Below are positions 1 through 64,000 of a stretch of DNA of 64,000 nt, piece by piece; the first letter of the stretch is position 1, and the number at the start of each line of letters is the position of its first letter. Made by a program: the position numbers and the translations under genes. A model generated the notes under the pieces. It saw only the letters and a program-made list of their open reading frames with translations, had not been told where the DNA came from and ran no database searches. The stretch covers positions 307,474 to 371,473 of the forward strand of contig NW_027331378.1 in assembly GCF_022965805.1 (NCBI RefSeq), read 5' to 3'. Source of the DNA: Primulina eburnea (Eukaryota; Streptophyta; Magnoliopsida; Lamiales; Gesneriaceae).

Positions 1-126
1 TGCGGGTGCGGTCTCACACCGCGGTGCGGTCTTGCTAGCACCGCGGGTGCGGTGTCTGTTCGCACAATTTCACTAATTTTCCTCTCATGCACCGCGGGTG
101 CTGTATCTCTAACCACGCGGGTGCGT
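1..126. repeat. Array of ACCGCGGGTGCGGT units (partial)
   Basis: Five recognisable units, some degenerate, start near -1, 18, 40, 91 and 114. The spacings are about 19, 22, 51 and 23 bp. They match a stretch of the eight-unit layout in the LTRs of C, D and E. The word is a near-palindrome rich in CpG inside AT-rich DNA. Confidence 0.8.
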
Positions 127-227
127 GTGGCTTCGGCCATGCTTCCAAAAATTCCACTCTATATGTCATGCATTCTCATGGTTTCAAGTCTCACATCAAT
201 GCCAATTGACAATTCTCGAGCCTTACA
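1..227 (-). mobile_element. Truncated gypsy 3' LTR (D/E family)
   Basis: The block ends in TTACA at 227 and is followed directly by a polypurine tract on the minus strand, so 227 is the start of a 3' LTR in element orientation. Read from that end, the minus strand begins TGTAAGGCTCGAGAA, almost as the LTR of element E does at 58336. The window edge cuts the rest. It carries part of the ACCGCGGGTGCGGT array. Confidence 0.8.
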
Positions 228-950
228 TTTCTCCTCCTCTAGACAAGGTTCGTCCTCGAACTCACAAGCAATTATTCTGCAGTTATATACAAAATTGTAA
301 AATCAAATCGGGAAGAAAGACTCACATCATAAGAATAGCTCGGGATGCCTCTGTCTCATTTCAAACTCTGTCTCCCAAGTCGCTTCCTCGATGCCATGAC
401 GATTCCACTGAACTTCACAAACGGAATAGTCTTTGTTCTGAGCTGTTTCTCTTTCCGATCAAGAATCTGAATCGGTCGCTCAACATAGCTCAAAGTCTGA
501 TCTAACTCGGCTTCTTCAGGTTGAATGACATGAGATTATCTGGCATATACTACGCAACATCGATACATGAAAAACGTCATGTACCATAATGAAGGAGGAA
601 GAGCAAGTCTGTAAGCTCGATCGCCATCTTTTCAAGAATCTCATACGGACCGCGTATCTAGGAGACAACTTCCTCGCTTGCCAAATCTGACAACGCCTCT
701 GAAAGGTGAAATCTTCAAATACTCTGTCTCCCTGTTCGATACTAACGGTCTACGTCTAATATGGCGTACTTCGCTTGCCTATCTTGTGCCGTCTTCATTC
801 GTTTCTGAATGATCTTCACTTTTTCTGTCATCTCACGAATCATATCATGCCCTAACTCTGGTACCTCAGAAATATCATCCCCGTACAACGGAGATCTGCA
901 CTTCTTCCCGTATAAAGCTTCGAACGGTGCCATCTCTATGCTCGTCTTGA
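228..950 (-). pseudogene. Gypsy pol 3' end: integrase C-terminus and chromodomain-like tail
   Basis: This is the 3' end of a Ty3/gypsy polyprotein, colinear with 47077-47830 of element D. The minus strand reads MAPFEALYGKKCRSP at about 885-933, the conserved integrase C-terminal segment, and then KRMKTAQDRQAKYA. The remaining tail, down to the tract AGAGGAGGAGAAA at 228-241, is recognisable only across several frame breaks. Upstream coding sequence is lost: at about 950-962 it abuts an unrelated LTR. It is a dead fragment. Family assignment is firm, and the exact right edge is not. Confidence 0.8.
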
Positions 951-1732
951 TAGCTGTGTTGTGAACTAAATTCCGAGAACAAATACCGACAACTACAAGT
1001 CAACCTCTGCCAGCTCCCTGTCCACTCCCTCCGGGACCGTCCAACCTGAGACCTGCCCCATCGAATAGGGTGTCCAAAACAGAGATAAACCGAGGACGTG
1101 AGCATAAAACGCTCAGCACCGAAAGCATGAGTATACAAGACTATGACATGCATGTATGCAAAATGTACTGGATACCAGGATCTGGGTATATCGAAATACT
1201 GCTCAGGTAAATGACGTCAAGGTATGTAGCACTCTGCGCCGTCGCACCAGGAGGTGGCTCCCATACCAAAATAAACCTGTGGATATACCGGTGACCTGAC
1301 CACCGTCGGCCAACGGGGTCCAACCATCCACAACAAACGAGGGCTGAGCACCCTCTCAACAGGCTATCTCAAAAATAGTCAGGCTCAACATGATTATGCA
1401 AATGCCGCATAATAAACCATGCATCATATGACAGATAATAATGCAACATATAAACATGCAACACATAGTAAAGCATACTCAATCCTGCTATCTCGGATAG
1501 TACTTTCGTACCTCAAACCAGTAGATCCTAGAAATCAGCCCTAGAATCAAGCCTGCGTCCGTAGTCAGCCCACTGATGCCGCTAGCTCCCAACTAAAGCA
1601 CAGCTCCGCTACAAAACCAGTAGCTCCCCGCTAGTGCCTAAACCTCGGGAAAAGACTAGAAACCCATCAGAAACGACTAAAACGCTCTGGAACACTCGGA
1701 ATTGGCGAGTAAAAAGTGAAGCCTCGCGCCTC

Positions 1733-1740
1733 TATTTATA
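1733..1740 (-). promoter_or_regulatory. TATA box of family H LTR
   Basis: TATAAATA on the minus strand, followed by AGAGGCGCGAGGC. The same box is conserved in solo LTR G at 40395-40402. The nearest palindrome unit lies within about 10 bp upstream. Confidence 0.7.
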
Positions 1741-1745
1741 GACAA

Positions 1746-2003
1746 CGATCGGACGATCCGATCCTCTTCGGACGATCCGATCCACTTCGGACGATCCGAA
1801 CCCTGTACCCTTCGGACCTTCCGAACCCTTATCGGACGATCCGAACCCTGCATGTCTTCCACGTGTCCAGACACCTGTCTTCGGACGATCCGAACCCTGA
1901 TCTGACGATCCGAACTCTGCATGTCTTCCACGTGTCCAGCCACCTGTCTTCGGACGATCCGAACCCTCTTCGGACGATCCGAACCCGGTTCGGTCCTTCC
2001 GAT
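1746..2003. repeat. Array of TTCGGACGATCCGAA units
   Basis: Ten units of the dyad CGGACGATCCG or close variants begin at 1750, 1769, 1788, 1813, 1833, 1882, 1902, 1951, 1971 and 1991. Spacings are 19, 19, 25, 20, 49, 20, 49, 20 and 20. Both 49-bp gaps contain the same phrase with a G-box, CCACGTGTCC, so this part has been duplicated as a module of about 69 bp. Confidence 0.9.
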
Positions 2004-2060
2004 CCCACCGAAATATAATTAATCCAATAATTAACTCAAATTAGGCATCGGGATACTACA

Positions 2061-2767
2061 CTTTTTCTTCCATGCCAGATCTCATACGGTGTTTTCAAAT
2101 GATTCTTATTAATCATTGATCTGTTTTGAGTGTAACACGCAGTGTTCACTGCTTCTGCCCAAAACCTTTGAGAGATACTAGAATCAGCAAGCATTGTTCT
2201 AGCAGCTTCCTTAAGTGTTCGATTTCTCCTTTCAGCTACACCATTTTGCTGAGGAGTTCTTGCTGCTGAGAGTTCATGTTTGATTCCAGTATTCTCTAAA
2301 TAATTTGAAAGAATTTGATTGATGAATTCAGTTCCTCGATCGGATCTGATTCTGTCAATTCCAACTGATTTTTCATTTGATAATCTTTTGAAAAGCTTGA
2401 TCAGTTGAGCAGCAGTTTGGTCTTTGGTCTTGAGAAAAATGACCCATGTGAATCTAGAAAAATCATCTACAACCACCAAGGTGTATTTCATTCCCCCTAA
2501 GCTCATCACCGGTATTGGACCAAAGAGATCCATATGTAACAGCTCTAAGCAACGGGAAGAAGATTTACGACCCTTGTACTTAAAAGAAGATTTGATTTGT
2601 TTGCCAAACTGACATGCTGAGCAAATTTTGTCTTTTGTAAAATCCATTTTGGGCAGCCCAGTAACAAGATCATGTTTACTCAAATATGCAATGGATTTGA
2701 AATTCAAGTGGTTTAGCCTCTTATGCCATAACCAGTTTTTCGAAGATTTTGAAGCAATAAGACACAC
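2061..2767 (-). pseudogene. Copia integrase with GAG-pre-integrase domain (3' truncated)
   Basis: A Ty1/copia integrase, which inserts the element's cDNA into the host genome. The pre-integrase zinc site is visible as WHKRLNHLNF followed by CSACQFGKQ. The catalytic core follows with HMDLFGPIPV, SDRGTEF and NGVAERRNRTLKEAA, so all three acidic residues (D, D, E) are present. The frame is then cut after TPYEIWHGRKSV by the LTR ending at 2060. Reverse transcriptase and RNase H are therefore gone. It continues from the protease frame just upstream. A stop codon at about 2906, from a CAG codon, separates the two. Confidence 0.9.
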
Positions 2768-3181
2768 TGGTGCATAGGGTTGATCATTCCAGCTGACTTT
2801 GTATGTGTTTCCACATCTTTTGCCAGTTAGAATGATCTCATCAGTTGAGTTTTTGACTGAGCAAATGAGTTTGTCAAATTGAACTGAAAATCCATTATCG
2901 CATAACTAACTGATGCTTATCAGATTATACTTGAGATTTTCAACTAATAAAACATTATTAATGACAAAATTACCATGGATAAGCTTACCCTTACCCACAG
3001 TTGTACCTTTCGAGTTGTCTACAAAACTACTCTTTGGTCCAGTGTATTTGACCAGTTGAGATAATAACCTTGAATCTCCTGTCATGTGGCGTGAACATCC
3101 ACTGTCTAGATACCATATAGATCCAGTGCTTGTACCTGTTACCTGCAGTCAAATACAAAATAAGATTGTGGTACCCTTTGT
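2768..3181 (-). pseudogene. Copia aspartic protease region
   Basis: The minus strand encodes the copia protease motif WYLDSGCSRHMTGD near 3075-3115. The usual glycine-rich loop and the segment NLISIS follow. A TAG in the codon after that segment (about 2906) breaks the frame to the integrase. The catalytic DSG is intact. It is continuous with the Gag frame upstream, which is normal for copia, where one polyprotein is cut by its own protease. Confidence 0.8.
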
Positions 3182-4570
3182 TTATTTGGGTCCAAAGTTG
3201 ATTAGTCCTTTAGGAATCCAAACTTGGATCAGTCTGACTGACCGTCCAGTTGCTGTATTCCATATGGTCCTTCTCGTTTTGTGTGTGCTTTGTGTGTGAT
3301 GCATAGGTGAAACAATATGTGATTTTGCCTTTCCCAACTGATTGTTCGGCCGATATCGTTTCTGAACAGGCTTACAGTTATAGTAGTTGGAGTATTCATT
3401 TGAAAATCGTTTTGAAATTCTTTTCGATGTTTGACCACGAGAGTCAGTTGAAACGTTTGGACTATATCCAATACCATATCTATTTGCCTTGTTCTTGTTC
3501 TCAATGGGCGGTTCAATCAGTTTACTTGGTTCAAGCTGTTCTTGTTCCACGACTGATTTGACAAAGCGAATGAATTTTCCTTTGCCCATATTCAGTTGTG
3601 GCTGAGTATCATTGGAAGACATCTCACTTTGACTACTGAATCCTAGTCCAGTCTTGTCAGCAACTGATTTTTGCGAATTTTGAATATCAGTTAGAGCTGC
3701 TGAAGATTTATTCCAAGCCTGAATGAGCTCGTTGTGCTTTGCATTTTCAAACATCAATTTTTGAATCAACAATTGATTCCTGCTCTTTTCAGCATTGAGC
3801 TCAGCAATTTCTCTTTTTAGACTCAACATATCAACTGACTGATCAGTTTTAGTATTGTTGTCCAAGGGATCATCTTGCTTTGCTCTGGCTTTATCAAATG
3901 ATAGAGCAAGCTTTTGATACTCGTTGACCATGTCATGAAGAGTCGAAATAAGCTCTTCTCTAGTGAAATCAGTTGAGCTAAAGTCGAATACCTGCTGATT
4001 GTCTGATTGATCTTCTGTCTCATCAGCCATCAGACACTTGACTTCTTCCTCTTCTTCACTAGAACTGTATGAGGTTTCTGCTTCTGACTCATCACTGTCA
4101 GTCTCTGCCCATTTGGTTTTGCTTTCTTCAGCTACTAGCACTTCATGCTTCTTTTTATAGGTTTTCCTTTCATCCTTAGGTCTCCTTTTGTGCTCATATG
4201 ATTTCTTTTTCCGTTCAGTTGAGACTTGACTGTCCTTCTTTGGTTTTGGGCAGTCAGCAATGAAATGTCCTGGCTTTCCACAGTTATAGCAAGCGTTTGA
4301 ATCTTCTCTGGAGTTATTTCTTTGGTAGCTCTTCTGAAAATTTCCCTGATTCTTCCTCATGAATCTACCAAACTTTCTGATAAACAATGACATAGCATCA
4401 TTGCTCAATTGATCTGCAGCTTTTTCAACTGAGCCAGTTGGTTCTGTTCTTATAGCAGTTAGAGCAGTAGTTGATGAAGGTGTTGATGGTTCTGCTTCTC
4501 CTCGAGTTTGTAACTCAAACTCATAAGCTTTCAGATCAGCAAACAAATCATGAATTTCAACTTTGTTCAA
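3182..4570 (-). pseudogene. Copia Gag, C-terminal part with zinc knuckle
   Basis: About 460 codons. The start NKVEIHDLFADLKAYEFE is the end of the UBN2-type capsid region. A CCHC zinc knuckle for RNA packaging follows, CYNCGKPGHFIADC, at about residues 94-107. Next come a basic KPKKDSQ segment, an acidic stretch (ESEAETSYSSSEEEEE) and a long predicted coiled-coil region. An in-frame TAA just before residue 1 cuts it from the N-terminal half, so the methionine seen here is internal. The sequence resembles Gags I recall from Lamiales genomes. Confidence 0.85.
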
Positions 4571-5152
4571 GTCTTTTTATTCCCTCATTGCCATTGTCTT
4601 GACATCCCATTCCCTGGGAAGTCCTCTGATAATCTTGAGAGCCACTTCTTTATTTGTATACACTTTTCCAAGTGCATTCAGTTCATTTATGATTCCACTG
4701 GTTCTTTCATCATATTCAAGCATTGATTCTCCAGCTTTCATTTTGATGTTGTCAAACTTCTGTACAGCAACAGAAAGTTTGTTTTCCTTTGTTTGCTCAT
4801 TTCCCTCGCATAACTGAATCAGCTTTTTTCATATCTCTTTTCCTTTCTTGCACATCTTGATCTTACTGAACGTTATCTTGTCCAGTGTTTTATACAGTAT
4901 GTCCTTGGCTACATTGTCAAGGTTTGCTTTTCTTTTATCTTCAGCAGTCCACTCATCTCTGGGTTTTTCGATTCTATGAGGTGCCCCTTCGGTGATGGCA
5001 ACTGCTGTGTTTGCTTTCAGAATTTTCATTGGCCCGTCAGTTATGACGTACCACATATCATCATCTTGTGCAGCTAAATGAGCCTGCATTCTGATTTTCC
5101 AGTCGTCAAAGTCTTCCCTGGAAAACATAGGAATTTTGTTGAAAGAAGACAT
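4571..5152 (-). pseudogene. Copia Gag, N-terminal part
   Basis: It begins MSSFNKIPMFSREDFDDW, typical of plant copia Gag with the DUF4219/UBN2 region, and includes WYVITDGPMKI. Two in-frame stops break it. One is a TGA near 4829, where a TGG is expected. The other is a TAA near 4575, just before the next segment. Between the two, the frame is clearly homologous to Gag (LSVAVQKFDNIKMK, ALKIIRGLPREWD). The start lies 45 bp from the primer-binding site, a normal leader length. Confidence 0.85.
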
Positions 5153-5196
5153 ACTGAATCAGTTGAGAGAATATGTTCTATGACAAGATAAACTTC

Positions 5197-5208
5197 GCTC
5201 TGATACCA
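5197..5208 (-). promoter_or_regulatory. Primer-binding site, tRNA-iMet
   Basis: TGGTATCAGAGC on the minus strand, two bases after the end of the 5' LTR. It is complementary to the 3' end of initiator tRNA-Met, the usual primer for plant LTR elements. Confidence 0.9.
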
Positions 5209-5210
5209 CT

Positions 5211-6145
5211 TGATAGGATCGGTTAACTCAAGGTGAAAGTATTTAGAAGGGGGGGGGTTGAATAAACACTTGCTAGATTAAAACTTCTTCGAAAGGTTGG
5301 GTTCAGTTTCGTTACAAACTGACTCAAGTATCTCGTCGGTCGATATCAATCAGTTAAACTGAATAAAACAGTTGCGGAAAAATAACTGACTGAAAGATAG
5401 AATGAATAACTAAAAGTAAATAACACAGGAAATGTTTCTGGATGTTCCGAGACTTGAATAACTCCTACGTCACCCCTTCTATCACAAAGATAGGATATAC
5501 ACTAAAAGACTTTGATCAAATACAGTAACGTGTACTGACCCACTTCAGTTTGGACTTATCTATTGCCAAAACTGAAACTCTTAGTTAACAACTCTTTTAC
5601 AGATCACAACTGATCTTAGCACAACTTGTACAATTTATCAAAGATTACAAAGTGCTTTTTCTAGCTCAAAACGTAGCCTGAATGCTACTGATAAAACTGA
5701 TAAGCTTGAGCTTTGATTTGAAGTTGAGAGAATATTTTCGCAGAGTAACAGCAAGTAAAATGAGTAGTTCAGAAAATCGGTAGTTCTTCAGCTGCTCTCT
5801 TCGACTATTTATAGGCTTATGTTTCAACGGTAACATTTATTTGAATAACAGCCGTTGTTTGCCACGTCGATATTCTCTGACAGATCGTACACTGCAACTT
5901 TCTGATATGCGGCGTTCCACTACTACTGTTGCAGTTAGACTGTACTATATGTCGGTTGTTGCAATCAATTGATGACGTGTTCAGTTAGGAACACACTTTA
6001 CTGATCGATGGTTGAGGCGCTTAAATAGTAGCTGAATGATCAGTTACGTAACCAGTTAGTAACTTCGATGCGTAAATCAGTTGCTTGATTCAGTTACTTG
6101 GTTCAGTTGGTTAATTTGTCAAACTCCGGAATAAGATTTCCAACA
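5211..6145 (-). mobile_element. Copia 5' LTR
   Basis: On the minus strand it starts TGTTGGAAATC at 6145 and ends CCTATCA at 5211, giving 935 bp with TG...CA ends. The primer-binding site follows at once. A TATA box (TATAAATAG) lies at 5806-5813. Upstream of it, at 5985-6112, is a cluster of CAGTTG/CAACTG-like words. A run of about ten G occurs near 5250. The 3' LTR is absent from the window because the element is truncated at 2060. Confidence 0.9.
5806..5813 (-). promoter_or_regulatory. TATA box of copia LTR
   Basis: TATAAATA on the minus strand, about 330 bp into the 935-bp LTR. This is a normal place for the U3/R boundary. Confidence 0.6.
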
Positions 6146-7272
6146 GAAACCTTACGTGGTTATGACCCTTTCCCGAACTCAACCCACCTCTGACCGAGCC
6201 TTGGCCCCAAGCCGTGGCACCCCTGTCCTCTCACCAAGGAACCCGATCACCTCAACCCTTTGACAGCAGAAATCGGTTTCCCTTGATGAGTTGCTTGTTC
6301 TGCTTGTTATTGTTTCGACTTTGGTGATTAAGGTGAGTATGTTAGGACCTTAACTCATGTATAAACACCACTGGTTCCCACCTAAGTTCATGGCAGCCCC
6401 CTTTTTCATAAAAAATTTAAGAATTTGCATCAAAACATCATGTTTCCTCAAGGGTGCATGCAATGATCCGAAAATACTAAAAAAATCAATCATGTTCTTC
6501 ATGCATACAACAATTAAAACAATAATATGATATGATCGATGAGAAAAAGCAGATGTATGGCGTGCCTTTGCGTTAAATACGCTCGAATATCCGTTGACGA
6601 CGTAGAACGAGAGACGACTTGGCTTGTTCTTGCTAACTACCTTCGAAAAATCACCCCTAGGTTGCTATGTATAAGTGCCGTGAGGTTTGAGTGTGGGGTG
6701 GGGAGAGTTTTCAGAATTTAGGAGAGAGTGGCCGATTGTTTATGGTGTGGAGTATAGGGTTTAATACATATTATATACTAATTAGTCACTAACTAGGTCT
6801 TAGGCCTATTAAGCCATTAAACGAGGCCCATTAGTCTAATTAGGACATAATTAAGATATTAACAAAGTTTTTCTTTAATTAAATATGTGAATTTATTAGC
6901 CGGGTTGCCAAGAAGCTCATATTTTAGTTGAAAAACCCATACCGATAAAACTTACGTCCCGTCGTATAAAATCACCTCAAAACCCTTTGTTTTAAAAAGT
7001 ACTAAAAAGCATCGACCATAATTCAAATAATTAAAATAAATATGTAATAAAAACATTTTACATTTTTCAGCCCTTGGTCCCCTTTCCTCGGTCGTCGCTT
7101 GAATATTACTTAAAATACCATTTTATGCATGATGACAATAAAAATTTCATTTAACATATAAACAAGTATGTCACATAATTAATTAGAAATTAAAATCAAT
7201 TAATTACTCATTTTGCATATTTCCTAGATTTGCATGCAGTTGGATTACGTCGTCTTAATTTTGGATCTTACA
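6146..7272 (-). mobile_element. Decayed LTR-like block, related to B-type LTRs
   Basis: There is no coding sequence. Around 6530-6580 the phrase GAGAAAAAGCAGATG...GTGCCTTTGCGTT echoes 29840-29875 in element B's LTR. The end near 7200-7272 (TTTCCTAGATTTGCATGCAG...CTTACA) echoes B's LTR end. I infer a diverged minus-strand LTR, perhaps a solo LTR, sitting between the two copia elements. Boundaries are approximate on the left. Confidence 0.5.
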
Positions 7273-8400
7273 ATATGACAGATGGATGTCAAGACAGCCT
7301 TTCTTAATGGGGATATTAAGGAAGAGATTTACATGTCTCAACGTAAAGGGTTTACATCTTTCGGAAGTGAGCATATGATATGCAAACTTCAAAGATCTAT
7401 TTATGGTCTAAAGCAAGCATCTAGGAGTTGGAACCTTATATTCGATAGTACAATCAAAGAGTTTGGTTTTACTATGAATCCTGAGGAACCCTGTGTGTAT
7501 AAGAAGGTCAGTGGGAGTGCTGTGACATTCCTGGGAATGATGTAGGAATGTTGCAATCAACTAAAATATGGTTAGGGAGTAAGTTCTCGATGCAGGACTT
7601 GGGTGAAACATCTTTTGTATTGGGAATAAAGATCTATAGAGATAGATCAAGAAGATTGCTTGGTCTCACCCAGTCCAGATACATTGAAACCATCGTGAAG
7701 AGGTTCTCGATGGATGAGGCCCAGAGAGGACATCTACCCATGTGTCATGGCATGTCCTATCCAAGTCTATGTCTCCCAAGACTGATGCAGAGATAGCGGC
7801 GATGACAAGCATTCCTTATGCATCTGCGATTGGTAGCCTCATATATGGGATGATATCTACACGTCCTGACGTGGCTTTTGCACTAAGTATATTGAGTAGA
7901 TATCAATCGAGCCCTGGTCTTCCACACTGGAAAGCTGTGAAAGACATCCTCAAGTATTTGAGAAGGACCGATAAATTGTTCTTGGTCTATGGGGGTGGGG
8001 AACTGAAATTGGAAGGCTATACAGACTCTAGCTTCAAAAGCGAAATCGATGACTCGAAGCCAACCTCTGGATTCATATTCATGCTCAATGGTGCTGCTGT
8101 CTCTTGGAAGAGTTCCAAGCAAGACGGTACTGCGGATCCCACCACTGAGGCAGAATATATTGATGCATCAGCTGCAGCGAAGGAGGCTGTTTGGATAAGG
8201 AATTTTGTCCAAGAGTTGGGCGTCATTCCTAATGGAGTTGCTCATGTCCTGGTGTTTTGTGACAACACGGGAGCCAATGCTCAAGCAAAGGAGCCAAGGT
8301 CTCATCAGAAGTCCAAACACGTATTGAGAAAGTACCACATCCTCCGAGGTTGACAAATTCGGCTCCGCAGATAATGTTGCTAAACCACTAACTAAGCCTT
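7273..8400 (+). pseudogene. Copia reverse transcriptase and RNase H remnant, active site deleted
   Basis: It starts inside the RT at QMDVKTAFLNGDIKEEIYM and continues to SIYGLKQASRSWN. Near 7530 the segment that should hold the catalytic YVDD is missing, and the frame shifts straight to NDVGMLQSTK. The rest of the RT follows (MSPKTDAEIAAM). The copia RNase H then follows (YASAIGSLIYGMISTRPD, GYTDSSF, TTEAEYI, FCDNTGA). A stop after YHILRG (8351) breaks the last segment. The usual C-terminal phrase NVADPLTKPL is still readable near 8375-8400. Upstream pol and gag are missing. The element cannot encode an active RT. Confidence 0.9.
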
Positions 8401-8471
8401 TACCTGAACCATTATTCGAGAAGCATCGCTAATCGATGTGTTTGAAGCATATGGGTAGTTGGCTCCAGTGC

Positions 8472-8482
8472 AAGTGGGAGAT
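8472..8482 (+). promoter_or_regulatory. Polypurine tract of copia 2
   Basis: AAGTGGGAGAT directly before the LTR start TGTTAGAGTAAG. This is the plus-strand primer site for reverse transcription. Confidence 0.8.
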
Positions 8483-9964
8483 TGTTAGAGTAAGTGCACG
8501 TCGAGCCAAGTGTTGGCCGAGTGTTCACAATGAAACTCTATGTATAAACAGTCTTTATTTTAATAATATTTGAAATTATTGTTTTGGCACTTCTTTATCT
8601 GTATACCCATGCTAGTTGCATAGATAAAGTTCTTGAATATACAAATAGTAGAAAGAATATGATATGCTCATATGATGAGTATAATGAAACTCATATTTGG
8701 AATACTATATATTCTAAACAGTTCTTAGTCTATTCAGCCGTAGCTAAGAAGGATATAGGCCGCTCGAGTTCGAGACTAGTATCTGCGATGTGAGAACCAT
8801 GTTTCATTGGTAGGGGACATTGTGATGTTCGAACATTCAGATAGGTGCTCCTTGTAGAGTGCACTGAACAACCCTCCATAAAGGACTTTCCAAATGGTTC
8901 TCACTTATCGAGTGGAAACATCCTAGTTTATGGTTGTACACCATTAGTCCTTATGACCCGGGATAATATTGAGACTCTATATGCTAGCATTGCACTTTGA
9001 CTTGTTTACCGACTCTCATGGGGTTATCAGGTGGCAAGGTTGGATGTTTTGTCAAAACATATAGGAGTCGATGCATTGTAGTCGGGGATTCACCGCTTAC
9101 CTTTGGGTATGGATATCCCATGTGATCTCATGTGTATAGAGTTTGAAATCTCTGATCAGAGTATGATGGTAATTAAGAAAGGGGTTTCTTAGATTACATC
9201 ATCGATGAAACTACGACATGACACATAGTATCGATTCATTGAAAACTCTCGATATACCAATGGTTGTCGAATCGGTCGTGATATATGAGTTGAAGGGACC
9301 GTACTGTACTCTAATCATAATTGAATGGTTCTTGCAGGCACTATCATTTGATACCTAGGGAATTATGTAAGCGATGCTGCTAGGCGTTTAACATGATTGG
9401 TTGGGTATTATCAGACTTGAGTTCTGACGTTCTTGCTATCAAGGAGTTGATAATTAAGAATGGAGCAATTGGGGTATGCTCGTATAAGGACATGTTTAGA
9501 CCAAATCACATGGAGATGTGTACCCACAACTAGTTGTATCAATGAACCTGAGGGCCACACAAGTACTAGTTTTCTAAATCACGTTGAGAAGTAAAATAGT
9601 TCAATGTGTTGAACGACTTATAAAGGAGTTTATAAGCGTAAATAAAAATAGAAGTATGACTTCTATAAGGAGAATGTAACCTTTAATTTGAGGAAGTGTT
9701 CCTAAATTAAAAATTGGCCAAACGAGTAATGTATTTAAAAATTGTGATTTTCATATAAATTATTATGGACTAAATTAAATTAATTCAAGTGTTGAATTAA
9801 TTAAACACTAGTGAACCTAGTAGAGTTCAAAAAATTAAATTAATTCAAGTGTTGGATTAATTAACAACATTGGGCCTTGTATAGCCCAATTAGAAATAAT
9901 TATTAAACTAGTGGGCTTGAGTAAAATCAAGTAATAGTTAAATGGTCTCAAATGTGTTTGAGAC
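8483..9964 (+). mobile_element. Copia 2 3' LTR, first part
   Basis: The LTR starts TGTTAGAG right after the polypurine tract. The part up to 9964 is AT-rich, with no coding sequence. It ends in GAGAC (9960-9964), the target duplication of the solo LTR that interrupts it. A translation of 69 codons from 8584 is not convincing as a gene. Confidence 0.8.
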
Positions 9965-11643
9965 TGTGGGGACCCGGACGCTAATCATTTTCTTAATCAT
10001 CGTTGAGATTTAATTATCAGTTCTGATAAACAGGGTCTAAAAATTTTTTTCTTTTTAAAATGCATCTGCGGAAGGTAATGGAATTTAAATAATATACATC
10101 TCTGTATAAAAACTACATTTCAATATAAAAGTACAATGTTGTACAAACTAGGTCTAAGGTTCAGTTACTAAATTCAAGTAATAAAACCAAGTCTACAATA
10201 AGTCCGGAATCACCACGCTAACTCGTCTTCTCTCATCATCTTCTTGACCCCGATCCAGCCCCACATGTTGTCATGCACACTTACAAAACAAGACAACAGC
10301 CGGATAACTCCGTTGAGAATAAATCGCAGTATAAAACATGGTAAGCATGTATAGAAACAATCTAAATCATAAAACATGCTATCATAAACCTATTCAAAAG
10401 TAATATGTTTCATAATCTATGAAATCGAATCAAAATAAGCATGCAACTCAATTCAGGTAAACATGCAATTTAAATCAAATCATATAAACATGCTATCATG
10501 ACTGAAAGCAATAAACTTGGGTTTCATGGTCTATGAAACCACATCTATAAACGCATGCAGTTCTAGTCAAATCATGTCTAAACTCGACTCAACTATAACT
10601 CTAGGGATCCCGTTGTGAATAAGACGATCTATCACCTACTCTCCAATCGGGGTGACGGTACATCTTATTCCTAGACTTCGGTCTGATCTGTATCCACATC
10701 TACAATAGGAGAGTGAATCTTCCCCTGAGCTGTGATATCACCGAACGTCTAGAAGTTTGACGGATCTGTCAAGACTCCCTATCTTAAATGCAATGCATAT
10801 AAATCTATAAACAAAGCAATAGCATATCAGCATATAAACAAGAATATTCATATCAGAATATAACAATAATCTAGTATGTGATTTTATTGGGAAACTCAAA
10901 TGAGATCTGATTTGAGTTATGTCTTCCCAGATATCACATGAATTGTACCTTTGTCGTCCCTGTCTGACAAGACGATGACCTGTATTCAAATTTGTCCATA
11001 TCCACTCTGAAAAGACAATATCGAATACATAGTATCAATGAATAACTCAATTCACAATCTGTTCTGATCAGTACTCAATTCAGTATATAATCTGATCAAT
11101 GTCTGAACAAGATATAATCTGATTCATATCAATAATATCACAATCTAATCGAGATCATATCTGAAACTGATCAATATAACTTAACTGATGTTTCGACGGC
11201 ATAACAATACAATCTGAATAACCCCGTCAATTCTGAACATCACAAATATAATACTGTACTTCATAATATGTGTCAATACAATTCATACTCTGAATATTAA
11301 CACAATTCTGATATAGAATCTCAGTCAATATCTTTCAAAAATCATAATAATTACAGAAACAGTCTGTTCTTTATTCTGACTTCACTTCTATAATTTCTAC
11401 GGTAGCAGAAACACTATATCTGAATCATATTCAATTCTGACAATATCATAAATTCAAATCTTGTCTAAACGTAACAAAACTTACGTCCAGTTGTAGCTGT
11501 CGTTGTTGGAAACACGATACCGAAGTCGGATTCAAAATCAGACGGACGGATTGTTCACAATTTCTAAATCTTCCCTCAGTTTCCTTTTTCTTTTTCTTTC
11601 TTTTCTTTCTCTTCCTTCTCTTGTTTCTGATGGATTTCGTATG

Positions 11644-11645
<2 letters not shown>

Positions 11646-11675
<30 letters not shown>
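11646..11675 (-). promoter_or_regulatory. (TA)n run at the TATA position of the solo LTR
   Basis: About 30 bp of alternating TA, placed some 50 bp downstream of the palindrome array on the minus strand. In D's LTRs a TATAAATA box sits at the same distance from the array. A microsatellite seems to have grown out of the TATA box. Confidence 0.5.
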
Positions 11676-11679
<4 letters not shown>

Positions 11680-11727
11680 CATTGCATAATACAAGGGCAA
11701 GTGGCGTTGTGCATGTTTTGCACGTTT

Positions 11728-12053
11728 CGCCCATATGCGCCAACAATGTCGCGCATATGCGCCAGTTATAAAAACTAGCATTTGTCTTCTCGCGCATATG
11801 CGCAAATTATTCCGTGCATATGCGCCAATCATTCTGCCTATCCCGCGCATATGCGCCATTTATGTCGCGCATATGCGCCAGTTATGCAAACTAGCTCTTT
11901 GACTTCTCGCGCATATGCGCCACTTTTCTCGCTCATATGCGCCGTACCTACTGCCCCTCCCGCGCATGTGCGCCATTTACGTCGCGCATATGCGCCAATG
12001 CTACTGGACGTTCCGCGCATGTGCGCGCATTCAAGTCGTGCATGTGCGCGGGG
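11728..12053. repeat. Array of CGCGCATATGCGC units in pairs
   Basis: Twelve units. Their CATATG (or CATGTG) centres start at 11732, 11754, 11795, 11817, 11848, 11870, 11912, 11934, 11965, 11987, 12018 and 12041. Spacing within pairs is 22 or 23 bp every time. Between pairs it is 41, 31, 42, 31 and 31 bp. All values are near multiples of 10.5 bp. Confidence 0.95.
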
Positions 12054-12189
12054 ACTTGTATTGGCACCTTTTGTCAATTCTTTTCTCGACTCTCCCGGTC
12101 TAATCGGTTCCGTCTATAAGTATCTCAATTAATCAATAAATCATCTCAGATTAATTTCTGATTACAGTAATAAAATCTCGGGCATTACA

Positions 12190-12754
12190 GAGACATTTAA
12201 ATAAAAGTCCATGGGCCTTGTAATTGTTACAAGCCCAAATAGAATTGCATGCATGGGAGGTGAAAGGTTGGAGACAACCCTTTCAATGTTCTAGGCTTGG
12301 CATGCTAAAAGTAGTTTTAGCGTTTTACACAACCAAGACAACTCATCCTCCATTACTCGACACACCATATGGCCGAAATATTGCATACAATATTCTCCCA
12401 ATTTTTGTTCTTCAATTCTTGAGGAAATCCTACACTTCTCATTGAAAAATCCTCTTATTTTTCTAGTGTAAAATAAGAGGGGTTCTAGCTTGCAAGTGGT
12501 GGGCCTAATTTTGAAGCAAGGAGAGCTTGAAGATTTTCTTGCCATTCAAGAGCTTAGTTATTTAAAACTAAGTTGGAGCCATCATCAATCCTTTGTGATT
12601 GATAGGTAAAATTGTCTTAAAACACCCTATGTATGAAATTTCGTGTTTTTCGTATTTGCTACACATTATAGGATTAGGGTGCTCGGTTTTCTTGTTGAAA
12701 AACATTTTTGAAACATCCATTGCGCATTAGGGCACCTTAATCGATCCCCTTTCA
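12190..12754 (+). mobile_element. Copia 2 3' LTR, second part
   Basis: This continues the copia LTR after the solo LTR insertion. The sequence on both sides of the insertion shares the phrase GGCCTTGTA around tracts of ATTAATT. I place the end at the CA of TTTCA (12754), after GCGCATTAGGGCACC, by likeness to other plant copia LTR ends. No target duplication was verified. Confidence 0.6.
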
Positions 12755-13871
12755 GTATGATCTCAACCGTTGATCTAAAGGCAGATCGGACGGTCGGGAT
12801 GCATCTAGGAAATAGTGCGGGTATATGACGGATATCAGAGCATCAGGCTCATTATTACCTCGGAATAGAAATGATTTCGACCGTTGGAATTCTAGGGCAT
12901 GCATCATCGTGACATCATCCTGACTGCTCGAGAATACTAAGCGGAAAAATATTCGAAGTCTGGGAGACATGAGGCCCCGGCATCTTGTTTAAAGTCCGAG
13001 ACATGAGGCGTCAACATCTTATCTATAGTCCGGGAAATTGAAACTCCCGGCACCTCATCTCATCTCTGGGATATTTGAAGCTCTCGATGCTTTTATAAAT
13101 CTGAAATTTATTATTTTTCTATTTTGAAGCCCAAGTATGACTGATCGGGACATCCAGTAAAACTTTGGACCGACTATTTAAGGGATGAGTGGTGATACCC
13201 CCATAAGAGCCCGGATCACATCATGACCCGGAATACTAATGAGTAGCCCAAATCAGAGTCAATATGCAGAGTACTTTCTTCACCAGCCGGGCATGGGGAT
13301 GCTCGGGATATTTTCTTCCTGCGCAATCAGGAGCCTGGGCTCTCATACAAACTCCCGGAGCCTTCTACGCGGGCTGTCTCGAGAAGGGCACCACATTCGA
13401 GTGTATCAGTATGCGCTATCTTATCTGTCAGAACAACATGAGTTTGGCGTGTTAAAGAAGCTAGCAAAAGCGCAGGGTATGGGCAGCCGACTTGCCAGAC
13501 TTAACAGGTGGGCACTGAAAAACAAGGTAATCATGGGATTTCTTCATATAAATAGCATGTATATTTCTCATTTACAGATTCCGGAATTCTGAACTCTTGA
13601 GCACCTCACGTATATCACTAAATATACAAGCTATTTCATCCTTCTTCTTCATTTTTTGACTTAAGCATCGGATTGGATACGCCGGACACTCCTCCGACGC
13701 CCATTCACGAGTTCATTTCATTGTTTGAAGGTCACGATAGAAGCCCAGAGTTACAGAGATATATTTTTCTCACAGTATATAACTTTTCCCTGCTCATTTT
13801 CCTTAAATACTCTATCATTATCCGGTGGATCGCCCCGATTTTCGCTCACCCGATTTACCCGAATCACATCA
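12755..13871 (+). mobile_element. Unassigned LTR-like block
   Basis: No convincing coding sequence. It holds a short repeat array at 12957-13095 and a TATA-like ATATAAATAG at about 13549. Pyrimidine-rich sequence follows. This looks like the U3-R-U5 of another gypsy LTR. Its right edge (about 13871) is where homology to element A's 3' LTR begins, so it truncates A's 5' LTR. No ends or target duplication were found. Confidence 0.4.
12957..13095. repeat. Four-unit degenerate repeat, period about 35 bp
   Basis: Units begin with AGTCTGGG, AGTCCGAG, AGTCCGGG and ATCTCTGGG at 12957, 12993, 13027 and 13062. Each contains opposing GGGA and CCCGG half-sites around CATGAGG-like text. The layout is like the palindrome arrays elsewhere but more diverged. 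Confidence 0.5.
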
Positions 13872-15986
13872 ACCACTATAGTCCTTGATTTATTTATCCA
13901 CTTTTCGAGCCATTAAACATATCTAGTCATCTCTTGTCGGCCTATGTTCTCCCGCACATTTGTTTTTGGATATTTCGTTCATTTTAATGCAAAGTCAAGT
14001 CTAAACCTTCTTTAACGCATCGATCTTGTTATATTATGTATTTTGATGAAAATCATGCATGAAAATTCATTGGTTATATGCAAACTTGGGTTAAAAACAA
14101 TTCGAAACCGTTTCCAAAAATTTAAGCATGGAACTGATGTTCTTCCAAAAATTATGGTGTGTATTTTGGTTGGAATCCCTGGGACGGGTTGGGGCTGCTG
14201 GATAGGTTCATGACTGAGTCCTAGGGTTAAAGTAAGGGGTTTGTTTGGTCGGGTTCTAGGCTGGCCGTGCACGAGGTGTATAGGAGTGAATAAGTTGTTC
14301 TATGCATGTATGTTGTGCTGTCGGTGGTTCAGGTGTTGGGTTCAGTGCATGGGTTGGCACGGGGCACTTGGCTATGATTTATGTAGTCTCTAAGGGTCCT
14401 AGGATGATCCTAGTTAGGGTGGTTTAGGGTTTGTTTGGCTAGGGAAAGTGCTGGAAACAGAAACGAGAAAGCTGTACAGAAATGGGCCTCATGGAAGGGC
14501 TATAGGTGTTCGGCCTTAGGGTGTCAAACAGGGGCTGGACCACAGCTCTTGGCTATGGTTTGGGACATGTCTTAGGATCATAGAATGAGTCTTGTTGTGG
14601 TGGTTCATGGGCTGGATGATCGGGTAGAGCACTGGAACCAGAAACTCAAAAGCTGCACAGAATTGGCCCTCACATGAGGGGCTGTCACGGTTCTGATGTT
14701 TTGGGGCTTAGGCGCTGGTTTTGAGTTAAAGGGGCTTAAACATGGTCTTACAATATATCTAAAGGTCGAGTATAGGGCTTTGTTCGGGTTCGGTTTGAGT
14801 CGTTTTTAAGCGTATACTCGTTAGAAGCACATATGGGTCGTAGCGCGTTTCCTTGCGACACTTTTGTTTTCTATGGATGATAGGTTGTTATAAGTTGGTT
14901 TGATTATGGTTTGGGGCTGGTTAGGGTCTTGGACAATAGTTAGGTTGTCGTCTAAGCATGGTTTGAGTCTCGAGTCGTTCGGTAGGTCCTAGGCTATGTT
15001 AAATAATTTTGGAGTCGCATGTGTACGTTTGGGATTTTGTGCTAAGCGTAGTTATTTAAATTTTAAGGTTATGGTATCAAATCCGAGGATTTCCAACGAA
15101 GTCCACGAACTTCGAAAATATGTATCACGTGCAAAATAATTAATTTTTTGAGATATATTATTTGTCTTGTGGCCAAATTTTGTTACAAGTTTGGAAGCCG
15201 GAGAACGTGTCCGGGGACCTCTCCAACCTCTTCGGATGATTATGATATGTTAGGTAGCGGACATCTAGTACAAGGGCTGTGATGATCCTCGTCGGCCCAG
15301 TACTGTGGTTTAGTTTGATCAAACGATCTATGTGTATGAGCCACTTGCATTGAACAGAACTCTACGCAAAATTATTTACGTTTATGATTATGCATAACAA
15401 GTATGAAAATATGGTTTTATGATTTTCATGAAATTTTTTATGAAGGAAAGTCACGTTATACATATTTTTGCCCATAATATTTTGTGTACTAGCTAAATTT
15501 AAATTTACATGGATTTTTATTACGTATTATTAGTTATTCACGGTTTATTCATTCTAAGTCATTGACTCACTAGACTTGATCGATGCAGATGATGTAGTTG
15601 AGGAGAGAAGAGGTGGTGATCAGTGAGCAGGCTCGGGCCAGTGGCTGTGCAAACCCGAGGACCTTGTAGTTTAAGTTATATTATTACACATGTTTTTAAA
15701 TTATTTACTCTAGCTTTTGATTTATTAGGATTGGTGATAAGCAAATTAATTTTATCATTTAGTTAGACTACTTTTTAAATGGGTATATTTTTTAGATTTT
15801 AGGATTAGTTGGATGTTGGTGATTTATTTTAAATGATGAAGTTTTAATATTAATCTTATATTAGTATGAGTGGTGACCGTTAATTTATTTTTGGAGCTAT
15901 ACTTTTAATTAATTACTTAATACGAAAAATTCTAAATTTTTCCGTAAAGATTAAAGTAGTAGTATTTTAAGATACGGTTCATGACA
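13872..15986 (+). mobile_element. Element A 5' LTR, truncated at its start
   Basis: It is homologous to A's 3' LTR pieces at 41755-42233, 53811-54631 and 55979-56702. It ends GGTTCATGACA at 15986, followed two bases later by a primer-binding site. The first 650 bp or so of the LTR, present in the 3' copy, are missing because the block ending at 13871 replaces them. It also lacks the organelle-derived insert found in the 3' copy between GCGGAC and CTAGT (compare 15251-15270). Confidence 0.85.
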
Positions 15987-15988
15987 GT

Positions 15989-16000
15989 TGGTATCAGAGC
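15989..16000 (+). promoter_or_regulatory. Primer-binding site of element A
   Basis: TGGTATCAGAGC, two bases after the LTR. Complementary to initiator tRNA-Met. Confidence 0.9.
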
Positions 16001-16197
16001 CCAAAGTTTCTCGATATAGGGTTTTGCCACTACTGGTTGCGAGAAGCTCATGAAGTAACGCCTACGATTTTAAATGCATTAAGTATTAAGTACGAGTTCT
16101 TAAACTGCATGTTTAAGTTTTTAAATCACTTTAGCATGTTATATGAGTAATTCAGTTATGGATGTTGTTTACGTGTTGGGTTAAATTCTGGTACAGT

Positions 16198-17180
16198 ATG
16201 CCTCCTACATGTGTTATTGATCATGAGAGCCGTGAGGCTCGTGATGATCAGAGAGCTTCCCCTCCACGTCCAACACCAGACCTTCAGGCTCAGATGCTCG
16301 AGGAAATGACTCATTTCTTTGCGCAGTTTGCGAGGAACAATGCTGAGGTGGATAGGAAGACAAGGCCTGAGGCAGTGTATGAGCGATTCCCGAAGATGGA
16401 CCCTAAGGACTTTGGGGGTAGGACTTATCCCATTGTGGCAGAGGGATGGATTAAGTCCATAGTGGGGATCTTTACCTTTATGGAACTACAGAATACTGAT
16501 AGGGTTATTTGCTGAAGGACGATGCTCCGTTATGGTGGGAAGGAGCATCAGTGTCGGTGAATCTGCAAACTCCGACTTGGGAAGGCTTCAAGGAGGTTTT
16601 CTACTCCAAGTACTTTACAGATGAGGTACACTCCCGACTGACTAGGGAGTTTATGACTTTGAGGCAAGGAGACAACAGGGTGGCGGAGTTCGTGAGGAAG
16701 TTTGAGCAAGGGTGTCATTTCGTGCCCCTGATAGCTAATGACGCAAGGGAGATAATGAGGCATTTCTTGGATGGATTACAGCTGATCTTGCGCCGTGATG
16801 TTCGTGTAGCTGGTCCTCCTACCTATGCCGTTGTAGTGACCAGAGCTTTGGCAACTGAACACGATCATAAGGACATTGAGATTTACAGGCAGGGGAAGAG
16901 GCCCCCTCAGGCTCCGCAGCAACGGTTTCAGCAGCCAACTAAGAGGCCGTTTCAAGGGCCTAAAAGGGAAAAGGACAGCAACCACAGAAGAAGGCTGCTC
17001 AGAAACTTACTGAATATTCGGTGTGCCCAAAGTTCAGTCGCAAGCATGAGAAAGAGTGTCTAGGGGGTTCTGGCAAGTGATTCAAGTGTGGATCCACTGA
17101 CCACATGCTCAAGAACTCTCCACAGTGGAAGTAGCCGACTCAGGGCCGTGTCGTTGCGATGCATGCCGAGGAGGTAGATC
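16198..17180 (+). pseudogene. Element A Gag (broken)
   Basis: It begins MPPTCVIDHE about 200 bp after the primer-binding site. The retrotransposon Gag capsid region follows, with FPKMDPKDFGGRTYP, LWWEGA, FYSKYFTDEVHSRLTREFMTLRQGD and VAEFVRKFEQGC. A frameshift near 16505 puts the two halves in different frames. The second half runs to a stop at 17063. Beyond it a degraded zinc-knuckle region (FKCGSTDHMLKN) and the spacer phrase AMHAEEVDP are still visible up to about 17180. The F-family cluster then interrupts the element before the protease. The family is chromovirus-like, most similar to B within this window. Confidence 0.85.
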
Positions 17181-17292
17181 CAGTGATATGAATCCACCTA
17201 ACTCCACCTCAAAAGCTAGCTCATCAGAGGAAGATTGTGAGTTCATATATATTTTGCCCAAAACAACTCTTGCTAACCGATGTGGGACACAT

Positions 17293-17514
17293 CATTCCCG
17301 ACCCCTTTAGACTGCACGTCCTCGTGCCAACTCCTTCGTTAATCTGCACTCCAGGGCACTTCCAGGCATTCCCGACCCCTTTAGACTTTACGTCATCGTG
17401 CCAACTCCTTCATTAACCCGCACTCTAGGGCACTTCTAGGCATTCCCGACCCCTTTAGATTGTACGTCCTCGTTCCAACTCCTTCGTTAACCCGCACTCC
17501 AGGGCACTTCCAGG
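17293..17514. repeat. Three tandem copies of a 74-bp unit
   Basis: Units start with CATTCCCGACCCCTTTAGA at 17293, 17367 and 17441. Each unit ends GGGCACTTC(C/T)AGG. The period is exactly 74 bp, with a few substitutions between copies. Confidence 0.95.
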
Positions 17515-17546
17515 AACATGCACCCACACGACCAGTCAAGAGTATG

Positions 17547-17558
17547 GCTCTGATACCA
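17547..17558 (-). promoter_or_regulatory. Primer-binding site next to F-family LTR
   Basis: TGGTATCAGAGC on the minus strand, two bases beyond the LTR end at 17561. The same arrangement occurs at 45368-45379. Confidence 0.85.
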
Positions 17559-17560
17559 AA

Positions 17561-18140
17561 TGATGTGAATCCTCGTACGAATAAATAGCAAACACGATCT
17601 ATTTAGAATCGCGTCCTCAATTCAATAACGAACAAAGAATCGTTGTTGTCTCGAGCAACAAATAATCACGAAATAAAAAACCAAATTTATGACGAACCTT
17701 CAAAGAACTCGTCTTTGACAATCCGCGTAAGAACGATTGAAAAACGCCACAAAGTAAAACTTTGATAAGTTTGATTTTTGAAGAACAAAGCAAGAGCCTT
17801 GAAAGTTGAGAGAAAAATCTCAAAGTTTGATATTCAATCAATAATAATCTGAATTGTCTCAAAAAATTCGTCCAATATCTTTTACATACTCAAAAGATAA
17901 CAATATCTAGTTGCCAAAATAATAGGACTCTAATCAAAGAAACAAATAATTTCTCGAAAACGACCTCACGCTCGGGCGGTAGATTATGACCGCTAGAGCG
18001 CCGAGGGTTCTAGCCTATTCGCGCTCGAGCAGTAGAAAATGCCCGCTCGGGCGCCGAGTATTCTGGAAATCAACTCTTGGGCAGTACATTTGGCGCTCGG
18101 GCGGTAGTATTTTACCGCTCGGGCGCGGAGCATTCTGGAC
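17561..18140 (-). mobile_element. F-family LTR (copy 1)
   Basis: The left end, TGATGTGAATCCTCGTACGAATAAA (17561), matches TGACGTGAATC...ACGAATAAA at 45382. The two LTRs run colinear through AAATAGCAAACACGAT, the AAAACGCCACAAAG stretch (TTTGATAAGTTTGAT) and TTGAGAGAAAA..CTCAAAGTT. In the upstream part they differ: here the array word is CGCTCGGGCG. The right edge is approximate. It has pol-tail sequence on one side and a primer-binding site on the other. Confidence 0.75.
17968..18126. repeat. Array of CGCTCGGGCG-type units
   Basis: Seven units start near 17970, 17992, 18023, 18045, 18073, 18095 and 18117. They have forms such as CGCTCGGGCGGTAG and CGCTCGGGCGC. Spacings are 22, 31, 22, 28, 22 and 22 bp. 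They lie in facing pairs, with the GCGGTAG and CCGCTC halves opposing. Confidence 0.85.
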
Positions 18141-18412
18141 GTTTTCTTCATTCATCACTTGAATGGTGTTCTTGTGACTCCCAAACTCACTCCCATGCAT
18201 CACGAAGACTTCCGCACTCCGCACCTCGCTTGTAAATCCTTCTCTTTGCTCATAAGCCCATGCAATGCTTCCTTGAATCTCTTCAGTCGCCCCCTCGTGA
18301 TTGGTCCCTTCGGCAAATCTAAAGGGTCCCATGCTTTCCTTGGGGCTTGACCATCCGCGTTCGCATCATCCAGACTCTGCACTCTTGACAGGTAATATAA
18401 CTCATTCAACAC
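18141..18412 (-). pseudogene. Gypsy polyprotein C-terminal tail (F family)
   Basis: The minus strand encodes DLPKGPITRGRLKRFKEALHG, the tail that follows integrase in many plant gypsy polyproteins. MSKEKDLQARC follows before it decays. The same tail, diverged, ends the 523-codon frame in F2 (IPRGRLKMLNVALH). Nothing further upstream in pol remains. It marks the internal side of a 3' LTR. Confidence 0.65.
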
Positions 18413-18590
18413 TGTATTATTTATTGGAATTTATTATGCATGGTTTGAATTTTTGGGTATAATAATAGGGTATTTTCGAAATCTGTTTGAGAAATTTGGG
18501 ATAGTGAATTTAGCACGTGCAGGAGATTAAGTTTATCCTTTTTTGAGAATTGTTGGGTTGAGTGTATACTAATATTATCTCAAGGAAGAT
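18413..18590 (+). other. Element A spacer between gag and protease
   Basis: AT-rich and non-coding. It ends ACTAATATTATCTCAAG immediately before the protease frame (AAGATCTATATAGAG). A branch-point-like ACTAAT and an AG at the junction make a spliced-out spacer possible, as in B. Nothing else was recognised. Confidence 0.35.
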
Positions 18591-20119
18591 CTATATAGAG
18601 GGAGTAGCCACCAATGCTCTATTAGATTCCGATTCTCTCATTCTTTTATATCAGACAGCTTTGTGAGATTTTTGGACGTCAAGCCCACCAGGCTCAACGT
18701 GAGTTATATTGTGACCATTCCATCTGGAGAGAAACTGTCTACTTCTAAAGAGGTCAGAAACTTGAGTCTCGAGCTACATGGCCACACAGTCTATGCTGAC
18801 CTTATAGTATTGCCGATGCCTGAGTTTGACATCATCCTAGGAATGGATTGGTTATCAAAGAATGGAGTAACAATCGACTTCCAACAAAAATCAGTGAGGG
18901 TCTGACCATTAGGTAAAGAGGAGTTTGTATTTGAGCCAAGCGGACGCAGCAGCACGCCGCAGATGATATCAGAGATTTTCCTGATGCATTCCCTGACGAC
19001 GTCTTGGGTATCCCACCTGAGCGCGCGGTGGAGTTTTCAATTGATCGTATGCCAAGCACCTTGCCAATATCCAAGGCACCATATCGATTAGCGCCCACAG
19101 AGATAAATATCTCAAACAGCAAATACAAGATCTATTGGACAAAGATTCATACGCCCCAGTTGGTCACCTTGGGCACACCAGTAATATTCTTGAAGAAGAA
19201 GGATGGAAGCATGAGGCTTTGCATCGACTACAGGGAGTTGAACAGAGTTACAATGAAGAATAAGTACCCACTTCCTAGGATCGAGGACTTATTAGACAAA
19301 TTGCAAGGAGCTTATGTGTTTTCTAAGATAGATCTTTGCTCCGGGTATCATCAGCTAAGGGTGAAAGACACAGATGTGCACAAGACTGTCTTCAGGACTC
19401 GTTATGTGCATTACGAGTTCCTAGTGATGCCGTTTGGATTGGCACATGCTCTAGCGATCTTCATGGATCTCATGAATCAAGTATTTCAGCCTTACTTGCA
19501 TCATTTTGTCATCATATTCATAGATGACATCCTCATTTATTCAAAGAACCATGAGGAGCATGAACATCATCTACACACTGAATTGCAAATACTGCAAAAT
19601 CGTAAGTTGTTTGCAAAATTCATCAAGTGTGAATTTTGGTTAGAGAAGGTGGCATTTTTTGGGACATGGTATTTCTAGTAGTGGCATTGAAGTTGAGCCG
19701 TCCAAAGTGGAAATAGTGAAGGAATGGGTTGAGCCAAATAACGCATCTGAGATCCGCAGTTTCTTGAGCTTAGCGGGTTACTATAGAAAATTCATCCAGG
19801 GATTTTCTTCTATTACAGTGCCACTCACCTTGTTGACAAAGAAGAATGCCAAGTTTTTATGGAGTGCCGACTGGCAGAAACGCTTTGACACTTTGAAGCA
19901 AGCTCTTATAACAGCGCCAGTTTTAGCCATGCCTTCAGGGCAAGGCAACTTTGTGTTGTACATCGATGCTTCTAAACTCGGATTTGGCGCTGTACTGAAG
20001 CATCATGGCCGAGTCATCACATATACCTCAAGACAGTTGAAGATGCACGAAAAGAACTATCCGACTCATGATCTGGAGTTAGCTGCCGTGGTTTTTGCCT
20101 TGAAAATATGGAGACACTA
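18591..20119 (+). pseudogene. Element A pol, first part: protease, RT, start of RNase H
   Basis: The protease is recognisable as IYIEGVATNALLDSD (the active-site DSG is now DSD) and FDIILGMDWLSKNGV. The RT follows from about 19000, with [55 protein letters not shown] and [11 protein letters not shown]. The catalytic IDD is intact. The end of RT and the start of RNase H overlap it in another frame (about 19659-20119): YASASDLR is not preserved, but [14 protein letters not shown] and [17 protein letters not shown] are clear. The frame stops at the CACTA duplication (20115-20119), where element B is inserted. The reading resumes at 38239. Multiple frameshifts make it dead. Confidence 0.9.
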
Positions 20120-20518
20120 TGAAACGACTGCTACTTAAAATGCTACTAAAAATTTTATTATTTTTTTTGTAAGCTTGTTCTCGAAAATATATTTAAATGC
20201 ATGCATGAAATATCAACTGTAAATCACACATTTTAACATAAGAAGGTTCCAATATTGGTAAAACTACTACAGTTAAAAATATGTCAAGTCATCAAACTCT
20301 AGCCAGCCTTTAAAAATATATCAAGTAAGAACCATGCAAAAATACTGACAATCATCAACATAAATAAAATAGTATGAAAATATCCACGATCTCGCCTAAC
20401 TCCTAAACATGATGTGCAGAAAGTATGGTACTCGGGTTAGCGTGCGCACATTCAGCCCCGCGTACTCAGTTTTCAGCACCTCCAATCTCCTGGAGAATAT
20501 GCTCACTTGCACCATTTA
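20120..20518 (-). mobile_element. Element B 3' LTR, outer part
   Basis: Colinear with 35638-36005 of B's 5' LTR (ACTGCTACTTAAAATGCTACTA, split here for length by small differences). Interrupted by element C after ATTTA (20514-20518). Confidence 0.9.
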
Positions 20519-22133
20519 TGTAATAGCCGAGCCCGGTGTACGGTATGGTTTAAGTTTTCGTATGTTATAGATTTATTGATTAAGTTTAAGTTTAGTTGTG
20601 ATGTTAAGAGTTGTGATTATGGGCCATAGTATTGTTTGTTATTTTGTCTTGAGGTGTGGTTGATATTGTTAGTTGTTGGTTGTTGCATTGTTTTGGTTCG
20701 ATTTTAGTTGCCTTAGATTTTGTCTTGGCCGTGACCAGACCGCACCTGCACTCAGTGTAAGGACCGCACCCGCGGTCGTAATTGTTGGATTTTGTGGGTT
20801 TTACCGTGGATTCACCGCACCCGCGGTGATGTTAGTACCGCACCCGCGCTGTAGACCGTACCCGCGGTAATTGCAGGACCGCACCCGCGGTCGTCGATTT
20901 CAGAATTTTTGGTGGAGTGCCGTGAGCTTACCGCACCCGCGGTACAAGAGTAGCGCACCCGCGGTGATGAACAGTAGAGGTATGGTCGAGATTTTAAAGT
21001 GCTTTTTGGATAAGTTGACTTCACTTTTTCCCTTTCCTTTCTTCTCCATCTCGATTTTCTCTTGGAAAACAAGGGTTTTCTCTTATTTCTTTCATTTCCC
21101 ATCTTTGATTCAAGATTCTAGTTGGATTTTCGAGTTGAGATCGAGGTTCTTGGTTGCTCTAAGAAGTTAAGGTAAGCTTTTGGTTGTTTTATTTCTTGGT
21201 TTTGGAGAAGAGATGATTTGGGTTTGTTGTATTTGTTGGTTTAATGGGTTATTTGACTTATGTTCTTGGATATTGAGTTGATGATGGTGTTATTAATGGA
21301 CTATTGTTGTAGGTGGTGTATCAAGAGCTTAGATTGAGGTGTTCTTGTGGTTTGTAAGTGGAATTTCATCCCTTGTGCTCACATGACTATATATGTATTG
21401 TGTTTCAAAGATTTTAATGTGTTATTCCCTTCATTGGCTTCATAATTATGTATTGATTCACTTGTATATCTATTGGAGGCATTGTATGTCTCAATTGTAT
21501 TGAAATGGGAATACAAAGAGTATAGTTTCCAAAGTGTTTGATAAATGTCAAAGAGAGAGTTTAAATGTTTTATGGATTGATAGATACATAGTCAGAGATT
21601 GCATGCAATTAGTTGATCAACGACCAAAGGCTTATATCCCTCAGAGTTATCGATTTATATCGATGGGATACGAGCACTACAGACAGAGTTACTATTGATA
21701 TCAATCCATACCAGAGAAAAGAGAAATACCATCTCATTGTTATTGTTATTGCTATGTTAATTATGATTCATAGATTGATGGTATTCAATGTTTTAAAGCC
21801 ATGTTTTACAGAGTATGCTATGTTCATTGCTATGTAAGAGTTCCACTTGCTGAGTTTTATACTCATTTCAGTTATTTCATGTGATGCAGATAAGAGCGAC
21901 GGACCGGGACGTTGACTTTGGACAGGGGGTCATATGCATGCCATGTTGGAAGGAAGATTTTTGGACATGATCATAAGAATGATATTTTGTATTTTGCTTT
22001 GTCATTTAAATGATCATATATATATTTTATTGTAAAGATGTTTGAAGAAATGTATTTTGAAACTCCTTCCATATATTTGAAAGAAAATTTTAAATTCCGC
22101 TGTATTTTAATTGTAACGGGTCAAGGTGTCACA
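20519..22133 (+). mobile_element. Element C 5' LTR
   Basis: It starts TGTAATAGCCGAGC and ends CAAGGTGTCACA, 1615 bp. It carries an eight-unit palindrome array at 20740-20966. Translations inside it, such as the 74-codon one at 21613, recur at the same place in the 3' LTR and are not genes. Confidence 0.95.
20739..20966. repeat. ACCGCACCCGCGGT array, element C 5' LTR
   Basis: Eight units. The first C of each CCGC core lies at 20740, 20764, 20815, 20838, 20856, 20879, 20931 and 20953. Spacings are 24, 51, 23, 18, 23, 52 and 22. The first unit is degenerate (CCGCACCTGCAC). Confidence 0.95.
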
Positions 22134-22138
22134 TTTAG

Positions 22139-22150
22139 TGGTATCAGAGC
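22139..22150 (+). promoter_or_regulatory. Primer-binding site of element C
   Basis: TGGTATCAGAGC, five bases after the LTR end. Confidence 0.95.
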
Positions 22151-22265
22151 ACCGTTCTTCGGACCAAAGCATATGACTTCGTCTACTTTCAACTGTCCGG
22201 GTATGTTTTCTTTGCATCTATCCATTGTTATCTATTGATTTACTTTTGTGAGCACATTTTAGACT

Positions 22266-23036
22266 ATGCCTCCTAAGAGGAAAGCCGTAGAGGGTGAGGA
22301 TAGTTCTTCCTCTAGAGTTGTCGACGAGTTCGGCAAGTTGCTTAAAGAGCAGGCCAAGGTCCATAGCGAGCAGATTCAACAGCTGCTTCGATTGCAAGGA
22401 ACAGGACAGGGTAGAGGCCAAGTGAGAGGCCAAGTAGCTCAGGCAGTTGGCACTGATGCCGTCTTTTCTGCTTTCAAGAGAATGGATCCACCAGAATTCG
22501 CAGGTAGCACTGATCCGTTAGTGGCTGTCGAGTGGGTCAAAGCGCTTGAAGCAATCTTCGACCATCTCCAGTATGAAGATAAAGACAGGATCAGCTGTGC
22601 AGTTTTCATGTTATTCAAGGCTGCACGTATCTGGTGGAAGGCGACCAAGGTTGGTGTTGATCTACCGGCTTTGAAGTGGTCAGAGTTCACCGATCTTTTC
22701 TATGACAAGTACTTTCCCGACGCCCTTCGAGCTAGGAAGGTGACTGAGTTCTTGGAGCTTCGACAGGGAGGCATGAACGTTGATGAGTACATTCTCAAGT
22801 TCGAAGAGGGTTGCCTATTTGCTCCGTATATTGCTTCAAACGACAAGGACAAAGGTGCTCATTTCATTCGAGGCCTTCGTGCAGAGATCAGGAGAGATAT
22901 CAACATGTCCAAGGCCGTGACTTTCAAAGAGATCGTGTCTAAGGCGTTGTTGGCCGAACAAGACGAGAAGGATATCGCCAGAGAGAGGCAGAAGAGGCAT
23001 CAAGCTATTGCTCAGAGAGGTCAGGGCTCGAATTAG
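22266..23036 (+). CDS. Element C Gag
   Basis: 256 codons, opening MPPKRKAVEGEDSSSS. The Gag capsid region is intact: FSAFKRMDPPEFAGSTDPLVAVEWV, ARIWWKA, FYDKYFPDALRARKVTEFLELRQG, YILKFEEGC. It packages the element's RNA into particles. The frame ends at a TAG in the basic linker before the zinc knuckle. The same frame continues beyond the stop without a shift. The zinc knuckle [14 protein letters not shown] is encoded at about 23179-23220, in the next segment. So either the stop is a mutation, or Gag ends here and Pol needs read-through. In D and E the matching linker is coded, and I favour mutation. Confidence 0.9.
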   Translation: MPPKRKAVEGEDSSSSRVVDEFGKLLKEQAKVHSEQIQQLLRLQGTGQGRGQVRGQVAQAVGTDAVFSAFKRMDPPEFAGSTDPLVAVEWVKALEAIFDHLQYEDKDRISCAVFMLFKAARIWWKATKVGVDLPALKWSEFTDLFYDKYFPDALRARKVTEFLELRQGGMNVDEYILKFEEGCLFAPYIASNDKDKGAHFIRGLRAEIRRDINMSKAVTFKEIVSKALLAEQDEKDIARERQKRHQAIAQRGQGSN

Positions 23037-24734
23037 AGAGGCAAAGACCGTTTCAAAGGGAAGGGTAAGATGGAATCGAGTCCAAGACCACCGTCAGTTC
23101 CAGTTGATCCCGAGAAGCCGCTGTGTCCTAAGTGCATCAGACATCATCGAGGAGAGTGCAGATTTGGCACTCATTCTTGTTATCGTTGTGGCACGGCAGA
23201 CCACATTGCTAAAGATTGTCCAAGGGGAGCGAGCAAGGATAAGGTGCAGGGTCGCATCTTTACGATGACCAAGGAAGGTATAAACCATAATTCTTCTGTG
23301 ATCTCTAGCGCTATTTTAATTTCAGGCAGAGTAGCTATGACTTTGATTGATACAGGTGCTACTCATTCTTTTATGTCTGAATTGTTTTTGAGATCGTTGG
23401 GTATAGTTCCTTCTGTTCTTCCCCTCCAGTTCAATGTTGTTTTGCCTTCGGGGGACGTGTTGTGCCCGACGTCTATTGTTTATGCATGCCCTGTTCGTAT
23501 TGAGGAGCGAGTTGTTTTTGCTGATTTGATTGTTATCCCGATGGTCGCCTTTGATGTTATTCTTGGCATGGATTTGCTGTCGACCTATCGTGCTGTTATT
23601 GATTGCGTTGCTAAGAGGGTGACCTTTGCAGATGATGGCATCAAGGGAGGAGTTCTCGCCAGTGCAGGTACTTCGCTGGTCCTTCCTTTTATTTCTTGTC
23701 TTGAGGCTGAGAAGTTGATGTGTAGAGGTTGTGATGTATTTCTGGCTTCGATTGTGGATGTGGATAGAATGATTAAGTTGAATATTGATGATATTGATGT
23801 TGTGAGGGAGTTTTCTGATGTGTTTGAGGATGATGTGCCGGGTTTGCCGCCGGACAGAGACGTTGAGTTTGTGATTGATTTAGCTCCAGGTACGGTTCCT
23901 ATTTCTAAGGCTCCGTACCGAATGGCCCCTACTGAGATGAAGGAGTTGAAAACGCAGTTGCAGGATCATTTGGACAAGGGTTTTATTCGACCGAGTTCTT
24001 CGCCTGGGGGAGCTCCGGTTCTGTTTGTCAAGAAGAAAGATGGGTCTTTGCGGCTGTGTATTGACTATAGGGAGCTCAACAAAGTGACTATTAAGAACAA
24101 GTATCCGTTGCCACGGATTGACGATCTATTTGACCAACTTCAGGGTGCCACCGTATTTTCGAAGATTGATCTTCGGTCTGGCTACTATTAGTTGAAGGTT
24201 AGGGAGTCTGATATCCCTAAGACAGCGTTCCGGACCAGGTTTGGTCATTATGAGTTTCTTGTGATGTCTTTTGGTCTGACCAATGCTCCTTCGGTCTTCA
24301 TGGACTTGATGAACCGTGTGTTCAAGCCGTATTTGGATAGCTTCGTCATTGTTTTCATCGACGACATCTTGATCTATTCCAAGACCAGAGAGCTTCATGC
24401 AGAGCATCTCAGAGTTGTTCTCCGATTGTTGAGGGAGAAGAGGTTGTTTGTCAAGTTGAAGAAGTGTGAATTTTGGTTGGATCAGATTTCTTTTCTAGGC
24501 CATGTTGTTTCGAAGGATGGCATAGCTGTTGATCCAGTGAAGATAGAGGCAGTTCAGAAGTGGCCTATTCCTACTACTGTTTCTGAGGTACGCAGTTTCC
24601 TTGGTTTGGCGGGTTATTATCGTCGCTTTATTTCAAATTTCTCCAAGATTGCCTTGCCATTGACCAATCTGACGAGGAAGACTGTGAAGTTCGAGTGGTC
24701 CATTGATTGCCAGAGTTCAAGAGTTGAAGGATAA
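23037..24734 (+). pseudogene. Element C zinc knuckle, protease and RT
   Basis: In frame after the Gag stop come a basic stretch, the zinc knuckle [14 protein letters not shown], and the protease [12 protein letters not shown] with [18 protein letters not shown]. The RT follows with [37 protein letters not shown] and the catalytic [14 protein letters not shown] replaces the glutamine of GYYQLKV at 24189-24191. The reading continues to [14 protein letters not shown] and breaks by a small deletion near 24718. All catalytic residues are present, so only two lesions disable this part. Confidence 0.9.
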
Positions 24735-25293
24735 GTTGACGACAGCTCCTGTTCTTTCATTGCCCAGTGGTTCAGAGGATTTTGTTGTGTATACCGATGC
24801 GTCGAAGAAAGGCCTTGGTGCAGTGCTGATGCAGCGAGGTAAGGTTATAGCCTATGCTTCTCGCCAGTTGAAAGATTATGAGAAGAATTATCCGACGCAC
24901 GATTTGGAGCTGGCAGCTGTGGTTTTCGCCTTGAAGATTTGGAGACACTACTTGTACGGCGAAAAGTGTGAGATTTTCACGGACCACAAGAGTTTGAAGT
25001 ATTTGTTCTCTCAGAAAGAGCTCAACATTCGACAGAGGAGGTGGTTAGAGCTTGTCAAAGACTATGATGTGACTATCAGTTACCACCCGGGGAAGGCGAA
25101 CGTTGTGGCTGATGCTTTGAGCCGTAAGTCGAGTTCTTCTTTGAGTTCTTTGATTCAGAGACCATTGTTGATGGAATTGCAGAGGGAGGAGATTGATTTG
25201 GTAGTTCCGGGGACCATTGCTCGCTTTTCAGCGTTGGTCATTCGGGCTACGTTGACGGACAGGATCCGTAGAGAGCAGTCTACTGATTTGTAG
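24735..25293 (+). pseudogene. Element C RNase H
   Basis: The frame from about 24703 carries [50 protein letters not shown] and the conserved [16 protein letters not shown] at its end. RNase H removes the RNA strand during reverse transcription. It stops at a TAG at 25291-25293, where CAG (Gln) is expected. A further shift lies near 25322, before the integrase. Confidence 0.9.
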
Positions 25294-26660
25294 TTGTTAG
25301 AGTTGAGAGCTAGAGCAGAGGAGAGGGGTAACTCAGAAGTTTGCGATGAATGGTGATGGTTTGATGACTTTCAGAGGCCGTATTTGTGTTCCCGTTGGTG
25401 ATGATATTCGGCGAGACGTCTTGACAGAGGCCCATACCGCGCCATATTCGATACATCCAGGCAGCACCAAGATGTATCAGGATCTTCGTCGACTTTACTA
25501 GTGGCCAGGTATGAAGAAAGACATTGCCGTATTTATTTCTCAGTGCCTAACTTGTCAGCAGGTGAAGATTGAGCACCAGAGACCTGCTGGGACATTGTTG
25601 TCATTGCCGATTCCTCAGTGGAAGTGGGAGCATATTACGATGGATTTCGTGACTGGTCTTCCCAAGACGCAGAAGGGTTTCAATTCTATTTGGGTTATTG
25701 TCGATCGATTGACCAAGTCAGCGCACTTTCTTCCAGTCAAGACGACGTATTCCATGAACCAGTATGCCGAGGATTATATAGCAGAGATTGTTAGACTTCA
25801 CGGTGTCCCTGTGTCGATTGTGTCTGATCGTGACCCTAGATTTACCTCAGAGTTTTGGAAGAGTTTGCACAGAGCTATGGGTTCACGGTTAGCTTTCAGT
25901 ACAGCTTATCACCTCTTAGAGCGACGGTCAATCAGAGAGAGTCATTCAGATTCTAGAGGATATGCTCAGAGCTTGTACTATCGATTATTCTGGTAGCTGG
26001 GATTCTAAGTTGCCTCTTGTTGAGTTCACGTACAATAATAGCTACCAAGCGACGATTGGGATGGCACCGTACGAAGCACTTTATGGCAGGAAGTGTAGAT
26101 CTCCCTTGTATTGGGATGAGGTTGGTGAGAGGAAGATGTTGGGACCAGAGTTGGTCCAACAGACAGCCGATGTTGTTGCTGTTATCCGTGAGAGGATGAA
26201 GGCTGCGCAGTCGAGACAGAAGAGTTATGCAGATGTTCGTCGTAGACCTTTGCAGTTTGAGGTTGGCGATCACGTGTTCCTGAAGATAGCACCTCTCAAG
26301 GGTGTGATGCGATTTGGCAAGAAGGGTAAGTTGAGTCCGAGGTTTATTGGTCCATTCGAGATATTGGACAGAGTTGGTGATCGAGCCTACAGGTTAGCCC
26401 TACCGCCAGATCTTGACAATGTCCATAATGTTTTTCACGTATCGATGCTCAGGAGGTATATTGCGAATCCTTCCCATGTTCTTCACCACGAGCCATTGGA
26501 CTTGACGCCGAATTTGACGTACCAAGAGATTCCGGTTCAGATTCTAGACCGCAAAGTTAAAGTATTGAGGAACAAAGAGATTGGCATCGTTAAAGTTCCT
26601 TGGAGGAACCATTTGATCGAAGAGGCTACGTGGGAACCGGAGGATGAGATGAGAGAATAG
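25294..26660 (+). pseudogene. Element C integrase with chromodomain-like tail
   Basis: The zinc-binding N-terminal part is split by frameshifts and a stop before W-PGMKKD (about 25500). The core follows: [40 protein letters not shown]. Then comes a frame break in STAYHPQTDGQS near 25912. The rest runs in another frame (25962-26660), with NNSYQATIGMAPYEALYGRKCRSPLYW, FEVGDHVFLKIAPLKG, FHVSMLRRYIANPSHV and a tail ending EEATWEPEDEMRE. That tail is the chromodomain position of plant chromoviruses of the Tekay/Del type, which target heterochromatin. Confidence 0.85.
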
Positions 26661-26711
26661 TATCCTGAGTTGTTAGTGCAGTGACGTCAATTTCGAGGAC
26701 GAAATTTCTAT

Positions 26712-26724
26712 AAGGAGGGGAGAT
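26712..26724 (+). promoter_or_regulatory. Polypurine tract of element C
   Basis: AAGGAGGGGAGAT immediately before the 3' LTR start at 26725. Confidence 0.9.
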
Positions 26725-28325
26725 TGTAATAGCCGAGCTCGGTGTACGGTACGGTTTAAGTTTTCGTATGTTATAGATTTATTGATTAAGTTTAAGTTTA
26801 GTTGTGATGTTAAGAGTTGTGATTATGGGCCATAGTATTGTTGGTTATTTTGTCTTGAGGTGTGGTTGATATTGTTAGTTGTTGGTTGTTGCGTTGTTTC
26901 AGTGTTTTGGTTCGATTTTAGTTGCCTTAGATTTTGTCTTGGCCGTGACCAGACCGCACCCGCACTCAGTGTAAGGACCGCACCCGCGGTCGTAATTGTT
27001 GGATTTTGTGGGTTTTACCGTGGATTCACCGCACCTGCGGTGATGTTAGTACCGCACCCGCGGTGTAGACCGCACCCGCGGTAATTGCAGGACCGCACCC
27101 GCGGTCGTCGATTTCAGAATTTTTGGTGGAGTGCCGTGAGCTTACCGCACCCGCGGTGATGAACAGTAGAGGTATGGTCGAGGTTTTAAAGTGCTTTTTG
27201 GATAAGTTGACTTCACTTTTTCCCTTTCCTTTCTTCTCCATCTCGATTTTCTCTTGGAAGACAAGGGTTTTCTCTTATTTCTTTCATTTCTCATCTTTGA
27301 TTCAAGCTTCTAGGTTGATTTTCGAGTTGAGATCGAGGTTCTTGGTTTCTCTAAGAAGTTAAGGTAAGCTTTTGGTTGTTTTATTTCTTGGTTTTGGAGA
27401 AGAGATGATTTGGGTTTGTTGTATTTGTTGGTTTAATGGGTTATTTGACTTGGGTTCTTGGATATTGAGTTGATGATGGTGTTATTAATGGACTATTGTT
27501 GTAGGTGGTGTATCAAGAGCTTAGATTGAGGTGTTCTTGTGGTTTGTAAGTGGAATTTCATCCCTTGTGCTCACATGACTATATATGTATTGTGTTTCAA
27601 AGATTTTAATGTGTTATTCCCTTCATTGGCTTCATAATTATGTATTGATTCACTTGTATATCTATTGGAGGCATTATATGTCTCATTTGTATTGAAATGG
27701 GAATACAAAGAGTATAGTTTCCAAAGTGTTTGATAAATGTCAAAGAGAGAGTTTAAATGTTTTATGGATTGATAGATACATAGTCAGAGATTGCATGCAA
27801 TTAGTTGATCAACGACCATAGGCTTATATCCCTCAGAGTTATCGATTTATATCGATGGGATACGAGCACCACAGACAGAGTTACTATTGATATCAATCCA
27901 TACCAGAGAAAAGAGAAATACCATCTCATTGTTATTGTTATTGCTATGTTAATTATGATTCATAGATTGATGGTATTCAATGTTTTAAAGCCATGTTTTA
28001 CAGAGTATGCTATGTTCATTGCTATGTAAGAGTTCCACTTGCTGAGTTTTATACTCATTTCAGTTATTTCATGTGATGCAGATAAGAGCGACGGACCGGG
28101 ACGTTGACTGTGGACAGGGGGTCATATGCATGCCATGTTGGAAGGAAGATTTTTGGACATGATCATAAGAATGATATTTTGTATTTTGCTTTGTCATTTA
28201 AATGATCATATATATATTTTATTGTAAAGATGTTTGAAGAAATGTATTTTGAAACTCCTTCCATATATTTGAAAGAAAATTTTAAATTCCGCTGTATTTT
28301 AATTGTAACGGGTCAAGGTGTCACA
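26725..28325 (+). mobile_element. Element C 3' LTR
   Basis: 1601 bp, TGTAATAGCC to GTGTCACA. Nearly identical to the 5' LTR. It lacks one palindrome unit (about 22 bp near 20942-20964 in the other LTR) and has a small insertion (TTTCAGTG) near 26895. Confidence 0.95.
26952..27160. repeat. ACCGCACCCGCGGT array, element C 3' LTR
   Basis: Seven units at the same relative places as in the 5' LTR, the last one lost. Several units are closer to consensus here than in the 5' LTR. Confidence 0.9.
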
Positions 28326-28330
28326 ATTTA

Positions 28331-30356
28331 CACCTAGTAAGTCTAAAGACTCAACAAACCTGTAACATCATAACAAATACATATACATAGCATGCAAAAA
28401 TGAAAAGTATCGTCATAAAAATACGTTTCATGATCTTAAAAAGACGTAAGCATAACCATGACCTGTCAAAGCATTAACATTTTCATAACTTATCTCATCA
28501 TATCAAAATATACGTGTTTATTTTCTTAATTTGAATTATGTTCATTAGTTGTGACTTTAGTATCATCGTATTAGGCGATAGATCCATCTACGTATAACCG
28601 CGATACCCGGCGGTGGGTACATCAGCGACAATATTACCCATCTACTAAGCCTTGGCCTTACATGTCATCGTATTATCGTATCATCATATCAGTCACAACC
28701 AACTCCCATCCTTAAAAAAATATGTCATCATATTCATCATTTAATGAAATCATGAATCTATGTAAATTTTCCTTAAATTCAAGCATGCAACGTATTTTTA
28801 ATATTCACATAAAAATTCATGCTCATGATAACATAAGCATTTAAAACATGTCAAATCGTGTTTAGGGCACTGCCAGGACTAAAAACACGACAAACACGTT
28901 ACGTGTGCGAAATGACCATTTTGCCCCTTGAAACCCTAATTGACCATTTTACCCCTGTACCTCTAAATTTCGAACCGAAGCCCTACCAAACTCTTTAAAA
29001 CAAGCTCAAAACATATTTATAAGCAAATCTTAGATGTAAACTCAAGCCTGTTTTAAAACATATATGATTCCTTTTAAAACTTGGACCAGGGTCTCGGTTT
29101 TAATCCGAAGCGACCCGAAACTTAACCAAATTTTTCCCAACTCAAACCCTGACTTGAACCTACACACCAGCCCCTAAACCACTCGTTTCAAATCCTTAGG
29201 ACCTATCAACCGAGCCTGAAAGTTGCTTGAAATTTCCAGCGCGTTACAACCTACAAACCCTAATGCATTAAACCTTCAAACTTTCGACTCTAGGCCCTAC
29301 CAACACGATCCAGCCTTGAACCAACCCTTCATAGCTCACCTTTGGATCCTGCTGGACCGACCTAACCCAGCTCACAGCCCCATGCATGATTCAAGAAGCA
29401 AATACTCGCTAGACACCAATATCACCCAACCGAGACCAACCTCTACATCCCACGCTCGATCTGCCTCCTCACTAGGTCTAGCCATGTCCGAGCCATCATA
29501 GGCCACGAATCAGACCCACCAGGGTCTGAGCAAAGGCTAGGGACGACCCTTGCACAGCTGGCCACCACAAACCTTCGATCTAGTCATGCATCAACTAGGT
29601 TTATTTGCCGAAACTGTTCAGCCCTCACTTAAACCAAATAAGCCTCGACTCAAACACTTAATCCTCATCATTCACGACATTATCAGCTCCCTAGAAACCC
29701 AAGTCGGCAGCCTTTTTTACAATAGGACAATAAAAAAACGTGAGTTTGTACAAGAGGGTATTCATATATAGTGTCAAAGATTGCAAAAACGATACCACAA
29801 GATAATTCAATTCAGCATATAAATGATGTAAATTGTGAGAAAAAAGATACACGGTGTGCCTTAGCGTTTAACAACTCGAAAACATGGAAATCCTTGCATA
29901 CAACGCGCACCAGAGAGGCAAGGAAGAATTATTCTTGAAAGCTTGAGGGAAATCCTTCTGTTTTGGTACGTTTTTGAAAATATTGTTCGAACCCTCAAAA
30001 AGTATCCCGATTCGCTAGATTTTGTGTGTCGGTTAAAAATATAACCCGTCGAGTAAAAATACCCAACCAAGGCCCATTTTTAAAAATCACAATTAAAACA
30101 TCTCATATTAAATACTTAAAATTAATTATATGATAAAAATGTTCTTCCTGATTATTCCCGGTCTCTGTTACTCGTTCGAGCGCGAAATGCAACATAAAAC
30201 CCTAATGCATGAAGCTTTAACAAACAATGAAATATACACCTACCCATCCAATAATCATGCATTAAATGCATGAAAATCATTAAACACATATTTTTATTAA
30301 AAACCCTAGATTTCACGCAGTCAGTTTACGTAGTTTGAATTTCCTAGACCTTGACA
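28331..30356 (-). mobile_element. Element B 3' LTR, remainder
   Basis: Continues B's LTR after element C. Colinear with about 36005-38238, with many small differences. It ends CCTAGACCTTGACA at 30356, next to the polypurine tract. The 70-90-codon frames here (29223, 29550) are LTR read-through, not genes. Confidence 0.9.
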
Positions 30357-30388
30357 ATTCTCCCCCCCCCCCCCCCCCCCCCCCCCTT
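30357..30388 (-). repeat. Polypurine tract of B with a G25 run
   Basis: The plus strand reads ATTCT, then 25 C (30362-30386), then TTAAG. On the minus strand the usual A/G tract next to the 3' LTR has become a pure G homopolymer. Confidence 0.85.
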
Positions 30389-30419
30389 AAGCAGAATTTC
30401 GTCCTTCAAATTTAAAAAT

Positions 30420-31800
30420 ACCGAATAACTTCGTGTAGCGACTCCTTATCTCGACCTCAGTCTCCCAAGTAGCCTCCTCCTCGGAATGGTTCAGTCATTT
30501 GGCTTTGACCATGTGGATCACCTTGTTCTGGAGCCTCCTCTCATGTCTATCCAATATCTGAGTGGGTCTCTCCTCGAAGGACATGTTTGGTGTCAGCTTA
30601 AGTGGCTCCTAGTTTAGCACATGCGAAGGATTCGACATGTACTTCCACAGCATAGAGACATGGAACACATTATGAACTTCCACCAGATTTGATGGTAATG
30701 TGTTCCATGTCTCTATGCTGTGGAAGTACATGTCGAATCCTTCGCATGTGCTAAACTAGGAGCCACTTAAGCTGACACCAAACATGTCCTTCGAGGAGAG
30801 ACCCACTCAGATATTGGATAGAACAGTCCTATAAATCTAGGATTGAGCTTGCCCTTCTTTCCTAATCTCATCACACCCTTCATCAGTGCGACTTTCATGA
30901 ATACATGATCCCTTACTGCAAACTCAAGATCCCTGCGCAGCTGATATGCATAACTCTTCTGTCGGCTCTACGCAGTCCTCATTATGTCTCAAATCTTGAC
31001 CAATAACTCTGCAGTCTGTCAAACAATATCTGGCCACAAGTTTGCTCTCTCTACTTCCTCATCCCAATACACTGGTGACCTACACTTCCTCCCATACAAT
31101 GCCTCATATGGAGCCTTACTGATAGATGCCTGATAGCTGTTGTTGTATGTGAACTACAAGAGAGGTAACTTCGGCTCCCACCTGTCCTGGAAGTCGATCA
31201 TGCAAGCTCTGAGTAGGTCCTCCAAAATCTGAATCACCCTCTCTGACTGTCCGTCAGTCTGAGGATGGAAAACAATACTGAATAGAAACTTAATACCCAA
31301 TGCCTGATGCAGACTCTTACAGAATGCAGACGTGAACCTCGGATCCCTGTCTGACACGATGGACACTAGAATCTCATGCAGTCTGACTATCTCTTTGATA
31401 TACAGCTTTGCATACTGAGTCATGGTGAAAGTTTTCCTGAACGGTAAAAAAGGTGCCGATTTAGTGAGCCGATCAACGATCACCCAAATGACATTATATC
31501 CTCCAGTAGTCATCGGTAGTTTCGTCACAAAGTCCATGTAATGTCCTCTCATTTCCACTCGTGAATAGGGAAAGATCTCAGCTTCCCTGCAGGTCTCTGG
31601 TACTCTGCCTTGCACGCTGACACATCAAACACTCAGAGACAAAATGCAGAATATCTCTCTTCATGCCCGACCACAAATACAGAGTATGTAGATCCTTGTA
31701 CATTTTCGTACTCCCTGGATGGATGGAGTACGGGGTGTTGTGGGCCTCACTCATGATATCTGCTCTCAGGGAATCACTGCTAGGAACCCACATTTGGTCA
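30420..31800 (-). pseudogene. Element B integrase (broken)
   Basis: From right to left the minus strand encodes SIHPGSTKMYKDLHTLYLW and CLMCQRAR (zinc-binding end, 31578-31793). Next come [40 protein letters not shown] and [22 protein letters not shown] (31154-31615). The core D, D, E residues are present. The C-terminal part (ALYGRKCRSP region, about 31070-31110) and the tail (30420-30560) lie in other frames. A 127-bp inverted repeat at 30546-30822 has scrambled the tail. It is dead as read. Confidence 0.85.
30546..30822. repeat. Perfect inverted repeat, 127-bp arms
   Basis: The arms 30546-30672 and 30696-30822 are exact reverse complements, with a 23-bp spacer (30673-30695). Both arms are integrase-tail coding sequence of B. 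Confidence 0.95.
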
Positions 31801-31802
31801 CT

Positions 31803-33250
31803 TTATATGACTATACCATTCACAACTGTATACAACTTCCAGCCCTTGGCATCATCCCTCCGTCTCCACTTCTGTAACTGCTCGTCAGAAGCCTGCCCTG
31901 CCCGAATTCTCTCTCTCAGTGCCAATTTCACTGTCAGCGAACAAATACTAGGAGCGTCGCCCCTAGAATAGCATGCAAGCTCAAACCTCTTAATCACTGC
32001 TTGCAAAGGCCATTGTACTGACAACTGAGCGATCACTAAATTCTTCCTGCTTAGGACATCCGCAACCACATTAGCCTTACTTGGATGGTAGTTAATGTCA
32101 CAGTCAGAATCTTTCACGAGCTCTAGAAACCTCCGCTGCCTCATGTTCAGCTATTTCTGCGTGAAGAAGTACTTCATGCTCTTGTGATCTATAAAAATCT
32201 TGCACTCTCCATACAGATAATGCCTTCATATCTTTAGGGCGAAAACAACTACTGCTAGCTCGAGGTCATAAGTCGGATAGTTTTTCTCATGGACCTTCAA
32301 ATGTCTGGACACGTAGGCTATAATTCTGTCATGCTGCATCAGAACTAAGCCAAAACCGAGCTTCGAAGCATCTGTGTAAAGCACAAACTCTCCTTCCCCT
32401 GATGGCATAGCTAGAACCGACGCTGAAGTCAATGCCTTCTTCAGCCTGTCGAAGCTGTCCTGGCACTCCGTCCCCAAATAAACTTAGCATTCTTTTCGTC
32501 AAGGAAGTCATAGGCACCGCAATAGAAGAGAAGCCCTTAATGAACTTCCGGTAGCACCCAGCCAATCCCAAGAAACTGCGGATCTCTGTCACACTCTTAG
32601 GCACTGGCCAATCTCAGACGGCCTCAACCTTGTTGGGATTGACCTCCACTCCATATCGGGATCCAATGTGGTCCAAGAATGCCACCCTGGCCCACGAACT
32701 CGCATTTACTGAACTTGATATATAGCCATCTGTCCTGTAAAGTCTGCAGTACGGTCCTCAGATGCTGACTATGCTCCTCTCTAGTCTTCGAGTAGATTTG
32801 GATGTCGTCTATGAAAACTATGATGAAATGATCCAAATACGGCTGGAACATGTGATTCATGAGATCCATGAAGATCGCTGGCATGTTCGTGAATATGAAG
32901 GGCATCACCATAAACTCACAGTGCCCATAATGCGTCCTAAAGGTCGTCTTATGTGCGTCAGAATTTCTCACCTTCAGCTGGTGGTATCCTGACCGGAGAT
33001 CTATCTTCGAGAATACTGATGTTCCATGTAGCTGATCAAATAGATCATTGATCCTGGGCAGTGGATACTTGTTCTTGACCGTGACCCTGTTCAGTTTCCT
33101 GTAATCAATGCAGAGCCGCATGCTGCCATATTTCTTCTTAACAAACAGTACCGGTGCGCCCCATGGACAAAATCTAGGGCAAATGAAACCTTTATCTTGA
33201 AAGTTTTGTATCTGATCCTTCAGTTCCTTCATCTCTGTAGTGCTAAACAA
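31803..33250 (-). pseudogene. Element B RT and RNase H (broken)
   Basis: RT at 32624-33250: [53 protein letters not shown] and catalytic [11 protein letters not shown]. It then frameshifts. The connection and RNase H are in two frames: [15 protein letters not shown] (32329-32604), and [15 protein letters not shown] with [13 protein letters not shown] (32226-32477). The end of RNase [15 protein letters not shown]...[16 protein letters not shown], is at 31803-32144. An in-frame stop separates it from the preceding part. Confidence 0.9.
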
Positions 33251-33855
33251 TAAGGTGCCATAGAAATCGGCATGGTACCTGGCATAAGCTCGATAGAAAA
33301 GTCAACCTCTCTATCTGTTTGAATGCCTGAAACATCATCTGGGAAAACAGTGGAGAAGTCCCTGACCACTTCGACTTCCTCTAGCCTCTGACTGGCTGGC
33401 TCGGTCACTGACACGATGCTGGCCAAAAATGACTGACAACCTTTCTTCATGAGCTTCTTCGCATAGATACAAGAAATGATGTGAGGCATCTGCTGATGTC
33501 TGGCTGCATCAAATATAAACGACTTACCGCTTGGTGGTCGGACAGATACTGACATCCGTCCAAAATCTATGACAACTCCGTTCGAAGAAAGCCAGTCCAT
33601 ACCCATAATGATGTCGAACTCTGACAACGGTAGCACAATCAAATCTGTCCGCACCACATTTTTCTGTAACCGAAGCTCCAATTTCTTCACTACTGTGAGG
33701 TAAATATCCGTTCTCCAAAAGTAACCAAAACTCTAAATCCCAAATCCATAGCCTCTGGTATTATTCCTATTCTCTTGACAAAAGATTCGGATATAAATGA
33801 ATGTTTAGCTCCGGAGTCTAGCAATGCATACGTGGCTACACCTGAAAGATATATC
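33229..33855 (-). pseudogene. Element B aspartic protease
   Basis: The minus strand reads RIYLSGVATYALLDSGAKHSFIS near 33790-33855, with an intact DSG active site. Downstream, after a frame break at about 33700-33720, come FDIIMGMDWLSSNGVVIDFG and the linker to the [20 protein letters not shown]. The protease would cleave the Gag-Pol polyprotein. The chain runs into the RT with a second frameshift near 33240. Confidence 0.85.
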
Positions 33856-34360
33856 CTTCATGCGACAAAACATACCATCAAATCTGATCGTGTTGAAACT
33901 TAAGAAATTTTCTACCAACAATTATCTCAAAATCCTCGAAAAATTACTGACTTACTCCTAGCATCAACAAAAAAATCTCGAATTTTTTTACCTCAAAATT
34001 TCGGAAATTGCAATTTGGCCCTTAAAGTTTTGAATTCTGTGCACTTTCGCCCTACAATTTTCAAAAATTGCATTTTTGTCAATAAATATTTTTGAATTTG
34101 GCTCATTTAAACCTTAAAATTCTTGAAAATTAAGAATTTTATCACAAAAGTTTGAAAAGTTCTAAAGAAGCCCATAATTTTCGGTTATTGCAATATGGTC
34201 CTTTAAACCCTTAGTCAATTCAATTCGATCCTTAAGTCAAAATATTTAGAACATGCAACCTAATTTATTATAGGTTCTCAATCCCAAAAAAATTCCCACC
34301 AAAATCTTATAACTCATGCAATCAAGGCGGTACATTAAAATTCTTAAGCATAAAGGTTAC
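33856..34360 (-). other. AT-rich spacer between Gag and protease of B, possible intron
   Basis: About 505 bp without coding likeness, between the Gag zinc-knuckle region and the protease. On the minus strand it starts with a donor-like GTAACC and ends with AG just before the protease coding text. It repeats phrases of the type AATTGCAATTTGGCCCTT and TTTTCAAAAATTGCA. It may be a retained intron or just an untranslated linker. Confidence 0.4.
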
Positions 34361-35389
34361 TGGTGATCAGTGTAGAGTCTGGCTCCACCTCAGCCTCCTC
34401 CGCATGCATCACATATGCCTTGCCAGTAGTGGGACCCTTGTTCTTAGGGCAGTCTGCCGCCTTGTTTCCATCTTCTTGGCATACGAAAGCATCTGAAGGT
34501 GCCCCACATGCATTTTCCATAGGGTAACTTGTTGCATTGCTTGCACAACTGACCCTCTTTTGGTTTAGGAGCCCATGGTGCCTGTGGTTGCCACTGCTTT
34601 CCGGGCCTCTTAAATTTTCCCTGGGGCTTCCACTGCCTCTGATGACTTGGTGGCTTTGTGAACTACTTCTTCTACGGCTGTAAGCTAGACTGGGACAAAT
34701 GCCTCTTCCGCTGCATCTCTATATCAATGTCCCTCAGGGCCTGATCTGCCTCAAAAGCACAAGCGGTGGCCTCATCATAGCAAGTCGGTCTCATCAGCAT
34801 AACGTCCCGGCGCAAAGTGGGTCTCAGACCCTCCATGAAATTCCTCATCTTCTGAGCGGAATCTCTCGCAATAAGGGGCACAAAGTGACAGCCCCTGTCG
34901 AACTTCCTGATAAATTCGGCCACAGTCGAGTCCCCCTGTCGAAGACTCATGAACTCCCTCATCAGGAAGCCCCTGACATCCGCTGTAAAATATTTATTGT
35001 AGAATATCTACTTGAACTGATCCCAAGTCAGGGTTGTCAAGTCCACCCCATGAGCAGCTCCCTCCCACCAAAGGGATGCATCATTTCTCAACATGTATGT
35101 GGTACACCTGACCCGGTCACCATCCTTCATCTCCAAGTACTTAAATGTAGCTCCAGAGATCGAATTCAACTCTCATTCATGAAAGGGTCAGTGGTACACC
35201 CTAACTCCTTCGGGTTGAGCCGTCGGAACTGCTCATATATGTCTGTCTCGGGCCAAAGAGCTTGTTGTGCATGCTCCTCCATAAACCCAGTAGCTGCATC
35301 ATCTGGCGGTGGGGGTGGTGGTGGGAGGCCTCTATCGTCTCCAGTAGTAGCATCATGTCGGTCAATGCTACGGCCCGTCTGGGAGGAAT
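34361..35389 (-). pseudogene. Element B Gag (broken)
   Basis: The start PPRRAVALTDMM near 35389 is preceded by ATT where ATG is expected, so the initiation codon is lost. A proline run (PPPPPPPDDAATGF) and FRRLNPKELGCTTDPF follow. After frame changes the capsid end reads MREFMSLRQGDSTVAEFIRKFDRGCHFVPL (34672-34962). The zinc-knuckle region near 34440-34560 shows CFVCQEDGNKAADC, with Asn in place of the zinc-binding His. KGPTTGKAYVMHAEEAEVEPD follows. It is close to element A's Gag. Confidence 0.8.
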
Positions 35390-35623
35390 GATATCTGAAT
35401 ACAGTCCAAATTCGATACATAACCCATCATGCAATTTAATCTACTTTTCAAAATATTTAATCCTTAAATCATGGAATCAGCTAAACATGTACTGTAAATC
35501 GTTATAAAACATGTATAAGGTAATCATGCAGGTGATAGCATTAAAACTTTTAAACTTACTGACTATAGACTTAAAGACTGAGCTATAGAAGCTGGCGGTG
35601 GCACAACCCTATATAGGACCCTT

Positions 35624-35635
35624 ACTCTGATACCA
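35624..35635 (-). promoter_or_regulatory. Primer-binding site of element B
   Basis: TGGTATCAGAGT on the minus strand, two bases after the LTR end at 35638. One mismatch from the tRNA-iMet site used by the other elements. Confidence 0.85.
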
Positions 35636-35637
35636 TC

Positions 35638-38238
35638 TGAAATGACTGCTACTTAAAATGCTACTAGAAATTTTTTTCTAAGCTAATTCTTGAAAATTTA
35701 ATTAAATGCATGCATGCAATATCAACTATAAATCACAAATTTTAACATAAGAGGGTTCCAATACTGTTAAATCAACTATAAACTCTAACCAGCCGTTAAA
35801 AATAAATCAAGTATGAACCAAGAAAAAATTATGGCAACCATCAACATAATAAAATGAAATAGTATGAAAATATCCACGATATCGCCTAACTCCTAAACAT
35901 GATGTGCAGAAAGAATGGTCCTCGGGTTAACGTGCGCACATCCAGCCCCGCCTACTCAGTCTTTGGCACCTCCATTCTCTTGATCAATATACTTATCTGC
36001 ATCATTCACACCTAGTGAGACTAAAGAACACATATAACGTCATAACAAATACATATACATAGAACACAACATTGAAAAGTACCGTAATAAAAATATGTTT
36101 CATGATCTTAAAAAGATATAAGCGTAACCATGACCTGTCAAAACATAAATCTTTTCATAACATATCTAATCATATCAACATCTACGTGAACATTTTCTTA
36201 ATTTGAATTTCGCTCATTAGTTGTGACTTTCATACCAGCGTATTAGGCGATGGATCCATCTACGTATAACCGCGGAACCCGGCGGCGAGGACATCAGCGA
36301 CAGTATTACCCGTCCACTGAGCGTTGGCCTTACATGTCATCGTATTACGTATCATCGTATTAGTCACAACCAACTCCCATCTTTCAAAACATGTCATCAT
36401 ATTCATCACTTAATGAAATCATGCACATACGTAAATTTTCCTTAAAATCAAACATGCAACGTATTTTTCATATTTACATAAAAAGTCATGTTCGTGATAA
36501 TATAAGCATTTAAAACACGTCAAATCGTGTTTAGGGTGCTGCCAGGACTAAAAACTCGACCTGCGTGCAAAATGATCATTTTGCCTCTCGAAACTCTCAT
36601 AGACCATTTTACCCCTGGACATCTAAATTTCAGTTCGAAGCCAGTAAAACTCTTTAAAACACCTCAAAACATATTTATAAGCAATTAATAGACATCCGTT
36701 TCAAAACTTATACGATTCGTTTTCAAACTTGGACCGGGATCGCGGCTTTAACCCGAATCGACCCGAACTTTAACCAATTTTTTCTCAAATCAAACCGTGA
36801 ATTGAACCTACACTACCAGCCCCTGAACAACGCGTTTTAGATCCCTTAGTACCTACAACCAAGCCTGAAAGTTGTTGGAATTTCCAGCGCGTTACAACCA
36901 ACAATCCCTAATGCATTAAACCTTCAAACTTTCGACTCAAGGCCCTACCAACCTGATCCAGCCTTTAACAACCATTAATAGCCCACCTTTGGACCCTCCT
37001 GGACCGACCTAACCTCAGCTCATAGACCCATGCACGCTGCAAGACGCAAACATCACATGCCACCAATATCACCCCAACCGAGACCAACCTCTACACCCCA
37101 CACTCGATTGGCCTCCTCACTAAGTCTTGCCACGTTCGAGCCATCCTAGGCCACGACTCAGACCCACCAGGGTGTGAGCCAAGGCTAGGGACAACCCTTG
37201 CATAGCTGGTGCACCACAAAACTTCAATCTATTTATGCAGCCGCTAGGTTTCTTTACCCAAACTGTTCGGACCTCATCTAAACCGAATAATCTTCGACTC
37301 CAGCACTTAATCCTCATCATTCACAACATTATCAGCTCCCTAGCAACCCAAGTCGGCTGCCCCTATACACATGGACAACAAAAAACTTGAGTGTGTACAA
37401 AAAGGTATGCATATATCATGTCAAAACTTGCAAAAATGATATTAAAAAATAATTCAAAGCATTTTTCTCATGAAAAAACATATATATCAGCATATAAATG
37501 GTGTAAATGATAAGAAAAAGGGATGCATTGCATGTCTTAGCGTTTAACCACTTGAAAACTTGGAAATCCTTGCGTAGAACGCGCACCAGATAGGCAGGGA
37601 AGAATTTTTCTTGAAATCTTGTGGGAAAACCGAGATGGTTGCTGAAAAATTTTCAAAAATTTGATGTTGCTGCTATTGGAAGGGCGGCCGAGAGGTAGGT
37701 TAGAGTTATAGTGTGGAGTCTTTAAATGGTATACTTAAGCACTAATGGACCCTTAAATAAAAATTAAATGGATAAACAGTTTTGGGCCCATCAAGCAACA
37801 AAATAAACCCATCAAGCCCAATAACACTCCCGAAAAATATTTCGTTTTGGTACGTTTTTGAAAATATTGTCCGAACTCTCAATATGTCACTCAATTAGTT
37901 AGATTTTGCGTACCGACTAAAAATATAACCCGGCGAGTAAAAATACCCAACCAAGGCTCATTTTCGAAATCACCCTTAAAACACATCATATTAAATAATT
38001 AAAATTAATTATTCGATTAAAATATTTTTCCTAATTATCCCCGGTCTCCATTACTTGTTCGAGCGCAAAATGCAACTTAAAAATCTAATGCATGCAACCT
38101 TAACAAACAATGAAAAAAACACCTACTCATGCAATAATCACGTATCAAATGCATAAAATTCATTGAACACATATTTTAATTAAAAACTCTAGATTGCATG
38201 CAATCAGGTTACGTAGTTTGAATTTCCTAGACCTTACA
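35638..38238 (-). mobile_element. Element B 5' LTR
   Basis: 2601 bp. The minus strand begins TGTAAGGTCTAGGAAATTC at 38238 and ends ATTTCA at 35638. It is clearly diverged from B's other LTR, with many substitutions and small indels, so B is older than C or D. Confidence 0.9.
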
Positions 38239-39921
38239 CACTACTTGTATGGTGAGAAGTTCCAGATATTTACTGATCACAAGAGTCTCAAAAATTTCTT
38301 CACTCAGAAGGAATTGAACATGCGATAGAGACGGTGGCTAGATCTGATGAAAGATTACGATTGTTACATCAGCCATCATCTGGGAAAAGCCAATGCAGTG
38401 GCTGATACCTTGAGTAGGAAAGAAAGAGTTATAGCACCACCGTCAGTGCAGAGACCTTTACAGCAAGACATGTTGAGATTCGATGTAGATGTTTATCCTA
38501 GGGGCAGAGCTCCGAGATTATCTACCTTGACAGTACAGTTCACTTTGATAGACCTTATTTGTAGAGGACAGTCATCTGATGAGCAATTGCAGAAATGGCG
38601 ATCTAGAGACGAATCTAAGGGCCGTAAGCTTTATACAGTAAGCGATATGATTCTGAGGTATCGAGGAAGGATTTGGGTACCTAGAGATGATTCGATTAGA
38701 GGATACATATTGACAGAAGCACATTCAGTGCCACATTCCATTCATCTAGGAGGTACCAAGATATATAAAGACATGCAAATTATATATTGGTGGCCAGTAA
38801 TGAAACGAGACATTCGACGTTTTGAATTTGAATGTCTAACTTGCCAGCAGGTAAAAACAGAGCATCAGAGACCAGTAGAGATTCTCAAACCTCTTCCTAT
38901 CCCCAAGTAGAAATGAGAGAACATTATCATGGACTGTGTAGTTGGGTTGCCGGCGTCAGTTAGAGGATCAAACTCCGTTTGGATAATCGTTGATCGTCTC
39001 ACCAAGTCGGCTCACTTCTTGCTGGTAAAGAATAAATTTTCTATGACGCAATATGTAGATCTTTATATCCGAGAGATATTCAGATTACACGGGATTCCAG
39101 TTACCTTTGTATCTGACAGAGATCCGAGGTTCACGTCGTCCTTTTGGAGGAGTTTACATTCTGTAATGGGTACGAAGTTTCTATTCAATATAGCATTTCA
39201 TCCTCAAACAGATGGTCAGTCCTAGAGGGTTATTCGAGTATGTGTGATCAAATTCCATGAGAATTTGGAATCTAAGTTACCGCTAGTGGAGTTCACCTAT
39301 AACAATAGCTTTCAAATCATCTATAGGTATGGCTCCCTACGAGGCATTATATGGAAGGAAATGCAGATCGCCTACTCATTGGGATGAAGTCGGCGAGAGA
39401 TCAGAGATTGGTCTAGAGATTGTTTAGCAATCGTATACGTAGTAGCTAACATCCAGGATAGGATGAAGACTGCTCAGAGTCGTAAAAATAGCTATGCTAA
39501 CAAGAGAAATAAGAGACCTTAAATTTGCCGTAGGAAATCACGTCTTCTTAAAAATAACACCTATGAAAGGTGTTATGAGATTTGGGAGAAGGGCAAGTTG
39601 AGTCTGAGATTCATAGGGCCGTTCGAGATTTTCGAGAAAATGAGAACACTAGCCTATCGAGTAGCACTACCGCCAAATCTGGCAAGTGTACACAATGTGT
39701 TCCACGTTTCGATGCTAAGGAAGTACATGGCCAATCCTTCACATGTACTAAGCTTTGAACCGTTAAAGGTATCACCGAACATGTCATATGAAGAGGAGCC
39801 TATTCAGATTTTAGACCGACAGGAGAGGAGACTATGTAACAAAGTTAACAAGTTGCTCAAGGTCAAGCGGCTGAACCATTCCGATGATGAAGCTACTTGG
39901 GAGACCGAAGCCAACACATGA
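38239..39921 (+). pseudogene. Element A pol, second part: RNase H end and integrase
   Basis: It continues A's RNase H after the CACTA duplication: [42 protein letters not shown]. The integrase follows, with [55 protein letters not shown] and FHPQTDGQS. A stop interrupts the last of these (39224). Two stops lie at 38908-38920. The C-terminal part is in several frames and ends FHVSMLRKYMANPSHV and DDEATWETEANT. Heavily mutated. Confidence 0.9.
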
Positions 39922-39970
39922 TGAGTCGCTATCCAAAGTTGTTCGGTAATCCTTAATTTCGAAAACAAAA

Positions 39971-39987
39971 TTAAAATGGGAGGGGGG
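39971..39987 (+). promoter_or_regulatory. Polypurine tract of element A
   Basis: TTAAAATGGGAGGGGGG before the start of the 3' LTR near 39990. Confidence 0.75.
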
Positions 39988-39989
39988 AA

Positions 39990-40306
39990 CAATGGTGCGA
40001 AAAAAAAAACTAGTACACATAAACCCCAGACATAATTATAAAATTTAATTTATTAATGATTTAAATGGTGCATGATACATGATTAAATTATTTTAAATGT
40101 TTATATGCTCATGTTTATGCAATTTAAAATATTTTCTTGAGTTTTAGTTTTTAAGACGAATATTCGATGTCGAACCAAGAAAAGAGACCTAGATTTGATT
40201 AAAATGGTAAAAATTTGAAGTTATAATTTATATTTTAAGTCAAGAAATTTAGTATTTTAAAATATTTTAAAATTTAGTATTATAGGGCTAAAGTTAACTT
40301 ATCGAG
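39990..40306 (+). mobile_element. Element A 3' LTR, first piece
   Basis: AT-rich, directly after the polypurine tract. Interrupted at 40306 by solo LTR G. This part is missing from the truncated 5' LTR, so it has no copy for comparison and its exact start is inferred. Confidence 0.65.
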
Positions 40307-40309
40307 TGG

Positions 40310-40391
40310 TTCGGATCGTCCGATCAGGGTTCGGAAGGTCCGAAGTGTACCGGATCGGATCTTCCGAAGTGGATCGGATCTACCGATCGTT
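40310..40391. repeat. Short TCGGATCGTCCGA array in solo LTR G
   Basis: Four units at 40312, 40332, 40356 and 40375, with spacings of 20, 24 and 19 bp. They correspond to the promoter-proximal end of the ten-unit array at 1746-2003. The distal G-box modules are absent. Confidence 0.85.
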
Positions 40392-40394
40392 GTC

Positions 40395-40402
40395 TATAAA
40401 TA
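40395..40402 (+). promoter_or_regulatory. TATA box of solo LTR G
   Basis: TATAAATA followed by GAGGCGCGAGGC, conserved with 1733-1740. Confidence 0.7.
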
Positions 40403-41316
40403 GAGGCGCGAGGCTTCACTTTTTACTCGCCAATTCCGAGTGTTCCAGAGCGTTTTAGTCATTTCTGATGGGTTTCTAGTCTTTTCCCGAGGTTCAGGCA
40501 CTAGCGGGGAGCTACTGGTTTTGTAGCGGAGCTGTGCTCTAGTTGGGAGCTAGCGGCATCAATGGGCTGACTACGGACGCAGGCTTGATTCTAGGGCTGA
40601 TTGCTAGGATCTACTGGTTTGAGGTACGAAAGTACTATCCGAGATAGCAGGATTGAGTATACTTTACTATGTGTTGCATGTTTATATGTTGCATTATTAT
40701 CTGTCATATGATGCATGGTTTATTATGCGGCATTTGCATAATCATGTTGGGCCTGATTATCTTTGAGATAGCCTGTTGAGAGGGTGCTCAGCCCTCGTTT
40801 GTTGTGGATGGTTGGACCCCGTTGGCCGACGGTGGTCAGGTCACCGGTATATCCACAGGTTTATTTTGGTATGGGAGCCACCTCCTGGTGCGACGGCACA
40901 GAGTGCTACATACCTTGACGTCATTTACCTGAGCAGTATTTCGTTATACCCAGATCCTGGTATCCAGTACATTTTGCATACATGCATGTCATAGTCTTGT
41001 ATACTCATGCTTTCGGTGCTGAGCGTTTTATGCTCACGTCCTCGGTTTATCTCTGTTTTGGACACCCTATTCGATGGGGCAGGTCTCAGGTTGGACGGTC
41101 CAGGAGGGAGTGGACAGGGAGCTGGCAGAGGTTGACTTGTAGTTGTTGGTATTTGTTCTTGGAATTTAGTTCGATCTGGTTGTTTAAGTATTTTGTACTT
41201 ACAGATTCGATTGGGTTGTATTACTGTTTTCCGCTGTTTACCTGATTCAGTTTTAAATGTTAAATTTTGCATGCTTAAGATCTGATTAGTAGGTGATTCT
41301 GGAACGGGTCACTACA

Positions 41317-42233
41317 TCGAGTGTATTGAAGGCGTTAAGCATTTTAATTAGCAAAATTTGGAAATAAGGGATTTAAATGCGTCCACTCGAAATAAAACTT
41401 TTTAATAAATATTTTATGACTTATTTAATTAAATTATGTAGTATTTAATTAATGGTAGAATTTAAAATTTTTAGGACCCTTATTTTCAAAAATTGGAAGG
41501 CTAAATTAGTAATTTAAATAGTAAGGGCTTATTAGTAATTTTAAATTGTGATTTAATTAAATTAAACACCTAGTTATTATCTTATTGAAATAAAATAGTA
41601 AGAATCCTACCTCATAACAAACACAACTCTCGGCCAACACACATTATCACACACTAACACACACAATTTGCACACACCTTTGCTGTGAGCTTCCAAGGTT
41701 TGGGTAGGGAGATTTTTCCTCTTTCTCCATCAGAAATTTCAGCCAAGCACTACCACTATAATACTTGATTTATTTAGCCACTTTTCGAGCCATTAAACGT
41801 AGCAAGTTGTCTCTGTTCGGCCTCCGTTCTCCCGCGCGTTAGTTTGCTGATATTTCATGTATGTTAATGAAAAGGCATGTCTAAACCCTTCTTTAATGCA
41901 CCGATCTTGTTATATTATGTATTTTGATGTAAACCATGCATGAAAATTCATTGGTTATATGCAAACTTGGGTTAAAAACAATTCGAAACCGTTTCCGAAA
42001 ATTTGAAGCATGGAACTCACGTTCTTCCAAAAATTGTGGTGTGTAGTTTGGCTAAACTCCCTGGTACCGGTTGGGGCTGCTGTCTAGGTTCAGGGCTAGG
42101 TTCTAGGGTGCAAATAAGGGGCTGTTTTGGTCGGATTCTAGGTTTGCCGTGTGTGATGTGTATAGGAGTGAAGAAGTTTTTCTATGCATGTATGTTGTGC
42201 TGTTGGTGGTTCAGGTGTTGAGTTCAGTTCATG
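41317..42233 (+). mobile_element. Element A 3' LTR, second piece
   Basis: From 41755 it is colinear with 13872-14340 of the 5' LTR. It ends with TCATG (42229-42233), the target duplication of element D. A 72-codon frame at 42003 is LTR read-through. Confidence 0.85.
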
Positions 42234-43017
42234 TGTGGGGACCCGGGCTCTAATTCTTTTTCTTGGGATTAAATGGATCATTATTCTAAAACGCGGGTCA
42301 ATTTTTCGCTTTTACATTTAATAAAATGTAACTAAACAAACATAAGTTCTTAATTTAATTTACAATATAAAACATAAAATACATGTCTTGGTCTATATAC
42401 AACTAGTGTTCACTATCATCTAAACTCAAATGATAGTACAAGTCTAACAAAAGAACCACTAGTCCTCTGCTGCGCCCGTAGTCACCACGCTATCACGATC
42501 ATCTCTGTCTCGACCCAGATCCTGCCACACCTGTTGTTATGCACACATACAGACATAACAACAGCCGGAAAACCGGTGAGAACAAATCCCAGTATAAACA
42601 TGTATACATGCATTAAAACAATCTAAACACATGAAACATGCTAATATGAATATCATTCATATAAAATCATGCAATGCGAATCTAATTATGTCTATACTCG
42701 ACTCGACTAGAACTCTAGGGATCCCGTTGTGAATAAGACGGCACTGACTGTCACCTACCCTCCCAATCGAGGTGCTGACCGTCTTATTCCTAGACTTCGG
42801 CCTGATCTGTATCCGCGTCTACAATAGGGGCGGTGATCTTCCCCTAAGCTGTGATATCGCCGAACGTCTAGAAGTCTGGGTGATCTCTCAGACTTTCCTA
42901 TCTTAATGCATGAATACAAAATCTGTAAACAAGCATGATCATCTTAATGCAATGCAACATGATCTGTAAACAAAGTATAGCAAGATTTGCATACAAGTTC
43001 TAGAAACAAATCTATAA
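42234..43017 (-). mobile_element. Element D 3' LTR, first piece
   Basis: Almost identical to 51963-52746. F2 begins after AAATCTATAA. Confidence 0.95.
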
Positions 43018-43430
43018 TGGCTTTGAAAAGTTGAGAGAAAATTCTCAAAGTTGATAAAATATCAATAATGAACAAAAGTTAAAAGTTTACATGGTGTTCT
43101 AACTTATATATAGTTAACAAAACCCTAAATATAAAAATTGCATATTTAAAGATATCAAATCTAGCCAAAATAATTAAAACTCTAACATAAATAATTAAAA
43201 CTCTAATTTAAGAAAAATATTCTCGGTCAAAACTCTAGGACACGGACCCCGTGTATGCCTCCGGGTGAGGGTCCGTGTAGGCTCTGTAACATTACTCTCC
43301 GGAAAACAATGGACACGGACCCCGTGCACAGGTCCGTGCTCGGGTCCGTGTAGACTCGGGTTTCTCCTTCTCGACTGTACTGGGCACGGACCCCGTGTAC
43401 AGGTCCGTGTACACGTCCGTGTAGCCTCGG
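43018..43430 (-). mobile_element. F2 3' LTR, truncated
   Basis: 43020-43355 repeats 45672-46012 almost base for base. It then continues through one more array block (43356-43430) that the other LTR lacks. Confidence 0.8.
43238..43425. repeat. CACGGACCCCGTG array, three higher-order units
   Basis: The dyad CACGGACCCCGTG begins at 43241, 43314 and 43385, spacings 73 and 71. Each is followed by one or two inverted half-units GGTCCGTG. The other F2 LTR (45898-46015) holds two of the three blocks. Confidence 0.9.
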
Positions 43431-44863
43431 TCATCCTCTACTTGATTGTGATGCAACCCGAACCCTTCGAGCCTTGTTTCCAAGCTTTCATTGGTTGCAT
43501 GAAGGGCAACATTCAACATCTTCAAGCGTCCTCTCGGGATTGGTTCTTGGAACGCATAGTGGTTGGCTAGATTCACATCATTCTCCCTTTCTTTAAAAAG
43601 ATTTGTCCTCAAATCTTGTCTTTCTTGATAGCTAGGAAGATCAATACATTTCATGCCTTTTCCACAATCCTGCAAGTAGAGTTTAACAATGCTCGGGATG
43701 GAACCGGCTATTTCATTAAAATAAAATAAACCAACTTTGCACAGATGTACATGAAGTGGATTATTCAAAATAAAGAATCGCTCATCCTCACTCTTTTGGG
43801 CCATATACATAATTTCTTTTCCTGTCTGTTTGGCCTCTTTTTCGCACAACTCTTTATTTTCATCAATGGCCATCTCACTCTTTTTATCACTCCTTTTTTC
43901 GACAATCTTATTTTCTTTTTCTCTCAAATCATAACAAATTGATTCATCAATACTTATTACATTTGTAGACAGTTGAGCAAAAGAAACAACTTGCATATCA
44001 TCTAACAACTCACCTTCCACAGCACAACACTCAATACTCGCATGAGACACAATTGGAATATCAACATTCAAATCATCCACAAGTTTGGCTTCAAGGTTGG
44101 AAGTGGAATCCACTAACTTCATATCCTCATTCGGACAATGATAAATATCATGTCCTACCTCTAGACACCAACAACATATAATATCACAAGTACGAGAATT
44201 TGAGTTTTTAAATGTACCTTGATATTCAAGCTTCGAAACCAACTTCGGTCTAGTTATGACCTTCTTCTCTCCACTCGACCTTCGTGCGGATGTCAAGAAC
44301 TCCTCCCACGAGTCAATTCCCTGCCTACCACTCGAGTTGCACCTCCTAGCATTGTGATTTGGAACAAACTGCTTCCTCATCACCATTTTCATCTCATCCC
44401 ATTTAACTATAGGGTCATGCCCACATCGTCTCCTACCTAGTACTAACTTATCCCACCAAGTACTAGCATAGTCGGTAAACTCACTGCAAGCTCGTCTTAC
44501 CTTCATTGCTTCGGTATAATCCTCCCGTCTCTCAAATACACACTCCATTCTCTCTTCCCACTCAAGGTACACCTTTGGATCGGCTTCCCCACTGAAAAAT
44601 GGAATTGTCATCTTCGTACCACTCAGTCTATACCCTTCCCGGCTTCTATACCCCTTATCCTCATCAAATCTCCTATAACGATCCATGTTCAACAACGTAT
44701 CTCCTCCAACTCTACTACCTCGCCTATTCTCATCAATATGCATATCATACATCTCCTCTTCTTCACACCTCCGATATTTTTTTCGTTGAGGCTTAAACTC
44801 CTTCTCCCACCTTCTATCCAATGCTCCTAACATCGTTTTAAATTGACGTCCGTCAATCATCAT
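43431..44863 (-). CDS. F2 Gag fused to the Pol C-terminal tail
   Basis: One open frame on the minus strand, from a methionine at 44863 and running about 477 codons to this edge. It then reads on into the LTR and ends at 43292. The N-terminal half is basic and acidic, then a gypsy Gag capsid region: TKMTIPFFSGEADPKVYLEWEERMECVFE, YASTWWDKLV and MRKQFVPNHNARR. A possible zinc knuckle follows (CCWCLEVGHDIYHCP). The C-terminal part skips protease, RT and integrase. It joins segments ending CIDLPSYQERQDLRTNLF and IPRGRLKMLNVALH, the tail that normally follows integrase. I infer an internal deletion that kept frame, giving a Gag-only element that depends on another element's Pol. Confidence 0.75.
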
Positions 44864-44865
44864 AC

Positions 44866-45243
44866 CGTGAACAGTAATTCCGGTATGAATAGTGATTCCG
44901 GAAAAAATAGTAACTCCGGCGTGAATAGTAAATCCGGCGATGACTAGTAACCTGTCGGGTGAATAGTGCCGGCAATGAACAGTAAGGACGGCGGATGAAT
45001 AGTACCCGATCGTGAACAGTAAATTTTGTCGGGAACATTACCTGACGTGAACAGTAACTTCGGCGACAATGAATAGTAACTCCGACGGTGAACAGTATTT
45101 CCGAAAATTTCCAAAAATTTCGTGAACAGTATTTCCGAAAATTTCCGAAAAAACGTGAACAGTATTTCGGCTAAGTGAACAGTATTTCCGGCAATGAATA
45201 GTAACCCGGCAAATGAATAGTGTCGACGATGAACAGTAACCAC
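44866..45243 (-). repeat. TACTGTTCAC leader array of F2
   Basis: About nineteen degenerate units of 16-35 bp. Each has GTGAACAGTA or TGAATAGTA on the plus strand and mostly CCGGC-like text between. They lie between the primer-binding site and gag, so they are transcribed leader, unlike the U3 arrays. Confidence 0.9.
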
Positions 45244-45246
45244 GAA

Positions 45247-45269
45247 TTTTTTTTTTTTTTTTTTTTTTT
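45247..45269 (-). repeat. Poly(A) tract of 23 on the minus strand
   Basis: A run of T on the plus strand between the primer-binding site and the leader array. Length may be unreliable. Confidence 0.8.
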
Positions 45270-45367
45270 GTAGATTCAACAACAACGTTGAAATCGCTAC
45301 ACGAAAATCGGTATTGAAATCCTACGAAGAATTGAATGGATATGCTTACTTGAATCAAAAACCTTGA

Positions 45368-45379
45368 GCTCTGATACCA
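45368..45379 (-). promoter_or_regulatory. Primer-binding site of F2
   Basis: TGGTATCAGAGC on the minus strand, two bases after the LTR end (45382). Confidence 0.9.
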
Positions 45380-45381
45380 AA

Positions 45382-46018
45382 TGACGTGAATCTTGATACG
45401 AATAAATAGCAAACACGATTGAAATAAATCGCACCCTCTATTCAATTACAATATTAAGACCCGTGTTGTTTTCCCGATCTTTTGATTCAAGTATGTTGTG
45501 ATATTCACCTCTAAACTAGCAAGAGTTTAGCAACAAATAAACACGAGGATAAACAATCGAAAACTATACGAAACTTCGAAGAACTTCGCCTACGACAATC
45601 CGCACAAGCAACGATCGACAAACGCCACAAAGTTAAAAACTTTGATAAGTTTGATTTTGATTTAACAAAGCTTGGCTTTGAAAAGTTGAGAGAAAATTCT
45701 CAAAGTTGATAAAATATCAATAATGAACAAAAGTTAAAAGTTTACATGGTGTTCTAACTTATATATAGTTAACAAAACCCTAAATATAAAAATTGCATAT
45801 TTAAAGATATCAAATCTACTTGCCAAAATAATTAAAACTCTAACATAAATAATTAAAACTCTAAATTAAGAAAAATATTCTCGGTCAAAACTCTAGGACA
45901 CGGACCCCGTGTATGCCTCCGAGTGAGCGTCCGTGTAGGCTCTGTAACATTACTCTCCGGATAACAATGGACACGGACCCCGTGCACAGGTCCGTGCTCG
46001 GGTCCGTGTAGACTCGGT
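45382..46018 (-). mobile_element. F2 5' LTR
   Basis: Starts (plus strand) TGACGTGAATC and shares its backbone with 17561-18000. TATA-like TATATATAA on the minus strand at about 45760-45767. A two-block CACGGACCCCGTG array lies at 45898-46015. The upstream end is fused to D's LTR at TCATAATC. Confidence 0.8.
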
Positions 46019-46695
46019 CATAATCATATCAAGATATAGATAATAACAAGTAGTTGATTTTGGTTGGGAACTCAAATGTGATCTCCTTTGAGTCTTGATT
46101 CCCCAAACAAAACATGTACTATACATTTCTTGCACAGTCGCTGTCACGGTCGTAAAGACGAATCTGAAATGGAAATGTGGATATACAATCTATCAATCTC
46201 TCATCTAATCAACACATATCCAAGTCACTACGTGATCTCGATATAATTTGACAGCATAACGACATATATTCGTAATACCGGTCAATCCAATCTCAACAAA
46301 TATCAACATATACCATCCTCAACTCACAATCGAATTATATGCACAAAACCATACTCAAAATCGATACATCTTATTCCTAAACATGCTGAAATTCATAAGA
46401 AATGCATACGACATCCTTTCTTTGTTCTAGTTTCGATTATAAACTCATAATCCTCACTAGAATATCTAAATACAGTCATAATAGCATTTCCCTTACATGA
46501 AATTCTTGAAACATGTTAGAACTGAATAAAAAGTGTACCCTTTCAAAGCCTTCGACGCAAGGAACAAGAATCTTAACTCGGATTATAATTTGGATGGCTA
46601 AATCTTGAGATATCTACCTTTAAAGCCTTGAGAATTGGAGGAATTCTCGGTTCTGCCTGCTGAAAATGAGAAGAAGGTGATTCATGTTCGAGTTA

Positions 46696-46703
46696 TATTT
46701 ATA
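46696..46703 (-). promoter_or_regulatory. TATA box of D LTR
   Basis: TATAAATA on the minus strand, about 50 bp downstream of the array. Also present at 53429-53436 in the other LTR. Confidence 0.75.
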
Positions 46704-46753
46704 CCCCTGCCATGTGTCAAGTTGAGAACAAGAGTGGATGTCTCGCATGCAGC

Positions 46754-46980
46754 ACCGCGGGTGCGGTACTGTAAGGAGCGCGGGTGCGCCCAGCTTTCGG
46801 CAGAAATATAATTTTCCAAAACAGTCGACCGCGGGTGCGGTCATGTAAACACCGCGGGTGCGGTCTCAGCACCGCGGGCGCGGTCTAATTCTACCGCAGG
46901 TGCGGTGTGGCTACGGGAATTTTACTAACTTTCTGCCCATTGCACCGCGGGTGCGGTGCTTGCCAGACCGCAAGTGCGGT
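46754..46980. repeat. ACCGCGGGTGCGGT array, D 3' LTR
   Basis: Eight units at 46754, 46777, 46828, 46851, 46871, 46893, 46944 and 46967. Spacings are 23, 51, 23, 20, 22, 51 and 23. Same word and same orientation relative to transcription as in element C. Confidence 0.95.
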
Positions 46981-47076
46981 CTTGCACAATTAAAATTTCA
47001 TATTTTATCGCATCGTTTCGCCCCGTCTGTTCTTGCGTTTCATATTCAACTATCTACAAGAATCTCAGGCATTACA

Positions 47077-47090
47077 TTTCTCCCCCTCTA
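47077..47090 (-). promoter_or_regulatory. Polypurine tract of element D
   Basis: AGAGGGGGAGAAA on the minus strand directly before the LTR start TGTAATGCC. Confidence 0.9.
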
Positions 47091-47179
47091 AGAAATGATT
47101 TCGTCCTCGAAATCGCATGTCATTCTATCAATGCAAGTATAAAAGTAATCACATCAAAACTAAACAAATACTTACATCA

Positions 47180-48600
47180 TATAAATAACTCGGGGTGTTT
47201 CTGCCTCATGTCTGCCTCTGTTTCCCAAGTCGCTTCCTCGATGCCATGACGACTCCACTGCACTTTCACAAGTGGAATAGTCTTCGTTCTGAGTTGCTTG
47301 TCTTTCCGATCAAGAATCTGTATCGGTTGTTCCACATACTCAAAGTCTGATCAAGTTCAGCTTCGTCAAGTTGAATGACATGAGAAAAATCAGGCATGTA
47401 TTTACGCAACATCGATACATGAAACACGTCATGTATTCCGGATAGAGAAGGAGGAAGAGCAAGTCTGTAAGCTCGATCGCCAATTTTCTCAAGAATTTCG
47501 TAAGGCCCAATGTATCGAGGAGATAGTTTCCCGCGTTTGCCAAATCTTACAACGCCTTTGAAAGGAGAAATATTTAAGAATACTCTATCTCCTGCCTCAA
47601 ATACTAATGGTCTACGTCGGATGTTGGCGTACTTTGCTTGTCTATCCTGTGCTGTCTTCATTCTTTTCTGAATAACTTTCACCTTCTCAGTCATGTCACG
47701 AATCATGTCTGGCCCCAGTTCTGGTACTTCTGAGATATCATCCCAATATAGCGGAGATCTGCACTTCTTGCCATACAAAGCTTCAAACGGTGCCATCTCG
47801 ATGCTTGTCTGATAGCTGTTATTGTAAGAAAATTCGCAAAGAGGAAGGGAATCTTGCCAACTAATGCCAAAAGCTAGCACAACGGCTCTCAACATATCCT
47901 CTAGAGTCTGGATAGTCCGTTCTGACTGTCCGTCTGTCTGAGGATGATAAGCAATACTCAGGTGTAAAGTCGTACCTAGAGCCTGCTGTAGACTGTGCCA
48001 AAAGTGAGAAGTGAATCGTGGATCACGATTTGATACGATAGACTTCGGCACTCTATGCAATCTGACTACCTCTCGAATATATATCTCTGCCATCTGATCT
48101 TGTCTATACGTCATTCTGTACGGGATAAAACAAGCTGATTTGGTCAATCTGTCGATAACGACCCAAATCGCATCACAGCCTCGGGAAGATCGGGGTAACT
48201 TCGTCACGAAATCCATGGAAATGTGATCCCATTTCCATTCAGGAATAGACAAACTCTGAAGTAACCCTCCGGGCTTCTTCCTCTCGGCCTTCACCTGTTG
48301 GCAATTTAAGCATTTAGACACATATTTGGCGATATCTGACTTCATTTGCTTCCACCAGAACTGTGTCTTCAAGTCGTTGTACATCTTTCGGCCACCAGGA
48401 TGGATGCTGAACCGACTGCAGTGTGCTTCGGACATAATCTGATGTCTCAAATCTGAAACGTCTGGCACTACAAGGCGGTTATTCACGTACAGCACATGAT
48501 CATGTACCTGATATTCTGACATATGCCCTGATCTGACCATTTGAATTGATCTTTGCACGTTCTGATCTCTTCTCTGTGCTTCTTTGATCCTCATAATCAA
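47180..48600 (-). pseudogene. Element D integrase, catalytic Asp changed
   Basis: The zinc-binding end [18 protein letters not shown]...[12 protein letters not shown] is intact. The core has [13 protein letters not shown] and TDGQSERTIQTLE, but reads VSNRDPRFTSHFW where VSDRDPRF is expected. The second catalytic Asp is therefore Asn. The C-terminal part NNSYQTSIEMAPFEALYGKKCRSPLYW and FEAGDRVFLNISPFKG is intact up to FHVSMLRKYMPDFSHV. A frameshift near 47345 moves the chromodomain-like end (EEATWETEADM) into another frame. It joins the RT frame across a stop at 48650. Confidence 0.9.
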
Positions 48601-48649
48601 ATCAGGTTCAACTTGGATCGTAGCAAGTCGGAGTGGCTTACTATCTGTA

Positions 48650-50098
48650 TCAAATTCCTAATCCAGACAAGCAGCATTTCTCAACTAAATTATTAACACC
48701 TATCGTCGATAAGGATAAGGCACATACCTTTCGACTCAAGGCATCTGCTGCTGCATTTAACTTTCCTGGATAATATTTGATTTCACAATCAAAATCTTTT
48801 AGTAGATCAAGCCATCTACGCTGCCTCATGTTCAGTTCTGACTGAGAAAATAGATACTTTAGGCTTTTGTGATCGGAGTAAATCTCACATTTCTCGCCAT
48901 AGAGATAGTGACGCCAGATCTTTAATGCAAATACGATAGCCGCCAATTCCAGATCATGAATGGGGTATCGTACTTCATGTGGCTTCAGTTGTCTCGAGGC
49001 GTATGCGATCACATGACCTCGCTGCATAAGTACACATCCCAAACCTCTGTGAGAAGCATCACAATAGACAACGAAATCACCCATACCTGAAGGTATCGTC
49101 AACACTGGAGCACTAGTCAGTCTTTTCTTCAATTCTAGGAAGCTAGACTCGCACTCCTCTGACCAAATGAATGGCATATTCTTCTGTGTCAATTGTGTGA
49201 TTGGCTTTGCAATACTGGAGAAATCTTGAATAAATCTTCGGTAGTATCCTGCAAGACCCATGAAACTGCGTATTTCTGGTACCGAAGTCGGTCTTGGCCA
49301 ATTGATCACAGCTTCGACTTTACTCGGATCTACAGAAATACCATCTCCAGAAATAATATGCCCCAAGAATACAACTCGATTCAGCCAAAACTCACACTTT
49401 GACAATTTCGCATACAGTTGTTCGTTTCTCAACGTCTGCAAGACAATTCTGAGATGCTCTGCATGCTCATTTCTGTTCTTCGAATACACCAAAATATCAT
49501 CAATGAAGACAATCACAAATTCATCCAAATATCTCTGAAACACTTGGTTCATCAAGCCCATAAATACCGCAGGAGAATTTGTTAAACCAAAAGGCATGAC
49601 AATAAATTCGTAATGTCCATACCTGGTTCGAAATGCTGTCTTCGGTATATCTACATCTCGAACTCTGAGCTGATGATACCCAGAACGCAAATCAATCTTA
49701 GAATAGACAGAAGATCCCTGTAATTGATCAAAAAGATCGTCAATTCTAGGCAAAGGATATTTGTTCTTGATCGTTGCCTTATTCAGTTGCCGGTAGTCTA
49801 TACACAATCGCATCGAACCGTCTTTCTTTCGCACAAACAGCACAGGAGCGCCCCAAGGAGATACACTAGGTCTGATATATCCCTTGGCCAGAAGATCTTC
49901 CAACTGTGCTTTCAATTCTTTTAGTTCGATGGGTGCCATCCTATACGGAGCTCTCGAAATAGGGACGGTACCTGGTACAAGATCAATACTAAAATCTACC
50001 TCTCGCACCGGAGGTAATCCTGGGATCTCATCTGGAAAAATATCTGCAAATTCCCGCACTACTGGAAGATCCGCCAATGCCGGGCTCGACTTCTGCAT
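48650..50098 (-). CDS. Element D RT and RNase H
   Basis: 482 codons, intact within this segment. The linker [23 protein letters not shown] leads to [37 protein letters not shown] and catalytic [30 protein letters not shown] follows, then the RNase H with [53 protein letters not shown] and [16 protein letters not shown]. It is the best-preserved enzyme of D. Its methionine is not a real start, since it was made as part of a polyprotein. A frameshift near 50095 separates it from the protease. Confidence 0.9.
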
Positions 50099-50636
50099 AT
50101 CTACAGCAAAAATAAAGAAACCATCTGCTCCTTTTTTGTAACAATCTGTTCATAGTAAGAGCCGAAATCAAGGGAATCCGCGATCTGGAACCCTTCCCGT
50201 AGAATTTCCACTCGTCTGTCATCTCAGGTCTGAATCTGACAATCTTATAGAAACAATATACAGTGGCTCTGTACTTCGTTAGCATGTCAATACCGACTAT
50301 ACAATCGAAATCAGCTAGACCCAACACTATACAATCTAGGTCAATCTCATGCCCCTCAAACTGTAGAATGCAATGTCTAACCGTAGTTACAGATATCAAT
50401 CCACTTCCCAACGGAGAATTAATAGACACAACATCTAGCAAAGACTCAACAGGCAAGGAATGCAATAATGCAAATCGTTCTGAGATGAATGTATGCGATG
50501 CACCAGTATCTATTAATATATAAGCAGGATAACCGCAAAGGGAACAGTTACCTGCTATAACATCATCGGGGGCATCCTGTGCTTGCTCCTCTGTCAATGA
50601 AAAAACCTGAGCCTGTTGTCGGGGAGGTTGGCTCAC
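50028..50636 (-). pseudogene. Element D aspartic protease
   Basis: It opens [29 protein letters not shown], then the active site [13 protein letters not shown] and [17 protein letters not shown]. The catalytic DTG is intact. The frame runs out at 50028, after a shift relative to the RT. A TAG near 50661 separates it from the zinc-knuckle segment upstream. Confidence 0.85.
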
Positions 50637-50897
50637 GGTCTGGCTACCTCTGCCTCTGGGCTACGTCTGTGTCTGTGGTGGCTGAAAGGAGTGAACAGAT
50701 GAAGCTTGCCTCTCAGGCTGAGCTACAGATGCAGATGACCCTGCACCTTGAAATCTCTGTGAGCTTCTCTGAGGACACACTTTGGCGAAGTGCCCCTGTT
50801 GTCTACATATGTTACATCTGCCCACTATACCCTGGCACTGCTCTGTCGCATGTCTACCCCCACAAGAACTGCAGTAGACACCGGTATACTTGGTACT
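50637..50897 (-). pseudogene. Element D zinc knuckles of Gag
   Basis: Two CCHC-type motifs, [13 protein letters not shown] and [14 protein letters not shown], lie between two TAG stops (50896 and about 50661). These stops cut one original Gag-Pol frame. Confidence 0.8.
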
Positions 50898-51711
50898 CTA
50901 GTCAAAACCACTATGTCTGGATCCACTGGAGCTTGACGAACTGCTCCCAGGTCTTTTGAACTGCTTCCCTTTTACTTTCAACTGATCCTTTCGCCCGCTG
51001 CTACTACCGCCGCTTTCAAATCTAAGAGGAGGTTGTGCTGGAGGTAGTGGTGGTCTCGGACTCGGAGCAACATACGGAGCACTCCGTTGCCTAAGCAATC
51101 CTGCTTCTGCTCCTTTGGCACAGTTCAATGCCTCAGCGAAATTGTTGGGTCTTCCAGTATTTACCAACGTAAAGATATCGGGATTTAAGCCGTTTATGAA
51201 CTGATCTGCCACGGCTTCATCACTACCTGAAACATGAGGTGCAAAGCGAAGCGAGGAGGAAAATTTAGCGATGTACTCTTCGATGTTCAATTGCCCTTGC
51301 CTCAAGTTTGCAAATTCAGCGCCTTTATCTTTACGGTAGGATATAGGAAAGAATCGCTGATAAAACTCTGTCTTGAACACTTTCCATGTAATCTCCGTGC
51401 CACGCTGTTCCAATGCTCTTATAATATTCAACCACCAATTCTTAGCCACGTCTTGCAGTTGATGGCCAATGAGTTTGACTCTTTTCTCGTCACTGTATTC
51501 GAGAGACTCGAACAACATCTCGATATCCTCCAACCAGCTTTCACATTCGATGGAGTTCTCTGTTCCTTTTAAGGTAGGTGGTCTGAAGGACTGGAATCGT
51601 TTTAACAAAGTCTCCATGGGTAGTAGCCGTAACATCCATTGGATCCCCGGATGTGCTACCTTGTTCTGGTGCTGTGGGTCGCAAAGGTACGACTGCTCTA
51701 CGAGGAGGCAT
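50898..51711 (-). pseudogene. Element D Gag capsid
   Basis: The start MPPRRAVVPLRP at 51711 is in one frame. After a small indel near 51610-51640 the main part continues in another: METLLKRFQSFRPPTLKGTENSIECESWLEDIEMLFES, LQDVAKNWW, FYQRFFPISYRKDKGAEFANLRQG, EEYIAKFSSSLRFAPH. A proline- and serine-rich end follows before the stop at 50898. Same family as E's Gag. Confidence 0.9.
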
Positions 51712-51945
51712 GTATCTGGTATTCAACCAAGTTAGTATACAAGCTATACAAACTGTCTCAGCCCTCCTCTGATCATTTACCTCTGATCCAGAATCGGTTC
51801 TGATTCAGTTTATTACACGTTGTAATCAATCAGATAACAAACAACATGTAATAAAGAAAGCACTCAACATGCTAGCACAGCATAAGCAAGGAAGAAGACT
51901 CGATCTACCCCGCTCATTCTATCTTACCTCAATCTAAGGAACCTC

Positions 51946-51957
51946 GCTCTGATACCA
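51946..51957 (-). promoter_or_regulatory. Primer-binding site of element D
   Basis: TGGTATCAGAGC on the minus strand, five bases after the LTR end at 51963. Confidence 0.95.
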
Positions 51958-51962
51958 CCTGT

Positions 51963-53810
51963 TGTGGGGACCCGGGCTCTAATTCTTTTTCTTGGGATTA
52001 AATGGATCATTATTCTAAAACGCGGGTCAATTTTTCGCTTTTACATTTAATAAAATGTAACTAAACAAACATAAGTTCCTAATTTAATTTACAATATAAA
52101 ACATAAAATACATGTCTTGGTCTATATACAACTAGTGTTCACTATCATCTAAACTCAAATGATAGTACAAGTCTAACAAAAGAACCACTAGTCCTCTGCT
52201 GCGCCCGTAGTCACCACGCTATCACGATCATCTCTGTCTCGACCCAGATCCTGCCCCACCTGTTGTTATGCACACATACAGACATAACAACAGCCGGAAA
52301 ACCGGTGAGAACAAATCCCAGTATAAACATGTATACATGCATTAAAACAATCTAAACACATGAAACATGCTAATATGAATATCATTCATATAAAATCATG
52401 CAATGCGAATCTAATTATGTCTATACTCGACTCGACTAGAACTCTAGGGATCCCGTTGTGAATAAGACGGCACTGACTGTCACCTACCCTCCCAATCGAG
52501 GTGCTGACCGTCTTATTCCTAGACTTCGGCCTGATCTGTATCCGCGTCTACAATAGGGGCGGTGATCTTCCCCTAAGCTGTGATATCGCCGAACGTCTAG
52601 AAGTCTGGGTGATCTCTCAGACTTTCCTATCTTAATGCATGAATACAAAATCTGTAAACAAGCATGATCATCTTAATGCAATGCAACATGATCTGTAAAC
52701 AAAGCATAGCAAGATTTGCATACAAGTTCTAGAAACAAATCTATAAACAATCATAATCATATCAAGATATAGATAATAACAAGTATGTGATTTTGGTTGG
52801 GAACTCAAATGTGATCTCCTTTGAGTCTTGATTCCCCAAACAAAACATGTACTATACCTTTCTTGCACAGTCGCTGTCACGGTCGTAAAGACGAATCTGA
52901 AATGGAAATGTGGATATACAATCTATCAATCTCTCATCTAATCAACACATATCCAAGTCACTACGTGATCTCGATATAATTTGACAGCATAACGACATAT
53001 ATTCGTAATACCGGTCAATCCAATCTCAACAAATATCAACATATACCATCCTCAACTCACAATCGAATTATATGCACAAAACCATACTCAAAATCGATAC
53101 ATCTTATTCCTAAACATGCTGAAATTCATAAGAAATGCATACGACATCCTTTCTTTGTTCTAGTTTCGATTATAAACTCATAATCCTCACTAGAATATCT
53201 AAATACAGTCATAATAGCATTTCCCTTACATGAAATTCTTGAAACATGTTAGAACTGAATAAAAAGTGTACCCTTTCAAAGCCTTCGACGCAAGGAACAA
53301 GAATCTTAACTCGGATTATAATTTGTATGGCTAAATCTTGAGATATCTACCTTTAAAGCCTTGAGAATTGGAGGAATTCTCGGTTCTGCCTGCTGAAAAT
53401 GAGAAGAAGGTGATTCATGTTCGAGTTATATTTATACCCCTGCCATGTGTCAAGTTGAGAACAAGAGTGGATGTCTCGCATGCAGCACCGCGGGTGCGGT
53501 ACTGTAAGGAGCGCGGGTGCGCCCAGCTTTTCGGCAGAAATATAATTTTCCAAAACAGTCGACCGCGGGTGCGGTCATGTAAACACCGTGGGTGCGGTCT
53601 CAGCACCGCGGGCGCGGTCTAATTCTACCGCAGGTGCGGTGTGGCTACGGGAATTTTACTAACTTTCTGCCCATTGCACCGCGGGTGCGGTGCTTGCCAG
53701 ACCGCAAGTGCGGTCTTGCACAATTAAAATTTCATATTTTATTGCATCGTTTCGCCCCTTCTGTTCTTGCGTTTCATATTCAACTATCTACAAGAATCTC
53801 AGGCATTACA
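51963..53810 (-). mobile_element. Element D 5' LTR
   Basis: 1848 bp, intact. The minus strand starts TGTAATGCCTGAGATTC and ends GGGTCCCCACA. Array at 53487-53713, TATA box at 53429-53436. Terminal ends match the solo LTR at 9965-12189. Confidence 0.95.
53487..53713. repeat. ACCGCGGGTGCGGT array, D 5' LTR
   Basis: The same eight units and spacing as in D's 3' LTR, with one unit changed to ACCGTGGGTGCGGT. Confidence 0.95.
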
Positions 53811-54631
53811 TCATGGGTTGGCAAGGGGCGCTTGGCGATGGTTATGCAGTCTCTAGGAGTTCTAGGATAATCCTAGTTATGGTGGTTTATGGTTTGGTTG
53901 GCTAGGGAAAGCGCTAGAAATAGAAACGTGAAACCTGTACAGAAGTAGGTCTCAAGGAAGGGTTGTACGTGTTTGGCCTTAGGGTGTCAGTCAAGAGCTG
54001 GACCAGGGCTCCTGGATATGGTTTGGGACATGTCTTAGGGTCCTATGATGAGTCTTGTGGTGGTGGTTCATGGGTTGGATGGTCGGGTAGAGCGCTGGAA
54101 CTAGAAACTCTAAAGCTGCACAGAATTGTCCCTCACATGATGGGCTGTTACGGCTCTGATGTTTTGGAGCTTATGCGGGGATTCTGAGTTAAGAGGGCCT
54201 TAACCATGGTCTTATGTTATGTCTAATGGTCAAGTCTAGGCCTGATTTGAGTCAGTTTAAGCGTAGACTCGTTAGAAGCGCATATGGCTCGTAGCGCGTT
54301 TCCTAGGTTTAAGCACAGAATTGGCCCTCACATGGTTCGACTCTCAAGTCGTTCGTTAAGTCGTAGGCTATTTTAATTAATTCGGGAGTCGCATGTGTAC
54401 GTTTGGGCTTTTGTTCTAAGCTTAGTTATTTAAATTTTAAGGTTATGAAAACAAGTTCAAAGTGTTCCAACGAAGTCCACGATGATCGAAAATATGTATC
54501 ACCTACAAAATAATTACTTTTTTGAGATATGATATGTCTTGTGGCCAAATTATGTTACAGGTTTGGAAGCCGAAGAACGTGTCCAGGGACCTCTCCAACC
54601 TCTTCGGAGGATTATGATATGTTAGGGAGCG
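53811..54631 (+). mobile_element. Element A 3' LTR, third piece
   Basis: Starts with the second copy of TCATG and is colinear with 14340-15256 of the 5' LTR, with some deletions. Ends at GCGGAC, where the organelle-derived insert begins. Confidence 0.85.
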
Positions 54632-55226
54632 GACCAACTAGAAATATCATAAGAGAAGAGTTCCGCTTAGCCCTTGCTCCTCTTTTTAGCCGTGTTTCAA
54701 TCGTCAATCTGTACCTCCTGTCCGATATGGGTATTCTCCTGAAAGATATGGTGCTGCAAGGTTATTGAAAATTCCTTATGCGACCGGTGAGGCTCGAGAG
54801 ACCTCGCCCGTGACTCACGATGTCTCTCCGCCTAGAAGTAGAGGAACAAGGTCCTCCTATTCATTGAATGGAGTGTACAGAAAGGGCTCAAGAGCATGTC
54901 TTCTTTTCAACCATAGCCATGGATAAGGAGACATCCGATTCGGTTACACAATTCAATTGAGCAATAGCATCCGATTCAGTGGTTTTGGCAGCTGTTCACC
55001 GTTGGATCTCGCCAATACAGCCCCCTATAGTTTTCGGAGAGTGAAGGCAACTCACTAGGAATTTTCTAGAGAACTAAATTGAATAGGCCTTGAACGTAGC
55101 ATTTATAGTATAGGATAGAGTCTAGAAATTCATTTCGGCCAATTGAACCTTCTCGAACTGTTTCTTTTTAAGAACAACATAAGTTTAGAAAGGGAGGCTA
55201 CAGGTGCAACAGTTTCATTGTGCATG

Positions 55227-55307
55227 ATATTGGGAAATATCATTGCTATTACTCAAACAAGCATGAAACGTATGCTTGCATATTTGTCCATAGGTCAAAT
55301 TGGAGGT
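55227..55307 (+). pseudogene. ndhB: ndhB fragment (plastid NADH dehydrogenase subunit)
   Basis: About 27 codons. [18 protein letters not shown] matches the well-conserved centre of plastid NdhB, and SIGQIG follows with one change. It is only a short internal piece. Confidence 0.7.
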
Positions 55308-55772
55308 GCAAATCCAAATCCTGTCTATAATACGAACCCGCGTAACAATCGAAATAATCAAGAGCGAAGGCAGGTCCAAAACGATCCAATGGTCATGAGA
55401 TCTTCTCTCTCACATGTGGGTAAGAATGCTGCCCTAGCCTACTTTCAAACTAATTGCACCCCGGAACGTGATTGGTTTCTAAGATCACTTCCGAGAGTCA
55501 AATGCTTATTCTAAGGTTTCGGCAAATAAGTAGTAGAAATGGTTGAAGAGGATACAACCCGTTGAAGTTTCTACAGAAAGACCCCTTGGTTCTAGCAAAC
55601 GGATCACAATTACAGGTACCTTGGAGCATACCAACAGAGAGATCCCTCTATTCAGAGGGTTCTCTCTTCACTCCTGCTCAAGTATTAAGAATTAAAACGA
55701 AAATCCAGTATCCCGGAGGTGAGTTGGAAGTTGAGGAAGCCCTCGTGCCCGGGGGGGCCCCATGGTCGTAGG

Positions 55773-55845
55773 AATGTACGTATTGGTTCACGTAAGAGTG
55801 GACGTAGAATACGAAAGGGAGTTATTCATGTTCAAGCAAGTTGGA
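55773..55845 (+). pseudogene. rps11: rps11 fragment (plastid ribosomal protein S11)
   Basis: About 24 codons near the N-terminus: IGSRKSGRRIRKGVIHVQAS. The conserved GVIHVQASFNNT continues as W and then departs. No start codon. Confidence 0.7.
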
Positions 55846-55978
55846 AGGTGAATAAGCAGTACATCGAGAGTAGGTCAGTGTTCCATTAGGGGATCTTGGA
55901 GCTGGAAGACACGGAAATAAAGGTATAATTTCAAAGCAGAGCGTTCCCTATCTGCGGATAGTACGCGCCATTCGTCTA

Positions 55979-56702
55979 GTCCAAGGGCTGTGATGATCAC
56001 TACCGGCCCAGTACTGTGGTTTAGTTTGATCAAACGATTTATGTGTATGGTTCACTTGCATTGAACAGAACTTTACGCAAAATTATTTACATATATGATT
56101 ATGCATAACAAGTATGAAAATTTGGTTTTATGATTTTTATGAAATGTTTTATACATGAAAATCACGTTATACATATTTATGCCTATAATATTTTATGTAT
56201 AGGCTAAGTATAAATTGCATGGATTTTTATTACGTATTACTCGTTATTCACGGTTTATGAATGCTGAGTCATTAGACTCACTAGACTTGATCGATGCAGA
56301 TGACGTTGTTGAGGAGACGTGAGGTGGTGACCACTGAGCAGGCTCGAGTCAGTGGCAGTGCAAGCCCAAGGACCTTGTAGTTTAAGTTATATTATTACGC
56401 ACGTTTTTAAACTATCTGCTCTAACTTTTGATTTATTAGGATTGACGATAAGAAAATTAAATTTACAATTTTGTTAGAATATTTTTAAATGAAATTGGTA
56501 TATTTTTTTGGATTTTAGGATTAATTGGATGTTGGTGATTTATTTTAAATGATGGATTTTTAATATTAATTTTATATTAGTATGAGTGGTGACCGTTAAT
56601 TTATTTTAAGAGCTATACTTTTAATAAATTACTTAATAAGAAAATATTTAATTTTTAATGCAAATGTTAAAGTAGTAGTATTTTAAGATACAGTTCGTCA
56701 CA
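55979..56702 (+). mobile_element. Element A 3' LTR, last piece
   Basis: Colinear with 15263-15986 and ends GTTCGTCACA at 56702, the counterpart of GTTCATGACA at 15986. Confidence 0.9.
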
Positions 56703-57700
56703 ACTTCTACCAACTCGGGTAGGATCCACTAGAAGACTTTGATTTATATAATACCTTGTACAAAACCACTCATCTTAGGACTTATGTTACTGCCTAACTG
56801 AACTTATAGTCTAGACTTAAGACAACACCTTTCAGCCAACACTTGTTTAACGTTTATGTGTCAAAGACTACATATACAAGTTTAATGTCTTCTTGCAAGA
56901 CTCACTTAGCTTTTCAGTACGCTCGATTCTCTGTGTATATGTGCGTGATGGTGTGTGCGTGTGTGAGAACTGATCTATGAATACAACATGAAAGTGTTCT
57001 CACACACTGAGTAATTGTGCTTCTAATCTAAGCTGATAACACGTTGAAGTGTTCCCTCAAATCTGGGGTTGTCGCTTCTTGTAAGCTGATATGCACACTT
57101 GTTTTTCCACAACCTTTCTTCACGCACTTGTTGATGGTCTTGATCTTGTATTTATAGAGGCAATGTGACCGTACATCAAGACTCATCAAATATGTTCATT
57201 GTAGTTTGAATTAGTTCCTTGAAATTTGTGTTTTGTACTTTCTGACAACCATTCTGGAACGTATTGACATTAGGCTCTGCTGCAACATTCATTATAGTCC
57301 TTCGATCGGACAGTTGCTTTTATAATGTTGTGCACAGCTGGATTCCACTTAGATAAGCTTATCTTGTTCTGCAAACTGATCGGATCCTAACTGATGCTCC
57401 GAACTGGTCTTGAACTGCTTTGGTGAAATCGGTTGGCTCGTCAATTGAATTGATTTCACTGATTCAGTTGAATTGGTCAGTTGGGCTACTCATCAGTTGA
57501 ACTCTTCATCAGCTAGTCATGCTTCTGAAGGTCTTTTGCTGAACCACCTATCAACTGAACTTGTCTTTGATATTTCAATTGGACTGGTTCAGTTGGGCAA
57601 TCGGTTGGCACTTTCAGTTTGCGTCTCGATAGCTTCAATTTTGTCTTGGTAACTGATTAGTTCGAAGCCTTATTAGTTTCAGTTTTCTACGCACTTAGGT
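56703..57700 (-). mobile_element. Copia LTR fragment
   Basis: Resembles the copia LTR at 5211-6145 in order and wording: AGAAGACTTTGAT, then CTTAGGACTTAT, a TATA box on the minus strand at 57149-57156, then a dense CAGTTG/AACTGA cluster at 57380-57640. No LTR ends or internal sequence were found. It is truncated at both sides. Confidence 0.6.
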
Positions 57701-58335
57701 AAATTTATTATAAAAAAAAAGTTTTGTTAACATCAAAAAAATGATTGCGAACCTGAAATGTTACAATATGGAGTCTTCTCTTCGCAGATAGTGTCGACAT
57801 CAATAAAGATCGATATCCCACAGATGAACTCTAAAAGGAGAACTCCTGCACACACTTCAAACAAAAAACTCGTGAATGGAATGTTGGAAGATTTTTTTGT
57901 TGTGTCCATTCCGATTATCAAGTCATTATTGAACTCACGAAAAAGAAAAAAATTCAAATTATATAAGTTCACACAAATTGCAATATGAACTAGACGAAAT
58001 TGAATGTGCAAACCTTGGTATTAATAGAGAAAAAATATAATGATGACCTCGAGGATAGGTTCCGAGGACTATACTTCAGCCGATATCCACTAACACGTTA
58101 ATTCTTGCCATCTGTACCACGATCCGTGCGACCTATTTCATCCATATTCTTGTCTAGTCAACCATACACCTTGTGCGTGTCGATTGACCTCCTCATGATT
58201 AACATACTATGTCGCTGACTAATCTATCGGACAAAGCTTTTACTCCTCGGATAATAACCACCTCTCCAGGTTAGTTCCCACATTTTATGTTTAGTTCGGA
58301 TGTGGTATCTTCACTCTACGACTTCGGTCTCGAAC
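57701..58335. other. Unassigned sequence
   Basis: No recognised element. A 92-codon frame on the minus strand (57733-58011) has a hydrophobic middle, but no relative I can name and no supporting start context. It may be the host DNA next to element E, whose first flanking bases are CGAAC (58331-58335). Confidence 0.3.
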
Positions 58336-60126
58336 TGTAAGGCTCGAGAATTATCGGTATCATTGATGTTGAAATTGTAGAGATAAGAATGCATGAATTA
58401 TGGAATTTTGAGCAGCAGGGCGAAGCCACACCGCCCCCGCGGTGCTAAGACTACCGCACCCGCGGTGTAGGTGACAGAAAGTTGGGAAATTTTGCGAAGC
58501 AACACCGCACCCGCGGTGATGCAAGAGCCGCACCCGCGGTGCTGAGACCGCACCCGCGGTGATGCAAGCGCCGCACCCGTGGTGAGTGAAATTCAGAACA
58601 TGGCATGGCTGCCGAGAGCTCAGCGCACCCGCGCCCTTACACTGCCGCACTCGCGATAGTGCGTGTCACTTGGAAAACATAACACTCGTCCCTTTGCATG
58701 CAATATTTGATATGTGTCTTCATTTCCTCCTTCATTCAGATTCAAGAACCGAGAGAGCTTAGAGGGAGGAACTTTCATTCTTTTGATCTTTAACTTGAGA
58801 GTTTGAATGATTTAGCCATCCGATTTATATTCCGAGTTAAGATTTGTGATCCTTGCATCGTTGGCTACGAAAGGATGTAAGTATTGTTCATTTCCAGCAT
58901 GTTTTGATATTTATGTGTTGAGGAAATTCAGATTTGAGTTCGAATATGTAGTCTTGAGATATAGAGCATCGTATATTCGTTGTCAGATTGAGTTTCGGAC
59001 ACAGTATGCTATTGTTTCGATTTTTCAGCATGTATTGTGTTGAGCATATGCAGATTTCAGCATGTATATTGATGTTAGATGAGATTACGAGTTGATTGTG
59101 ATTGAGTATGATATTATTGAGCTGAGCGGTATCGAAGAATTACGCCATTACGCCGTCGAATTATGTTGAAACCGATATCAGTCTTGTATATTGAATTGGT
59201 TGAGATGTATATTGATAGAGTACACATTGATTATGCCATTTCAGATTTATATTGGCTACTTGGTATTGGAGACTTCGACTACGACACAGACAGTGCGACG
59301 AAAGGTATAATTCATGTGGTCACGGGATTGCACAACTCGATTCAGATTTGATACGAGTTTCCCTAAATCACATACTAGATTGTTATTACATTTCATTATG
59401 TAATGCCTTGTTTATTGATTTATATTCGAGTCCTGAGATAGGAGATATTGGCAGACTTGCCAAAACTAGACGTTTCGGTGTATCGACGCATAGGAGCAGA
59501 TTTGCTATATGTGCAGACCCTCGATACAGAGTTGACCGAAGTCTAGGAATAAGACGTACCGTTGCCCCGAGTGGTTGGGTAGGTGACAGACCATCTTATT
59601 CATACGGGATCCCTAGATTAGAAATGAGTCGAGTCAAGATTTAAATGTGAATACAGATTTGTATTCTTCTACATGTTTAGATTTACATTCATGTTATTTG
59701 ATAGATGCTATGCTTGTGTACATGATTTATGACATTGTATGCATTCATGTTTTATACTGGGATATGTTCTCACCGGAGTTATCCGGCTGTTGTCGTGTGT
59801 GTATGTGTGCATGGCAACAGGTGGGGCAGGATCTGGGTCTCGAGCTAGATGAGAGATTGACGATAGCGTGGAGATCACGGGCGTTGCAGATTTCTAGTGT
59901 TTTCCTTTTGACTTGTACTACTTATGTTGTAGTTGGGATTTGAACACTAGCGTATGATTTTACCAAACAGACATGTATGTATATTATGTTGTTTATTTAA
60001 TACCAAGACATGATATGCTTTAGTTATACATTTAAATTAATGTTAAAAGCAAAATTTTGATCCACATTTTCGAACAAAGATCCAATTAAATCCCAAAAGA
60101 ATTGAGTTAGAGCCCGGGTCCCCACA
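58336..60126 (+). mobile_element. Element E 5' LTR
   Basis: 1791 bp, from TGTAAGGCTCGAG to GGGTCCCCACA. Its U5 half matches D's LTR in opposite orientation (around 59560, GTAGGTGACAGACCATCTTATTC). Array at 58431-58660. No clear TATA box. Confidence 0.9.
58430..58660. repeat. ACCGCACCCGCGGT array, element E
   Basis: Eight units with first C at 58431, 58454, 58505, 58528, 58548, 58571, 58623 and 58645. Spacings are 23, 51, 23, 20, 23, 52 and 22. The last two units are degenerate. Confidence 0.95.
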
Positions 60127-60131
60127 ACAGG

Positions 60132-60143
60132 TGGTATCAGAGC
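60132..60143 (+). promoter_or_regulatory. Primer-binding site of element E
   Basis: TGGTATCAGAGC, five bases after the LTR end. Confidence 0.95.
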
Positions 60144-60383
60144 AGTAGGTTCTGTAGACTGAGATAGAATAGAGTGAGCGGGGTAGATCGAGTCATCTTC
60201 CTTGCTTTTGAGATGCTAGCATGATTTATTGCTTTCCCTATTATATGTTGTGTTGTATTATCTGAATTGATTTACAGCATTTCAAGCCTGAATCAGAACC
60301 GATTCTCGATCAGAGTCTATGATCAGAGGAGGGCTGATACAGATGATATTGATTGTGTACTAATCAGTTTGATAATTAGATTT

Positions 60384-61159
60384 ATGCCGCCTAGACGTAT
60401 ACCTTAGCCAGAGCAGGGTAGCACGTCTGGTGCACAGATGGATGTTACCGCTACGCCGATGGAGACCTTATTGAAGAGATTTCAGTCTTTCCATCCGCCT
60501 ACCCTGAAGGGCACAGAGAATGCAGTAGAGTGCGAGAGCTGGCTTGATGATATCGAGATGTTATTTGAGTCGTTGGCATATACCGATGAGCGACGTTGAA
60601 ATTGATAGGGCATCAGATGCAAGAGGTTGCCAAGAGCTGGTGGTTGACTACGAAGAGAGCCTTGGAGCACCGAGGCATTGACATTTCCTAGAAAGTCTTC
60701 AAGGATGAGTTCTATCAGCGCTTCTTCCCCGTCTCCTACCGGAAAGATAAGGGAGCTGAATTTGCGAATCTGAGACAGGGACAGTGGAACATCGAGGAGT
60801 ATGTTGCTAAATTCTCTGCATTGCTACGATTTGCACCGCATGTAGCAGGGAACGACGAGGCAGTGGCTGATCAGTTTATCAACAGGCTGAACCCCGATGT
60901 CTTTACCTTGGTGAACACGGGCCGGCCTGGTACTTTTTCAGAGGCATTGAACCGAGCGAAGGGAGCAGAGGCTGGCTTGATCAGGCAGCGAGGAGCTTCC
61001 TACGGTGTTCAGGGGCAGAGACCGCCACAGCCTACTACCGTACAGTTTCCACCACCTCCTCCTCGTTTTGACAGTGGAGCTAGTGGTAGTGGCAAGAAGG
61101 AATATCTGAAGGCTAAGGGCAAGCAATTTAAGAAATCTGGAGTAGTTCATCGAGCTTAG
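60384..61159 (+). pseudogene. Element E Gag (broken)
   Basis: Begins MPPRRIP at 60384, then a TAG at 60405 where CAG is expected. A second lesion shifts frame after AYTDERR (about 60597). A TAG replaces a tryptophan codon near 60689. The reading is then clear: FYQRFFPVSYRKDKGAEFANLRQG, EEYVAKFSALLRFAPHVAGND, NTGRPGTFSEALNRAKGAEAG. It ends KGKQFKKSG, where one missing base puts the zinc-knuckle region in the next frame. Same family as D's Gag. Confidence 0.9.
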
Positions 61160-64000
61160 GTGGATCTCGACAGAGAGGTCAGGGGTCAGATTATAGTGGC
61201 GCATACTGTGGCTCGTGTGGAGGACGACATGCGACGGAGCAGTGTCAAGGAGTTATGGGACGCTGCAACATCTGTAGGCAACAGGGACACTTCGCTAGAG
61301 TTTGTCCCCAGAGAGGTGCACCACGATTCCAGAGTGCAGGGTCATCAGCACCAGTGCCACAGATGGAGAGACAGGCATCCTCTGTACACTCCTTCCAGCC
61401 ACCCTCCACACAGACCCAGCAGAGACCAGGAGGTAGTCAGGCGGTGAGTCAGCCTCCCCGACAGCAGGCACGTGTTTTTGCCCTGACAGAGGAGCAGGCG
61501 CAGGAGGCGCCAGATGACGTCATTGCAGGTAACTGTTTTCTTTGCGGTTATCCTGCATATGTGTTGATTGACACAGGTGCATCTCATACATTCATCTCTG
61601 AACATTTTGCATTGAGACATGCATTGCCTGTTGAGTCGATGTCTACGGTAGTGTCTATAGCTTCTCCGTTGGGGAGTGGGTTGATATCTGTGACTACTGT
61701 TAGACACTGTATGCTTCAGTTTGAGGGGCATGAGATTGATCTTGATTGTGTAGTACTTGGTTTAGCTGATTTTGACTGTATAGTTGGTATAGACATGTTG
61801 ACCAAGTACAGGGCCACTGTAGATTGTTTCCACAAGATTGTCAGATTCAGACCCGAGATGACAGATGAGTGGAAATTCTACGGCAAGGGTTCCAGATCTC
61901 GGATTCCCTTAGTATCTGCTCTGACTATGAGTAGATTGCTTCAGAGAGGAGCAGAGGGCTTTCTCGTATATTCAGTAGATTTACTGAAGTCGAGCCCAGC
62001 ATTGGCAGATTTGCCAGTGGTTTGCGAGTTTGCAGATGTTTTTCCTGATGAGATTCCAGGGTTGCCTCCAGTTCGAGAGATTGATTTCAGCATTGATCTG
62101 GTGCCAGGCAGTGTTCCTATTTCAAGAGCTCCGTATAGGATGGCGCCTGTTGAATTGAAAGAGTTGAAAGCACAGTTGGAAGATCTTCTGTCCAAGGGTT
62201 ACATTAGACCGAGTGTATCACCTTGGGGTGCTCCGGTGCTATTCGTTCGAAAGAAAGATGGTTCGATGCGACTGTGTATTGATTATAGGCAGTTGAACAA
62301 GGCAACAGTGAAGAACAAGTATCCTTTGCCTCGCATCGACGACTTGTTTGATCAGTTACAGGGATCGTCTGTATACTCGAAGATTGATTTGAGATCAGGG
62401 TATCATCAGCTCAGAGTTAGAGACGTTGATATTCCGAAGACTGCATTCCGAACCAGGTATGGGCATTACGAGTTTATTGTTATGCCTTTCGATTTAACGA
62501 ATGCACCAGCGGTTTTTATGAGTTTGATGAACCGTATTTTTCAGCGATATTTAGATGATTTTGTGATTGTGTTCATTGATGATATCTTAGTATATTCGAA
62601 GAGTCTGACTGAACATGCAGATCATCTGAGAATTGTACTGAAGAATTTGAGAAAAGAGCAGTTGTATGCCAAACTGTCCAAGTGTGAATTCTGGCTGAGA
62701 CAGGTCGTTTTCTTGGGGCATATTATATCTGGAGATGGTATTGTGGTAGATCCGAGTAAAGTTGAAGCTGTGATCAGTTGGCCGAGACCGACTTCTGTGC
62801 CTGAGATACGCAGTTTCATGGGTCTAGCCGGATATTATCGTCGTTTTATCCGAGATTTCTCCAGTATAGCGAAGCCTATCACCCAGTTGACACAGAAGAA
62901 TATGCCATTTGTGTGGTCCGAAGATTGTGAAGCTAGTTTTGTAGAGCTGAAGAAGAGGCTGACTAGTGCGCCTGTCTTGACGATTCCTACTGGTACAGGT
63001 GAGTTCGTTGTATATTGTGATGCATCTCACAGAGGGCTTGGATGTGTTCTTATGCAGCGAGGGCACGTGATAGCGTACGCCTCTAGACAGCTGAAGCCGC
63101 ACGAGACTCGTTACCCGATTCATGATCTTGAATTGGCGGCGATTGTTTTTGCACTCAAGATCTGGCGTCATTATCTGTATGGCAAGAAATTTGAGATCTA
63201 TTCTGATCATAAGAGCCTGAAGTATCTCTTTTCTCAGTCAGAGTTGAACATGAGGCAGCGACGATGGCTTGATCTGCTGAAAGATTTTGATTGCGAGATC
63301 AAGTACTATCCAGGGAAGTCGAATGCAGCGGCAGACGCCTTGAGTCGAAAGGTATGTGCTCTTTCCTTGTCGACTGTAGGTGTATCGAATTTAGTAGAGG
63401 ATTGTTGCTTGTCTGGATTGACATTTGATACAGAGAGTAGACCGTTGCGACTTGCTGCGATTCAAATTGAGCCAGATCTGATTTTGAGGATCAAAGAAGC
63501 GCAGAGAATCGATCCGAGCGTTCAGAAATCGATTGATATGGTCAGAGCTGGTCATATATCAGAATATCAGGTTAGAGATTCTATTCTGTATGTGAATAAC
63601 CATCTAGTAGTGCCAGATGTTTTAGATTTGAGACGACAGATCATGTCAGAGGCACACTGTAGTCGGTTCAGCATTCATCCTGGAGGCAGGAAGATGTACA
63701 ATGACTTGAAGACGCAATTCTGGTGGAAGCAAATGAAGACAGACATTGCAGAATTTGTGTCTAAATGTCTGAATTGCCAGCAGGTGAAGGCAGAAAGAAA
63801 GAAGCCCGGAGGATTACTTCAGAGTTTGTCTGTTCCTGAATGGAAATGGGACCACATTTCCATGGATTTCGTGACGAAGTTACCTCGATCTTCGCGGGGC
63901 TGTGACGTAATTTGGGTTGTGATAGACAGACTGACCAAATCAGCGTGCTTTATTCCGTACAGAATGACCTACCGACACGATCAGATGGCAGAGTTATATG
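61141..64000 (+). CDS. Element E zinc knuckles, protease, RT, RNase H and integrase (continues past the window)
   Basis: One frame stays open for 953 codons to the window edge. In order it holds two zinc knuckles ([27 protein letters not shown]) and a linker. The protease ([22 protein letters not shown]) is at about residues 140-280. The RT has [19 protein letters not shown] and catalytic [11 protein letters not shown]. The RNase H has [12 protein letters not shown] and [16 protein letters not shown]. The integrase zinc region [11 protein letters not shown]...CLNCQQVK and first catalytic Asp ([10 protein letters not shown]) follow. The sequence is the best-preserved Pol here. One oddity: MPFDLTNAP has Asp where RTs have Gly. 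It lacks its own start, because the frame to Gag is broken by one base at about 61140. Confidence 0.95.

Follow-up and report, generated by a model that had tools for sequence, protein, structure and literature searches.

Palindrome Arrays with a Common Core and Helical Spacing in LTRs of Ty3-Type Retrotransposons: Predicted Upstream Activating Arrays

Introduction

Poor conservation has been described for the U3 regions of LTRs, in which few motifs beyond the TATA box are recognizable (excerpted text of PMC3601003). In a stretch of 64,000 nt from Primulina eburnea (the window), several LTRs carry dense arrays of CpG-rich palindromes in this region. A sequence-only reading had described five such words as family-specific and without sequence in common, and had placed them near whole helical turns on one face of the DNA upstream of TATA, as an enhancer or a silencing platform. 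This raises the question of whether the arrays follow a common rule, and what they may do in the LTR promoter.

Results

Five Palindromic Words Form Arrays in the Window

The five words, their copy numbers and their positions were all borne out in the window. The class A word ACCGCACCCGCGGT was present in 20 exact copies and in 36 copies at up to two mismatches, and the LTRs harboring it start near positions 20519, 26725, 47077 (minus strand), 53811 (minus strand), 58338 and 227 (minus strand). Two of them belong to the Ty3-type element E1, with the 5' LTR at 20519-22136 (plus strand) and the 3' LTR at 26725-28328 (pair identity 96.7% in the self-alignment). In the scan of 10 of the 24 window ORFs, gag, protease and the start of the RT, all of Ty3 type, were found between the E1 LTRs, and element E2 showed Ty3-type gag, RT, RNase H, integrase zinc-binding and SH3_Tf2-1 domains. 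No Rfam families or tRNA genes were found in the window.

The class A array of the E1 5' LTR (20739-20965, plus strand) has eight ACCGCACCCGCGGT sites with spacings of 24, 51, 23, 18, 23, 52 and 22 bp, and that of the 3' LTR (26953-27157, plus strand) has seven sites. Both LTRs of E2 have eight sites on the minus strand: the array of the 3' LTR (46018-47077) lies at 46754-46980, with spacings of 23, 51, 22, 20, 23, 51 and 23 bp and the TATA box 57.5 bp past the last centre, and that of the 5' LTR (52751-53811) at 53487-53714. Eight sites were also present in the related LTR starting near 58338 (58430-58657, plus strand). The array cut by the window edge (17-127, minus strand) has four sites, the last one poor, spaced by 23, 51 and 23 bp.

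Class B is represented by CGCGCATATGCGC with six exact copies. Its array at 11728-12050 (minus strand) comprises 12 sites of the form GCGCATATGCGC, 22-23, 31 or 41-42 bp apart, with TATA 59.5 bp past the last centre; the LTR start was placed by eye near 12188. The class C word CGCTCGGGCG occurs in four exact copies, and 6-7 sites of the form (C/G)CGC-YCGR-GCG(C/G), alternating in orientation from site to site, lie at 17968-18126 (minus strand). For class D, with four exact copies of TTCGGACGATCCGAA, 10 sites of the form TTCGGANNNTCCGAA are spaced by 19-20, 25 or 49 bp at 1748-2003 (minus strand), with TATA 15 bp past the last centre, and a second, shortened LTR copy adds four divergent variants adjoining a TATA box (40310-40387, plus strand). 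The class E word CACGGACCCCGTG has three copies at 43241-43397 and two at 45899-45984, besides lone half-sites. Together with half-sites, these sites of the form CACGGGGTCCGTG make up arrays at 43241-43430 (minus strand; TATA 135 bp from the last centre) and at 45899-46017 (minus strand), the latter in the element's second LTR copy, which is truncated.

A scan of the window for clusters of 12-mers gave 10 clusters with a word of at least two CpGs; nine were dyad arrays, and the tenth, at 17167-17581, was a tandem repeat with a period of 74 bp. The CACGGACCCCGTG arrays surfaced through a word with one CpG and are left out of this count. Such clustering exceeds chance: the control of 20 pieces of 10 kb (first 10.8 Mb of contig 1, LTR content unmatched) contained two such clusters, neither of which was a spaced dyad array.

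Three of the Five Words Share One Core

Classes A, B and C have the core CGC-N4-GCG in common. CGC at -5 to -3 and GCG at +3 to +5 were present in at least 92% within each of these classes, with site-calling patterns that already held the core and tolerated 1-3 mismatches. The two remaining window words, of classes D and E, are of the different type CGG-Nx-CCG (CGG-N5-CCG and CGG-N3-CCG). The claim that the words have no sequence in common therefore fails for three of the five, and the other two do differ. We rejected the view of five unrelated words, since three of them are one core with different centres.

Class-free counting found the exact core 197 times in the 27.5 kb of the 34 array-bearing LTRs, seven times in the 22.7 kb of the 26 LTRs lacking arrays and six times in 200 kb of other DNA; the reversed pattern GCG-N4-CGC occurred 18, 1 and 4 times, respectively. 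The expected rarity of the words outside LTRs was thus seen for the core in the other DNA sampled.

The palindrome arrays reach well beyond the window. In the 812-Mb genome, exact copies of the main word number 52,056 and those of a second word 9,528, compared to none for either reversed-letter control. GGCGCATATGCGC has 20,718 exact copies compared to one for the reversed letters; it is a near-palindrome, and some sites were counted on both strands. To sample LTR starts of Ty3 type without reference to the words, we used as anchor a tract motif taken from E1, E2 and the LTR at 227 (minus strand); the Ty3 type of the 60 starts obtained rests on this anchor. Arrays were present in 34 of the 60, with 3-13 sites per array-bearing LTR (counted per LTR rather than per whole element). 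Each of the classes A, B and C occurs in several LTR groups and the words are therefore family-specific in part only. Differing words were found even among closely related LTRs.

Spacing of the CGC-N4-GCG Arrays Follows the Helical Turn

Sites in the class A, B and C arrays are paired at a distance of about 22 bp, and the distances from pair to pair are 31, 41-44, 49-53, 62 or 72-74 bp. Two cores 22 bp apart were found at 51,139 places in the genome vs 651 for the reversed pattern. Single-linkage grouping of the LTRs by flank identity gave 30 groups at 0.80, 24 at 0.75 and 4 at 0.70. The distance spectrum for one representative of each of 24 flank-defined groups had its best period at 10.5 bp with a power of 0.62, compared to null maxima of 0.13 and 0.22 (p<1/3000), and even the harshest null, one inherited set of spacing classes for all arrays, gave p=0.008. 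The periodicity over many LTRs that the sequence-only reading had predicted was thus recovered in the 60-start sample. The spectra for two words peaked at 10.5 and 10.6 bp among the genome matches listed. For 22-bp pairs at 50 places among the matches listed, the spectrum of pair-to-pair distances had its maximum at 9.0 bp (0.58), against 0.55 and 0.53 at 10.4 and 10.5 bp. For the window class A array with the period left free, p was 0.095.

The spacings are not independent, because the arrays have partly grown by tandem duplication and the lineages are related. Some arrays contain larger duplicated units (e.g., 11728-11880 vs 11844-11997), and the collapse to just four LTR groups at 0.70 flank identity also fits the view that the spacing is a functionless by-product of tandem duplication of promoter segments and common descent. 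We consider this very unlikely: it does not explain the steps of about 10 bp among the inter-pair distances, none of which (0/63, 24 representatives) fell at 32-40 or 54-61 bp, nor why words are retained while spacers diverge. Three class A arrays have near-equal spacer sets (10, 37, 9, 4, 9, 38, 8; 9, 37, 8, 6, 9, 37, 9; and 9, 37, 9, 6, 9, 38, 8), with a spacer identity of 52-63% vs a word identity of 86-90%.

Spacing near whole turns was confirmed for classes A, B and C, did not extend to TTCGGANNNTCCGAA (19-20/49/25 bp) and was not apparent for CACGGACCCCGTG. Phasing at 10.5 bp failed for class D (p=0.25), and p was 0.36 for class E with its few sites. A single spacing rule for every family was rejected, as class D does not obey it. 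Class D spacings of 20, 49 and 25-26 bp were seen in the window and in two sampled LTRs, L029 and L032. These two LTRs are about 5.9 kb apart and may belong to one element.

The TATA Box Lies at a Preferred Distance from the Array

A TATA box within 160 bp downstream of the array was present for 27 of 41 class A, B and C arrays and absent by this rule for 14. The last site was located 52-60 bp upstream of TATA in 21 of the 27; for three class C arrays the distance was 144 bp. An RY-type box (CATGCA) was found in 20 of 22 linkers between array and TATA, and ACGTG/CACNTG boxes occur there as well. Since linkers of different classes resemble one another to some degree (median 0.61-0.63 vs 0.55 for shuffled linkers), the TATA distance may be partly inherited. 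Near-whole-turn placement on one face upstream of TATA was thus well supported for the CGC-N4-GCG arrays by the 10.5-bp peak and the TATA anchor, and found no support in the window families of classes D and E.

No Sign of Selected Folding beyond the Words

Transcribed palindromes could form RNA hairpins that feed small RNAs, as was proposed for maize Sireviruses (Bousios et al. 2016, Genome Research, as cited in the excerpted text of PMC10760457). Fourteen arrays, seven from the window and seven chosen from the 34 genome arrays, did form more stable folds than their dinucleotide shuffles (z -1.9 to -9.1). When only the spacers were shuffled with the words fixed (25 shuffles each), the folding energy of the 14 arrays stayed alike (z -1.9 to +1.1), so there was no sign of selected structure beyond the words, and we rejected a selected RNA structure. 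Hairpins would also need neither the 10.5-bp phasing nor a constant distance to TATA, and this makes a role as siRNA source quite improbable.

Discussion

Taken together, we consider it probable that the arrays of classes A, B and C act as enhancers, serving as upstream activating arrays of the U3 promoter in LTR retrotransposons of Ty3 type. We infer protein binding, cooperativity, activation and a host origin of the factors from sequence features. Dimeric proteins as binders, as suggested before, are consistent with the dyads and with class C, whose pairs were inverted about their middle: GG|CC was seen in 31 of 42 among the pairs listed, and four pairs, mostly from one LTR (L061), had T..A instead of G..C at both outer ends. 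Every CGC-N4-GCG dyad would be bound by one protein dimer, and a pair of dimers separated by two turns, or about 22 bp, may cooperate as the working unit. Further units at near-integer turns would put all dimers on one face of the DNA. Where TATA is clear, the last unit would mostly be fixed 52-60 bp upstream of it, with the RY-type and ACGTG/CACNTG boxes in between. We propose that specificity lies in the four central base pairs and the outer base, and one scaffold could for this reason bear different words, each recognized by its own, probably paralogous, host factor.

Of the two functions suggested before, the enhancer fits better than the silencing platform, because related elements retain words and spacer lengths while the spacer sequence diverges. 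Recognition of the words by host repressors would agree with the CpG-rich dyads and with the deamination-like changes at CpG positions, which were C>T or G>A in 32 of 32 cases for class A sites and in 7 of 9 for class B sites. A purely harmful target should vanish, yet words and spacer lengths persist across diverged families, with exact copies of the words in the tens of thousands. Silencing as the function of the arrays is, therefore, very improbable.

The arrays could also serve anti-silencing, if they are recognized by a protein, encoded or hijacked by the element, that strips or wards off DNA methylation and co-evolves with the motif, as for VANC. The same CpG changes would be expected if silent copies are methylated, and closely related LTRs with differing words agree with such co-evolution. 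VANDAL elements are DNA transposons. Like the arrays found here, the VANC targets of VANDAL are dense short motifs in the non-coding DNA of one TE group, grown by tandem duplication and varying among relatives; the VANC binder is encoded by the VANDAL element itself (excerpted text of PMC5735166 and PMC10398659). Their motif YAGTATTAY is neither a dyad nor contains CpG, unlike the words described here, and helical spacing is unmentioned in the excerpts of both papers. Phasing and the TATA anchor indicate promoter action, and we regard anti-silencing as unlikely.

For the predicted activating arrays, the best reading is that they are the Ty3 counterpart of the palindromic RM boxes of Sireviruses (Bousios et al. 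2010, PMC2829016, excerpted text). The RM boxes are likewise high-copy CpG-rich palindromes, mostly with a single word for each element family, and they cluster in the upper LTR shortly upstream of TATA (PMC2829016, excerpted text). Eight or more palindromic copies for each element are a mark of RM boxes, while the arrays described here were counted by LTR (3-13 sites). They sit in Ty1/copia elements and were termed Sirevirus-specific, and 12 of the 13 listed RM words have a CGG-CCG core (same excerpt), whereas E1 and E2 are of Ty3 type by their domains and classes A, B and C have CGC-N4-GCG; window classes D and E have CGG-Nx-CCG. Quantised spacing distinguishes the arrays described here from the RM boxes, for which a term search of the available text of PMC2829016 found no analysis of spacing or periodicity.

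Among the matches listed, titles and openings of abstracts under open licence described no dyad arrays with helical spacing in LTRs of Ty3 elements. Of 424 papers with one or more of the words in their text, the 15 listed had just CGCTCGAGCG, in unrelated contexts, which is uninformative. The enhancer boxes of tobacco Tnt1 are few and direct. Unlike these, the arrays found here hold as many as 13 dyads, arranged as helically placed pairs, and their words are common to several families. Tnt1-type LTR boxes are similar in being tandem repeats within U3 (excerpted text of PMC3601003). The term "palindrom" was absent from the searched text of PMC11656987.

More tentatively, the arrays may represent a combinatorial promoter code of Ty3 elements, with a fixed helical frame of dyad pairs, near-integer turns and TATA anchor, in which whole word sets are swapped. 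Lineages could thereby change which dimeric CpG-reading factor, out of a diversifying family, drives or protects them, in an arms race by word replacement; we rate this as possible, rather than likely.

In these elements the U3 region obeys a strict rule of geometry, apparent from the sequence alone, with words present in tens of thousands of copies in this one genome. The array rule provides a testable handle on the factors that drive Ty3 elements, and on whether CG methylation may silence them by blocking the sites. If the factors are found, retrotransposons would be seen to switch regulators by replacing whole word sets while keeping the spacing of the scaffold.

Dyad Words of the Window and Their Shared Core

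The window is eukaryotic, plant-like judging by its elements, and packed with nested LTR retrotransposons. All five dyad words of the sequence-only reading were found in it with the copy numbers stated there. A scan for 12-mer clusters returned 10 clusters with a word of at least two CpG, nine of which were dyad arrays. Applied to twenty 10-kb stretches within the first 10.8 Mb of contig 1, taken without matching for LTR content, the same scan returned two clusters, and neither was a spaced dyad array.

The words had been described as having no sequence in common, which failed for three of the five. Alignment on the dyad center revealed one core, CGC-N4-GCG, in class A (CCGC-ACCC-GCGG), class B (GCGC-ATAT-GCGC), and class C ((C/G)CGC-YCGR-GCG(C/G)); sites of these classes were called by patterns containing this core, with 1–3 mismatches allowed. 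In the assembly containing the window (812,487,562 bases), ACCGCACCCGCGGT had 52,056 exact copies on both strands (0 for the letters read backwards) and TTCGGACGATCCGAA had 9,528 (0 backwards). GGCGCATATGCGC had 20,718 (1 backwards), with some sites counted twice due to its near-palindromic sequence.

Two elements with an LTR pair and Ty3-type proteins were present, E1 (20519–28328, plus strand) and E2 (46018–53811, minus strand). The domain scan covered 10 of the 24 long ORFs of the window and identified Retrotrans_gag/Ty3_capsid, aspartyl protease, and the start of reverse transcriptase in E1, and gag, reverse transcriptase, RNase H, and integrase parts in E2. The E2 region (42234–53811) is laid out as LTR-internal-LTR-leader. 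The 784-bp leader adjoining the 5' LTR recurs beyond the other LTR with 99.6% identity, which suggests recombination between copies. An element with class E words (43018–46017) fits exactly between the E2 leader (42234–43017) and the E2 LTR (46018–47077); both of its own LTR copies are truncated, and no clear target duplication was seen by eye. Its internal region harbors 11 TGAACAGTAATT-like 12-mers (44870–45241) with irregular spacing and without CpG. A Ty1/copia integrase ORF (2036–2905) is interrupted near 2060 at the start of a class D LTR, which on visual inspection appears to have inserted into this gene.

Arrays in LTRs Sampled Independently of the Words

LTRs were sampled regardless of the words by an anchor spanning the Ty3 pol end, the polypurine tract, and the LTR start (TCGAGGACGAA..GGAG..TGTAA), which matched 10,215 places in the genome. 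We took 60 LTRs from the first 100 matches, all on contig 1; 40 were picked for variety of the tract sequence and 20 in list order. Arrays of at least three sites were present in 34 LTRs and absent from 26 by a scan limited to the five window words, which arrays of other words could escape. The 34 arrays belonged to classes A (11), B (9), and C (14), corresponding to the first, third, and fourth words of the window. Regardless of class, the 34 array LTRs contained 197 exact cores, against 7 in the 26 LTRs lacking arrays and 6 in 200 kb of DNA taken elsewhere; the reversed core gave 18, 1, and 4, respectively.

Four sampled stretches (L054, L055, L086, and L087) showed a second LTR scaffold starting with TGTAATAGCC/TGTAATATCC, with a class A array in some members and a class C array in others, and no TATA box by the rule used. 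Arrayed TTGCTGCTGGAA-like words without CpG were seen in L021 (7544–7710) and L025 (2662–3021 and 7499–7856). Near a Ty3-type LTR start, L068 (42–163) contains five GGCATTTTCGTA-like copies 26–28 bp apart, which are not a CpG-rich dyad.

Spacing and Helical Phase

Grouping of 39 arrays (34 sampled, 5 from the window) by flank identity gave 24 groups at 0.75, 4 at 0.70, and 30 at 0.80, so it is uncertain how many lineages are independent. Spacing was measured on a single representative per group at the 0.75 threshold. Among the 152 adjacent gaps, 89 measured 18–24 bp and the other 63 measured 31 bp (17), 41–44 bp (11), 49–53 bp (31), 62 bp (1), or 72–74 bp (3), with none outside these ranges. 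When all distinct arrays including both LTRs of E1 and E2 were considered, 47 bp occurred once among 93 larger gaps.

The distance spectrum of the representatives peaked at 10.5 bp with a power of 0.62, and the expected periodicity across LTRs was thus borne out against randomized controls. In 3,000 trials each, the power was at most 0.13 when each gap was jittered by up to 5 bp and at most 0.22 when gap classes were jittered per array. The means of the six gap classes fitted 10.5 bp with p = 0.0007. Tandem duplication together with common descent could produce spacing without function, and the strong dependence of the group number on the threshold speaks for such a by-product; under the harshest control, with classes jittered jointly in all arrays as one inherited set, p was 0.008. 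We consider this explanation very improbable.

At the first listed places of the exact words, which partly overlap the sampled loci, class A peaked at 10.5 bp with a power of 0.53 over 106 distances and class B at 10.6 bp with a power of 0.93 over 70. Across the genome, 51,139 places had two cores separated by 22 bp, versus 651 for the reversed pattern. For the first 50 listed of these places, mostly class C, the distances from pair to pair had their maximum of 0.58 at 9.0 bp and reached 0.55 at 10.4 bp and 0.53 at 10.5 bp, which counts against a 10.5-bp rule. Within the window alone, p at 10.5 bp was 0.024, 0.011, and 0.011 for classes A, B, and C (free period: 0.095, 0.003, and 0.046). No phasing at 10.5 bp was seen there for the class D word TTCGGANNNTCCGAA (p = 0.25) or the class E word CACGGACCCCGTG (p = 0.36). 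Spacing near whole turns, claimed for all words, therefore stood for classes A, B, and C and was not supported for these two. The initial observation on words and spacing was only partly confirmed, because the group number varies with the threshold and three words are related.

Promoter Anatomy

As had been proposed, arrays lie upstream of TATA where one is recognizable: a TATA box followed within 160 bp in 27 of 41 class A, B, or C arrays, counting both LTRs of E1 and of E2. The last dyad center was 52–60 bp from TATA in 21 of these 27. The six remaining distances were 62.5, 65.5, three near 144, and 22.5 bp, the last in L078, where a degenerate eighth site extends into the TA repeat.

The linkers between array and TATA were compared in 22 TATA-type LTRs (20 genome, 2 window). 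TGCATG or CATGCA was present in 20 (0.5 expected from shuffling) and ACGTG or CACGT in 17 (1.6 expected). In the 26 LTRs without arrays, TGCATG/CATGCA occurred within 55 bp upstream of 9 of 35 TATA sites. CATGCA corresponds to the RY box of seed promoters, and the two kinds of box may point to expression in seeds, embryos, or pollen. The linkers are partly alike across classes, so common descent accounts for part of the fixed TATA distance and the shared boxes.

The two sites of a class C pair are mirror images (GCGC..GCGG followed by CCGC..GCGC) in 31 of the 42 pairs that make up the eight commonest kinds, which suggests a dimer of dimers. Outer G and C were jointly replaced by T and A in 4 of the 42, mostly in L061. 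Both sites of a class A pair have the same orientation.

Conservation and Apparent Exchange of Words

One eight-site plan recurs in the array of E1, that of E2, and that of the LTR at 58338. Word identity was 86–90%, spacer identity was 52–63% (shuffled 41–44%), and spacer lengths matched within 2 bp. The DNA before the array aligned no better than shuffled sequence between E1 and E2 (score 22.0, null mean 22.1); the two remaining pairs retained some similarity there, and some was also seen downstream of the array. We concluded that words and their spacing persist even as much of the surrounding sequence diverges. CpG changes were tallied for classes A and B. In class A, 552 CpG cells showed 32 changes, every one of them C>T or G>A; in class B, 7 of 9 changes at 372 cells were of this kind. 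The pattern would fit decay of methylated silent copies.

The flank tree of the 22 TATA-type LTRs required 5 class changes versus 10.3 for shuffled labels (lowest 6); class thus tracks lineage yet switches. The sole small mixed clade with support of at least 80 comprised L069 (class C) with L085 and L040 (class B; support 93). L069, L078, and L085 match closely over some 85 bp at their start, beyond which their arrays differ. It seems that entire word sets have been exchanged, with recombination as the likely route.

Known Systems and Possible Function

Sireviruses (Ty1/copia) have high-copy palindromic boxes upstream of TATA, nearly all with a CGG-CCG core and termed Sirevirus-specific in PMC2829016. 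The arrays described here may work like these boxes by analogy, but their hosts are Ty3-type elements, three of their classes have a different core, and they follow a spacing rule that was not found in the passages of that paper. In sequence, the window's two CGG-Nx-CCG words come nearer to the Sirevirus boxes, and they do not show the spacing rule. For rapid word turnover, the targets of VANC, known from the anti-silencing model of VANDAL transposons, appear to be the best model (PMC5735166, PMC10398659).

A selected hairpin was disfavored, since words alone explained the folding energy of 14 folded arrays (7 window, 7 chosen of 34).

From the sequence, symmetry, spacing, position, and conservation of the dyads, we infer that the arrays probably serve as upstream activating arrays for dimeric proteins cooperating in pairs. 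Such dimers would bind the dyads, cooperate pairwise on one helix face, and activate the element from upstream, and the binding factors would be supplied by the host.
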